Positions 1-64,000 of a DNA stretch of 64,000 bases are shown here, piece after piece; the stretch's first letter is position 1, and the number at the start of each line of letters is the position of its first letter. The notes under the pieces are model-generated. The model worked only from the letters and a program-made list of their open reading frames with translations. It was not told where the DNA came from and made no database searches. The DNA is from Crambe crambe (Eukaryota > Porifera > Demospongiae > Poecilosclerida > Crambeidae). The stretch covers positions 3,368,501 to 3,432,500 of the forward strand of contig OZ004586.1 in assembly GCA_963924555.1 (NCBI GenBank), written 5' to 3'. A program made the position numbers and the translations under genes.

Positions 1-1472
1 CATTATCATTGACTCCAGAAACTCTGAAGGTGTAGTTTGTGTAAGGAGTGAGTCCGCTAGCTGTGAAGGTCCTATTCACCACCACACCAGGGATCAGAGC
101 CCCTCCCACTTCTTGAAATTCCACTGTGTAGTTAGTGATTAAACCATTGCGTTCGATGCATCTGATTTGTGTCCAGGACACACTGACACTTCTGGAGGAA
201 GTAGAGGAAGTAGTTACATGTGGGGGAGCAGTAGGTGCTGCAGCAAAAAAGAGGGAAAAAAACAAAACATTATTAGCTGTGTTATTTCAGACAATGGTCA
301 TTATACCAGCTGCCTTCGTAGTGAACTCAACAGTTGATGTCAGAGTAGCACTAAGTCCACTTGGTAATATGACAGTAATAGTTACATTATAAATATTGAA
401 TTCCTGTAGGTTAGTAAAGTTCACTGTGGAAATACCATTGGTCATTTTGGACTTGTCATCCTCAACCACTTGACACAACTGCCTTGCATCAGTTACTCGC
501 CTCAGTTCTACTCTGTACTCATCCATTGGGAGACTGAATGGAGGCTGGGTCCAGGATATGGTCACAGATGTGGCAGTCAGTGATAAGAAAGTGATATTTA
601 TTGGCCTGCTGAAATCTGATAGAACACTCATTATAGTTACTGATTGTACATAATAAGTTACATTTCCTCACCTCTTACAGTGCCACTCACAGGTCCTACT
701 ACTATTGGAGTCTCATAAAGTGCAACCAGCCAATAAGTAACTCTACCAGGTGCCTGTCCTACTGCACGAGTAGATGCTGTAGATGCTGCTCTTATGCCAG
801 CACTGGAGCGTGTTGGTCTTTCATTACCATTTGTTATTAGGTATCCCTCACTAGGAGGATTAGGTGGTGGTATCCAGGAGACATTCACTCTATTTATCCC
901 AATCTGTCTAACCATGAAGTTAGTAGGAGCTTGTTCTGTATAATAGTGTACATAATCATCATAGCCAATACACTAGCTATAGCTACTAATTATTTTTGTA
1001 GCTATATTTAACTGCTCCCCACTCCTATTCTTATTAGCTAGCTACATGAACTGTGCATGAAATGGATGGTATGTAATTGGTCTGAGATCTCTCCTGAATC
1101 CTTATGTATAAGATGTATTTCTGCTAGCTGGAGGATTGAGTGTGTCCAGGAGACTCTCACTCTATTTATCATGAACTGTCTCAACCATTAGGTCAGTAGG
1201 AGCTTGTTCTGCATAGTGTAAATTACTAATTTCTGGTAGCTAGCTGCTCTAGTACTCCATGAGCTATGAAACTGATGGTATGTATGTAGAAACAATTGGC
1301 CTGATATGTCTGTGCAAACAAAATCTCCTGAATCATCATGCATGACTCATTTTTTAAGAGTATGTGCAGTTTTAGTTAACTGACTAGCTGAGTCTATACA
1401 CTCACCTTGACTCTGTACAGATGAGAGAGTGGATACAAGTCCAAGAGTTAGAAGTAGTACACCATTCAACAT
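1..1472 (-). CDS. FN3 receptor, N-terminal part, runs off left edge
   Basis: N-terminal half of a secreted or membrane FN3 receptor; the rest lies left of the window, so its cytoplasmic type is unknown. Exons read on the minus strand: signal peptide 1406-1472 (starts [12 protein letters not shown], then a GTGAG donor), FN3a 672-935, FN3b 307-615, FN3c from 237 to beyond base 1. All junctions are phase 1. FN3b holds the [10 protein letters not shown] strand and FN3c the NYTVEF and NRTF strands, each typical of fibronectin type III folds and each with N-glycosylation sequons. The start codon is chosen because it opens a clear 22-residue signal peptide, as in every paralogue here. The next gene in the cluster ends 400 bp upstream of this start, in the same orientation. 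Confidence 0.8.
1125..1215 (-). pseudogene. Relic of an extra FN3a exon
   Basis: Inside the first intron of the left-edge gene lies a short degraded match to the start of the FN3a exon: the reverse strand has the acceptor, the GCTCCTACTGACC start and the GAGAGTCTCCTGGACAC strand, but the rest is gone and the frame is broken. It suggests that FN3a was once duplicated here and lost. Confidence 0.55.
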
Positions 1473-1870
1473 GATTAGCTAGCTATCAACTAATTTGTCT
1501 ATTGAATGGTGGAAATAAAAATCATTTCCTGTTATTATAGCATATGGTTCATACAGTAGCTATTAATAAGATAGCTAATCGTACATGTGTGGGCACAACT
1601 GCATACTTCAGGGGAAACATACTATGTGCTCAATTTATCAAGAATGATAGTTACTGTTATGACCACTTAGCTAGTTATACTTGGTCTCAAACAGTTTTTT
1701 ACTATAATAATTATTATAGCTAGCAAACAGAAAAGAAACTCAATAACCACAGGATGTATCAAATTAAGACTTGTATACTTGTTGCATGAGCTTACAAAAA
1801 CAAACACTTGCCAAAATTGAAAAATCCATTATAGCTAAGAAAGTACAGACATTAGCTCTGTAGCTCCTTT
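1473..1870. other. Intergenic spacer between two receptor genes
   Basis: AT-rich spacer between the signal-peptide start of one receptor and the stop codon of the next. The part near 1500-1570 recurs upstream of other receptor starts (48360-48430, 50520-50590, 54840-54930), so it is shared 5' flank that probably contains the promoter; I see no clear TATA box. No gene seen. Confidence 0.5.
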
Positions 1871-4789
1871 TCAAATGTTATCGTATACTTTATCTGCTAT
1901 TTGTGGCATTTGTGTTGTGGTTACATGTCCATATGCTGCACAAACATCCATTTCCATTCCATCAGCTGGACCTCTGCAGTCTATTGATCTATAATTATTT
2001 AATGGGTACTTAGTGGCAGGTACAGATTATTTGTTCAAAAATATAGCCACATGGCCATCAATTCATGATTGTGGAAATATCTCATTTCAAGGTTAGCTAA
2101 GTTAGCTACTTGGGATGTGAAATGTTATAACTGCTTGACATTGCATGAATTAAAGTCTCACTCTTTTTTGTTTCCTTCATGGCGATGGTTGCATACTGAG
2201 TAAATAATGAAGTTAATACCAGTGGAGAGTAAGACAGTCAAGAGAAAGGTGAGAATGAATGTAACACCAACAGCAATGGATAGGTCCCTCCTACTGCACA
2301 TGTATGTAATACCTGTAAAGATCATGACAGCAGCCATTTTGTTCAGGTGACTGTTATAGAGTTAGCTACCAGGTTTCACTGTCTTGTTATTTTCCCCTCA
2401 GATAAAGCATTAGCTACAAGGTACTAAAGAGCTAGCTTGTAATATGAGGCTCTATTGCATGATAACTGTATGCTTACATGTCATTGTAGTTGTGCCATTA
2501 GACACTTGAGTAGATGTTGTACTTGTTGTAGTTGCAATTGACATAGTAGTAGGAAGTATCACTGATCTTACTGCTGACCTTTCCCCCATAATAACTTCTC
2601 CATTAATTTCAGCTGTAGCAGCTACCTGGAACTGGTAATCTGTGATAACTGATTCAGTCAAATTTCTAATAACAACTGAGTTCACAGAGCTGGGAACAAT
2701 GATGGATTCATTGACCTCTGCCTCATAGTCCTCTGTCACATTAAGAAAGTAGTAAACTGTGTAGTTTATAATCGTAGAGTCGTTGATTATCTCCCAGGAA
2801 ACTCTGACTGAGGAATCAGACACAGACTTCACCCATGCATTAATCACCTTGGCTACGGAAAGAAAATCGAAGAATAATAAAATTTAATTATAGTGATCAG
2901 GGTTTCATCTAGGAATTTCACCTTGGGGGGGAAGCTCACCGATCAGAGGGTGTGGGAGGGGATGTGCCCCCTCCCACACGAAGCCAAAAATGTTTACTAA
3001 TCTGAAATTGGTCCTTAATTACTCCCTTTGGTGACTACATGTAACAACCTTTGGTCACCAAAGGGAGTAGCCTTGGGGGGGAAGTTGGTTAGTTTGGGGG
3101 GGGGGGGGGGGGGAGATTGAGGGATTGGGGGGGAAGCTTCCCCCCTGCACCCCCCAGATGAAACCCTGGTGATGATTCTAGATTTCACCTGGTACTGCAA
3201 AGGTAGTCTGATGCTGCAAATTAGCAGGTTCTCCTTGACCTATTCTTGTATAAGCAGTTACTGTAATATCAGAGACTCTTGTTTGTGGAGTTAATGATGG
3301 GATAGTGAATGTAGTGCTCAAGTCTGAGGTGTTGACTCTGACAGTATTGTCACCATTGACTGTGTAAGTGACTTCATAACTGACAATGACTCCATTAGGT
3401 TCTTGCGGTGGACTCCAAATGAGTACAATGGAAGTGAACTTAGGAGTACCAGCGAGGTTAGACACAGGACCAGGAGCTACACATAAAGAAAACTAAGAGG
3501 TTATTGTTACAGTTATGGCTATCATTACTTTCTTCTTCTGTCAGAATACTGGTTACATCAGAAAAGGGTCCAGTGCCATTGTCATTTACTGCAGCAACTC
3601 TGAAGGTGTAGTTTGTGTAAGGAGTGAGTCCGCTAGCTGTGAAGGTCCTATTCACCACCACACCAGGGACCAGAGCCCCTCCCACTTCTTGGAATTCCAC
3701 TGTGTAGTTAGTGATTGGACCATTACGTTCAATGCATCTGATTTGTGTCCAGGACACACTAACACTTCTGGAGGAGGTAGAGGAAGTAGTTAAGAGTGGG
3801 GAAGCAGTAGGTGCTGCAGCAGAAAAACCATTATTAGCTGTGTTATTTCAGACAATGGTCATTATACCAGCTGCCTTTGTAGTGAACTCAACAGTTGGTG
3901 TCAGAGTAGCATTGAGTCCACTTGGTAATATGACAGTAATGGTTACATTGTAAATACTGAATACTTGTAGGTTAGTAAACTCCACTGTGGAAATTCCAGC
4001 CATCATTTTGGACTTATCATCCTCAACCACTTGACACAACTGCATTGCACCAGTTACTCGTCTCAGTTCTACTCTATACTCATCCATTGGGAGACTGAAT
4101 GGAGGCTGAATCCAGGATATGGTCACAGATGTGGCAGTCAGTGATGAGAAAGTGATATTTATTGGCCTGCTGAAATCTGATAGAACACTCATTACGTAGT
4201 TACATGATTGTACATAATAAGTTACATTCCCTCACCTCTTACAGTGCCACTCACAGGTCCTACTACTATTGGAGTCCCATAAAGTGCAACCAGCCAATAA
4301 GTAACTCTACCAGGTCTCTGTCCTACTGCACGAGTAGGTGCTGTAGATGCTGCTTTTATGCCAGCACTGGAGCGTGTTGGTCTTTCATTACCATTTGTTA
4401 TTAGGTATCCCTCACTAGGAGGATTAGGTGGTGGTATCCAGGAGATGTTCACTCTATTTATCCCAATCTGTCTAACCATGAGGTTAGTAGGAGCTTGTTC
4501 TGTATAATAGTGTACATAATCATCATAGCCAATACACTAGCTATAGCTACTAATTATTTTTGTAGCTATATTTAACTGCTCCCCACTCCTATTCTTATTA
4601 GCTAGCTACATGAACTGTGCATGAAATGGATGGTATGCAATTGGTCTGAGATCTCTGTACAAACATGAATCAGTTGTAGTTCAGCTAGCTGGCTAGTAAA
4701 GTCTGTAGACGGGCTTACTCACCTTGACACTGTACATATAAGACAGAAGACACAAGTCCAAGAGATAAAAGTAGTACACTATTTAACAT
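1871..4789 (-). CDS. FN3 receptor with short tyrosine-motif tail (type 2)
   Basis: Single-pass receptor, predicted 613 aa, reading frame unbroken across eight exons: signal peptide 4723-4789, FN3a 4236-4499, FN3b 3868-4176, FN3c 3529-3813, FN3d 3189-3476, FN3e 2478-2852, transmembrane exon 2162-2312, tail 1871-1973. FN3e is followed by a Thr/Ser-rich stalk. The transmembrane segment (SIAVGVTFILTFLLTVLL) is followed by a His/Lys-rich stop-transfer stretch. The GA|GTGAGA donor joins to a tail exon of about 33 residues that contains AAYGHV and ends KVYDNI-stop. Tyr-x-Asn-x is the known preference of Grb2-type SH2 domains; that this tail is phosphorylated is inference. Without splicing into the tail, the frame would stop two bases into the intron. 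Intact paralogue at 51825-54771. A 271 bp transposon sits in the FN3d-FN3e intron. Confidence 0.82.
2898..3168. mobile_element. Non-autonomous TIR element, G/C-tract rich, 5 bp TSD
   Basis: Ends are inverted (CAGGGTTTCATCT and AGATGAAACCCTG) and the interior carries long G and C runs plus a direct and inverted ACTCCCTTTGGTGAC motif. The flanks repeat GTGAT (2893-2897 and 3169-3173). The orthologous intron of the paralogue at 46640-46665 has the uninterrupted sequence TAGTGATGATTCTAG, which shows both the insertion and the 5 bp target duplication. No coding capacity. Confidence 0.8.
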
Positions 4790-4945
4790 GATTGTCAACT
4801 AAATGATGTAGCTAGAGATGTTAGAAATAGTTAAAAGTTTAGTCTCAGAGGCCATAGAGCGCACGTGAGCCGATTCCAAATGCTTCAAGAGAGCGAGCGT
4901 TAGGCTAGGTGTGGGTGTATGGTGGCCCTCAGTGTCATCCTGCGC
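4790..4945. other. Upstream flank of the receptor gene, turning GC-rich
   Basis: Short region upstream of the receptor start at 4789. From about 4860 the base composition changes sharply to CpG-containing, GC-rich sequence, which fits a divergent promoter region shared with the plus-strand kinase gene before the transposon at 5173 was inserted. That shared-promoter reading is inference. Confidence 0.35.
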
Positions 4946-5118
4946 GAGAATACTATTCCGAGAAGCCGGGATTGCTATCCCGAGAATCCGGGATATTTCC
5001 CGGGAGTTCGGGAAGTTTTCCGAGAGTCCGGGTTTTTTCCGTGAGTCCGGGAAGTTTTTCGAGAGTCCGGGAAGTTTTCCGAGAGTCCGGGTAGCCTCTG
5101 CGAGAATCCGGAAAACCT
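4946..5118. repeat. Tandem repeat, ~20 bp GC-rich unit
   Basis: About eight imperfect copies of a unit close to GAGAGTCCGGGAAGTTTTCC. Copies differ by a few bases and small length changes. The reading frames through it are repeat-driven (FPRVR/ESPGSF-type) and are not taken as genes. Confidence 0.8.
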
Positions 5119-5172
5119 GTCAAACGAATTGCGCGCGCGCATGGTGGGCTCGGCAGCTCAGTGGGGCGTGTC

Positions 5173-7025
5173 ATAGATACTATAGACTACGTAACCGGGA
5201 TAGGAAACCCAATTTTTTTCTCCGGGCACTCTGTGTTACGGGGTGGGTTTGTAGCATAACCTACAAGTACAACCAGCCCTTCCTTTATGGAGCCCAGACC
5301 CCGCAGAGACTCGTAAAGAAAAGGACATGGCTGTAGCTTCCAGTTCTGGGGAGATTTTAGCTGCAAATGCATCTTTTTCTGGTGAGTTAGCTGGTTTGTA
5401 GCTACAACTGTATAACCTACAAACTACTACAGTGGTAAGCTCTAGCTATTATTTTTTTCTCTACCAGGTGATGCTTAGATGCCGTTAAGGATATTCTTAA
5501 GGACGATGGTTTTCTGCTACCAACTCCTCAGGCATCTGGTACAGTGGGTGGAAGCTGCTTCAGCTTTAGCTCACTGTGCAGCTTACTGATTCTAGCCTTC
5601 ATCTCGTCACTTGACAGGGTGTGGTAAGGTGTATGGCTCTGAGGATCAGTTCGATTTAATGACCTGCTTACCAGATGACTTGACTGGACCCTGAGACAGC
5701 CTCTAAAATTTATGCACCTCTTACAATGTACACACTTGCCAGATGTGGGAATTAGAAGCTCACAGGCTACATGTCTGATGGTGTCACCACAACTATCGAT
5801 ACTTGCTATTCGTTGATTTCCTATGATGTAGACAATTACTACATGTCATAGCTAAAGAGCTAGCATGCACACATAGCTACCTGTGTGGAATCAAAGAATT
5901 CTGCCCCATGAGCATCCACAAGCTGCCTGAAGTCATTCACCGGATTCCCACTATTTTTTGGAATGTAGAAAGCAGGTTGATAACAGCTTTCGCACTGGTA
6001 AGTTTAGGAGGAATGTCACTAAAAAGACTGCACTGGCCCACTTACACCGAAACACCATTATAGCTGAGACTCCACCTTTATTCCTTGTCTATTTTCAAAA
6101 GCATGGTAGCCTTAGCTGAAAGGGGGTGAACATTGATGGTTAGCTAGGCAAATACTAGAATGTCTTCCATGGAATCAGTACACTTTATCCATCCCTCTGG
6201 AAGAGATATCCCTTCCATGTGTTGTTCGAGTGATACCAAATCTGCACACAATTGAGGAGGTAAAGGAAAAGATACCCTTACTTCTGCAGCCTAGCTACGT
6301 GTATACATCAAATTTATAGTACTTAGATTCTGCAAGCTTCCTCTTCTTCACTCTTTGTAAATGTTTCTTGGGCTCAAATCTAAGGCATTCTAAGCTGACC
6401 ATGAATATATTATGCCTGCAACTAAAAAGTTACACTATTAAGTGGCCCACACAAGAACTAATTTATTTCTATCAGCTAACTACTTGGTTGAATACTTCTT
6501 ATAGATTCCCACACACATAAGAAGTTACTTCTGAAATAATTGCTTTGTATGAACAAATAACAAGTGCACTTTCCAAAAGAGGGACATTAAAAATATGCAA
6601 GGAGAAGTGAAGATGTTTGCAGGAACAATACTATGTCTTTATCACTGATAGAATTCCCATTCATGGGATTAAAAGCAATCAATATGACAATTGAAACCTG
6701 TATTTTGCTTTATAAATAGCTAACTAGAGGGAGTTTTAGCTAAATTTCACTAAGCATCCAGAACAATACCCAGTTTTAACCAGGACCATGCAGAATATTG
6801 CATGCACAATTGTAATATATCATAGTCACTACATAAGTCCTCCTTTTTATCTGGTTTCTATTCGCCATTCACCTACCTGGAGGAAATGAGCTGGAATACT
6901 TGTCTCTCTTTCACCTGTTACTATGGCTCCACACATGCGCAGAAACCGTAACACTGTGTGCCCGTAATTTTTGTACACGGGTTAATGCGGTTTCCTATCC
7001 CGGTTACGTAGTCTATAGTATCTAT
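5173..7025. mobile_element. 1.85 kb TIR transposon with 9 bp target duplication
   Basis: The two ends are inverted copies: 36 bp nearly perfect (ATAGATACTATAGACTACGT...) and a looser match continuing to about 85 bp, including a CACAGTGTTACGG-like block. The flanks carry the same 9 bp, GGGCGTGTC, at 5164-5172 and 7026-7034. Long TIRs and 9 bp duplications are typical of Mutator-like elements, though an 8 bp family cannot be ruled out. The interior has spliced coding fragments on the minus strand (separate entry). The element sits 24 bp before the ATG at 7058. Confidence 0.72.
5528..6290 (-). CDS. Transposon-borne protein fragments, Cys-rich, unidentified
   Basis: Three open stretches on the minus strand look coding but I do not recognise the family. 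Exon-like block 6147-6290 reads PPQLCADLVSLEQHMEG and then PEGWIKCTDS. Block about 5881-5993 reads QPAFYIPKNSGNPVNDF and ends at a CAG|GTAGCT donor. Block 5528 to about 5835 has a Cys-rich zinc-binding-like segment (CGDTIRHVAC...GKCVHCKRC...GC) followed by a coiled-coil-like KARISKLHSELKLK and a stop. The junction phases between blocks do not fit with the splice sites I can see, so this copy may be decayed. Its position inside a TIR element suggests a transposon protein, or a captured host exon set. Confidence 0.4.
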
Positions 7026-7057
7026 GGGCGTGTCTAGCTCCACGTGGTTAATACGCA

Positions 7058-10000
7058 ATGGCGAAGTCAAGGAGAGAGCTAGCCAGAAATCTACTGGATA
7101 TCAGTGTGTCTGTCAAGGAGGCTGCCACTGGGCTGTTAGAAGAGGGGAGTGAAGCCCTTAGTCTTACTTCTAGTGAGTTGTTCTTAACGGAATGGATATG
7201 GTACCGTAAGTGGACTCTGTTAAAAATATTAGGTCCTTCCAACCTTATGGAAAGAGCGGATAGGCTGAGAAAAAAAGCCTTCAGTAGCAGCAGCAGCAGC
7301 GCTATCAGCAGCAGCAGTGGGAAAAAGACAAGTGTTGGAAGAATGATGGTGTGTCAAGTATTTAGATAAGGGAAAAGCATTTCGTGAAATGAAAAAAGAT
7401 GTAGGGATGACCACCGCTCAAAAAAGCAAGGAAACAAGAAGGATGGAAATGGGATCAATCTTTGTTCTGTATATCCAGCCAACAATCCCTACATACATAC
7501 ATTAGCTACTACACTATAATCTGAAGCTACCCGAGTATATGTAGGGATTGTTGGCTGGATATACAGAACAAAGATTGATCCCATTTCCGTCCATTTTGTT
7601 TCCTTACTTTTTTGAGCAGTGGTCATCCCTACATATTTTTTTTTTCATTTCATGAAATGCTTTTTCCCTTACTTGTTCCTGGTCTTTTTCCCTCTCTTTT
7701 ATGGTATTAGCAATGTATAGAGTTCATTCTTCTATGTGTATGCAGGGACAGATGAAAGAAGAATAGTTCTCCAATAGCATAGCAACGAGTCAAGGTGTTG
7801 TATTATTGTTGAGCTATACTTGGAGGTCGAAGATGCTGAAATAAAGTGTACCGGTAGATGGATTGATGAATCTAAAATCCCTGAGTTGATACAGTAATCA
7901 ATGATCATTATCTAGCTGCTGGCTAGCTAGCTGAGTAATATTATAATTTCGAATAATTGGATATCAAATACATGCGCATGCGTATTATAGAAAAGATGCC
8001 TGAAACTTGGTCTGCATGCACATTGTAGTAGGCTGGATAATCATTCACAGTAGCTTTTGTTAGGTCGAAGTGGGGGGAACTAGAATTTCACTTTTGTATT
8101 AGTCTATAGGTGGCGCGCACGGCCGTCCGAGTCATCCCTACATAGAGAGTACCGCACTTTCTGATAAGCTAGTGAGATGTAATTAATGTCTCATGCCCTA
8201 ATAGTAGCTTTATGCAAATTTCAGATTTCAGTTTGTAAAATGGAAAAAAAATACAAAAGGCAATTATCAAAGGGATGGCATGTTTACTGAGCTGGAGCTG
8301 GAGAGATCACACACGTATAAGGATATTATTGAAATTGCTGCAAACTATTTCCAGTTGGATGGGTCAAATTTCATATTGTATCGACCTAGAGGTGGTGCTT
8401 TGATACTTCACAAAGATTTATCATTAATGGCAAGACTGTTCCTTGGACATTGGGCTCATATATGAGGCTGCGTCACTTGGGACCTGATGCTCTTCAGTTA
8501 GGGATAGGACCACCACAAGAGGTTAGTTTTTAGCATTTAATATCTTGCTTAATGTGTATGGTCTGTATACCTTGTTGAAATTTATAAATATATATTAGTG
8601 CAATATGGGAAGGTTATTAGTGATGGGAATGTATCCTTTGAGAAGGTGGAACGTGATGCACTTCGTTCAAAGTTGGATATCCAATCTGTTACATTTCAGC
8701 CAGAAGATTATTATTATGTTACTTTCATTGCTGAAGGTATGCAATGTTTACTGTAGTGTATTATGATGTAATTATTATTATTTTTAGATTCCATTCCACT
8801 ATATAAAGTTCCATTTGGGACAGACACACTGTCTGTAAATGATTCCTTTTTTGCAAGAGGTTATCAAGAAGGAACAAGATACACTATTTGGTTTATGCAG
8901 ACCTTTCTATAGTATACCAGTCACCACAACAGATAATGTGTAGTGGCAGGGAAGAAGTTGCATTATACTGCGTAGTGAATATTCTGTCCCTTGAAACTGA
9001 CTATAAATGGCATACCCCTACTAATTTCGATTTACCATCAACATCTGTGGTGTATGTGACAAAGCCGGGGGTTTATTTTTGTACGGTACATTATAATGGT
9101 GAAGAAGTGACCTCAAGGCTTTCTGAAATCTCAGTATTACCAAGTAAGCTGTTATGATTATAGTGATATGCCTGGTTAGTGTGTTGAATCACCAGGAAGT
9201 ACATCACCTGCTTCCAAAAGGAGTGTTGTTGATGGTAGTAGTGTAGAGGTTGAAGGCAGTATCGTTGACAGTTACACGGATGTTACTGGAAATCAGCTAC
9301 TTTGTAAGAATAATCAAGAAAGTGTGATATTCAGTAGCTATGTCAGAATTATGTTTACAGCTGGTCTAACATTTCCCTCAAGAGAACTTCTTGATGCTAC
9401 AGACCAGAAAGATGAAAAGAACCTGTTGGGCCGTGGTGGGTATGGATCTGTTTACAGAGGTGTATTGAGGCACACCACAGTTGCCGTGAAATTTCTGAAT
9501 GAGGTCCGTCAGAGCATAGCTGCAGAATATCTCTGTAAGTTTGAATTTGCAGGAGGGTCAGACGTCACTTGGAAGCCGAAGTATGGGAGCTGAAATGCTG
9601 AAAACTGAGCTGGCTGCATTGACGAAGTATGTGTTGTGAGTATGTCTAGTACTTGTTGCTTTAGCTGTATGTATTGTGTACTAGGTTTCGGCATCCCAAC
9701 ATAATACCCATTATGGGTTATTCAGTGTCACAAGACGTCATTGTATATGAATATGCTCCAGGCAGAAGCCTCTATTATCGGCTCCATGAGGTACCCTATG
9801 GTTTTATTTGTTGAGAGTCCACCACTCCCTATTGCACTACTCAGGTTACAGGTAATGTTCAATTGAAATGGAAAAACCGACTTCAGATTCTGAAGGGGAC
9901 ATGCTGTGGACTTCTGTATCTACATTCTGCAGACCATCCCATAGTGCACCAGGATATTAAGTCGTAAGTTTATTATTATAATCATCCACAATAAGGGCTG

Positions 10001-10641
10001 CTTTGATAACAATTATATAGACAGAACATTCTGTTGGATGCTGTTGGCTGTCCTAAAATCACAGATTTTGGATTTGCTCTCGAGTTACCTGAAATTCTTG
10101 GTGATGGGAGGTCCATGTATACGGCAAAGGCCTTTGCAAGATCAGAGGGTTACTACCCAGGAGAACTTACTAGTGGGAAATATTCTGCAAAGAGTGATGT
10201 TTATAGCCTTGGTGTGGTACGTTTTGCTACAATGTGTGTAACTCAATGATCCTTTTAGAGTTGATCTTGAAAGGTGATGCTCGAGACCTTTACTGGACAG
10301 AAAGCATTCTCTGTGGAGAGAAGTGATCCCAAGTTGGTATGTCACATGTGATTATGTCAATGATCGTCTACTTTAATATTTAAAAAAAACCTGTAGGTCG
10401 ACTGTCTAGAAGACGAACTCAAATCATTTGCAGCATTCAAGGAGTGCCAGGACCATAGAATAGAAGGATGCAGGGAAGATTGGGCAAACTTTCTCTTTGA
10501 TCTAATTAACCGATCATTGAGTAGACACTCTAAGAGGCCCACTTCACTTGAAGTAAGTGACATCAAAATATTTGTGCACATTCAGAAAGATAATGTTATC
10601 TACAGGTAATGCAAGCTTTCAAGGCCTTAAGTTGTTACTAA
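7058..10641 (+). CDS. Ig domain plus TKL/IRAK-like protein kinase
   Basis: Plus-strand gene with a kinase domain of the IRAK/receptor-like TKL type. Exons: 7058 to ~7349 (linked only by position), 8225-8521, 8599-8736, 8788-8859, 8901-9143, 9196-9503, 9562-9626, 9685-9790, 9845-9963, 10021-10216, 10274-10336, 10397-10552, 10606-10641. The exon at 8901 is an Ig-like domain (Cys...Trp...GVYFC). The kinase begins near 9370: glycine loop LGRGGYGSVYRG, lysine in VAVKF, catalytic loop VHQDIKSQN (Gln where Arg is usual in HRD), DFG, and SDVYSLGVV in helix F. I see no membrane segment between Ig and kinase and no signal peptide. The 8860-8900 intron is only 41 bp. In exon 8225-8521 the frame must change near 8400, and its junction to 8599 is out of phase, so the N-terminal half is uncertain or broken in this copy. 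Confidence 0.75.
7368..7678. mobile_element. Foldback element, ~130 bp arms
   Basis: Long near-perfect inverted repeat: the left arm runs from the GGGAAAAGCATTTCGTGAAATG side through GTAGGGATGACCAC to TTGGCTGGATATACAGAAC in reverse, and the right arm mirrors it to AAATGCTTTTTCCCTTACTTGT. The arms are separated by a loop of about 50 bp. It lies in the presumed first intron of the kinase gene. Shares the GTAGGGATGAC and ACTTGT end motifs with the foldbacks at 17.6, 23.6, 25.2 and 30.7 kb. Confidence 0.85.
7679..8224. other. Presumed intron of the kinase gene
   Basis: No coding signal. Positions 8100-8160 hold a CpG-rich stretch followed by TCATCCCTACATAGAGAGTACCG, the same terminal motif seen at 19290 and 26335, so a transposon end lies here. 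Confidence 0.4.
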
Positions 10642-10644
10642 GTG

Positions 10645-12750
10645 TATATTTACCCTCAATTTGCTACACTATAAACACCCCCTTACACACCATCACCTCA
10701 CCTCATGAAAAAATTGAATGATGATATACTTCAATTGATCTCTGTCCAGAATCTACATCATAACATAATAGTAACATCTCTGACGAAAGACCCCCTGATA
10801 ACTTCCCAGCAAAGAACATTTCAATCTAAGTCTCCTATGAACCTCCAAAAGAGGACAACCTCTCAATAAAGGATAATCTAAAAGCACCTTATACACACTA
10901 AAAGCTACCTCTCTACAAAGGACTGACTCAAGGACTGACTCAATTGTTGTAAGGCATAGGAGGAAGAACTGAAGGCATAGAGTGGCCCAATATGCCTTAA
11001 TTAAGATGCCTGGGCTGGGGGAAACCCTGAGAATGATACAATATGTATGTACACACAATACTCACAATTTTTTCCACATCAGTGATGCTCTTCTCCTCAA
11101 CGTCTAGATACGGTGGCAGGAGTGCTTCCTTGGGCAGGAGATCCTGAATCCGAGGGAGAGGCCAGTGAGCAAAATTCTCCTTTGCCAGGAAGAGGGTGTC
11201 ACTTGTTACCACCAAGGTAACTGGAGAGCGCCCTGCATAGATTAAGACAATTACTTCAAATGAGATGAATTTCATGAAAATTAACATAGAAAAATTTTTT
11301 TTGATACTTACCACCAGTGTCACCGCGGCATCTGTAGGCCAATCTGTAGAGAACCAGGTCCTCAGTACTTGTAGAGGTCGCACTTGAGGGGTAACCAACT
11401 GGAGACTTCCTTGCTGATGAATTCTTGTACTGACTCTACATTGTACATAGTAGAGTTGAGAGTATATGATAAAGAGGGATGGTGGTATAGTCCTGTAGTA
11501 TCACTGTGTGCACTATAACGCACCATGAAGAGTGATACCTATACAGTACCAACTAGCTACAATGTAAGCTAGGAAATGAAAAGAAGGGGAGACCCTGGTA
11601 CCCTTCTTTGGGGGGACACTGCCTTAAATTTTGTATAGGTATTTAGCAGTTTAGTGGGTATTAGTTTTAGCTGATCAAAATCATAGCATTCAATTTTATG
11701 GTAAAAAGACTTCAGAATAAATCTACTGATTGGTTGGCTAAATATTTAAGTTATAATTGTGTGTTGTTTTTTTTGAATGTCCATTTGATCATTATACAGT
11801 TAGAAAATAGACCAATCTGATTTGTGTTGGGCCAACAATGATGATTATAGATTGAATGTTTAGTATGCCCATGGTCATGGTACCTTTTTGACTTCATGAA
11901 GAACTCTGTCAGGATAGCGAAGGGCATCTATGTTGAATGGACACACACCAACATTCTGCAGGGATGAACCTGGAGCATCTGCCACACACACTGCATGTAC
12001 ACAAATTCAGCAAAGTACAGTACAAAAATATGATTTCCCAGCTTACTGGATTGGTAAAACTTACATACTGTACTAGTAAAACCTCCATGCAAATAAACAT
12101 GCTACGTATGCTTGACATTCATAACAAAAACTTGAGTTCATGTATCAATACTGCTCATTGCTCTGATTTCAGAAGATGCAACATTATATATGTTTGAAAT
12201 TACACCTTACTTACACAAGAATTGAGAAAAATAGCTTCTCTAATTTCCAAGTGAATGCAAAAAAAGGCTATAGCTACTTACACGAAAGTTGAGTGGAACA
12301 AATCTTGCACTTGTAGTCGTCTCTCATGAGGAACGTGTAGCAAGCCCCAGCACTCTTGAACTCCACTCTGAGGAATTGGTAGGCCACTCCATGGTCTATG
12401 TACACCAGTTTGTGCAGGGAATGGTTGCACACCAATTTCAGCCACTTCTCTGGCCGGGAACTACATGAGAAACGATGTAAACATGTAGTAATGTAATGGG
12501 GGATCTCAATGTTGAGTGAGATGTGCATATGCAAGTATTAAACATGAAATGAAGGAAGATACAAACTATATGACTCTCCCCAGGATTTATTGAAGGCATA
12601 GGGGCAAGACCATCATAAGATAGAGAGGGCCCAGTGATTATGAGTGTCCTGAGATGGCTATAAGCCAGCCACCAGTAATGAATAATAAGGCATAGGGGGA
12701 AGAACTGAAGGCATAGTGGCAAGACATAATAATTATAATGGCATAGGCGT
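10645..12750 (-). pseudogene. Partial duplicate of the PH-like gene at 59.9-63.8 kb
   Basis: Five internal exons match the gene at the right end of the window exon for exon and in exact length: 12282-12460 (179 bp), 11884-11990 (107), 11312-11437 (126), 11066-11232 (167), 10702-10752 (51). All five are still open, and introns align too, including the AAGGCATAGG...GAACTGAAGGCATAG repeats. The large first exon and the final exon are missing, so it cannot encode the same protein. The copy begins 4 bp after the stop codon of the plus-strand kinase gene. It could be transcribed or supply alternative exons, but I treat it as a duplicated fragment. Confidence 0.72.
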
Positions 12751-12759
12751 CCCATCCCG

Positions 12760-14612
12760 CCTACTAAAATCCGGGATCTGCATCAATAATTATGTGATCT
12801 GAGTCACCTGACAGCTAGCTATAGAGCAAGGATCATTAAAATTTAGACCAGACTTTCAAAAGACATGATAGCTCTAGCTAGCTAGTTCATTTATGTGGGT
12901 GATAATAATGAAAAAGTGGTTATGAAAAATTGATAATGTCTCTCAATTCCTTGGAGTTATAGCTCTCGTATCAAGAGAATCATAGCCTGCAAAAAATAAT
13001 TTTCAATCATTAGCCATAGCTAGCTGCCATAAAGTAGCTATAGAACAGGAATTATGAATACAGTGAAACCTCCGAACAACAGCCAAGTTCATGACAGGTG
13101 TTTTGATCTTTCAAGTAGAGAGGTTGACCCTTCTCGGAGGTTTTATAATAAGGTCATTTATTTTCGTTCCATTCAGTTTGGCTGCATGTTGTAGAGAGTT
13201 TGGCTGCTTTTCAGAGCCACCTTGTTTGGAGGTTTCACTGTACCTGTTCTTTACTTAGCTACACCCCCCTAGCTATACCTAGCCCTTGATCCACACTGAC
13301 CATTGACCAATCCTACTGGTGATATTAGTTTTTTACCTCTGGCCATGTATGTTTGTTGTTATGTGCAATGAACAACATGATTTCTTTTGCTGTACATCAG
13401 TCTCTGAATGTATATCTCCACTTCAAACTTAAATGATTGATGTTAGCTTAGCTATCTGTATGTATCATAATGCATGTCCATGGGCCATGGATTGGGAAGA
13501 AAATAATGCATGATTTCTCCTTGAAGTAGCTATTGACACTGAAACTGCTGCCAAGTTTACCAATAGCTACTATAATATTTCTCCATCTCTCCTGTCAATA
13601 TGCAAGCACAATAACTTAATGACATACAGAGCTCAGCATGCAGTTTCAGGAAGCTATTCAATTAAATTTGACTCACTTCATTTGATTTCAGCAAATTCTC
13701 AGGAAAACATGAATATGCTATAGCTATACAGTGACAAGAGATTAATTGTTGCAAACCTGTTTGGTTGTGCCGATCAGTCTCTAATATGAGACTTTACACA
13801 ATCTACCCACCTATGCCTATGTTCCTAATGCAGGAGTAGCTAATAGCTACTTGATTGATTTGGCTGTTGCTAATTAATTGCTACAATTAGAGTAATTTAA
13901 AACAGTATTCCATATTCTATTCCATATTTTTTAGTCACCCAGCTTTGCGTATGAGAAACTTCCTACAAATGAAAGTTTCATAAGCCTACCTTCATTTCAT
14001 TCCTCTACAGATACGCTTGCCCACCCTTGAGCTTCTGCACAGGAACAGTAATAAATTTATTTGCAAGATATCTATAGCCTCACTGATGCTAAGAGCCTGT
14101 GTTCTACACTCACCATGCCCTCCTGCGTCTTCTTCTTTAAAAAAAAAGTGTTGAAAGTAAAGATCAAAGCTTGATCAAAGCAAAATCACTTATGACTCAT
14201 CACTTCAAAGTTCCGATTTGACCGCTCTATTGTTAATGTTCTCAGAGATTTTTTGAGATAGATAAGGCCAATTTTACATCTATTTAAGCGAGTTTTCCCA
14301 TTTAAATGACTAATGTGCAAAATTGCACGCTTTTGGTAGGCAAAGGGATAATTATATAATTATATCAGAGATATTCTATGTTACGTAGTATAGAATATCT
14401 GGTTATACGATACCGAACGCACGAACGCAAAGCTTGACGTATTATTGCGTATTTACGCAATTTAGCAGATCATACATGGCTGAATTCTACACGGGACAAT
14501 GTAACATGTACCTAATTCTGTGCCTATGGATGCATGAGATACATACAAATATAGCTAACAGTATGTCAGTATGCATAGCTACAATGCAAAGAGTAGCTGT
14601 AGCTACATAACT
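12760..14612. other. Intergenic, no gene seen
   Basis: AT-rich spacer before the 3' end of the first phosphatase gene. It holds a pogo-like MITE (13061-13240). At 14360-14392 there is a palindrome-like GATATTCTAT...ATAGAATATC. I see no convincing open reading frame or RNA gene. Confidence 0.5.
13061..13240. mobile_element. pogo/Tc1-mariner-like MITE, TA target
   Basis: 180 bp with inverted ends CAGTGAAACCTCC and GGAGGTTTCACTG, flanked by TA on both sides (13059-13060, 13241-13242). CAGT...ACCTC ends with TA duplication are typical of pogo/Tigger-derived MITEs. No coding capacity. Confidence 0.8.
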
Positions 14613-15349
14613 TTAAATGTTTTGAAAATTGGCATAAGTATCAAATGAGTCCAAGAATTTAAGTGTGGCATCAAATAAGGTCTTGTAATTTGCCTGTGCA
14701 TAATGAATAATTGCATCTCCATAAAGATAGTAATACATTGATGACTCACAAGAGTGGGAACAGCCCCTGGTTTCTGGACACGAAGTGCCTTGACCACTTG
14801 GAAGACATCCACCACTCCCTCTGTCTTGCATCGATCAATGATGGTTGTTATGGCACAGAACATTCCACTCCTGGTCACTGTGTCACTATAATATCATACA
14901 ACATTAGTTCATTATAGCTATAGTCAAAACATATTAGCTAGCTTTTGTATAGACCATATTGGAGTTCGTTTGATGTTTGTTTGTTTGAATGCTGTTGTTC
15001 TGAAAGATTACACAAATGAGGACAATTAGCTACTTCAAACCATGTGATATCCCTTACCAATTTCTATTGTGCATCATTTAAAAGTGCATGGTTTGTCAGT
15101 GTCATGTGATTGGCTACCTGCAGTGTATGAATACAGGTTTATTTCCTGTCTTCCTCTGGATTTTAGAGAGCTCCTCCACGACATCCACCACACTCTTGAG
15201 GTTGGAACACACTCCATCTGGTCTCCAGCAAGTGATATGGAACTGAGTCACTTGGTGGGCCTTTTTGGTCTAAATTAAAATATATCAAATAACAATGTCT
15301 CCAACTCTCAGTATTTTAATCTTTTGCTGCCTAAAATTATGAAAAATAT

Positions 15350-15351
<2 letters not shown>

Positions 15352-15426
<75 letters not shown>
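15352..15426. repeat. (CT)n microsatellite
   Basis: About 37 CT units in a D2 intron. The paralogous intron at 35359-35389 has a CCCT/CTCT tract in the same place, so this is a shared unstable site. Confidence 0.95.
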
Positions 15427-15429
<3 letters not shown>

Positions 15430-16437
15430 GTGAGATAATATTATTGATATAATGCTAGATAACTAGCTACCTTATTTTGTAAGATCTCAAGTGTTCTGAT
15501 GGTGAACCCACTCAACTCCTCCTGATTAATCAGATCCACTATGAACTCCCCAAATTGAGCCACTTGTCCCTCCACTGGCCAGTACTGGCAACTACTCTCC
15601 TGTATATTATTTATGTTAAAAATCCACATAATGTACTTAATTAATTGCTTCATGTATTGGCATGTGTATACAAATAGATAAAGTGAACAATAATGCACCT
15701 ATAGCTACTTGTGTTGAATTAACCATGATTAAAAAGGAGTGCCTGGGGACGAGTTATTTCATGCAGCAAATAGCTATTACTATATACATTGTTAGCCTAA
15801 TACATATGTACTGGGGACTAGTTTACAATGAGCTTATTGATGCATGCATACCCATAACAGTATTGCTAAACCACTCTCAACAAACAAAAATTTATTTTAA
15901 ATGGCTGCTAGTCGTAGAAAAGAAAGGCAAAACAACTTAATGAAGTTATAATATTATTATGCATTATTGGCATGGATACGGCATCTACCAGTTATGTATA
16001 CCATTCCATTTTCAATAAGGTCAGACAACATGATGACTGCTCCACACTTCCTATCACAGATGACTTTCCACATGTTTCTGACGGTGGAGGACATTGGGCC
16101 CTCTGCTATGATATAAGCCTTCTTTTCCTTATAGGCCTATATGAATATAATAATTGTGGTAGCTAATGGAGAATTTGCAATGCTCAGATGAAAATTATTG
16201 TAGAAATCTCCCTTACTCTTTAATGTTTTAGATGTGATTACCAATGTTAGGACAAAATGTGTAGCATGCAAAATAATTATGGTAGTAATAAAATTCTATC
16301 ACTCTACTTCCCCTAATGAGCTTACATTAGCAGCAACAGCATGTATGTAGTCAGGATATTCTCCACTCAAGATCACACGGTGCTTATCAGCTACATGATA
16401 ACATGTGGATTATCATAACAACATTGACTATAATTTA

Positions 16438-16856
16438 TTAGTGCTGGTCACATGACTTGTGACCAATCAGATTCTCTGAAAAGTGTGCTTTAAATCTCAT
16501 AAAGCACACTTTCATGTGCACTAAATATTTAGTGCACACTTGAGAAACTGTGCTGAAGGTACATAGGAGCCTAGTGGAAGATCCACTAGGACTATGACCT
16601 TCCAGCCTCAGTCCCTAGTGCTTACAGTAAGTCTATGTCTGAATGTCTCCTTTTATAGACTTTAGCATTTCACTTTTTACATTGGGTTTCAAACAGGAAA
16701 ACCTCAGGAATTTACCTCATTTATTTTTTTGAATATCATTAAATTAGAGCATTCTTACTGAACCAAAGTGTGTCATAGCTTGCTAGGTACTAGGGCTAGG
16801 GTTCTGTGAGGACCAACTGGAATTTGATTGGTCACAAGTCATGTGACCAGCACTAA
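16438..16856. mobile_element. TIR MITE, 419 bp, in a phosphatase intron
   Basis: Perfect or near-perfect 31 bp inverted ends (TTAGTGCTGGTCACATGACT... mirrored by ...AGTCATGTGACCAGCACTAA). The interior has further small palindromes (AAAGTGTGCTTTA/TAAAGCACACTTT, TTAGTGCAC). It is absent from the equivalent introns at 36250-36300 and 43150-43205. Confidence 0.82.
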
Positions 16857-16861
16857 AATGT

Positions 16862-16976
16862 TTAGATCACTCTTTTCTAGCTCCATGTGTTTTAATGCAT
16901 GGTGCACTCGAATGATGCTATAATGCTCGTGCAGGTGCATTAAAACACTTAGAGCTAGAAAAGAGTGAACTAAATA
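16862..16976. repeat. Hairpin element next to the TIR MITE
   Basis: Inverted arms (TTTAGATCACTCTTTTCTAGCT and AGCTAGAAAAGAGTGAACTAAA, each about 40 bp with TGTTTTAATGCA inside). Also missing from the two paralogous introns. Confidence 0.75.
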
Positions 16977-17589
16977 TTACTTATTACAGAGACAGCTTAT
17001 AAAATTTACAAGGTAGGAAATCTTTGAGACGACTCTTATCTGAGTGTTGGAGTGCAGCAGTGCATATGATATCACTCTGTTTAGGTGATACAAGATCCAA
17101 CACCTGTAAAGCGAGGCAACATTATGTTGGTCTTGTAAAGAACTCTCTCCAAACCTTGAATTGTGTCTCAAGTTTCATTAAGTTGTCTTCCTTGTTCTTC
17201 TCGTTCATCTTCATCAGTGTGGATCTGAGGTTAGTGGCATTTATCTCAGTGTCCCCACACATCACTGACTCCAAGACAGCATCATGGATGAAAATATACT
17301 GCTCCTGTGAGTAAGAAAAATTATTTATTTTGGAATGATACATGTATTTAAAATTTGTGAATGGTAGCATTATAGCTAGGCCTTACTGGAGTCTGGACCA
17401 TCTTCATGCGCTTATGCCTCAGTTTATTGATGGTCCCTGCAATGTCCACTTTGTTTTCCATCTTGAATTGTTCAAGAACGATATCAATACATATGAATGT
17501 ACCAGTTCTCCCCACTCCAGCACTGCATGTACATACATAAAAGTTAACACCATTTCTCCCCTCCATGTACGTATGTGGTATGAAAATGT

Positions 17590-18055
17590 ACCATGTAGCT
17601 ATATACAACAAGTGAATGCAAAAAATTTCTTCGAAATAAAAATGTGAAGTAGGGATGCTATTATAACTGCAGCTTCATTATGAAAACCAAGTACTGCAGC
17701 ATCGAAGCAGTATGGCCCAAAAATCTAGCTGGAATATGTATTATAACTGCATGCAAGAGAGTGAACTTAGTGAAGTGACCCTTACCCATCATCAAGTACG
17801 AGATACTATTCCTACTTCACTCCCTTGGCCCTTGATCATGGGAGTGAAGTAGGAATAGTATCTTGTACTTGATGATGGGTAAGGGTCACTTCACTAAGTT
17901 CACTCTCTTGCATGCAGTTATAATACATATTCCAGCTAGATTTTTGGGCCATACTGCTTCGATGCTGCAGTACTTGGTTTTCATAATGAAGCTGCAGTTA
18001 TAATAGCATCCCTACTTCACATTTTTATTTCGAAGAAATTTTTTGCATTCACTTG
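17590..18055. mobile_element. Foldback element, ~200 bp arms
   Basis: Near-perfect inverted repeat. Left arm: ACAAGTGAATGCAAAAAATTTC through GAAGTAGGGATGC to TCATCAAGTACGAGATAC. Right arm mirrors it after a loop of about 35 bp. Inserted in the intron between the SAGVGRTG and WPD exons of the broken phosphatase. Confidence 0.88.
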
Positions 18056-18483
18056 TTTGCATTCTTTTTCTTTGTGATTATGAAAATTGATAGACACTAA
18101 AGGCTTCCTTGATTGAACTAAATTTATTTAATGATCAGTATTTCATTCTGTTCAGGGAGGAGAGTTTGAAGGATGATCATCTGCAGTGTAATGGAGTACT
18201 GAAAGGAGTGAACATTTTTAAAAGTGAACAGCATTAGCTAATTGTTACATATGTGATCACTGAAATGATTATTGAGATGGTACGTATGTCTTGCTTGAGG
18301 GAGGAGTATGGGGAGTTTATGCATTTGGTGTAGTGATCATAATAGTGGATGCCATCAAATGGCCACATCCTGTGCAGGTGTTATGAGGAGAACTGCTATT
18401 AATTGCCCCACCCCTTTTATGAGGTAATATCGCGAAGATTTTTTTCATACGAGGCTGCAGCACATTATAGATAGCCCAGCTAG

Positions 18484-19325
18484 ATTTTAGGCTATCCCTA
18501 CTTAACCTTTTTATTTTTTACGCTCACTTGTTTCTATCCTTTTTCTTAGTGCTTGAAGTTGAATGAGGGAGGCTACAGTACAGTACTATACAAAGCCAGC
18601 TCTACATAAACCTCTTTTGTAGGTACATACAGTGTCTCTGGTTGAAGAATTTGTTTAGCTATTTAAGTTTTGTTGATATAAAACTTTACAGCAACAGCAA
18701 TGTAAATGACATGTACACGGCATGGTGAAGTGAGCTGACTACACTACAGCCAAGTACTGGCTATAATGCTACTATAGGATGAGCATCTGTACTGTAATTC
18801 AGCAAGGAGTGACTGGAACATCATCAGATAATGAATGAAGACCTTGGCTATAGCTAAACTTAAGCTTACGTGGCTCCGCCCATAAGCCCCGCCCCCTTCA
18901 AAATGGCGTAGAAAGATTAGCAGCTGTGTTCCGAGTGCTATCAAATAGTGAAGTAGAGCCTTAGTCAAAACTAATAGCAAAAGATCAGCCTCTAGGTGCC
19001 GCTCTAACAGATGGCCAAAGCAGAATTTTGATGACTATAGCCAGTAAGTCGGTACGTCGATCTTATTATTATTATTATTATCCTTATTATAAAGAAAAAG
19101 AACGAAAAGTCAATTTTAGAACTCGTTTTTTTCTTATGTTGGCGAATGAATTTTTGGCTTTTGAACATTCTCCTCTCTTCTTTGTAGATATAATAATTCA
19201 CTGTAGCCTTCTGAGAACCTGTAGAGTAAGGGTAGAAGAGAAAGAAGAGTTTTTAGTTTATACTGTCCTATGGACTTTGACCTGCCATCCCTACTTAGAG
19301 AGTGCTACCGCACTCTCTGATAGCT
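18484..19325. mobile_element. Non-autonomous element, inverted mate at 29.83-30.74 kb
   Basis: A ~840 bp segment whose reverse complement reappears at 29830-30740. Shared landmarks are GCTCCGCCCATAAGCCCCGCCC, a (TTA)n tract, GGTGCCGCTCTAACAG, and the ends TATCCCTACTTAA and CCATCCCTACTTAGAGAGTGC. The CACTCTC...GAGAGTG end forms a small hairpin. The CpG- and GC-box-like patch near 18880 is the least AT-rich part. I see no protein-coding frame that both copies keep. Confidence 0.75.
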
Positions 19326-20261
19326 AAGTTTGTTTGTTTTTTCAAGTCTTATAGTAGCTATCTCAGTAACAAGTACATCTATACTTACTGATATAAAAAT
19401 TACATAATTATTATGTTTACATATAACACAATGTACAATGCCATTTACTAAATGAATAACAGTTACATGAATTGAAAGTGTATTCCTGACTGGATTTTTT
19501 CATTGTGATCATGCGATCTCAAGGACTCAAGAATAGCATCTGCATGCATGCTTACCTGCAGTGTACTAGCATGGGGCCTCTTCTGCTCTTGTGCTGTGAG
19601 AGGATCCTGCGATGAAAGGACAACATTGAAGTGGCATATTCAGGCACTCCATGGTCAGGCCAGGATGTGAAGTGAAACTGCTTCAGTTTCCAACTTGTAC
19701 AACTGCCTTCTAACTGATATTATGAATGAGATATATTTACTCAAGGACTATGGTTACAATCAATGTGTGTAGCTTTTCTCACAGTAATTTGCAGTGTCCT
19801 GATGACATAGTCAGCAAACATCTGGTATTCGACCAGGATGACTTTGAAGGGACCGTAATTCTTGCTTTCACTATCTGGCCAATACTGCTCGCATTTAACC
19901 TTGTTACCTTCCTTGATGTTGGTTACCATGACAATAGTTGGGGGTCTCTCCTGCCAAATCAGTCGCCAAAATCAACAAGCATGCAACTTTTAGGACCTAC
20001 AGGATTATAATTATTTTGAAGTTATAACACAGCTAATATTGAGTGAAGTACCTTGTGTTGCAATGAATTTCGATGACTGTGAGAATCCCTAATAAATTCA
20101 ACTCAATTGTTTTGCTATAGCTATAATTATTGCTTTACTTCAACATAACATGCATCGATGAATTCTCCTTGGCAGTCATCAAATCCTGGAATAGCATTGA
20201 GCACTATGCGATTGTGATCATCTACAGGAAGCAAGTATTATAATACGATATACACTGTACA

Positions 20262-20930
20262 GAATCAGAGCGTATGATAGTACTCTCTAAGTAGGGATAG
20301 CATAAATTGCCCCATTGGACTTTAGAATTTTCTTTCATAACTCCATAATACTTCCCTCCTTGAAGACAGAACACCTTTAATATGCTAGGACTCAAGTATG
20401 AAGAGCAGAGGACAAAGCAGTATCATGTCCTGGTAGTCCTGCTGGTTGTTGCCATACACTGTAAAAATAGTGTGCATAGCACACCAAATTGTACTTGACT
20501 CTCTTGAACCGCACAGTTTTCTTTTTTAAATATTTTTCCGCTAATTTACTTTTAAAACAATTTCTTGCCAATCATTAATTCAAATATTTGTTCCCATTCA
20601 CGTGAATGCCAGAAAGGTCATAAATACCTTTCCTATACTGTAAATTGTCGACTTTCATACCAAAATGCCTTTTAGTGTCAACATTGCTAATTTACAAGTA
20701 GCTAAAGGAAAAAAAGAAAAGTAGTGTGCGATTCGAAAAAGTTCAGTACAAGAGAGTCAAATAACCCCTTACCCATGGCATCACCACCAAACTACAAGCT
20801 AACTATTCCTACTTCACTCATGAAAGGCCAAGATGAAATATATAAAGGGAGTGAACTGACTCTCTTATTGCTGAACTTTTTTGAACTGCACAAGTACAAC
20901 AGCCATCCTTTTTTTATTTAGAATTAGCTA
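20262..20930. mobile_element. Insertion in a phosphatase intron
   Basis: The intron of the paralogue at 37939-37995 is about 57 bp; here it is about 720 bp. The extra DNA starts with TACTCTCTAAGTAGGGATAG, an end motif of the 18.5 kb family. It contains CACTGTAAAAATAGTGTGC and an imperfect inverted pair (GTACTTGACTCTCTTGAAC and GTTCAGTACAAGAGAGTCAA). Probably more than one nested element. Confidence 0.6.
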
Positions 20931-23499
20931 TTATTATAACTCACACACAGTGATGTTTGCAAATCGATTCAGCTTTTTGTTTTCCTTGAGCAATCCAACT
21001 GTTTTAGGATGTTCATCACCACTGTCAAGACTCTACAAACACATTGATAGCTATAGTTAGCTAATAGCTAGCTGAAACTCACAGCAGCTCTGTTACTGAC
21101 ATATCATGTGTAATTACTGTAATTTACCTCATACTGATTCCTGAATCCTGCATCAGAGTGGGAATGATTCACTGCTACATACTCTCAAAAGTCTGTCACT
21201 GGAATAGGCACCAATTTGACTGTCTCCTTTCGAACAGGATTAATTTCTTCATTATCTAGCCTCACAGTAAGTTTTACTTCTCTTTCAGCTACGCCACTTG
21301 GATTCCTGTCCTGTAACTTGTAGACTTCACTATGTTTGAGCTCAGCAGATGCTATGGAGAGAACACCACTTGGTTGAGCTGTATAGTCAAACCGACTTCA
21401 GCTTGAACTCTTCATGGTACTGTACTGTTCTTTCAACAAACCTGTATATTCCTCCATCATATTATTCATTGAATCAGGTGGTCTAGAACCACTTGCTATA
21501 CCACTCTTATCATATTCTCTGTTCTTTTTTCTATTGTAATTATACAGCCATAATAATATTGTATAATGACAATGATAATAAACTCACACCTTTTCTTCAG
21601 CCAGAATCCAAGCAAAATACCAAACACAGAGAGAAGAGCAATAGTAATGAAAATAATTCCTCCAATTATCGGTCCAATTTGTGGCAATGGTGTAGTTATA
21701 GGATTAGCTGAGCACAATAATTATATATGAGATAGAGTGACTTAATATTGTATTCATGAATTTTATGATTTTGAAATACAAAAAAAAAAGAGGGAAATCA
21801 CACAAGTTACCCCACATATGGAATGTTTGGCTTATGTACATGCCGGCCTTGGATGATGTTGTAGGTACATTGACTCACTTGGTGTTTCAAATGTACTCTG
21901 ATCAGGCAAATTAGCAGGTTCTCCTCGACCTATTCTTGTGTAAGCAGTGACTGTGATAACAGAGACTCTTGTTTGTGGAGTCAATGATGGGATAGTGAAT
22001 GTAGTGCTCAAGTCAGAGGTGTTGACTCTGACAGTATTGTTACCATTGACTATGTAAGTGACTTCATAACTGATGATGACTCCATTAGGTTCTTGAGGTG
22101 GACTCCAAGTGACTACAGTGGAAGTGAACTTAGGAGTACCAGCAAGGTTAGACACAGGACCAGGAGCTACACATAAAGAATTATTATAAAGTTATTGTAG
22201 TAGCTATGGCTTGGTATGATTACTTTCTTCTTCTGTCAGAATGCTGGTTATATTAGAAAAAGGTCCTGTTCTATCGTCATTGACTCCAGCAACTCTGAAG
22301 GTGTAGTTTGTGTAAGGAGTGAGTCCACTAGCTGTGAAGGTCCTATTCACCACCACACCAGGAATCAGTGCTCCTCCCACTTCTTGGAATTCCACTGTGT
22401 AGTTAGTGATTGGACCATTGCGTTCAATACATTTGATTTTTGTCCAGGACACACTGACACTTCTTGAGGTGGTAGAAGTAGTGTTAATGCTGTGTGGAGA
22501 AGCAGAAGGTGCTGCAGCAGAGCAAACCATTAACATAATTATTAGCAGCTATGTGATTTCATTGTATGGTCATACCAGCTGCCTTTGTAGTGAACTCAAC
22601 AGTTGGTGTCAGAGTAGCACTAAATCCACTTGGCAATGTAACAGTAATTGTTACATTGTAAATACTGAATTTCTGTAGGTTAGTAAACTCCACTGTGGAA
22701 ATTCCAGTGGTCATCTTGGACATATTATCCTCAATCATTGTACACAACTGCCTTGCATCAGTTACTCGTCTCAGTTCTACTCCGTACTCATCCATTGGAA
22801 GACTGAATAGAGGTTGGGTCCAGGATATGGTCACAGATGTGGCAGTTAGTGATGAGAAAGTAATATTTATTGGCCTGCTGAAATCTGATAGAACACTTAT
22901 TAGTTACTGATTGTACATAATAAGTTACATTTCCTCACCCCTTACAGTGGCACTCACAGGTCCTACTACTATTGGAGTCCCATAAAGTGCAACCAGCCAA
23001 TAAGTAACTGTAGTACCAGATACCTGAGTTACATCACGACTAGATACTCCAAATTGTGCTATTATCCCAGCATTGAAGTCTGTAGGTCTTGTGTCACTTA
23101 TTATTATTCGGTATCCCTCACTAGGAAGATTGGGTGGTGATGTCCAGGAGACATTCACTTTATCTATCCCAATCTGTCCCACCATGAGGTCAGTAGGAGC
23201 TTGTCCTGCATCAATATATATCATTGTACTATATGCTATGCATGCCTAGCTACATATGAGCTGCAACTACAACTAGTTCCCCATGAGTTTTGCATGGATG
23301 CATGGTTCATGGTGAAAGTATAGCTAAGTGGTAGTTAGCTAGCTAAATGCCCAAGATTTTTAGCTATGTACTTGCCTTGACTGCACACAGATATGAGACT
23401 GGACACAAGTCCAAGAGTCAGAAGTAGCACATTATTCAACATAATAGCTATTATGAACTACTTTCATTGGTCTTTGCATCGAGTTATGTATGTACATAC

Positions 23500-23629
23500 A
23501 TAAGTAGCTAGCTAACTAGAACAAGTTCTAGATGTTTTGTTATAATGATCATCGGGTTCAATTGTACATATACTAACTGGGGAAATGCAAAGCATTATTT
23601 TTGGGAAATGTGGGAATGTGGGAATCAAT
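23500..23629. other. Short 5' flank of the broken phosphatase gene
   Basis: Upstream flank of the start at 23442. No gene seen; the next 430 bp is a foldback element. Confidence 0.35.
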
Positions 23630-24060
23630 GCAAAGGGGAAAACATTTCTGTGAAATGCAAAGTGTAGGGATGACCATTGCTCAAACAAGTATAAGTAAAC
23701 CAGAGTAGGGATGAAGGAAAGAAATGTGGTCAATCTTTGTTCTGTATATCCAGCTAACAATCCATCATAATTATTATCTGAAGCTACCATATAGCTATAT
23801 GGCTTGAGTATCGAATATGTACCTATACCACTGTAAAAATGAAAGTGTTTATACTGCACACTATTTTGTCCCAATACACACACTATTTTTAGTGAGTATA
23901 TTGGGACGATTTAGTGTGCAGTACACACTTTCATTTTTATAGTGTAGGGATTGTTAGCACATTCATCCCTACCCTTGTTTGCTTACTTTTTTGAGCAATG
24001 GTCATCCCTACACTTTTTCATTTCACAGAAATCCATGTTTTTTTTCCCCTCACTTGTTCC
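23630..24060. mobile_element. Foldback element with a second MITE nested in the loop
   Basis: Outer arms: GGGGAAAACATTTCTGTGAAATG...GTGTAGGGATGACCATTGCTCAAA, mirrored by TTGAGCAATGGTCATCCCTACAC...CATTTCACAGAAATC...CACTTGTTCC. Inside, 23830-23945 is a second inverted repeat (CACTGTAAAAATGAAAGTGT and its mirror ACACTTTCATTTTTATAGTG) that interrupts the loop. Confidence 0.82.
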
Positions 24061-24232
24061 TGGTCTTTTTTCTCTCCCAACATCCTATGTGCGTGCAGTG
24101 ACAGATGAAATAGCTATACGTAGTTCTTATGATCAGCAAGTCAAGACTTGAAGCGCTCAGCTATACTTCGAGGATGTAGATGAATCAGAATGGAGGATTG
24201 GATAGAACACTCGCTACTGATTGTACATAATA

Positions 24233-25032
24233 AGTTACATTCTCTCACCCACTCACAGGTCCTACAAAGTGCAACCAGCCAAAAGTGATCATACCAGGTA
24301 CCTGTCGTGACTAGATGCTGTAGATAGTGTTCTTATGCCAGCACTGAAGTCTGTAGGTCTTGTGTCACCTTTAATTATTAGGTATCCCTCTCTAGGAGTG
24401 GTGTCCAGGAGACTAGCTGTCACTCTATATATCCCAACCTGTCTAACCATGAGGTTAGTAGGAGCTTGTTCTGTAAAATTAACAAAATTATGGACATGCT
24501 TACAATTTAATGTGCACATGGTGGTGGTAGATAGTTATGTGTATGCTACTTGATTCATAGAATACGTATATCAAACAAGTAAATATGCATGTAAGTATGG
24601 AGACTAGATACTCCAAATAGTGCTGTTAGCCAGAACTGAAGTCTGTAGTTCTTGTGTCACAGGATTGGGTGGTGGTGTCCAGGAGACTCTCACTCTAATC
24701 TGTCAATTAGTAGGAGCCTGTTCTAGATAGCTAGCTATGTGCATAACAAAATTTTAGCACTATTAGCTAGCTACTTTGGTTGCAATAGGTACACCCATTT
24801 TTGTACTTCCCCTACCCCACATGTGCCATAGATTAAGAGTGGTGAAATAGACCCAAGTGGTAACATGTGACCAAGATCTCTATTAATTTTGTGAATCGTC
24901 ACAGTGCATGATTATGGTAATATTACAAGTACATAGCTCATTATAGCTAGCTATAGTGCACTCACCTTGACTCTATACAGATGAGGGAGTTGACACAAGT
25001 CCTAGTGTTAGAAGCAGCATACTATTCAACAT
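24233..25032 (-). pseudogene. Relic of an FN3 receptor gene
   Basis: Signal-peptide exon 24966-25032 (starts MLNSMLLLTLGLVSTP, GTGAG donor) is intact, but what follows is two degraded FN3a copies (about 24600-24730 and 24233-24475) and nothing else. The second still reads [15 protein letters not shown] but lost the central WTPPPNPP strand by deletion. No FN3b-FN3d, membrane exon or catalytic exons are found. A dead unit of the cluster. Confidence 0.72.
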
Positions 25033-25186
25033 GATGATCAATAGCCTTCATTAGTGAGTTACTTATAGGGAAGGCAACACTTTATGTTTTGTTTACCACA
25101 CTTTATAATTGCAGCGAGCGAGCGAAGCGAGTGAGCTGACTCTCAGGTCATGACTCATTGAAATTTTAAATATACATGTATATATA

Positions 25187-25472
25187 CAAGTAAAGTAAAA
25201 ACATTTATTCAAATAAATGAAGGTGATGTAGGGATGACTATAGTTAACTGGTCAAAAAAGAGATGAAACAAGAACTGAATAGATGAGATTATGCAAGGAT
25301 GAAGTCGAATGTGGGCACGTCACACCTAGTGACTGCACCCGGATTCGACTTCATCCTTGCATAATCTCATCTATTCAGTTCTTGTTTCATCTCTTTTTTG
25401 ACCAGTTAACTATAGTCATCCCTACATCACCTTCATTTATTTGAATAAATGTTTTTACTTTACTTGTTTCTT
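25187..25472. mobile_element. Foldback element, ~125 bp arms
   Basis: Left arm ACAAGTAAAGTAAAAACATTT...GATGTAGGGATGACTATAG...GATGAAGTCGAAT, right arm its mirror to TTTTTACTTTACTTGT. Loop about 30 bp. Confidence 0.88.
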
Positions 25473-27163
25473 TCATTTTTTATTATTTTTTTTTTTTTGC
25501 AGGTCATTATATTCATCTCATTATAGCTAGCTACTTGTTATGCCAGGCCCAGGCCCATTATTCTTTGTGATTTCTTTTTCAGGAGGTGGTCACTGCTGTA
25601 CATCTATAGCTTCTTTTTTTCTTAAATTAACTACACATACCAGTTATACCAAGTCTTGTGTTGCATCACAATCAAGCCTGGTAAACAACTTAGTGAGACT
25701 AAAGCCTTCAGTTCTGAATAAATACAGCTGAGCTGCTCTATCAGCCTGCCAGGTTTCGTTTCTAAATAATGCACACCTCACTGGAACTCGAGCGTTACTT
25801 ACCATTTAAAGTTTAAACGCTCTCCTTAGTACAGATAGCCTTATCTTAGAATTGATTAGTTTTTTTTGTTATGACCTCAGAAGAAATGGCTTTTGAGTTT
25901 TGTTTGAGAACAGTGATCGAGAGTCATGACAACTTCGTTGTTTACGCATGCGCGTTATGTTTAATGGCTTCTTCGTATAGTCTACTGTACTAAGATAGCG
26001 GCTTTTTTTCTGAGTGAACTAGAGGCTAAACCGATGGGACGTGGACCTGGTCCGAGTAAAATGGAGCAGATTCATATATAGAACATGGCCCAAGCGTGGC
26101 CCAATTTTTCTCCAGATCGTGCCATTATGATGATGATTAAGAACAAGAAAATAAGAAATCATGAAAAAGTGCGCTTTTATTATTCTTCCGTATTGAGTCT
26201 TTCAGCCTCCAAAATTCTCCTGCATGATAAGAATGTGCATAAGAGACAGGGTAAGCAGTCATAGCAGCTACAACTTACTGTTTTCTGAGAAAATCCAACT
26301 TCATTTTGTATTAGTCCTATGGAGGGTCATAGGTCATCCCTACATAGAGAGCGCTACCGCGCTCTCTGATTGCAGCGAGCGAGCGAAGCGAGTGAGCTGA
26401 CTCTCTGGTCATGACTCATTGAAATTTTAAGTAATAGTTATTAACCAAGCGCTAGGTTTGTAGTCGAATTATAAGCACGAGGCCCGAGGGCGAAGCCCGA
26501 GGGGCGAGTGCTTATAATTCACTACAAACCGCACGCGCGCGGTTAATAACTATTTTATAGCCCGCGCGAGTGTACTACGCATGCTCAGTGCTTCTGTCTC
26601 TATAGCGATGTAGCTACTTTTTGGCTGCTTACAAGAATATGGCCATCCCACTTCAACGTCGTGATTCATACGGTACCGAACTATCTTCCACTCTATAACC
26701 CACCCACTCGCTGTGCTTTAACTTGCTCACGTAAGGTAGGGGCACAGCGTCATAATTATGGTTGGACGCTGAATGGCAAGTAGGGCAGCTAGTGCAGAAT
26801 ACCAGCCACGCTGTTACACAGCTCGCAAGTTCTGCCTTTTATGCTGGCTACTTTCTGAAAAGCTTGTTGGGTTTGAAATGTGGAATGTGGTCAATGAATA
26901 TCATTATAGCGTGCGCACCGTGTTCAATGATAAAATTCTTTTCTGAGAGTAGTTAGTATAAGGACAGAACTCTATACTGTCACATACTCACCTTTCAGTC
27001 TAGTCACAACTCTTTAAAAGTGCAATATCAACTTTGCAGAATCTATATCTAACTTTTCCCTGTAAACACCACCCCAGGCTATGATTACATGCACTGTATC
27101 ACATTTATAAATCCATGTAAATCGGTCCGTTACCATGGCAACGGGCTATAAATATATATATAT
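25473..27163. other. Gene-free stretch with transposon ends
   Basis: No gene I can support. It contains copies of the TGCAGCGAGCGAGCGAAGCGAGTGAGC...GAAATTTTAA junction motif (26372-26435), a transposon end at 26333 (ATCCCTACATAGAGAGCGC) and a hairpin element at 26428-26556. A small frame at 26762-26956 has no recognisable domain and poor context. Confidence 0.4.
26428..26556. mobile_element. GC-rich hairpin element
   Basis: Nested inverted repeats: outer TAGTTATTAACC / GGTTAATAACTA, middle GTTTGTAGT / ACTACAAAC, inner GAATTATAAGCAC / GTGCTTATAATTC, with a loop of CGAGGCCCGAGGGCGAAGCCCGAG type. Compact MITE-like structure. Confidence 0.78.
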
Positions 27164-28975
27164 CTAGGTCTACACTCCAAAATGCCCCAGGCGTACGTAC
27201 GTACGTACGTGTCGTGCAATAGTAGCGCCCCTGCGCGTGCATTTATGCGCATGCTCCAGTTGCAATTGCTTGATTGATTTCTACATCGCTTTGTATATAG
27301 CATGGTGGATAGTAGGGCTAGGCTTATCTAAGTGGATTGTAGGCACTAGACATATCCAAGTGCTTTGTGGTAAGTACTTAGCTTTCTATGCATGCAGCCG
27401 CCTGCCACTAACAGCAAAGCAAGCTCAACATTTCTACAGCCTTTTGGGTAGCAGGCACAAGAGGCTTATCTAAGCGGCTTGTAGGCACTAGGCTTATCTA
27501 AGTACTTTGAGGTAAGCATGTATGCAGCTGCCTGCCACCACTTACATGACTCTTAGCAATATCAAGCACTTAAGCCTATCAGCTCACTGTCAAATGCTGC
27601 ACATTGCTATAGATACTCAACAGCAAATGAAAATCGTTGAAGAATACTTGCTTGCTCGCTCGCTGTCAACTGAATGTTGAACATTGCCCTAGTTGCAGCG
27701 AGCGAGCGAAGCGAGTGAGCTGACTCTCAGGTCATGACTCATTGAAATTTTAAATATATATATATATATATATTATCTAGGTCTACACTCCAAAATGCCC
27801 CAGGCGTACGTACGTACGTACGTACGTACGTGTCGTGCAATAGTAGCGCCCCTGCGCGTGCATTTATGCGCATGCTCCAGTTGCAATTGCTTGATTGATT
27901 TCTACATCGCTTTGTATATAGCATGGTGGATAGTATGGCTAGGCTTATCTAAGTGGATTGTAGGCACTAGACATATCCAAGTGCTTTGTGGTAAGTACTT
28001 AGCTTTCTATGCATGCAGCTGCCTGCCACTTAGCTACATAACACAACAGCAAAGCAAGCTCAACATTTCTACAGCCTTTTGGGCAGCAGGCACAAGAGGC
28101 TTATCTAAGCGGCTTGTAGGCACTAGGCTTATCTAAGTGCTTTGAGGTAAGCATGTATGCAGCTGCCTGCCACCACTTACATGATTCTTAGCAATATCAA
28201 GCACTGAAGCCTATCAGCTACTTTAATTGCTCACTGTCAAATGCTGCACATTGCTATAGATACTCAACAGCAAATGAAAATCGTTGAAGAATACTTGCTT
28301 GCTCGCTCGCTGTCAACTGAATGTTGAACATTGCCCTAGTTGCAGCGAGCGAGCGAAGCGAGTGAGCTGACTCTCAGGTCATGACTCATTGAAATTTTAA
28401 ATATATATATATATCTAGGTCTACACTCCAAAATGCCCCAGGCGTACGTACGTACGTACGTACGTGTCGTGCAATAGTAGCGCCCCTGCGCGTGCATTTA
28501 TGCGCATGCTCCAGTTGCAATTGCTTGATTGATTTCTACATCGCTTTGTATATAGCATGGTGGATAGTAGGGCTAGGCTTATCTAAGTGGATTGTAGGCA
28601 CTAGACATATCCAAGTGCTTTGTGGTAAGTACTTAGCTTTCTATGCATGCAGCTGCCTGCCACTTAGCTACATAACACAACAGCAAAGCAAGCTCAACAT
28701 TTCTACAGCCTTTTGGGCAGCAGGCACAAGAGGCTTATCTAAGCGGCTTGTAGGCACTAGGCTTATCTAAGTGCTTTGAGGTAAGCATGTATGCAGCTGC
28801 CTGCCACCACTTACATGATTCTTAGCAATATCAAGCACTGAAGCCTATCAGCTACTTTAATTGCTCACTGTCAAATGCTGCACATTGCTATAGATACTCA
28901 ACAGCAAATGAAAATCGTTGAAGAATACTTGCTTGCTCGCTCGCTGTCAACTGAATGTTGAACATTGCCCTAGTT

Positions 28976-29756
28976 GGCGAGCGAGCGAAGCGAGCGAAGC
29001 CCCACACTAATTGGTCAAAATGGAAAATTGCGATATTTATATGTTACACGTACGTCACTCAAAATGCGCATGCGCTTACGCATGCGCATGAAATAGCTAC
29101 TAAGCAACGTCATAATAAGCAATCATTTTCGTTAGGCTTGAAGTTGAAACACTATTGTAGCGAGTATTATGGAACCCAGAGAACCAGAAAATAAGCGAAG
29201 GAGGGCCCCAGAACACCCTCTAGAAACTGACCAGCAAAGAAGAGCGAGACCTCATGAAAGAAATGAAAGAGACAGAGCTAGAAGGAGAACAGAGTCAAAG
29301 GAACAGAGAAAAACAAGACTAGCAAAGAAATGCGACAGATAGAGCCAGGAGGAGGGAATGTACAGAGTCAGCAGAAGATAATGCTGAAAGACAAGACTAG
29401 CAAAGAAATGCGACAGATAGAGCCAGGAGGAGGGAATGTACAGAGTCAGCAGAAGATAATGCTGAAAGAGCAGAGCAAATGAGAGCTAGAAGGAGAGCAG
29501 AGTCAGCAGAACACAGAGCTGCCAGATTACAGCATATGAGGGCTCATTATTTGAGAGACTGGCTACTGAGTCTGAACAGGAGTGGTAGCCTGGGTTCAGA
29601 GAAGACACTCTAATGCTAACTGGGAATGCACCAAGTCAGTTAACAACCTGAATAGCTAGATATTGAAAGTCACTGTTGGGGCTATATAATCATAAGTGAG
29701 GGAGGAGCACCACTGGCTGCTTGCTCGCCCAACTAATGCTATACGAGCATCTCTAG
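28976..29756 (+). mobile_element. Unit H copy 1 with basic ORF, Helitron-like
   Basis: Carries a 57-codon frame 29169-29342 (starts MEPREPENKRRRAPEHPLE, very rich in Arg and Glu), then in another frame a segment reading RRRAESAEHRAARLQHMR. Arg-rich ESAEQRAARLxxMR repeats are common at the N-terminus of Helitron-type helicase proteins, so this may be a truncated Helitron start; no helicase or Rep motif is present. A 77 bp internal duplication (AGCAAAGAAATGCGACAGATAG...) occurs only in this copy. Confidence 0.5.
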
Positions 29757-29829
29757 TTGCAGCGAGCGAGCGAAGCGAGTGAGCTGACTCTCAGGTCATG
29801 ACTCATTGAAATTTTAAATATATATATAT

Positions 29830-30056
29830 ATCGAGAGTGCGTTAGCACTCTCTAAGTAGGGATGGCGGGTCAAAGGTCATAAGACTGTATAAACTAAAAC
29901 TCTTCTTTCTCTTCTATCCTTACTCTATAGGTTCTCAGAAGGCTACAGTGAATTATTACATCTACAAAGAAGAGAGGAGAATGTTCAAAAACCAAAAATT
30001 CATTCGCTAACATAAGAAAAAAGCGAGTTCTAAAATTGACTTTTGTTCTTTTTCTT

Positions 30057-30088
<32 letters not shown>

Positions 30089-30740
30089 GGATAATAAGAT
30101 CGACGTACCGACTTACTGGCTATAGTCATCAAAATTCTGCTTTGGCCATCTGTTAGAGCGGCACCTAGAGGCTGATCTTTTGCTATTAGTTTTGACTAAG
30201 GCTCTACTTCACTATTCGAGCACTCGGAACACTAGCTAATCTTTCGACGCCATTTTGAAGCGCACGTCGTTAGGGGGCGGGGCTTATGGGCGGAGCCACG
30301 TAAGCTTCTTGAGTTTAGCTTAGCTTAATCGTCTTATCTGATGATGTTCCAGTCACTCCTTGCTGAATTACAGTACAGATGCTCATCTTATAGTAGTATT
30401 ATAGCCAGTACTTTGCTGTAGTGTAGTCAGCTCACATGTCATTTAGCTACATTGCTGTTTACATTGCTGTTGCTGTAAAGTTTTATATTAAATAATAGAC
30501 AAAACTTAAATAGCTAAACAAATTCTTCAACCAGAGACTGCTACCTACAAAAGAAAAAGATACTCATGTCAAATTAATAATCACTGCATGCATATACTCT
30601 CAGTTGAAGTGACAGTAAATACTGCCACATACACAAACTTATATTAAACTTCAAGCACTAAGAAAAAAGGATAGAAACAAGTAAGTGCAAAAAATTTCTT
30701 CTAAATAAAAAGGTTAAGTAGGGATAGCTTAAAATCTAGC
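29830..30740. mobile_element. Inverted copy of the 18.5 kb element
   Basis: Reads as the reverse complement of 18484-19325: GAGAGTGCGTTAGCACTCTCTAAGTAGGGATGGC at one end, AGTTC...(AAT)n, GGCGGGGCTTATGGGCGGAGCC, and AGGTTAAGTAGGGATAGC at the other end, where it runs into a foldback. It lies inside the composite array between unit H and unit P copies. Confidence 0.75.
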
Positions 30741-30936
30741 TGGGCTATATAATGTACTGGAGTCATATGAAAACAATCCCTACTTTTACAACTGCCATAG
30801 CTAGCTATAGGTATATTGGATGTAAATGTAGGGATTGTTTTCATATGACTCCAGTACATTATATAGCCCAGCTAGATTTTAAGCTATCCCTACTTAACCT
30901 TTTTATTTAGAAGAAATTTTTTGCACTTACTTGTAT
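30685..30936. mobile_element. Foldback element, ~110 bp arms
   Basis: Left arm ACAAGTAAGTGCAAAAAATTTC...GTTAAGTAGGGATAGC...TACTGGAGTCATATGAAAAC, right arm its mirror to GCACTTACTTGT. Loop about 45 bp. Confidence 0.87.
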
Positions 30937-31504
30937 ATCTAGGTCTACACTCCAAAATGCCCCAGGCGTACGTACGTACGTACGTACGTACGTGTCGTGC
31001 AATAGTAGCGCCCCTGCGCGTGCATTTATGCGCATGCTCCAGTTGCAATTGCTTGATTGATTTCTACATCGCTTTGTACATAGCATGGTGGATAGTAGGG
31101 CTAGGCTTATCTAAGTGGATTGTAGGCACTAGACATATCCAAGTGCTTTGTGGTAAGTACTTAGCTTTCTATGCATGCAGCCGCCTGCCACTTAGCTACA
31201 TAACACAACAGCAAAGCAAGCTCAACATTTCTACAGCCTTTTGGGCAGCAGGCACAAGAGGCTTATCTAAGCGGCTTGTAGGCACTAGGCTTATCTAAGT
31301 GCTTTGAGGTAAGCATGTATGCAGCTGCCTGCCACCACTTACATGACTCTTAGCAATATCAAGCACTGAAGCCTATCAGCTACTTTAATTGCTCACTGTC
31401 AAATGCTGCACATTGCTATAGATACTCAACAGCAAATGAAAATCGTTGAAGAATACTTGCTTGCTCGCTCGCTGTCAACTGAATGTTGAACATTGCCCTA
31501 GTTG

Positions 31505-32198
31505 GCGAGCGAGCGAAGCGAGCGAAGCCCCACACTAATTGGTCAAAATGGAAAATTGCGATATTTATATGTTACACGTACGTCACTCAAAATGCGCATG
31601 CGCTTACGCATGCGCACGAAATAGCTACTAAGCAACGTCATAATAAGCAATCGTTTTCGTTAAGCTTGAAGTTGAAGCACTATTGTAGCGAGTATTATGG
31701 AACCCAGAGAACCAGAAAACAAGCGAAGGAGGGCCCCAGAACACCCTCTAGAAACTGACCAGCAAAGAAGAGCGAGACCTCATGAAAGAAGTGAAAGAGA
31801 CAGAGCTAGAAGGAGAACAGAGTCAAAGGAACAGAGAAAAACAAGACTAGCAAAGAAATGCGACAGATAGAGCCAGGAGGAGGGAATGTACAGAGTCAGC
31901 AGAAGATAATGCTGAAAGAGCAGAGCAAATGAGAGCTAGAAGGAGAGCAGAGTCAGCAGAACACAGAGCTGCCAGATTACAGCATATGAGGGCTCATTAT
32001 TTGAGAGACTGGCTACTGAGTCTGAACAGGAGTGGTAGCTTGGGTTCAGAGAAGACACTCTAATGCTAACTGGGAATGCACCAAGTCAGTTAACAACCTG
32101 AATAGCTAGATATTGAAAGTCACTGTTGGGGCTATATAAAATCATAAGTGAGGGAGGAGCACATTGAAATGACCACTGGTTGCTTGCTCGCCCAACTA
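31505..32198 (+). mobile_element. Unit H copy 2 with basic ORF
   Basis: Same layout as copy 1, without the 77 bp duplication. The 57-codon basic frame is 31697-31870. It is followed directly by the third H copy, without an intervening P unit. Confidence 0.5.
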
Positions 32199-32200
32199 AT

Positions 32201-32915
32201 TGGCGAGCGAGCGAAGCGAGCGAAGCCCCACACTAATTGGTCAAAATGGAAAATTGCGATATTTATATGTTACACGTACGTCACTCAAAGTGCGCATGCG
32301 CTTACGCATGCGCATGAAATAGCTACTAAGCAACGTCATAGTAAGCAATCATTTTCGTTAAGCTTGAAGTTGAAACACTATTGTAGCGAGTATTATGGAA
32401 CCCAGAGAACCAGAAAACAAGCGAAGGAGGGCCCCAGAACACCCTCTAGAAACTGACCAGCTAAGAAGAGCGAGACCTCATGAAAGAAATGAAAGAGACA
32501 GAGCTAGAAGGAGAACAGAGTCAAAGGAACAGAGAAAAACAAGACTAGCAAAGAAATACGACAGATAGAGCCAGGAGGAGGGAATGTACAGAGTCAGCAG
32601 AAGATAATGCTGAAAGAGCAGAGCAAATGAGAGCTAGAAGGAAAGCAGAGTCAGCAGAACACAGAGCTGCCAGATTACAGCATAATATGAGGGCTCATTA
32701 TTTGAAAGACTGGCTACTGAGTCTGAACAGGAGTGGTAGCCTGGGTTCAGAGAAGACACTCTAATGCTAACTGGGAATGCACCAAGTCAGTTAACACTGA
32801 ATAGCTAGATATTAAAAGTCACTGTTGGGGCTATATAATCATAAGTGAGGGAGGAGCACATTGAAATGACCATTGGCTGCTTGCTCGCCCAACTAATGCT
32901 ATACGAGCATCTCTA
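32201..32915 (+). mobile_element. Unit H copy 3 with basic ORF
   Basis: Basic frame 32395-32568, same length as in the other copies despite scattered substitutions. All three copies keep the frame and its stop. Confidence 0.5.
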
Positions 32916-34134
32916 GTTGCAGCGAGCGAGCGAAGCGAGTGAGCTGACTCTCAGGTCATGACTCATTGAAATTTTAAATATATATATATATATATCTAGG
33001 TCTACACTCCAAAATGCCCCAGGCGTACGTACGTACGTACGTACGTACGTGTCGTGCAATAGTAGCGCCCCTGCGCGTGCATTTATGCGCATGCTCCAGT
33101 TGCAATTGCTTGATTGATTTCTACATCGCTTTGTATATAGCATGGTGGATAGTATGGCTAGGCTTATCTAAGTGGATTGTAGGCACTAGACATATCCAAG
33201 TGCTTTGTGGTAAGTACTTAGCTTTCTATGCATGCAGCTGCCTGCCACTTAGCTACATAACACAACAGCAAAGCAAGCTCAACATTTCTACAGCCTTTTG
33301 GGCAGCAGGCACAAGAGGCTTATCTAAGCGGCTTGTAGGCACTAGGCTTATCTAAGTGCTTTGAGGTAAGCATGTATGCAGCTGCCTGCCACCACTTACA
33401 TGATTCTTAGCAATATCAAGCACTGAAGCCTATCAGCTACTTTAATTGCTCACTGTCAAATGCTGCACATTGCTATAGATACTCAACAGCAAATGAAAAT
33501 CGTTGAAGAATACTTGCTTGCTCGCTGCTGTCAACTGAATGTTGAACATTGCCCTAGTATATATATCTAGGTCTACACTCCAAAATGCCCCAGGCGTACG
33601 TACGTACGTACGTACGTACGTACGTGTCGTGCAATAGTAGCGCCCCTGCGCGTGCATTTATGCGCATGCTCCAGTTGCAATTGCTTGATTGATTTCTACA
33701 TCGCTTTGTATATAGCATGGTGGATAGTAGGGCTAGGCTTATCTAAGTGGATTGTAGGCACTAGACATATCCAAGTGCTTTGTGGTAAGTACTTAGCTTT
33801 CTATGCATGCAGCTGCCTGCCACTTAGCTACATAACACAACAGCAAAGCAAGCTCAACATTTCTACAGCTTTTTGGGCAGCAGGCACAAGAGGCTTATCT
33901 AAGCGGCTTGTAGGCACTAGGCTTATCTAAGTGCTTTGAGGTAAGCATGTATGCAGCTGCCTGCCACCACTTACATGACTATTAGCAATATCAAGCACTG
34001 AAGCCTATCAGCTACTTTAATTGCTCACTGTCAAATGCTGCACATTGCTATAGATACTCAACAGCAAATGAAAATCGTTGAAGAATACTTGCTTGCTCGC
34101 TCGCTGTCAACTGAATGTTGAACATTGCCCTAGT

Positions 34135-34620
34135 AATGTTATAATCACATTCCAGCAACACAGCTAAACAAACATCCATTTAAAAGTGACTAATGAGTAT
34201 CATAAACAAAGCAATAGACCTGTGGCCAATGCCAGCAAGCTCTAATCCTGTAGTGTAAAGTAGTACAGTCATCTCATTCTGGGGTTCCCTGAATGCTGCA
34301 CTGTTTGAATTTGTAGCTCTTGAAGTCTTCATTATATCAAGTTCACCTTCTCCCAAATTAATACTGGTCACCTCTTGTGGAAATTTCTGGTAGCTAGCTA
34401 CTGCATGGTAGCTATGTATCAAAGAAGATTGATGCTTGCAGTGTCCATTACGGTTATATTTACCTTGTGTATTATATCCTTGAGTATGTACTATAATGTA
34501 GAGGTTTATGTAGCTATAGAATAACCAAACACAATGTATGAAACATTATAATAAATACACAATAATAATGTCAGTAAACCTTTAATTATTATGTGAAGGA
34601 AACTAGCTAATTTGCTAACT
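34135..34620 (-). other. 3' flank of the phosphatase gene; weak ORF
   Basis: Contains AACATCCATTTAAAAGTGACTAATGA, repeated at 40679-40708 beyond the next phosphatase, so it is shared 3' flank. A minus-strand frame at 34180-34422 reads KFPQEVTSINLGEGELDIM and NEMTVLLYTTGLEL, which looks protein-like, but I recognise no domain and it has no partner exons. It may be an exon remnant. Confidence 0.3.
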
Positions 34621-37600
34621 TTAAATATTTTGAAAATTTGCGTAAGTATCAAATGAGTCCAAGAATTTAAGTGTGGCATCAAATAAGGTCTTGTAATTTG
34701 CCTGCATAATGAATGATTGTATCTCCATAAAGAGGTAATTACAATACATTGATGACTCACCAGAGTGGGCACAGCCCCTGGTTTCTGGACGCGGAGAGCC
34801 TTGACCACTTGGAAGACATCCACCACTCCCTCTGTCTTGCATCGGTCAATGATGGTGGCTATGGCACAGAACATCCCACTCCTGGTCACTGTGTCACTAC
34901 ATCATACAATATTAGTTCATTGTAGCTATAGTCATAACACATTAGCTAGCTTTTGCATGTATTGACCATATTGGATGTTTGTTTATTTGAATGCTGTGGT
35001 TCTGAAAGATTACACAATAGAGGACCATTAGCTACCTCATAGCTAACCATGTGATATCCCTTACCAATTTCTATTGTGTGGTAATGGTCATCATTTAAAA
35101 AAGTGCATGGTTTGTCAGGGTCATGTGATTGGCTACCTGCAGTGTATGAATACAGGTTTATTTCCTGTCTTCCTCTGGATTTTAGAGAGCTCCTCCACGA
35201 CATTCACCACACTCTTGAGGTTGGAACACACTCCATCTGGTCTCCAGCAAGTTATATGGAACTGAATCACTTGGTGGGTCTTTTTGGTCTAAATATAAAA
35301 TATATCAGATAACAATGTCTCCAACTCTTAATCTTTTGCTGCCTGAAATTATGAAAAATCCCTCCCTCCCTCCCTCCCTCCCTCTCTCTGATGTGAAATA
35401 ATATTATTGATAATGCTAGACAACTAGCTACCTTATTTTGTAAGATCTCAAGTGTTCTGATGGTGAACCCACTCAACTCCTCCTGATTAATCAGATCCAC
35501 TATGAACTCCCCAAATTGAGCCACTTGTCCCTCCACTGGCCAGTACTGACAACTACTCTCCTGTAAATTAAAATCCACATAATGTACTTAATTACTTGCT
35601 TCATGTATTGGCATGTGAATACCTCTGACTCATAGCTATAACTATTATTGTTAACCTAATACATACATATGTGCTGTCTGGGGCTACAGGCATGAGTTTA
35701 CAATGCACTGCATGAGCTTACTGATGCATGCATACCCATAGCAACAGTAGTCTTAATTGCTAGACTACTCTCAACAAACTAAAATTTATTAATGGCTATA
35801 CAGTTACTAGTTGTAGAAAAGAAAGGCAAGACAACTTTATGGAGTTATGCATTATTGGCATGGATATGGTATCTACCAGTTATGTATACACACCATTCCA
35901 TTTTCAATAAGATCAGACAACATGATGACTGCTCCACACTTCCTATCACAGATGACTTTCCACATGTTTCTGACGGTGGAGGGCATTGGACCCTCTGCTA
36001 TGATGTAAGCCTTCTTTTGCTTATAGGCCTATTATGATATATTAAGCTGAAATATACAGTACTAAGATGAAAATTATTGTAGAAAACTCCCTCACTCCTT
36101 AATAATACGTATCTGAGATGTGATTAGCAATGTTAGGACGAAGTAATAATTCTACCACACTACTTGCCCTAATGAGCTTACATTGGCAGCAACAGCATGT
36201 ATGTAGTCAGGATACTCTCCACTCAATATCACACGGTGCTTATCAGCTACGTACATGTGAAGAATTTTATGTCACATTGTATTACAGTTACATGTTAAAT
36301 AATTACAAGGTAGGAAATCTTTGAGGCGATTCTTATCTGAATGTTGGAGTGCAGCAGTGCATATGACATCACTCTTTTTAGGTGATACGAGATCCAATAC
36401 CTGTAAAATGTAACAGCATTGTTTTAGTCTTGTGTGGTCAAGAACTCTCTCTGAACCTTGAATTGCGTCTCAAGTTTTGTTAAGTTGTCTTCCTTGTTCT
36501 TCTTGTTTATTTTCATCAGTGTGGATCTGAGGTTAGTGGCATTTATCTCAGTGTCCCCGCACATCACTGACTCCAAGATAGCATCATGGATGAAAATGTA
36601 CTGCTCCTGTATGAGCAAGAAGAATTATTTTAGTGTATGGAATGATACATTTCATGTAGCATTTACGTATATTTAATGGATCTTACTGGAGTCTGGACCA
36701 TCTTCATACGCTGATGTCTCAGTTTATTGATGGTTCCTGCAACGTCCACTTTGTTTTCCTTCTTGACTTGTTCAAGAACAATATCAATACATATGAATGT
36801 CCCAGTTCTCCCCACTCCAGCACTGCATGCATGTATGTACGTACATAAAAGTTAACACACATGAATGTACCATTTCCCCCCTGCATGTATGTATTATGTT
36901 ATGGCATGAAAAATGTACCGTGTAACTACAATAGCTAGTTTTTTTCCCCTCATAATTAGTAGCTATCTCAGTAGCAAGTATAATATATCTAGCTACATAT
37001 ACTTACTCATATAAACATGTTATGTTACAATATGCAATGCCATTTACTAAATGAACAACCCTAAGTAGCTAACTCTTAGCTACATATACAAAGCAGGAAT
37101 GTTGCTTGTTGACATGCACATGAGAAATATTTGAATTTTGCTATTTTTAAAAGAACTCAAAAACAGATCTTCAGAAATTTTTAGTCCCATGAATGCCTCA
37201 GGACTCTAAAATACATAGTCTTTAAAGCATCATAGAATTTATACATGCATGCTTACCTGCAGTGTACTAGCATGGGGCCTCTTCTGCTCTTGTGCTGTGA
37301 GAGGATTCTGCGATGAAAGGATAACATTGAAGTGGCATATTCAGGCACTCCATGGTCAGGCCAGGACGTGAAGTGAAACTGCTTCAGTTTCCAACTTGCA
37401 GAACTTCCTTCTAACTGTTATATTCACAAGATATTATACTCAAGGACTATGGCTACAATCAATGTGTGTAGCTTTTCTCACAGTAACTTGCAGTGTCCTG
37501 ATGACATAGTCAGCAAACATCTGGTATTCCACCAGGGTGACCTTGAAGGGACCATAGTTCTTATTCCCACTGTCTGGCCAGTACTGCTCACATTTAACCT

Positions 37601-40556
37601 TGTTACCTTCCTTGATGTTGGTTACCATGACAATAGTTGGGGGTCTCTCCTGCCAAATCAGTCGCCAAAAGTCAACAAGCATGCAACTCTTAGGACCTTC
37701 ACAATTTGTTATGAAGTTATAATTAATTTTCACACAGCTAATATGGAGTGAAGTACCTTGTGTTGCAATGAACTTCAATATCTGCGAATATCCCTAATAA
37801 GTATCGATGAGTTCAACTTTACACTTTTTTTATTATAATAATAATTATTGCTTACTTCAACATAACATGCATTGATGAATTCTCCCTGGCAATCATCAAA
37901 TCCTGGAATAGCATTGAGCACTATGCGATTATGATCATCTACAGGAAACAAGTAGTAAAATACAATATACACTGTACAGAAATATTATAACTCACACACA
38001 GTGATGTTTGCAAATCGATTCAATTTTTTATTCTCCTTGAGCAATCCAATTGTTTTAGGATACTCATCACCACTGTCAAGACTCTATCATGGACACATTG
38101 ATATTCAGTAATTAAGACTCATGCTGTAAAATAAGTGATTACCTCATACTGATTCCTGAATCCTGCATCAGAGTGGGAATGATTCACTGCCACATACTCT
38201 CCAAAGTCTGTCACTGGAATAGGCATCAATTTGACTGTCTCCTCTTGAACAGGATCAACTTCCTCATTACTTGGCTTCACAGTAAGTTTTACTTCTCTTC
38301 CAGCTGTGCCACTTGGGTTCCTGGCCTGTAACTTGTAAACTCCACTGTGTTCGAGCTCAGCAGATGCTATGGAGAGAACACCACTTGGTTGAGCTGTATA
38401 GTCGGACCAACTTCAGCTTGACCTCTTCATGGTACCATTGTACTGTTCTTTCAACAAACCTGTATATTCCTCCATCATATTATTGATTGAATCAGGTGGT
38501 CTGAAACCACTTGCTATACCACTCTTATCAAATTCTCTGCTCTTTTTTCTATTGTAATTATATAGAGCCATAATAAGATTAGCTATAGTATTGATACTCA
38601 CACCCTCTCACCTTTTCTTTAGCCAGAATCCAAACAAAACACCAAACACAACCAAAAGAAAACCAATAGTAATAATAATGATTCCTCCAATTATTGGTCC
38701 AATTCGTGGTAGTGGAGTAGTTATAGGATTAGCTGAGCACAATAATTATGTATAAGACAGATCTATCTAGGATTTCGTGATTTTGACATACAAAAAAAAA
38801 AAACAAAAAAAAAAACAACAACCACAAATAGACAAAAAAAACTAAGGGAACAGGGAAGTCACACTACACCATGCAGATATTTATTAGATAGGATATTTGA
38901 GTAGATGTTGGTACATTGACTCACTTGGTGCTTCTAAGGTACTCTGATCAGGCTTATTAGCAGGTTCTCCTCGGCCTATTCTTGTGTAAGCAGTGACTGT
39001 AATGGCAGAGACTCTTGTTTGTGGAGTCAATGATGGGATAGTGAATGTGGTGCTCAAGTCTGAGGTGTTGACTCTGACAGTATTGTTGCCATTGACTGTG
39101 TAAGTGACTTCATAACTGATGATGACTCCATTAGGTTCTTGAGGAGGACTCCAAGTGAGTACAATGGAAGTGAAATTAAGAGTACCAACAAGGTTAGACA
39201 CAGGACCAGGAGCTATCAGGAATTATCAGTAAAAATCATTACTGTATAATAGCAACATAATAGTTACGTACTTTCTTCTTTTGTCAGAATACTGGTTACA
39301 TTAGAAAAGGGTCCAGTGCCATTATCATTGACTCCAGCAGCTCTAAAGGTGTAGTTTGTGTAAGGAGTGAGTCCACTAGCTGTGAAGGTCCTATTCACTA
39401 CCACATCAGGGATCAGAGTTCCTCCCACTTCTTGGAATTCCACTGTGTAGTTAGTGATTGGGCCATTGCGTTCACTGCATCTGATTTGTTTCCAGGACAC
39501 ACCAACACTTCTGGAAGTGGTAGAAGTAATGTTTATGCTGCGTGGAGAAGCAGAAGGCACTGTAGCATAGCAAACCATTGATATTAGCTAGCAGCTGTAA
39601 TATGCTAGCTAAGTGATTTCAGTGTATGGTCATACGTACCAGCTGCCTTTGTAGTGAACTCTACAGTTGGTGTCAGAGTAGCAGTAAATCCACTTGGTAA
39701 TATAACAGTAATGGTTACACTGTAAATACTGAATTCATGTAGGTTAGAAAAATCTACTGTGGAAATATCAGTGATCATCTTGGATTTGTAATCCTCAATT
39801 TCTTGACACAACTGCCTTGCACCAGTTACTCGTCTCAGTTCTACTCTATACTCATCCATTGGGAGACTGAATGGAGGCTGGGTCCAGGATATGGTCACAG
39901 ATGTGGCAGTTATTGATGAGAAAATGATACTTAATGGCCTGCTGAAATCTGATAGAACACTCATTAGTTACTCCTTGTACAAGTTACATTTCCTCACCTC
40001 TTACAGTGCCACTCACAGGTCCTACTACTATTGGAGTCCCATAAAGTGCAACCAGCCAATAAGTAACTGTACCAAGTGCCTGTCCTACTTCATGTTTAGA
40101 TACTCCAAATAGTGCTGTTATCCCAGCACTGAAGTCTGTAGGTCTTGTGTCACCTGTTATTATTAGGTATCCCTCACTAGGAGGATTGGGTGATGGTGTC
40201 CAGGAGACTCTCACTCTACTTATCCCAATCTGTCTAACCATGAGGTTGATAGGAGCTTGTTCTGCATGCATAACGTACAAACCAAATAATCTTGAGCACT
40301 ATAGTAGCTACCAAGGTTATACTTCCCATACCCTACCAGCCATACTGATAGCTAGTGGTGAAATGGGAGCATCATAACAACTGACTCATGCAACTAAGAT
40401 CTCTCGTATTCTGTACGTGGATTTTATTAATATGCATGATTAGTCATACAAGTATGTATCTAGTCATCATTTGTAGCCAGTGCACTCACCTTGACTCTGT
40501 ACATATAAGAGAGTGGTCACAAATCCAACAATTGGAAGTAGTACACAATTCAACAT
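34621..40556 (-). CDS. Receptor tyrosine phosphatase, FN3 x4, TM, half Ig, D1-D2
   Basis: Intact type 1 receptor, predicted 1111 aa (22 exons, summed length 3336 bp). Signal peptide 40490-40556, FN3a 39998-40261, FN3b 39640-39948, FN3c 39272-39559, FN3d 38925-39212, TM 38612-38732, juxtamembrane 38460-38548, half Ig 38143-38393. D1: 37996-38083, 37856-37938, 37757-37793, 37482-37696, 37257-37414, 36687-36822, 36457-36606, 36307-36400. D2: 36182-36246, 35894-36028, 35432-35560, 35137-35288, 34761-34896, 34621-34701. D1 has NRFANI, YDHNR, FIATQGP, the WPDHGVP acid loop, [10 protein letters not shown] and QTPEQY, so it should be active. D2 keeps Cys-x5-Arg but reads [10 protein letters not shown] with WRPDG, suggesting weak or regulatory function. 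FN3e is absent, and the Ig exon starts halfway through the domain. Acts at the plasma membrane; the ligand is unknown. Confidence 0.87.
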
Positions 40557-40986
40557 GGTAATCAATATTGCTAGCTACTGAAAGCTTACTGTGAAGAAAA
40601 CTGCTATGTTTACCACACTTCATTATTTATGTAATATAGCTGTATACTACATTGAATTCCAACAATGCAGTTAAATAAACATCCATTTAAAAAGTCACTG
40701 ATGAATGAACATTATTATTATAGTCATGTGACAGTGCAGTGTCCATCAATGAGTTTATTATATCTTGAGTATGCATGCCCTTTTATAGCTAGAGGTTTAG
40801 TATAATTATCATGGAAGCTCATTTGAGTACATGCATGTGTAAATGAACATAACTGTAATACACAATACCACAATACATAATTTAATAACTAATTCTCTGC
40901 CGATGGATGCATGAGATACATACAAAATATACAGTATGTCATTATGCATATCTACGACACAAAGAGTAGGCTGTAGCTACATAATT
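40557..40986. other. Short spacer between two phosphatase genes
   Basis: 430 bp between the start codon of one phosphatase gene and the stop codon of the next upstream one. It must hold the 3' end of one and the promoter of the other. No separate gene seen. Confidence 0.45.
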
Positions 40987-43900
40987 TTAAATGTTTTGAA
41001 AATTGGCATAAGTATCAAATGAATCCAAGAATTTAAGTGTGGCATCAAATAAGGTCTTGTAATTTGCCTGCATAATGAATGCTTGCATCTCCATAACCAG
41101 CTAGCTACTTAGTAGATCTTAATAACTCACCAGAGTGGGCACAGCCCCTGGTTTCTGGACACGGAGAGCCTTGACCACTTGGAAGACATCCACCACTCCC
41201 TCTGTCTTGCATCGGTCAATGATGGTGGCTATAGCACAGAACATCCCACTCCTGGTCACTGTGTCACTATAATATCATACAACATTAGTTCACTGTAGCT
41301 ATAGTCATAACACATTAGCTAGTTTTTGTATGGCCATAGAGTTGTTTTTTTTTGTTTGTTTGTTTGTTTGTTTGTTTGTTCTGGGGCCACTATACTACCT
41401 CATAACCATGTGATATCCCTTACCAATTTTTTGTGTGGTAAAGGTCATCATTTGAAAAGTGCATGGTTTATCAGTATCATGTGATTGGCTACCTGCAGTG
41501 TATGAATACAGGTTTGTTTCCTGTCTTCCTCTGGATTTTGGAGAGCTCCTCCACGACATCAACCACACTCTTGAGGTTGGAACACACTCCATCTGGTCTC
41601 CAGCATGTGATGTGGAACTGAGTAACTTGGTGGGTCTTTTTGGTCTAATATGACATAGTAGATCGGATAACAGTGCATATTTCCAACTCTTTTGATTTCT
41701 CAGTACTTTACTCCTATAAAATACTTGGTCAATTAACTTTTTTCGTTTAAGTATTTTCACCAAAAGTGCATCAAAATTACGTAGTAATGAAATTAAATAC
41801 TGATTCCATAAAGAAGGTTGGAGATTCTGTATGCTAGACGGCTACCTTATTTTGTAAGATGTCAAGTGTTCTGACAGTGAACCCATTCAATTCCTCCTGA
41901 TTAATCAGATAAACTTTGAACTCCCCAAATTGAGCCACTTGTCCCTCCACTGGCCAGTACTGGAAACTACTCTCCTGTAAATAATATTATTGGGGAATAT
42001 AGAATTGTAGGTAAATTAAATTATTGTGTTACATGTACATACTAATAGCAAAGTGTAATAATGTACCACCTAAAGCTACTTCTATGCATTTGTGTGAGTC
42101 TCAATCATGTAATAGATTGGCCCATATGCAGAGACTGGGTATGAGGCTATAATACACTGCATGAACTTACTAAACTGATTTGATTTATGCATATAATATA
42201 CTGATGGCAATGGGCATGGATATTATACATAATTATGTAGACTACTCTCCACATAAATTTCATTAAATTGCTGTACAATAAAAGCAAACAACTTTACCAG
42301 ATGGTGTTATGATAAATACAGCAGTTATAAAAAAATGAGGTCATATAAAAAGTAAACAAACAAGTGAAAGGAAAAAAAATTATGCTAAATATAAAGGCCA
42401 TAGCTATAGGGTTAGTCTGTATTTTTACCTATAGCAGTTTCTGTGAACAAAAATCAAAATTATGCTGCCTTCAATAATAATCCCTACATCACTGCCTAAA
42501 CCAAGCAACACTGACATAAACAATTAAAGCAGCTTGATGGGAGACAGTGATGTAGAAGGCAGCATAATTTTGATGTTTGTTCACAGAAACTGCTATAGGT
42601 AAAAGTACAGACTAACCCTACATGGTTTAGCATAATCTTTTTTTCCTTTTTATATGTATTAGCTATTGAATATATCCACCAGTTATGTATACACACCATT
42701 CCATTCTCAATAAGGTCGGACAACATGATGACTGCTCCACACTTCCTATCACAGATAACTTTCCACATATTTCTGACAGTTGAAGACATCGGGCCCTCTG
42801 CTATGATATAAGCCTTCTTTTGCTTATAAGCCTGCATACATGCATGCAATATAAGAGGATCAAAAATTGATCATGAGATTCTTGTCCATACAAGTGCTCT
42901 TAGCAGTTATATAAAACATTTATCCAGTTCTTTTCTCTCTATGAGGTAGCTTGTTATAGATTATACATAGAGTTAAGGAATGAATACTAGAAAGCAAAAT
43001 TGTTGGATATGCAAAGTTTGTTAATTTACTGTTCTGATCTATTGCATGCAGTATGCTATGAATAAGGCTATAATGAGCTTACATTGGCAGCAACAGCATG
43101 TATGTAGTCAGGATACTCTCCACTCAAAATCACACGGTGCTTATCAGCTACATGTGAATATTGTACCAATGTCATGACTGTTTTATATTAGAATTTTGAA
43201 TTTACATGGTAGGAAATCTTTGAGGCGATTCTTATTCGAGTGTTGGAGTGCAGCAGTGCATATGACATCACTCTGTTTAGGTGATACAAGATCCAATACC
43301 TGTAAAAGAGAATTATATACAGTTTGTTAAGTAGTCAAGAACTCTCTCTAGACCTTGAATTGTGTCTCAAGTTTCGTTGAGTTGTCTTCCATGTTCTTCC
43401 TGTTCATCTTTATCAGTGTGGATCTGAGGTTAGTGGCATTTATCTCAGTGTCCCCACACATCACTGACTCCAAGATTGCATCATGAATGAAAATGTATTG
43501 CTCCTTTATGAATAAGTATGTAGGTAAATTTTAGGATACTTATTTTGGAATGATAATTATTTTGGGGAAGGATATTAGTTTTGCTATAACTAATCATTTG
43601 TATAAGTATCCTAAGCCTTACTGGAGTCTGGACCATCTTCATTCGCTGATGCCTCAGTTTATTGATGGTCCCTGCAATGTCCACTTTGTTTTCCTTCTTG
43701 ACTTGTTCAAGAACAATATCAATACATATGAATGTACCAGTTCTCCCCACTCCAGCACTGTATGTATAAATGTTATGGTCGTATGTATATACGTATGTTA
43801 TGGTATAGACAGATGAATACCAGTTCTCCCCACTCAATGATGTAGATTAACTAACAATTTTTTTCTTCGTAGTATCTCAATAACAATGAAAAATGGGATG

Positions 43901-46900
43901 TATACATCCCTACAAATCTCAAATCTCAAATCTCAACAAATGTTTTTAGCTAAACTATCAATAATAACATGTTATGTTAGCTAAAACACAAACACAATGT
44001 ACTCTATGCTATTTTTACTAAATGAACAACCCTTAAGTAGCTAAGTCTTAGATATACGTAATATTATGATGTAGCTGCAGCGGCCCACAACACAGTATAG
44101 TCAAAATTTTGTCTCTAAAAGAACTCTGAATTGTTTAGTCTCATTTCTATAAAAAAATTTTTTAAAAACTGAAAAGCCTTAGAACCATTATGGTAACATT
44201 ACAGATGGCATTGGAATATCTACAAAGAAATCTATAGTGTGTTTGTGTGCCATTGTATAGTGGTGTTTGTTATTCATCATAGCTAGAAGAAACATGTAAC
44301 TCTTAGAAAAATCCCTAAGCACTACAGAAGCTTGTTGCCATTGTTATCAAAATTGCAGTTTCCAGGACTCAAACAGTCCATAAATCCATAGAGCACTTCA
44401 ACTAGAAGGCACTGGCCCCCAAAACATCATAGAATTTGTGCATGCATGCTTACCTGCAGTGTACTAGCATGGGACCTCTTCTGCTCTTGTGCTGTGAGAG
44501 GATCCTGCGATGAAAAGACAACATCGAAGTGGCATAATCAGGCACTCCATGGTCAGGCCAGGACGTGAAGTGAAACTGCTTCAATTTCCAAGGACGACTT
44601 GCTGAACTGCCTTCTAACTGTTATATAGATTTACTCAAGATGATGTAGCTACATGGCTACAGAATGAATCAATATGTGTAGCTTTTCTCACATTAACTTG
44701 CAGCGTCCTGATGACATAGTCAGCAAACATCTGGTATTCTACCAGGGTGACCTTGAAGGGACCATAATTCTTGCTCCCACTGTCTGGCCAATACTGTTCA
44801 CATTTGAGTTTGTTACCTTCCTTAATGTTGGTTACCATGACAATAGTTGGGGGTCTCTCCTGCCACATCAGTCGCCAAAAGTCGACAAGCATGCAAGTTT
44901 TAGGACCTTCACAATGTGAGCTTTTATGATTTCACTCTTAAAACTTAATACGTATGGGTGATACCTTGTGTTGCAATGAACTTTGATGGCTGTGAGTATC
45001 CCTAATGAAGTACATTATTTATTTATTTATTTTATTATTTTATTTATTTATTTATTTTACGTACTTCGACAAAACATGCATTGATGAATTCTCCCTGACA
45101 ATCATCAAAGCCTGGAATAGCATTGAGCACTATGCGATTATGATCGTCTGGAAGTGACAAATGATATGTACATATCATGGCTACGTTTTGTATTACTGTA
45201 CAACTTACACACAGTGATGTTTGCAAATCGATTCAACTTTTTGTTTTCCTTGAGCAATCCAATTGTTTTAGGATGCTCATCACCACTGTCAAGACTCTAT
45301 ATTTATTAATTCAAGTTCAATAATAGCATAGTATGTATGTAGATACCTCATACTGATTCCTGAATCCTGTGTCAGAGTGGGAATGGTTCACTGCCACATA
45401 CTCTCCAAAGTCTGTCACTGGAATAGGCATTAATTTGACCGTCTCCTTTTGAACAGGATCAACTTCCTCATTATCTGGCCTCATGGTAAGTTTTACTTCT
45501 CTTTCAGCTGTACCACTTGGGTTCCTGGCCTGTAACTTGTAGACTCCACTGTGTTTGAGCTCAGCAGACGCTATGGAGAGAACACCACTTGGTTGAATCT
45601 CCACTGCATAGTCAGACTTCAGCTCAATCCCTTCATGGTACCAAGTGAGGGTAGGCTCAGGATTCCCACTCACTGCAGTCTTGAATGTTACACTTTCACC
45701 TTCACTTAGATGCTTATCTGAAGGAAAGTCCACAATCACAGGACCTAGAATTATACGAACATATTATTTCCAAGACTGGAATGAAGTAGATGTATAATAG
45801 GCAGTGGCTTGATGTTGTTAGGGATAGTTAAGCATCATACTTCAACAATCTCAAGCTTACTACATTAATATCTCTACATTTGTTTACATTATGTTAAAAA
45901 AATATGTTTTAGATTTTATACTGTTCTTTCAGCAAACCTGTATATTCCTCCATCATGATCAGTGAATCAGGGATGAAGGAATTGCTTTTTTTATCACAAT
46001 TTCTTTTTTTTTCTCTATCGTATAAGTACAGCCAATAAATATTGTATACACATGACAATAATTATAATCATACCTCTTCTTCAGCCAGAATCCAAGCAAA
46101 ACTCCAAACACGACAAAAAGAAGAGCAATTATAATTCCTCCAGTTATTGGTCCAATGTGCCTCAGTGATCTGGGATTAGTAGCCATAGGACTAGCTGAAC
46201 ACAGTACATATACATTATAAGTATGAGACAGAGATTCCTATATTAATTATGTATCTTAATCATTTGGCTTACATGTCATCATAGTGCTAGCCATGGACAT
46301 CTGAGTAGATGTTGTAAATATAGGAGGTATAACTGCATCTGACCTTTCCCCCATTATAACTTCTCCATTAATTTCAGCTGTAGCAGCTACCTGAAACTGG
46401 TAATCTGTGATGTTCGATACAGTTAACTCTCCAATAACAACTGAGTTCATAGAGCTGGGAACAATGATGGATTCATTGACTTCTGTCTCATAATTCTCTG
46501 TCACATTAATAAAGTAGTAAACTGTGTAGTTTGTAATCATAGAGTTGTTAATAATCTCCCAGGAAACTCTGACTGAGGAATCAGACACAGACTCCACCTG
46601 TACATTTGTCACCTTGGCTATGGAAAGAAAATTGAAGAATAATATAGTGATGATTCTAGATTTGGTACACTGACTCACCTGGTGCTGCAAAGGTAGTCTG
46701 ATTCTGCAAATTAGCAGGTTCTCCTTGACCTATTCTTGTGTAAGCAGTGACTGTAATATCAGAGACTCTTGTTTGTGGAGTCAATGATGGGATAGTGAAT
46801 GTAGTGCTCAAGTCTGAGGTGTTGACTCTGACAGTATTGTTGCCATTGACTGTGTAAGTGACTTCATAACTGATGATGACTCCATTATGTTCTTGAGGAG

Positions 46901-48292
46901 GACTCCAAGTGAGTACAATGGAAGTGAACTTAGGAGTACCGGATAGGTTAGACACAGGACCAGGAGCTACACATAAAAGACACTAAGATTGTTGTTACAG
47001 TTATGGCTATCATTACTTTCTTCTTCTGTCAGAATACTAGTTACATCAAAGGGTCCAGTGCCATTGTCATTGACTCCAGCAACTCTGAAGGTGTAGTTTG
47101 TGTAAGGAGTGAGTCCACTAGCTGTGAAGGTCCTATTCATCACCACACCAGGGATCAGAGCCCCTCCCACTTCTTGGAATTCTACTGTGTAGTTAGTGAT
47201 TGGACCATTGCGTTCAATGCATCTGATTTGTGTCCAGGACACACTAACACTTCTGGAGGTAGTAGAGGAAGTGTTTATGTGTGGGGAAGCAGTAGGTGCT
47301 GGAGCAGAACAAAACATTAGCTTGATTATTAGCTATGTGATTTCAGTGTATGGTCATACCAGCTGCCTTTGTAGTGAACTCTACAGTTGGTGTCAGAGTA
47401 ACATTGAATCCACTTGGTAATGTAACAGTAATTTTAGTAGTGTAAATACTGAATTCCTGTAGGTTAGTAAACTCCACTGTGGAAATACCATTGGTCATCT
47501 TGGATCTGTGATCCTCAATTACTTGACACAACTGCCTTGCACCAGTTACTTGTCTCAGTTCTACTCTATATTCATCCATTGGGAGACTGAATGGAGGCTG
47601 GGTCCAGGATATGGTGACAGATGTGGCAGTTAGTGATGAGAAAGTGATATTTATCGGCCTGCTTAAATCTGATAGAACACTCATTAGTTACTGATTGTAC
47701 ATAATAAGTTACATTTCCTCACCTCTTACAGTGCCACTCACAGGTCCTACTACTATTGGAGTCTCGTAAAGTGCAACCAGCCAATAAGTAATTGTACGAG
47801 GTACCTGTCCTACATCACGACTAGATGTTCCAAATAGTACTGTTGAGCCAACACTGAAGTCTGTAGGTCTTGTGTCATCTGTTCTAATTAGGTATCCCCT
47901 ACTAGGAGGATTGGGTGGTGGTGTCCAGGAGACTCTCACTCTATCTATCCCAATCTGTCTAACCATGAGGTTAGTAGGAGCGTCTTCTGCATAGAATAAA
48001 TAGTCAAACACTACTAAAGTAAATAGCTGCTCTAGCATCCTATGAGCTATGAAATTGATGGTATAATATTATATGTAGAAACAATTGGCCTGAGATTTCT
48101 GTGCAAACAAAAATCTCCTGAATCATCATGCATGACTTACTCCAGGAAGTAGCTAGCTATGTACACTGCATTTTCTAGTTAGCTGGCTATCTGCTGATGT
48201 TAGAGTCTATACTTTATGCACTCACCTTGACTCTGTACATATAAGACAGAGGACACCAGTCCAATAGTTAGAAGTAGTACACCATTCAACAT
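40987..48292 (-). CDS. Receptor tyrosine phosphatase, FN3 x5, TM, cytoplasmic Ig, D1-D2
   Basis: The most complete member: 23 exons, 3816 bp, predicted 1271 aa. Signal peptide 48226-48292, FN3a 47723-47986, FN3b 47360-47668, FN3c 47017-47298, FN3d 46679-46966, FN3e 46273-46617, TM 46074-46194, juxtamembrane 45938-46014, Ig 45347-45744. D1: 45209-45296, 45065-45147, 44965-45001, 44692-44906, 44454-44617, 43622-43757, 43354-43503, 43206-43299. D2: 43083-43147, 42697-42831, 41846-41974, 41493-41644, 41131-41266, 40987-41067. The Ig exon encodes an I-set domain ([23 protein letters not shown]; the first cysteine of the usual pair is not seen) and lies after the membrane exon, so it is predicted cytoplasmic. 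D1 has WPDHGVP and [11 protein letters not shown]2 has [11 protein letters not shown] foldback element interrupts a D2 intron. Confidence 0.88.
41351..41380. repeat. (TTTG)n microsatellite
   Basis: About seven TTTG units in a D2 intron, where the paralogous intron has only TTTGTTTATTTG-like sequence. Confidence 0.9.
42355..42655. mobile_element. Foldback element in a D2 intron
   Basis: Arms of about 115 bp: ACAAGTGAAAGGAAAAAAAATTATGC...CTATAGCAGTTTCTGTGAACAAA...TGCTGCCTTC and its mirror. Loop about 60 bp. Half of the same element recurs at 52610-52745 in the intron of another receptor. Confidence 0.85.
45015..45058. repeat. (TTTA)n microsatellite
   Basis: Imperfect ATTT/TTTA tract in a D1 intron. 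Confidence 0.85.
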
Positions 48293-48485
48293 GACTATTT
48301 CTTGTTATATAATGTTGGTAGAGATAGTTAAGTGGTTAGCTATAGACTATAGATCAATATGCATGGTGGAAATAAAAATCATTTCCTGTTATTATAGCTA
48401 TACAATAATGTATATCAATGCATTATGGTTCTTACATACAGTAGCAAGTCGTATGTGTGTGAGTGCACATTGATTGATGGCTCAC

Positions 48486-50431
48486 ACGTCATTATAGTGG
48501 TGCCATTAGACACTTCTGTGGTTGCAATAGTAGGAGGTATCACTGCATCTGATCTTTCCCCCATAATAATTTCTCCATTATTTTCAGCTGAAGCAGTTAC
48601 TTGAACTGGTAATCTGTGATGTTTGATACAGTTAAATCTCCAATCACAACTGAGTCCACAGAGCTGGGAACAATGATGGATTCATTGACCTCTGCCTCAT
48701 GCACGTTAATAAAGTAGTAAATAGTGTAGTTAGCAATCATGGAGTTGTTAATACTCTCCCAGGAAACTCTGACTGAGGAATCAGATGCAAGCTCCACTTG
48801 TACATTCATCACCTTGGCTAATGAAAGGAATTTCATTCAATAATAGTGATAATACTGACATGTTGACTTACCTGGTGCTTCTAAGGTAGTCTGATCAGGT
48901 AAATTAGCATGTACTCCTCTACCGATTCTTGTGTAAGCAGTGACTGTAATAGCAGAGACTCTTGTTTGTGGAGTCAATGATGGGATAGTGAATGTAATGC
49001 TCAAGTCTGAGGTGTTGACTCTGACAGTATTGTTGCCATTGACTGTGTAAGTGACTTCATAACTGATGATGACTCCATTAGGTTCTTGAGGTGGACTCCA
49101 AGTGAATACAATAGAAGTAAACTTAGGAGTACCAGTGAGGTTAGACACAGGACCAGGAGCTATACAGGAATCATCAGTTATAAAATCATTATGGATGTAG
49201 TTACATACTTTCTTCTTCTGTCAGAATACTGGTTGTGTTAGAAAAGGGTCCAGTGTCATTGTCATTGACTCCAGCACAACTCTGAAGGTGTAGTTTGTGT
49301 AAGGAGTGAGTCCACTAGCTGTGAAGGTCCTATTTACCACCACACCAGGGATCAGAGCCCCACCCATTTCTCGGAATTCCACTGTGTAGTTAGTGATTGG
49401 ACCATTGCGTTTGATACGTACATCTGATTTGTGACCAGGACACACTGACACTTTTGGAGGTGGTAGAGAGTGTTTATACGTGGGGAAGCAGTAGGTGCTG
49501 CAGCAGAGCAAAACATTAGGAATCAGGATAATTATAACTTCAGTGTATGGTCATACCATCTGCCTTTGTAGTGAACTCTACAGTTGGTGTCAGAGTAGCA
49601 TTGAATCCACTTGGTAATGTAACATTAATGGTTACATTGTAAATACTGAGGTTAGTAAAGTTCACTGTAGGAGTACCATTGGTTATTTTGAATTTATCAT
49701 TCTCAACCACTTGACACAGCTGTTTTGCACCAGTTACTCGTCTCAGTTCTACTCTATACACATCCATTGGGAGACTGAATGGAGGCTGGGTCCAGGATAT
49801 GATCACAGAAGTGGCAGTTAGTGATGAGAAAGTGATATTTATTGGCCTTCTGAAATCTGATAGAACACTCATTAGTTACTGATTGTACATAGCTAATAAG
49901 TTACATTTCCTCACCTCTTACAGTGATACTCACAGGTCCTACTACTATTGGAGTCCCATAAAGTGCAACCAGCCAATAGTTAACTGTACCAGGTACCTGT
50001 CCTACACCTTGACTAGATGCTGTAGATAGTGCTTTTATGCCAGCACTGGAGCGTGTTGGTCTTTCATTACCATTTGTTATTAGGTATCCCTTACTAGGAG
50101 GATTGGGTGGTGGTGTCCAGGAGACTCTCACTCTATCTATCCCAATCTGTCTAACCATGAGGTTAGTAAGAGCTTGTCCTGCATAGTGTAAATAGTCAAA
50201 CACTATCTAGCTGCTCTGAACTCCTAGTATTTCATGAGCTATAAAATTGATGGTATATATATTATGTGTAGAAACAATTGGCCTGAGATCTTGAGGAAGT
50301 ATGTACACGTACTGCATTTTAATTAGTTAGCTGGCTAGCTGCTGATGTTAGAGTCTACACTCACCTTGACTCTGTACATATAAGATAGAGGATACAAGTC
50401 CAAGAGTTAGAAGTTCTACACCAATCAACAT
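48486..50431 (-). pseudogene. FN3 receptor unit, frameshifted, no membrane or tail exons
   Basis: Signal peptide 50365-50431, FN3a 49915-50178, FN3b 49557-49856, FN3c about 49213-49505, FN3d 48872-49159, FN3e 48486-48817. FN3c is out of frame at three places: a small deletion at INTL/STTS, a 4 bp gain at the RCIERNG codons (GTACGTATCAAA), and a 2 bp gain in FRVAG. FN3e is 332 bp against 333 in the paralogue at 52794-53126, from a lost A near 48602. After FN3e there is no transmembrane or cytoplasmic exon; within 200 bp the next gene's start is reached. The junction near 48460 fuses 5' flank of one unit to FN3e of another, as expected from unequal crossing over. Confidence 0.82.
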
Positions 50432-50734
50432 GATTAGCTATCAACTATTTTTAGATAATGTTGCTATAGAATCTGACTGAGATAGTTAAGTGGTTAGCTA
50501 TACGTATATAGACTATAGATCAATATGCATGGTGGAAATTTCCTGTTATTATAGCAATAGTGTATATCAATGCATTATGGTTCATCTATTGCTGCTATTC
50601 ATGCGTGTGTGGGTGCACAACTGCATATACTTCAGGAGAAACAGTAGCTACGTATGTATATTGGTTTGAAAAGTCCTGTGTGACTAGGAATTGTCTTTGA
50701 CATAGCTAATTATTATAATAAAATTGCACTATTA
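50432..50734. other. 5' flank of the frameshifted receptor unit
   Basis: Shared upstream flank (GATCAATATGCATGGTGGAAA, TTCAGGAGAAACAGTAGC). Duplicated at 54840-54930 and 55255-55340. No gene seen. Confidence 0.4.
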
Positions 50735-51530
50735 TTGATACACAAACATTTCGACTACTTTACAGTAGTCACCATCAGTGTGAATGATTTAAATGACACA
50801 GAGATACAAATTAGGCCCCCGAAGGAGGTTGCTATGACACAGTTTTAATATCTTAGCTATATGTAACTACCCTCAATTGCTTTTGGTGATGTACCATCAT
50901 GGTTGTCTTCTGGCCTCTTATAAATCAGGATTCAAAAAAACAATGTCATCTCTCGATGTAGATTTTTCTTTACTACCACTTTAGCATTTTACAATTAATT
51001 CTGTGGTCCTTTTTTTATGCTCTGTAACTGCAGAAATGTTAGCATCTAAGGCTCTCTTATGCTCTTTCATTCTGTGTTCCAATGTATGTACTATTGTATC
51101 TCAACTCAATTTCTTTATTGTGCACAAAAAACATGCAGGATAAAAAATGATGATGGCTGTGGGCGCCCACAAATTAACTGAAACATAACATAACAATACA
51201 TAAGATGACATAAGGCCTATGTGATTACAACTACATAATGTACGTAGCTACGTAAACATAAGAAAACAGTACAGTCAGTTCTCGATATATATTACATGTA
51301 CATTCTGTTTGTTCTACGTGGAATGCTATAAACCACTCCCGTTGTCCTAAATATTATCTTTTTAGATGAACCAATAACTCTCTTAGTATTGTATGAGATT
51401 TGAAACACATTCTGATGTTCAACAATGCTACGTAAGACTCTTTTTATGCTCTCGGATGTACGTCCTATATTGCTGCTGGTTCATCTACCTCCTGTGATGG
51501 TCTGGTTACAAGTCGAAACATGACTAGTGC
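50735..51530 (-). mobile_element. Penelope-like retroelement remnant, GIY-YIG part
   Basis: Minus strand, about 51290-51500, reads NIGRTSESIKRVLRSIVEH and then RTTGVVYSIP, the pattern linking the reverse transcriptase to the GIY-YIG nuclease in Penelope-like elements. After an interruption of about 180 bp (about 51110-51290, ending with an AATAAAG signal), the nuclease continues as LEHRMKEHKRALDANISAV (about 51000-51095). The 3' part has GATGGTGACTACTGTAAAGTAGTCGAAATGTTTG, a typical Penelope 3' motif. Truncated 5' and interrupted, hence inactive. Confidence 0.6.
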
Positions 51531-51824
51531 AGTTTCATAATAATTATCATAGAATGCTTGCTCACTTCATTGTAATGTATGACAGCTGGTGATCAATGAT
51601 GGATCATTTTAGGATAGTTACTATTATAACCACTTATACTAGGTCTCAAATAATTTATTGCTATAGCAAACAAAAAAGAAACTCAATAACCACAGGATGT
51701 ATCAAATTAAAGTCTTGTTTATTTGTATTATTTGTATGAGATTAACACTTGCCAAAAGTGAAAAATCCAAAAAAACAGCCACCAATGCATTATGTACATA
51801 CAATAGACATTATGTAGCTCCTTT

Positions 51825-54771
51825 TCAAATGTTATCGTATACTTTATCTGATATTTGCGGCATTTGTGTTGTGGTTACATGTCCATATGCTGCACAAACA
51901 TCCATTTCCATTCCATCAGCTGGACCTCTGTAAATAAACAAGAAATACAACAGTCTATTAGCTACACTGAGACTTCTTTCATGGTGAAGAGTAAAGTATT
52001 CTCTATCTGCTAGCTCTAAATCTTGAGGGAAAGATTTAGTGGGTACTTAGTGGCAGGTGCTATTTGTTCAAAAATATAGCCACATGGCCATCAATTCATG
52101 ATTGTGGAAAGATCTCATTTATCTAGAATCTTAGTTCAAGGTTAGCTATGCTGGGAGGCCTGAAAAAAATTAGAACTGCTTGATATTGAATAATTTAAAA
52201 TCTCACTCTTTTTTGTTTCCTTCATGGCGATGGTTGCATATAGAGTAGTTAATACCAGTGGAGAGTAAAACAGTCAAGAGAAAGGTGAGTATGAATGTAA
52301 CAGCAACAGCAATGGATAAGTCCCTCGTGCACGTAACACCTGTAAAGACCATGAGAGAAAATGATCAGATGTAACATCCTGTCTTGGAACCTGAATTTAT
52401 GGTCACATGTATTGGGTCAAGATGAAAGTCCCAAAGTCAGAATATATTACGTATAATAATTAGAAGTCACAGTGTAAAAGGGCCACCTCTGTAGCTATAG
52501 CTAGCAGCCAAATTGTTCAGGTGACTGTTATACAGTAACCAAGTTCCACCATCTTGTTATTATAATTAATTTACACACTTTTACACTGACATTAACAGCT
52601 TGCATGGTCTTGGTGGGAGGGAGTGATGTAGTGATTATCACATAAATTTGATACTTTGTTCACAGAAACTGCTATAGGTAAAAGTACAGACTAACACTAT
52701 GCACATGGCCTTTTTTAAATTTTTTTCCCTTCATTTGTTCGTTTATTTTTTACATAAAGCATTATGTAACTATATGCATGATTGATGGCTCACACGTCAT
52801 TGTAGTGGTGTCATTGGACACATCTGTGGTTGCAATAGTGGAAGGTATCACTCCATCTGATCTTTCCCCCATAATAATTTCTCCATTATTTTCAGCTGTA
52901 GCAGCTACTTGAAACTGGTAATCTGTGATGTTTGATACAGTTAAATCTCCAATCACAACTGAGTTCACAGAGCTGGGAACAATGATGGATTCATTGACCT
53001 CTGCCTCATGCACGTTAATAAAGTAGTAAATAGTGTAGTTATTAATCATGGAGTTGTTAATACTGTCCCAGGAAACTCTGACTGAGGAATCAGACACTAA
53101 CTCCACTCGTACATTCATCACCTTGGCTAATGAAAAAAATTTCATTCAATAATAGTGATGATACTGACATGTTGACTCACCTGGTGTTGCAAAGGTAGTC
53201 TGATTAGTTAAATTAGCATGTACTCCTCTACCAATTCTTGTGTAAGCAGTGACTGTAATAGCAGAGACTCTTGTTTGTGGAGTCAATGATGGGATAGTGA
53301 ATGTAGTGCTCAAGTCTGAGGTGTTGACTCTGATAGCATTGCTGTCATTGACTGCGTAGGTGACTTCATAACTGATGATGACTCCATTAGGTTCTTGAGG
53401 TGGACTCCAAGTGAGTACAATGGAAGTGAACTTAGGAGTACCAGCGAGGTTAGAGACAGGACCAGGAGCTACAAATAAAGAATTATTATAAAGTAATTTT
53501 ACAGGATGGCCACTATAGTATGATTACTTTCTTCTTCTGTCAGAATACTGGTCACATTAGTAAAGGGTCCAGTGCCATTGTTATTGACTGCAGCAACTCT
53601 GAAGATGTAGTTTGTGTGAGGAGTGAGTCCACTAATTGTGAAGGTCTCATTCACTACCACACCAGGGATCAGAGCCCCTCCCACTTCTTGGAATTCCACT
53701 GTGTAGTTAGTGATTGGACCATTGCGTTCAATACATCTGATTTGTGACCAGGACACACTGACACTTTTGGAAATGGTAGAGAGAGCGTTTATGTGTGGGG
53801 AAGCAGTAGGTGCTGCAGCAGAGCAAAACATTAGGAATCAGGATAATTATAACTTCAGTGTATGGTCATACCAGCTGCCTTTGTAGTGAACTCTACAGTT
53901 GGTGCCAGAGTAGCAGTGAATCCACTTGGTAATGTAACATTAATGGTTACACTGTAAATACTGAATACTTGTAGGTTAGTAAAGTTCACTGTAGGAGTAC
54001 CATTGGTTATTTTGAATTTATCATTTTCAGCCACTTGACACAGCTGTCTTGCACCGGTTACTCGTCTCAGTTCTACTCTATACACATCCATTGGGAGACT
54101 GAATGGAGGCTGGGTCCAGGATATGGTCACAGAAGTGGCAGTGAGTGATGAGAAAGTGATATTTATTGGCCTGCTGAAATCTGATAGAGCACTCATTAGT
54201 TACTGACTGTACATAATAATTTACATTTCCTCACCTCTTACAGTGCCACTCACAGGTCCTACTACTATTGGAGTCCCATAAAGTGCAACTAGCCAAAAAA
54301 TAAGTGTTGTACCAGGTACCTGTCCTACACCTTGACTAGATGCTGTAGATAGTGCTTTTATGCCAGCACTGGAGCGTGTTGGTCTTTCATTACCAAATGT
54401 TATTAGGTATCCCTCACTAGGAGGATTGGGTGGTGGTGTCCAGGAGACTCTCACTCTATCTATCCCAATCTGTCTAACCATGAGGTTAGTAGGAGCTTGT
54501 CCTGCATAGTGTAAATAGACAAACACTATCTAGTTCCTCTGAACTCCTATATTCCATGAGCTATAAAATTGCAGTGTAGAAACAATTTGCTGAGATCTCT
54601 GTGCAAACAAAAATATCATGCATGACTTATTCCAGGAAGTATGTACACTGCATTTTAACTATAGTTAGCTGACTAGCTGCTGATGTTATAGAGTCTGCAC
54701 TCACCTTGACTCTGTACATATAAGATAGAGGACACAAGTCCAAGTGTTAGAAGTTGTACACCAATCAACAT
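51825..54771 (-). CDS. FN3 receptor with short tyrosine-motif tail (type 2), second copy
   Basis: Predicted 594 aa, eight exons, frame unbroken (1785 bp): signal peptide 54705-54771, FN3a 54235-54501, FN3b 53872-54180, FN3c 53528-53812, FN3d 53181-53468, FN3e 52794-53126, transmembrane 52207-52339, tail 51825-51927. The tail matches that of the 1871-4789 gene almost base for base, including AAYGHV and KVYDNI at the C-terminus, and the same GA|GTGAGA donor is used. The stalk after FN3e is shorter. The transmembrane exon lacks six residues after the membrane helix compared with the first copy. Conservation of the tail while introns diverge argues that it is functional. Confidence 0.85.
52610..52750. 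mobile_element. Half of the 42.4 kb foldback element
   Basis: GATGTAGTGATTATCACATAAATTTGATACTTTGTTCACAGAAACTGC...GTACAGACTAACA...TTTTTTTCCCTTCATTTGTTC matches one arm of the 42355-42655 foldback. The other arm is absent. Confidence 0.65.
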
Positions 54772-54934
54772 GATTAGCTATCAACTATTTTTTTAAATAA
54801 TGTTGCTAGAGTCTGACTGAGATAGTTAAATGGTTAGCTATAGATCAATATGCATGGTGGAAATAAAAATCATTTCCTGTTATTATAGCTCTACAATAAT
54901 GTATATCGATGCATTATGGTTCATACATACAGTA

Positions 54935-55251
54935 CAGTGGAGTAGGAATAGGAAATTTATTGGGGGGGCAGGAACGAATCACAGTAATAGCAACAAATAT
55001 CCGAAGTAATCAATCCTTCTGTTGCTAAACTGAGCATATGCATTAGATAACAGTCAGCAAGCAGCAGTGAAATTGCTGACATCACACTGCAATGACAACA
55101 TTCATGGATGTACTTGGTGCTATATTTTCACTTTCAATATATACTCTTCATATTATTATTGGGGGGGGGGGGCAGTGCCCCTCCATCTATAGTATTGGGG
55201 GGCAATAGCCCCCCCCTGCCCCCCCCCCCCCCCCCTATTCCTACTCCACTG
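54935..55251. mobile_element. TIR element with G/C tracts, 5 bp TSD
   Basis: 317 bp with inverted ends CAGTGGAGTAGGAATAGG and CCTATTCCTACTCCACTG, flanked by CAGTA on both sides (54930-54934, 55252-55256). Related sequence at 1548-1560 has the empty form CATACAGTAGCTATT. Long G and C runs resemble the element at 2898-3168. Confidence 0.8.
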
Positions 55252-55254
55252 CAG

Positions 55255-55486
55255 TAGCTATTGCATGTGTGGGTGCACAACTGCATACTTCAGGAGAAAC
55301 AGTAGCTATATGTACATTGCTTTGAAAGTCCTGCGTGACTAGGAATTGTCTTTGACATAATAAAACTGCACTATTTTTGATACACAAACATTTCGACTAC
55401 TTTAGTCACCATCAGGTGAATGATTTAAATGATACAGAGATACAAATTAGGCCCCTGAAGGAGGTTGCTATGACACAGAGCAACCT
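55255..55486. repeat. Duplicate of 50590-50845
   Basis: Repeats the 5' flank plus the Penelope 3' end (GTGGGTGCACAACTGCATA, TGACTAGGAATTGTCTTTGACATA, AAACATTTCGACTACTTT, GAAGGAGGTTGCTATGACACAG). It ends exactly where a receptor exon fragment begins, so it marks a duplication breakpoint. Confidence 0.7.
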
Positions 55487-56442
55487 CTATCTATCCCAAC
55501 TTGCTTAACCATGATGTTAGTAGGAGCTTGTCCTGTAAAATTAAGACGTGTTTAAAATATTATTGTGCATGCACATGGTGGTACGTAGTAGCTAATGTAA
55601 CTTAAGTTAGCCATCATAGCATACATCAAGCACTGTTATTAAGTATACTTAGGCCATGCAAAAAGTTTCTCGGGCCCTACCTACCCAAAAATTCATGATT
55701 CAATTTGAAAATACAAATAGTTTCACTTGATTAAAATTCAATTTTTTAGCACATGGCAGATTTTATACAAAAATCAGCCAGCTTCCTTTGCTTGGTCTAG
55801 TGGTACAGTGCTCAAAGGCAGTTGAATTGTTGTTGACAGAACTATTTTGAAGTCTAGCTAACTGGAATCTTTAGTGCTAGCTTTATTTAAAATTTTAATG
55901 ATAGTTGATTACCTATTTTCATGCCTACCTACCTATACCCTATTGTTCTAGCTGGGCCGCCCAAGAAACAACTAATCGATTTGGGATGGCCTTAGTAGCT
56001 AAGCTTTGGTGATGGTTGGGTCTGGGGACATCCCCCCTCTTGATCTTATAGATTTAATCTGGTAGGATTCTGCTATGCAAAGTACAAGGAATTGAGTTCC
56101 TTGGACTGGCCTTGTTATGCCTACGAAACCTTTAGCTACATACATGGCTTTTTCGGTACAAAGTTATTGAAGTGTCTGTGATAGGAGGGGTACATGCCTC
56201 TGGACACTTGCTTATAGCTTCCAGCCCCTATGGTCTGTGGCACCAATTATTAAAAGCTTACTACACCACCCCTCCCCTTCTTAGCATAAAAGTATGTGTC
56301 CTAAGTTAGAGACATCATTAAATTTTTAATCATAGCTATAGCTTAATAGCTATTCACCTTGACTCTGCACTGACATGATAAGAGTTGATACTAGACATAG
56401 CATCATCACCAGTACTGTAACTAGCACACTGCTCTTCAACAT
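55487..56442 (-). pseudogene. Relic receptor unit: signal peptide plus FN3a stub
   Basis: A signal-peptide exon at 56358-56442 starts MLKSSVLVTVLVMMLCLV and ends at a GTGAA donor. It is six residues longer than the others. Downstream, only the first ~55 bp of FN3a remain (about 55487-55542, APTNIMVKQVGIDR), cut off by the duplicated Penelope fragment. The intervening 800 bp has no exon I can see. Confidence 0.62.
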
Positions 56443-56674
56443 GGTCCTCTGGTGATGTAGCAAACTAACTATGTGCAGTGCTGTAAAAGAGACTATAAAG
56501 CCACACCTACTACTACCTAGTAACACACCCACTTAAATACATTAACATGTGCATGTGGCTATGTACATTTTACTGGAGTATCTAGAATCATCATGCATGC
56601 TGTGGGTGTGTCTAAGTAGTTAGCTAGCTTAAAAGCTACACTTGTAGTGAAACCTTCTCAGAGTAAACACAGAC

Positions 56675-56995
56675 ACATTCGTTTTTATTGGTTGCTAGCA
56701 TACACAGTCATGCTAAGACCAGCAATAATCGTGTTTTTCTGTCCCCTTGCCCCACATCCTTGTCATATAGCTATACGTACATGTAGAGAAGTTTGATTTT
56801 AATGGCTGTTAGCATACACAGTCATGCTAAGACCGCAATTGTATAGGTCCCCCACATGCATCCTTTATTCACATAACCACAATGTCATATTATGTACATG
56901 TATAGAGAAGTTAGTTTTTATTGGCACAGTCATAGCTAAGGCCAGCAATTGTAATACGTACATATCAATATTTTCTGTCCCACCAGCATTGTCAG
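56675..56995. repeat. Three diverged ~120 bp tandem repeats
   Basis: Each unit contains a TTTTATTGG...TAGCATACACAGTCATGCTAAGACC-type block, a CAATTGTA or CAATAATCG step and GTACATGTAGAGAAGTT. No coding signal. Confidence 0.65.
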
Positions 56996-57241
56996 TATAG
57001 CTATAGTCACTAGCTACACTGACTATTGGCGAATTAGGTATTCAGTTTCATACCTATGTTATTTGGATCAGGGCCAATTACTAATGTACTAATGACAAAT
57101 GACTTACTTAGTAGCTGCAGTTTCATACGTACTTAACATCTTCAGATGGTCCATTCCTAACAATTAGGTATTCAAAAAAAAAGTAGCTAGCTATAGATTT
57201 ATTTAAACCAAAAACAACAACAACAAAAAAACAACTAACTT

Positions 57242-59261
57242 TTTACTTCCTTTATGATGGTGATTGTACAAAGAGTGAATGATGAAGTGGATACATATGG
57301 AGAGTAAGACAGTCAAGAGAAAGGTACATAAGTGTGAATGTAACAGCAACAGCAATGAATAAGTGAATATGAGTGCTACACCTGCAATTATAAATTGACT
57401 AGTGTGCTTCTACTAACTAAAGATAACAATTCTAATCATAGCTATACCTAATCTATTCCTGTTCACTCATCCCCATTGATTGGGGTGAATCCCTAATTTC
57501 ACTTGTAGTTTATAATTGCACTCCTACATCTGCACATGTGCAGACTAGCCATAGCAACATGTTTCTGAAGATGGGTAATTTATTTCAATGTTTTTTCAAA
57601 GTGAATTGTAGGTGCTAGGCTTATCTAAGTGGTTATTGGCCACCCACTAGGCTTATGTAAGCATTTTGTGGCAATCATTACAGGTTAATTCACATTAACA
57701 GCTTCCTACATGCAGCTGCCTGGCTGGTAGCTACATGATTAATAGGCAATCACATGCTTTTTTGTGCAATTTAGGTATAATTGCATTCAGAACTGTCTAA
57801 ATTGCACTCAGCTTTGCCTCTTGCAATTACCTAGCCAGTTCCTCATGCAATTAGCTACACCCAAATTACACTCAAAAGCATGTGATTACGTAGAGCTAAT
57901 AACAAAAAAAGATATCATTTCTTATTATAGCAATCAAAGCTTACTCTTCATTGTTGTAGAACCAGTGGACATGATCATTTGAAGTGTTGATAGAGCTGAT
58001 TTTTGCCCAATGAAAATATCTCCATTGATTTCAGCTGTAGCAACCACCTGAAACTAGTATATTGTAATAACTGATCCAGTTAAATTCCTAATGACTATTG
58101 AGTTCATTGAACTGGGAATAGTGACATTATTCTCTTCTTCACAATTTCCTATCAGAAGATAGTATAGTTTATAATCATTGGGTTGTTGATACTCTCCCAG
58201 GAAACTCTGACTGAGGAAGTAGACACTGGCTCCACCATAAGTGTCATTACTACAGCTGCAGGTGGCATCAATGAATATACGTATGTAGCTATGTAACTTC
58301 AGTGTATGGTCATACCAGCTGCTTTTGTAGTGAACTCTACAGTTGGTGTCAGAGTAGCATCGAATCCACTTGGTAATGTAACAGTAATGGTTATATTATA
58401 AATAATGAACACTTGTAGGTTAGTAAAGTTCACTGTAGAAGTACCATTGGTTATTTCAAACTTATCATCCTCAACCACTTGACACAACTGCCTTTCATCA
58501 GTTACTCGTCTCAGTCCTACTCTATACTCATCCATTGGGAGACTGAATGGAGGCTGGGTCCAGGATATGGTCACAGATGTGGCAGTCAGTGATGAGAAAG
58601 TGATATTTATTGGCATGCTGAAATCTGATAGAACACTCATTAGTTACTAATTGTGCATAATAAGTTACATTTCCTCACCTCTTACAGTGCCATTCACAGG
58701 TCCTACTACTATTGGAGTCCCATAAAGTGCAACCAACCAATAAGTAACTGTACGAGTTGACTGTCCTACTTGATGACTAGATGCCGTAGACGTTGCTGCT
58801 ACCCCAGCACTGAAGTCTGTAGGTCTTGTGTCACCTGTTGTTATTAGGTATCCCCTACTAGGAGGATTGGGTGGTGGTGTCCAGGAGACTCTCACTCTAT
58901 TTATCCCAATCTCTCTAACCATGAGTTTAGTAGGAGCTTGTTCTGCATGTAAGTTAAGACATCAATTCAGTGTACTATGTTATAATAGCTAGCAACTATA
59001 ATTATTTTGGTGTATATAAACATATATAGTTAATACCAAGTTCCATAAGCCATGGTATAGTACGTACAATGCATGCATGTGTACATGTATGTACGTGCCC
59101 AGCTAAATAAAGTAAGTTATAGCTACACTTAAATTCAGTCATCTTTCTACCTATATACAAGAGATGCCATTTCATTGCAATAACATGCACTCACCTTGAC
59201 TACACACAGGCACAAGAGTAGACACAAGTCCAAGAGTAAGGAGTAACACGCTATTCAACAT
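57242..59261 (-). pseudogene. Short FN3 receptor unit with decayed 3' exons
   Basis: Signal peptide 59195-59261, FN3a 58679-58942 and FN3b 58316-58624 are intact. FN3c and FN3d are missing. What follows is a decayed FN3e (about 57950-58247) with in-frame stops after NYTIF and before FQVVATAE, then a decayed transmembrane exon (57242-57384) with small insertions that shift its frame. No tail exon was found. A two-domain secreted product from the first three exons is conceivable but unsupported. Confidence 0.72.
57605..57740. repeat. Diverged fragment of array unit P
   Basis: GTAGGTGCTAGGCTTATCTAAGTGG, GGCTTATGTAAGCATTTTGTGG and CATGCAGCTGCCTGGC match the middle of the ~570 bp unit from 27-34 kb, with many substitutions. 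It shows that the unit is older and more dispersed than the array. Confidence 0.6.
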
Positions 59262-59871
59262 GATCAATGGCCTATAGCTAGCTAGTAGCTTCATGCATGG
59301 ACGCATGCAGAGTTAAGAAGGTACACTAGCTACTATAGAAGTTATGTTTTGTTTACCACTTTAGTGATAACAATATTGTTATTACTCCTATTTAGATATG
59401 TATAATAGCAACTGCATGATTATTAGGCTCAGATTATGCTCTATTTTCAGTGTACACATTGCATTCAGCTATCAATGCAGTTATCAATAATTGTATATAC
59501 ACGTTGCAAGACTCCACTGAAAATTATAAACAGAATCATAGTTCTATATTTGATACAAACATAGAGCAGTAACTCCAATCTGATCTTCATCAGCAGGAGC
59601 AGAAATAGTTTTCTCTGTCAATAACTTACCATGATCACTAATATTGAAGTAAAATTTCAACCTGTTACCAAGACAGTATATATTAGGACATTGGCTGTAA
59701 TTATTATAACTTTTGCCAGTGTAGAATTATAGGAGAATCAAAATGAATCTAGCTAGATATACAGTTCAATTATCATCACACAGACTCAATATTTGATAGT
59801 GAATCGAGAACAAAACAAAAAAGGAATGATAATAATGAATCACAAGCTACAATATATGCAGCTATGCATGA
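59262..59871. other. Intergenic, no gene seen
   Basis: AT-rich spacer between the start of a receptor relic and the stop of the PH-like gene, both on the minus strand. I see no open frame or repeat of note. Confidence 0.45.
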
Positions 59872-62800
59872 TTACTTATAGCAGACAGGGAAAGACGTCT
59901 CAAATTCAGCCTCCCAAGTAGTTCTGATTGCAGCTGCCAACTTTGTTACACACTCAGGACTTGAGAGGATGATGTTCCACTGGAGAGACTCTCCTCCACT
60001 AGCACTCTAAAGAATGAAAGAAAAGAGTGTTTTGACTATAGCTCACAGGTCATAATGTTATATCATCATGAGAGTTCATCATAAGCATGTTTGAGAAACT
60101 GAAAACAGCAGATATTCAATTCGTGTACTTAATTGGTCCCAAGTTGATGTTGGGACCTGGTCCCATTAGTCCCAAGTAAAAGAGAGCTCTCTTTGAGAGC
60201 TTTCCAATAGTGTGCTATGATAGGAGTGTCAAAGGCCTCCTAGGTATGTGGTAATTTGAACCACTGAAGTCATGTCAGGTCTTCTATATGGGGGGGGGGG
60301 GAGGGGGGGGGAGGGGGTATAAATAAGTACACTATTGGAATAAGCTCTCAAAGAGCTCTCTTAATGGGGGTAGTATAATGAAGATATGGACGTTTTAAAA
60401 ATCTATATTTAAGTGTATATTATTTCCCCTTAATTTGCTACACTATAAACACACCATCATCTCACCTCATGAAAAAATCGAATGATGATATACTTCAATT
60501 GATCTCTGTCCAGAATCTACATCATAACATAATCGTAAAATCTCTGACAAAAGTTCCCCTGATAACTTCCCAGCAAAGCACATTTCAATGCACTAAAGTA
60601 CTAAGTCTCCTATAAAAGTGAAACCTCCAAAAGAGGACAACCTTTCAATACAGGATAATCTAAAAGTACCTTATACACTCTATGAGCTACCTCTCTACAA
60701 AGGGCTGACTCAAGGACTGACTCAATTGTATAAGAATTATAAGGCATAGGAGGAAGAACTGAAGTCATAGAGTAGCCCGCTATGCCTTAAGATGCCCTTG
60801 ATAATGATAATGATACTACATACTTAATATGTACGTATGTACAATAGTTTCAATACTCACAATTTTTTCCACATCGGTGATGCTCTTCTCCTCAACGTCT
60901 AGATACGGTGGCAGGAGTGCTTCCTTGGGCGGGAGATCCTGAATCCGAGGGAGAGGCCAGTGAGCAAAATTCTCCTTTGCGAGGAAGAGGGTGTCACTTG
61001 TTACCACCAAGGTAACTGGAGAGCGCCCTGCATAGATTAAGATAATTACTTCAAATGAGATGGATTTCATGAAAATTAACATAGAATTTTTTTGATACTC
61101 ACCACCAGTGTCACCGCGGTATCTGTAGGCCAATCTGTAGAGAACCAGGTCCTCAGTACTTGAAGAGGTCGCACTTGAGGGGTAACCAACTGGAGACTTC
61201 CTTGCTGATGAATTCTTGTACTGACTCTACATTATACGTACATTGTACATAGTAGAGTTGAGAGTATATTATGATAAAGAGGGATGGTGGTAGTCCTGTA
61301 GTATCACTGTGTGCACTATAACACACCATGAAGTTAAGTGATACCTATACAGTACCAACTAGCTATATAATGTAAGCTAGGAAATGAAAAAAAGGGGAGT
61401 ACCCTGGTACCCCTCTTTGGGGGGACACTGCCTTTATTATTATTAAATTTTGTGCAGTTTAGTGATAAGAGTTTTAGCTAATTTGATCAAAATCATAGCA
61501 TTCAATTTCATGGTAAAAAGATTTCAGAATAAATCTACTGATTTGGTTGGCTAAATATTTAAGTTATAATTATTGTTGTATGTCTTTGTAGTTGCTATTG
61601 GACGTCCATTGATTATTCATAGTTAGAAAATAGACCAATCTGATTGCTACATGCATGCACTGTGTTGGGCCAACAGTGATGATTATAGATTGAATGTTTA
61701 GTATGCCCATGGTCATGGTACCTTTTTGACTTCATGAAGAACTCTGTCAGGATAGCGAAGGGCATCTATGTTGAATGGACACACACCAACATTCCGCAGG
61801 GAGGAACCTGGAGCATCTGCCACACACACTGCATGTACACAAATTCAGCAAAGTACAGAACAAGATATGGTCTCCCAGCTTACTGAATTGCAATTTTCCT
61901 AGTAAAACTTGCATAATACAGTGCTACTAAAACCTTAATATGCTTGACATTCATAAGAACCAGCAAAAACTTGGAACTCGTGCATCAATACTGCTCACTG
62001 CTCTGATTTCAGAAGTTCTAACATTATGTTTACACCTTACTTACATAAGAATTGAGAAAAATAGCGTCTCTAATTTCCAAGTGAATGCAAAAAGGTTATA
62101 GCTAGCTACTTACACGAAAGTTGAGTGGAGCAAATCTTGCACTTGTAGTCGTCTCTCATGAGGAATGTGTAGCAAGCCCCAGCACTCTTGAACTCCACTC
62201 TGAGGAATTGGTAGGCCACTCCATGGTCTATGTACACCAGTTTGTGCAGGGAATGGTTGCACACCAAATTCAGCCACTTCTCTGGCTGGGAACTACACGA
62301 GAAAGTCACATCATCGATGTAAACATGCAGTAATGGAATGAGGGATCTCAATGTTGAGTGGGATGTGTATATGCAAGTATTAAAACATGAAATGAGCTAC
62401 AAACTATGACTCTCCCCAGGATTTATTGAAGGCATAGGGGCAAGACCATGAACATCATTATAGAGAGGGCCTAGCCTCGTACCCAGGCCTGCTTTTTTCA
62501 CGGGGCGGTCCCACGAAAAAAGCAGGCCCGGGTACGAGGCTAGAGAGGGCCCAGTGATTATGAGTGTCCTGAGATGGCTAGAAGCCAGCCACCAGTAATG
62601 AATAATACGGCATAGGGGGAAGAACTGAAGGCATAGTGGCAAGACATATAATGGCATAGGGGGAAGAACTAAAGGCATATTGGCCTGCCATGCCTTGAAA
62701 TGTCTGGGAAGAACACTGACTCCATAGATAGCCATTGCTATATACAGAGAGAGCATGTACGTATGCTTCAATTAAACACATGCATGCCACTCAACATTAG

Positions 62801-63847
62801 TTATTCACCTTTCTGGGGCAATAATCTGGAACATGTAGGCACGCAGATTCGAAATGACCACCAAGACAGACCTTTCTCCGGGCTCGCCATACTTCACTAC
62901 CGGTGAACGAAACACCATCCTGAAAACCTCTCCCTTGGAACCGTCAAATATTTCTATATCCAGGTAAAGATTAAGATTGTTATGTATAAAAGTGGGGTCA
63001 TCATCCTTGTAGATAGTCAAAGGTGAGTGCAATTTTCTTCTTCCAGTTCCATCCGAAGAGCTATGGTAACTTCGAGAGTTGTGAAGGTTAGGATGTGAAT
63101 TATCTCCACTTTCAGAGCTGGCCTTTCCATTGCTGCCACCAGAATTCTTACCGGCTGAAGTATCTTTATTGGATCCCTGCACGTCACTCAAATTGAAGAC
63201 TTTTGATATTCTGGCTCCTAATGACGTAACAGTTCCTTCACTATGCCTCTTGGTTGGACTCCCTCTTCCATGCGATGAAGACGATTTATGAATCTCTCCA
63301 GAGCCATGACCTGTGCCTAGTTTCTCATTGGAACTACGTGTATGCCTATACCTGTGTCTTCCACCTGATGAATTTCCATCGCTCCTACTGCTAGGACTAG
63401 AATCGCTATCCAGAGAATAGAGCGAGCTTCTTCCAGAGCTGTTTTGACTTGATTTGAAAATTTTTGAGATACCTGTATCTTTCTCCTTTAAGCTCCCATA
63501 TGATCTGTTTCTATGGGGAGACTTCGATGGCTTTATTTCAGTATGATGCCGATGATGATGTCTGTACTCCTTTCTACTACTAGGCGGTGTGATACCTTGA
63601 ATTTTAGCGGGGTGGTAGTCGGTACTCTTTGAGCGACTATGCCTATATCCTTCCTGGTTTTTGATTGGTGGATTGCTCAAGGGCTGCTCTTGGTGATTTT
63701 GCGGAAAGTGAGAGTGAATGTAGTTCTCAGTGGGCATGCTCATAGGAAGGTCTAGGTTGGGAAGATTGAAAGATTCGGGGCTGAATGTCGACCTGTTTCG
63801 GCGTGATGGAGGAGGTATGTTGATACCAGCACTTGCATCATCAGGCT
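59872..63847 (-). CDS. Ser/His-rich protein with PH-like C-terminus, runs off right edge
   Basis: C-terminal part of a larger gene; upstream exons lie right of the window. Exons: 62809-63847, 62114-62292, 61722-61828, 61103-61228, 60861-61027, 60466-60516, 59872-60006, with matching phases. The first exon is low-complexity, rich in Ser, His, Arg and Gly, with SSSDG and HHHRHH stretches, then turns into a folded segment (LYLDIEIFDGSKGEVFRMV, VISNLRAYMFQI). Later exons carry beta-strand and helix patterns (VYIDHGVAYQFLRVEF, YTFLMRDDYKCK, VTLVVTSDTLFLAKENF, LKYIIIRFF) that look like split or tandem PH-like domains, as in STK11IP or nischarin-type proteins. That family assignment is tentative. 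The protein ends TSFPVCYK-stop. Five of its exons are duplicated at 10645-12750. Confidence 0.7.
60290..60317. repeat. Poly-G tract
   Basis: 28 bases of G with two A interruptions in an intron of the PH-like gene. On the minus strand this is a C tract. G-quadruplex formation is possible. Confidence 0.85.
62472..62541. mobile_element. 70 bp hairpin MITE with ~10 bp TSD
   Basis: Near-perfect hairpin: AGCCTCGTACCCAGGCCTGC and its mirror GCAGGCCCGGGTACGAGGCT with a short GC-rich loop. Both flanks carry AGAGAGGGCC (62462-62471, 62542-62551). The duplicated intron at 12624-12634 has a single AGAGAGGGCC, which confirms insertion after the duplication. Confidence 0.85.
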
Positions 63848-64000
63848 CTGTATAATCAATGAATTAATATCTAGTACAAAGTTAATCATTGATTTTGTGG
63901 TTTTATAAAAGAGAAGTTTGATATAAAAAGAATCACATTCAACACTGAAAAAATTCCCCCCTATGAAAATATCCTGCTCTTACAACAGTTATGAATATAC

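Follow-up and report, generated by a model that had tools for sequence, protein, structure and literature searches.

An array of FN3 receptor genes on chromosome 6 of the sponge Crambe crambe is, in our judgment, probably a paired-receptor system in which binding modules are swapped again and again, with a receptor phosphatase as the negative arm and with variable candidate ligands. The 64-kb stretch of DNA that was analysed (64,000 nucleotides; hereafter the window) is a slice of this array, which spans 1.2 Mb, and a search of the open-access literature returned nothing on it. As judged from the gene models, the common binding module comprises the signal peptide (SP) and FN3a-d, together with an upstream region in the clearest case, and three alternative cytoplasmic ends follow it: a tandem phosphatase on a cytosolic I-set Ig domain, a short tail A or a short tail B. 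Because the module has repeatedly moved between tail types, one recognition face exists, at the sequence level, in both phosphatase and docking versions.

All units in the window lie on the minus strand. The sequence-only reading of this DNA had counted at least eight units with nearly the same SP and FN3a-d, and eight SP/FN3 units and one fragment are indeed present, with full-length FN3a-d exon matches 83-95% identical in DNA to our reference unit at 40987..48292. This reference is an intact PTP-type receptor of 23 exons and 1271 aa (SP-FN3a-e-TM-JM-cytoplasmic I-set-PTP D1-D2), with GT-AG at every intron and with five fn3, one I-set and two Y_phosphatase domains in Pfam. Its membrane-distal domain FN3a, which contains the sites under diversifying selection, is encoded at 47723..47986; the TM exon (46074..46194) is followed by the basic stop-transfer KKREKKR; one exon (45347..45744) supplies the cytoplasmic I-set Ig domain and the linker to D1; and the exons for D1, with canonical motifs, and for the degenerate D2, including the C-terminus, occupy 43354..45296 and 40987..43299, respectively. 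A second phosphatase gene once taken as intact, at 34621..40556, is instead damaged. It lacks FN3e, and a 5' deletion has removed the JM-Ig intron and the first ~100 of the 398 nt of the Ig exon, leaving the remainder out of frame; its FN3 and PTP exons, D1/D2 included, are open and joinable only through an unusual cryptic splice. An Ig deletion of the same kind is found in the PTP-type pseudogene at 14600..23442, along with a TGA in the Ig exon and a frameshift in D1d. One more PTP-type gene lies in the window with its 5' part only (1..1472) and runs past the left edge; in the flanking contig this gene is open throughout (start C9:3369972, 1280 aa by the aligner).

Both short-tail genes described previously as intact hold up, ends included. 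One type A receptor, at 51825..54771 (594 aa), consists of SP, FN3a-e (five fn3 stretches), TM and tail; the hydrophobic core in its TM exon (52207..52339) has, by eye, no charged residue, and its last exon (51825..51927) encodes the tail GPADGMEMDVCAAYGHVTTTQMPQISDKVYDNI, ending at the stop, with two conserved tyrosines. The other, at 1871..4789 (613 aa; TM exon 2162-2312, tail exon 1871-1973), and the left-edge PTP gene are mutual nearest relatives in FN3a-d. The remaining units are a tail-less FN3a-e pseudogene with frameshifts in FN3c and FN3e (48478..50431), a truncated unit with SP, FN3a, FN3b and a degenerate FN3e (57996..59261) and the fragment, with SP and broken FN3a copies (24266..25034). 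New relative to the sequence-only reading are the left-edge PTP gene, the second short-tail class (B) and the cytoplasmic Ig domain of the PTP form.

The PTP form runs in the order SP, five FN3 domains, TM, cytoplasmic I-set Ig domain, canonical PTP D1 and degenerate D2. Pfam matches are strong for fn3 (8e-44) and Y_phosphatase (6e-136), and the I-set match (1.9e-16) covers aa 586-671 of the 40987-48292 protein, C-terminal of the TM; chance matches are ruled out as the source of these domain calls. With its single TM, cytoplasmic tandem PTP and D1 catalytic motifs, the PTP form is, by sequence, a receptor tyrosine phosphatase (RPTP). The canonical D1 catalytic motifs are found in the arm predicted to be inhibitory, and the D1 P-loop is kept in all ten open PTP genes longer than 1200 aa. 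A cytosolic Ig domain inside an RPTP is a structural oddity in itself: the Ig domains of LAR-type RPTPs are extracellular, whereas the sponge I-set domain follows the TM and precedes D1. An RPTP of another sponge, Geodia cydonium, reportedly combines FN3 with an 'Ig-related' domain, as the Crambe PTP form combines FN3 and Ig-type modules; should that Ig domain prove cytosolic, this feature alone would already be known. The tandem D1-D2 is shared with RPTP alpha/epsilon and LAR (PDB 6uzt, 1lar), and the C-terminal YANF aligns to RPTP alpha. The FN3 ectodomain is shared with the FN3-only R3 RPTPs, which, as described in PMC5336234, have one PTP domain where the sponge form has two; the Amphimedon R3 receptor in that account has a single PTP domain and is distinct from the Crambe array. 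Unlike RPTPs of the alpha/epsilon, LAR and R3 kinds, the sponge PTP form belongs to a large array and has an ectodomain common to non-PTP genes.

The short tails A and B both carry two tyrosines and end in Y-x-x-I, and none of the 14 usable tail exons (nine A, five B) has lost either tyrosine; a gene on another chromosome likewise keeps both. Neither tail is a canonical ITAM or ITIM: tail A (YGHV-x12-YDNI) is only ITAM-like, and S-x-Y-x-x-I fits two of the five B tails. The phosphotyrosine-type motif claimed for these tails survives as two conserved tyrosines and a Y-x-x-I end but not as a canonical ITIM/ITAM, and so it does not by itself point to an activating or an inhibitory sign. The short-tail TM core is, by eye, free of charged residues, and short-tail dN/dS is 0.49-0.54, point estimates without an interval that lie only mildly below 1.

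In the single haplotype analysed, chromosome 6 carries the FN3b exon at ~108 places, the PTP-linked Ig exon at 42 and a short-tail exon (A or B) at 61. For A tails, 54 of 63 rows were kept (three on contig C13, four cross-matches to B, one opposite-strand duplicate and one weak row were left out); for B tails, seven of 40, the others being cross-matches or pieces; and for the Ig exon, 42 of 75 (27 on other contigs and six second pieces or degenerate copies were left out). Among 49 modelled places, 22 are open and longer than 560 aa, and 27 fail this criterion (no stop, no frameshift, >560 aa), a few of these solely for running into the end of their locus. The region 2.33-2.46 Mb holds 21 short-tail exons and zero PTP. 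A more diverged array lies on another chromosome, where one example of each form (PTP, short-tail) was read.

What, then, is the relation between tail and ectodomain? The ancestry of an ectodomain does not predict its tail type, and tail types are scattered as if at random over the FN3a-d tree, which includes 32 units having all four exons open, several of them genes broken in other exons (L031 units were excluded here and from the gene models). Tail labels change 12 times on this tree versus 13.1 in shuffles, with 61 of 200 shuffles as low. The backbone is weak: stars mark 11 of the 29 inner branches, and 15 are open. The starred branches force at least seven PTP/non-PTP changes, and five well-supported (starred) groups, each taken at its smallest, mix tails, with open genes on both sides in three of the five. 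The clearest pair is P_3123300 (PTP) and A_3128552 (short), which are 97-100% identical per 150-nt step over ~3.9 kb, a block that starts ~1.4 kb upstream and extends through FN3c; further 3', identity is 97-99% over most of FN3d, 85-87% in FN3e and 35-47%, i.e. unrelated, from the TM onward. This ectodomain block was very recently common to both tail types. In the gene models, the reading frame runs on from the FN3 exons into each kind of tail. In other words, closely alike ectodomains are joined to different cytoplasmic ends, and ectodomains have been exchanged by recombination or gene conversion, a finding that concerns the occurrence of exchange and not its maintenance by selection. On these sequence comparisons, we consider the paired-receptor layout real and better supported than the sequence-only reading could show. 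The part of that proposal that likened the receptors to SIRP and KIR does not extend to the ectodomain, which in those families is of the Ig superfamily; Pfam scans of three of the proteins show only FN3 domains N-terminal of the TM.

No excess of opposite-tail nearest ectodomain relatives was found among the 32 (PTP-versus-short 13, shuffled mean 16.4). In gene order, the minus arm has short-to-PTP neighbours in nine of 17 cases (9.0 expected). The plus arm has them in 14 of 21 (11.0 expected, p 0.06), and its tail alternations number 28 versus 21.9 expected (p 0.04). Two of the 54 A tails sit opposite their arm's strand and were left out of these tests. A conserved short-then-PTP cassette has little support from gene order, with one of four tests at p 0.04.

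The strongest signal of diversifying selection falls on the outermost domain, FN3a (M2a over M1a, 2dlnL 26.2, p 2e-6), where 24% of codons fall in a class with omega 3.16, with the caveat that recombination can inflate site tests. The FN3a codons marked as selected are 29, 42, 48, 50, 56, 57, 61 and 84, numbered along the exon peptide of 40987-48292. By the same comparison, FN3c gives p 0.0015 and FN3d p 0.0074, and site-wise diversifying selection is absent from FN3b (p 0.91); in a previous run with poorer optimisation the values were 25.5 (FN3a) and 0.32 (FN3b). A whole-domain omega above 1 for FN3a was not upheld: the pooled pairwise omega is 1.40-1.46 with a bootstrap interval that touches 1, and a codon model with a single omega falls short of significance (omega 1.15, 2dlnL 0.94). 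We therefore take the site-class test alone as evidence. The variable FN3a stretch was placed, by eye, between the C and F strands. Pooled dN/dS is 0.17 for D1, 0.14 for D2 and 0.27 for Ig, and the PTP domains are constrained. Diversifying sites in the outermost FN3 beside a constrained PTP add to the support for the paired-receptor layout. Strong purifying selection across the whole ectodomain, which had been named as counting against the paired-receptor proposal, is not observed.

Could an adhesion-type receptor phosphatase family that undergoes ordinary birth-and-death suffice? Tail exchange would then be a neutral side effect of unequal crossing-over, the short forms would act as decoys or in adhesion with no signal to match that of the PTP form, and the family would have no immune role. 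The many broken copies (27 of 49), the mostly random-like order of tail types, the nearest relatives without opposite-tail preference and the mild constraint on short tails all agree with this account, but the FN3a codon class with omega ~3, absent from FN3b, does not, and nor does the keeping of both tyrosines, even in the diverged paralogue on the other chromosome, which would be needless for decoys; we think it rather unlikely. We find it improbable that the receptors, in the manner of Dscam or clustered protocadherins, are codes for homotypic adhesion or individuality in which copy number provides within-sponge cell identity, not defence, and the PTP and short forms tune adhesion. The large clustered repertoire, the varying outer domain and a PTP D1-D2 whose nearest solved structures are those of RPTP alpha and LAR would suit such codes, but site-wise positive selection, as in FN3a, is more usual in receptors facing foreign or allelic partners. 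That uncollapsed haplotypes produced the array and its near-identical ectodomains is very improbable on self-comparison of the array loci: certain stretches are 98-100% alike, and 18 haplotypic duplications were taken out by hand during assembly (according to the assembly report, PMC12166358), but the longest self-match at >=93% among the loci compared is 8.8 kb at 95.2%, the same report gives QV 58.1 and 459-fold HiFi, and likeness ends inside the gene in the P_3123300/A_3128552 pair.

Returning to paired receptors, unequal crossing-over or gene conversion has, at the sequence level, repeatedly shuttled the binding module among tail types. We hypothesize that ligand contact would lead kinases to phosphorylate the Y-x-x-I tails, to which SH2 proteins would then be drawn; phosphatase receptors engaged at the same time would dephosphorylate the short tails or their partners, and the balance of phosphatase and docking would set the response. 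The likeliest ligands would be variable ones, i.e. microbial or allogeneic surface molecules, and the array may deliver opposing signals in an immune or self/non-self role.

The Siglec-11/16 and CEACAM1/CEACAM3 paired receptors are described as kept alike by gene conversion (PMC5701461 and PMC2832619, respectively), and the sponge genes similarly place near-alike binding domains on different cytoplasmic ends, with likeness kept by recombination. As in the CEA family, where the latter source reports it, the binding domain diversifies and copy number varies. Those receptors are built on Ig domains, with ITIM tails set against ITAM-type ones, whereas the sponge uses FN3 and a putative negative arm that is a covalent tandem phosphatase. 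Among clustered variable invertebrate receptors, Botryllus fester/FcoR and Hydractinia Alr are comparable, and a 2025 review notes that FcoR tails may bear a core Y-x-x-I/L/V motif (PMC12065747). By the same account, FcoR ectodomains are Ig/sushi and Botryllus allorecognition is genetically proven, whereas a recognition role for the sponge array is putative. Its passages on Botryllus place CD45-like receptor phosphatases in the same tissue and mention none with the receptors' ectodomain; candidate allorecognition proteins are, it states, not conserved among sponges, cnidarians and ascidians.

We tentatively suggest, as a possibility only, that sponges achieve self/non-self recognition through FN3 paired receptors, a solution independent of both Ig and lectin families, in which a receptor phosphatase and not an ITIM is the inhibitory arm and promoter and binding module form an exchangeable unit across an array of ~100 genes. 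If so, paired-receptor logic arose using other domains, and a receptor phosphatase can act as the negative partner. The array, clustered, with diversifying sites at the receptor tip and both phosphatase and docking forms, is a concrete and testable candidate for sponge recognition of self and foreign. As for possible signalling partners, no kinase-tailed members were found in the chromosome 6 array (C9) among the at least 146 kinase matches listed, with 121 of 1944 candidates scored; SH2 domains are plentiful (106 exon matches). A weak kinase-like ORF lies at window positions 9180-9593.

Tail type and ectodomain are unlinked in this receptor family. When the FN3a-d DNA of 32 genes (17 PTP, 10 A-tail and 5 B-tail, some with damage elsewhere in the gene) is placed on a maximum-likelihood tree, tail type needs 12 changes, against a mean of 13.1 when the labels are shuffled, and 61 of 200 shuffles were as low. 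The backbone of this tree is weak (of 29 inner branches, 11 are starred and 15 open); the starred branches by themselves force at least seven changes between PTP genes and the rest. The smallest starred groups of mixed tail type, in which each gene is named by its form (P, A or B) and its position on the contig holding the window (C9), are A_3373291 with P_3369977, both open and found at the left edge of the window; B_3172807 with P_3194956, both open; P_3123300 with A_3128552 and A_3133848, open on both sides, P_3123300 as far as the locus reaches; B_3199775 with P_3183020; and A_2912109 with P_2916257, the PTP gene being frameshifted in each of the last two. Opposite-type nearest relatives are no more frequent than chance, and a comparison of the order of tail types along C9 gave little indication that the two types are kept together as a conserved pair.

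Compared in 150-nt steps, P_3123300 and A_3128552 are 97-100% identical, mostly 100%, over ~3.9 kb; this stretch opens ~1.4 kb ahead of the start codon and takes in everything up to and including FN3c. Identity is then 97-99% across FN3d, drops to 90% where FN3d meets FN3e and to 85-87% within FN3e, and stands at 35-47% from the TM exon onward; the background median for any two units is 88-91% in FN3a-d and 87% in FN3e. Near-identical 5' parts joined to unrelated 3' parts mark these two genes, judged from their sequence, as chimeras in which a single 5' module sits on two different 3' modules. In the pair at the window's left end (A_3373291 and P_3369977), the shared block starts within the intron preceding FN3a and ends in FN3e, at 89-99% per step with one exception, 77% over a large gap. 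The sequences show one fast-changing binding module on both a phosphatase and a docking chassis, with modules passing from one chassis to the other.

The array is large. The genome searched comprised 143,139,886 bases in 119 contigs, among them C9 (8.84 Mb, with the window at 3368501-3432500), C12 (7.63 Mb), C13 (7.57 Mb) and C18 (6.57 Mb); the assembly odCraCram1.1 of this poecilosclerid demosponge, Crambe crambe, is described as 143.20 Mb in 124 scaffolds (PMC12166358). The FN3b exon has at least 150 genome matches, with at least 109 rows on C9 (one place being split in two) and at least 35 on C13, all lower bounds as 150 of 246 candidates were scored. Counted at one row per gene, C9 carries 42 PTP-type Ig exons, 54 A tails and 7 B tails, and its arm at 2.33-2.46 Mb holds short tails only. 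We modelled 49 places, in a 264-kb stretch and five other 10-kb loci, and 22 have no stop, no frameshift and more than 560 aa: 10 PTP genes, 1 more PTP gene that runs off the end of its locus, 6 A-tail genes, including one at 2912111 that is aligned best by the B reference yet has an A tail exon, and 5 B-tail genes.

The sequence-only reading had proposed two intact tandem-phosphatase genes, and one of them stands: 40987-48292 (minus strand) has 23 exons, all with canonical GT-AG borders, and two in-frame options for the 5' border of its small JM exon. A purpose-written spliced aligner returned identical exons, a test of the aligner rather than of the gene model since the query was the gene's own protein. 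The other, 34621-40556, has lost the intron between JM and Ig together with the beginning of the Ig exon, a deletion in common with the pseudogene 14600-23442 and similar in pattern to that of two units beyond the window (3330475 and 3298958). Pfam finds five fn3 domains, an I-set domain (residues 586-671) and two Y_phosphatase domains in the 40987-48292 protein. We place the Ig domain in the cytoplasm, between the membrane and D1, because the predicted TM (~ residues 538-556) is N-terminal to the I-set and because, at the threshold applied, none of 10 open PTP genes shows another hydrophobic stretch after the TM. The basic JM exon is required for joining the TM exon to the Ig exon, which do not fit directly: the former ends in phase 2, the latter starts in phase 1. 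D1 retains MVQTPEQY among its PTP motifs and D2 is degenerate; among open PTP genes of more than 1200 aa, the D1 P-loop is found in 10/10 and the SWPD.GVP string in 9/10. The best solved relative of the PTP part is RPTP alpha (6uzt, 1.3e-140), and the alignment reaches the C-terminal YANF. A palindromic, MITE-like element lies in an intron of this gene (42343-42649), and the short-tail gene 51825-54771 has a related copy in one of its introns (52583-52755).

The two genes read earlier as ending in a short tyrosine-bearing tail, 51825-54771 and 1871-4789, are confirmed as tail A genes; in each, SP and FN3a-e lead to a TM and then a short, two-tyrosine tail. Tail B, found in the contig flanking the window, has its own last FN3, TM and linker exons and ends in EYAVIS or EYDIIS. 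Across 14 usable tail exons (9 A, 5 B), both tyrosines and the final Y-x-x-I are present in all 14 and AYG in 13. Tail A mostly ends in K-V-Y-D-N/S-I, which is neither an ITIM nor an ITAM; a Grb2-type SH2 domain would favour Y-x-N, which YDSI, YDII, YNDI and YAVI tails lack. On C13, which holds a second, more diverged array, one short-tail gene has the tail LEMTACMAYGQV...GVYDNV, and one PTP gene, covered from the 3' end of FN3a to a point within D2, keeps FN3b-e, TM (by eye), Ig and PTP in unchanged order, which suggests that both forms predate the split of the C9 and C13 arrays. Upstream of FN3a in a C13 short-tail gene (C13:4393501-4398500) are Ig-like ORFs, seen by eye, and the diverged array may have extra N-terminal domains.

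Strong purifying selection across the whole ectodomain, which would have counted against the sequence-only reading by its own terms, is not what we found. Pooled Nei-Gojobori dN/dS over open exon copies is 1.40 for FN3a, 0.60, 0.66, 0.58 and 0.53 for FN3b to FN3e, 0.27 for Ig, 0.17 for D1, 0.14 for D2 and 0.49-0.54 for the tails; among the 22 open genes FN3a reaches 1.46 (codon-bootstrap interval 1.00-2.20). A one-omega codon model of FN3a gave omega 1.15, no different from 1 (2dlnL 0.94). In a purpose-written site-class test, whose M0 likelihoods equal IQ-TREE's for all four exons, M2a is preferred over M1a for FN3a (2dlnL 26.2, p 2.1e-6), with 24% of codons at omega 3.16, and for FN3c (13.0, p 0.0015) and FN3d (9.8, p 0.0074), these being single-test values with four exons tested; FN3b gave no signal (0.19, p 0.91). 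Eight FN3a codons have posteriors above 0.9, six of them within residues 42-61. Within-exon recombination can increase false positives in such tests; FN3b, moving in the same blocks as FN3a, is negative.

As for mechanism, the docking tail would be phosphorylated by a Src-type kinase and then read by SH2 proteins, and the phosphatase chassis would counteract it when both engage the same ligand. SH2 exons are plentiful (at least 106 genome matches). Dense runs of them, suggestive of tandem amplification of SH2 adaptor genes, lie at C5:1.417-1.656 Mb and C12:1.64-1.84 Mb and are possible partners of the tyrosine tails. At C18:6539084-6540942, two SH2 matches beside the genome's best PTP match look like an SHP-type phosphatase gene, and C12 has more large PTP-exon arrays at 0.07-0.38 and 2.5-3.2 Mb. 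Among known systems, gene conversion is described as holding alike the binding exons of inhibitory and activating receptors in Siglec-11/16 (PMC5701461) and likewise in the CEACAM1-related family (PMC2832619), and Botryllus FcoR receptors can bear a bare Y-x-x-I/L/V core motif (PMC12065747). Unlike these, the Crambe array has FN3 binding domains and a cytosolic Ig, and its negative partner would be a receptor phosphatase. We found no paper on this receptor family in the open-access literature searched.

Other elements lie among the receptor units. ORFs at 8843-9593 (+) have weak Ig_2 (E 0.036) and Pkinase N-lobe (E 0.0079) matches, below curated cut-offs, the latter reading LLGRGGYGSVYRGVLRHTTVAVKFL; they may belong to a receptor kinase gene that lies within the array on the opposite strand. 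The gap separating two receptor units holds an interspersed repeat at 27168-33930 (+), with an ORF of ~100-140 aa in at least six copies and a second repeated ORF at 31483 and 32148; a tandem-repeat scan (score 300) found one short 78-bp array only in this gap. Matches below curated cut-offs were also seen to the nischarin C-terminal PH domain at 11000-11500 (-) and, within 62805-63863 (-), to a PLEKHM2 PH-like domain (62808-63863), and an ORF at 60816-61226 (-) has a stretch in common with the 11000-11500 ORF.
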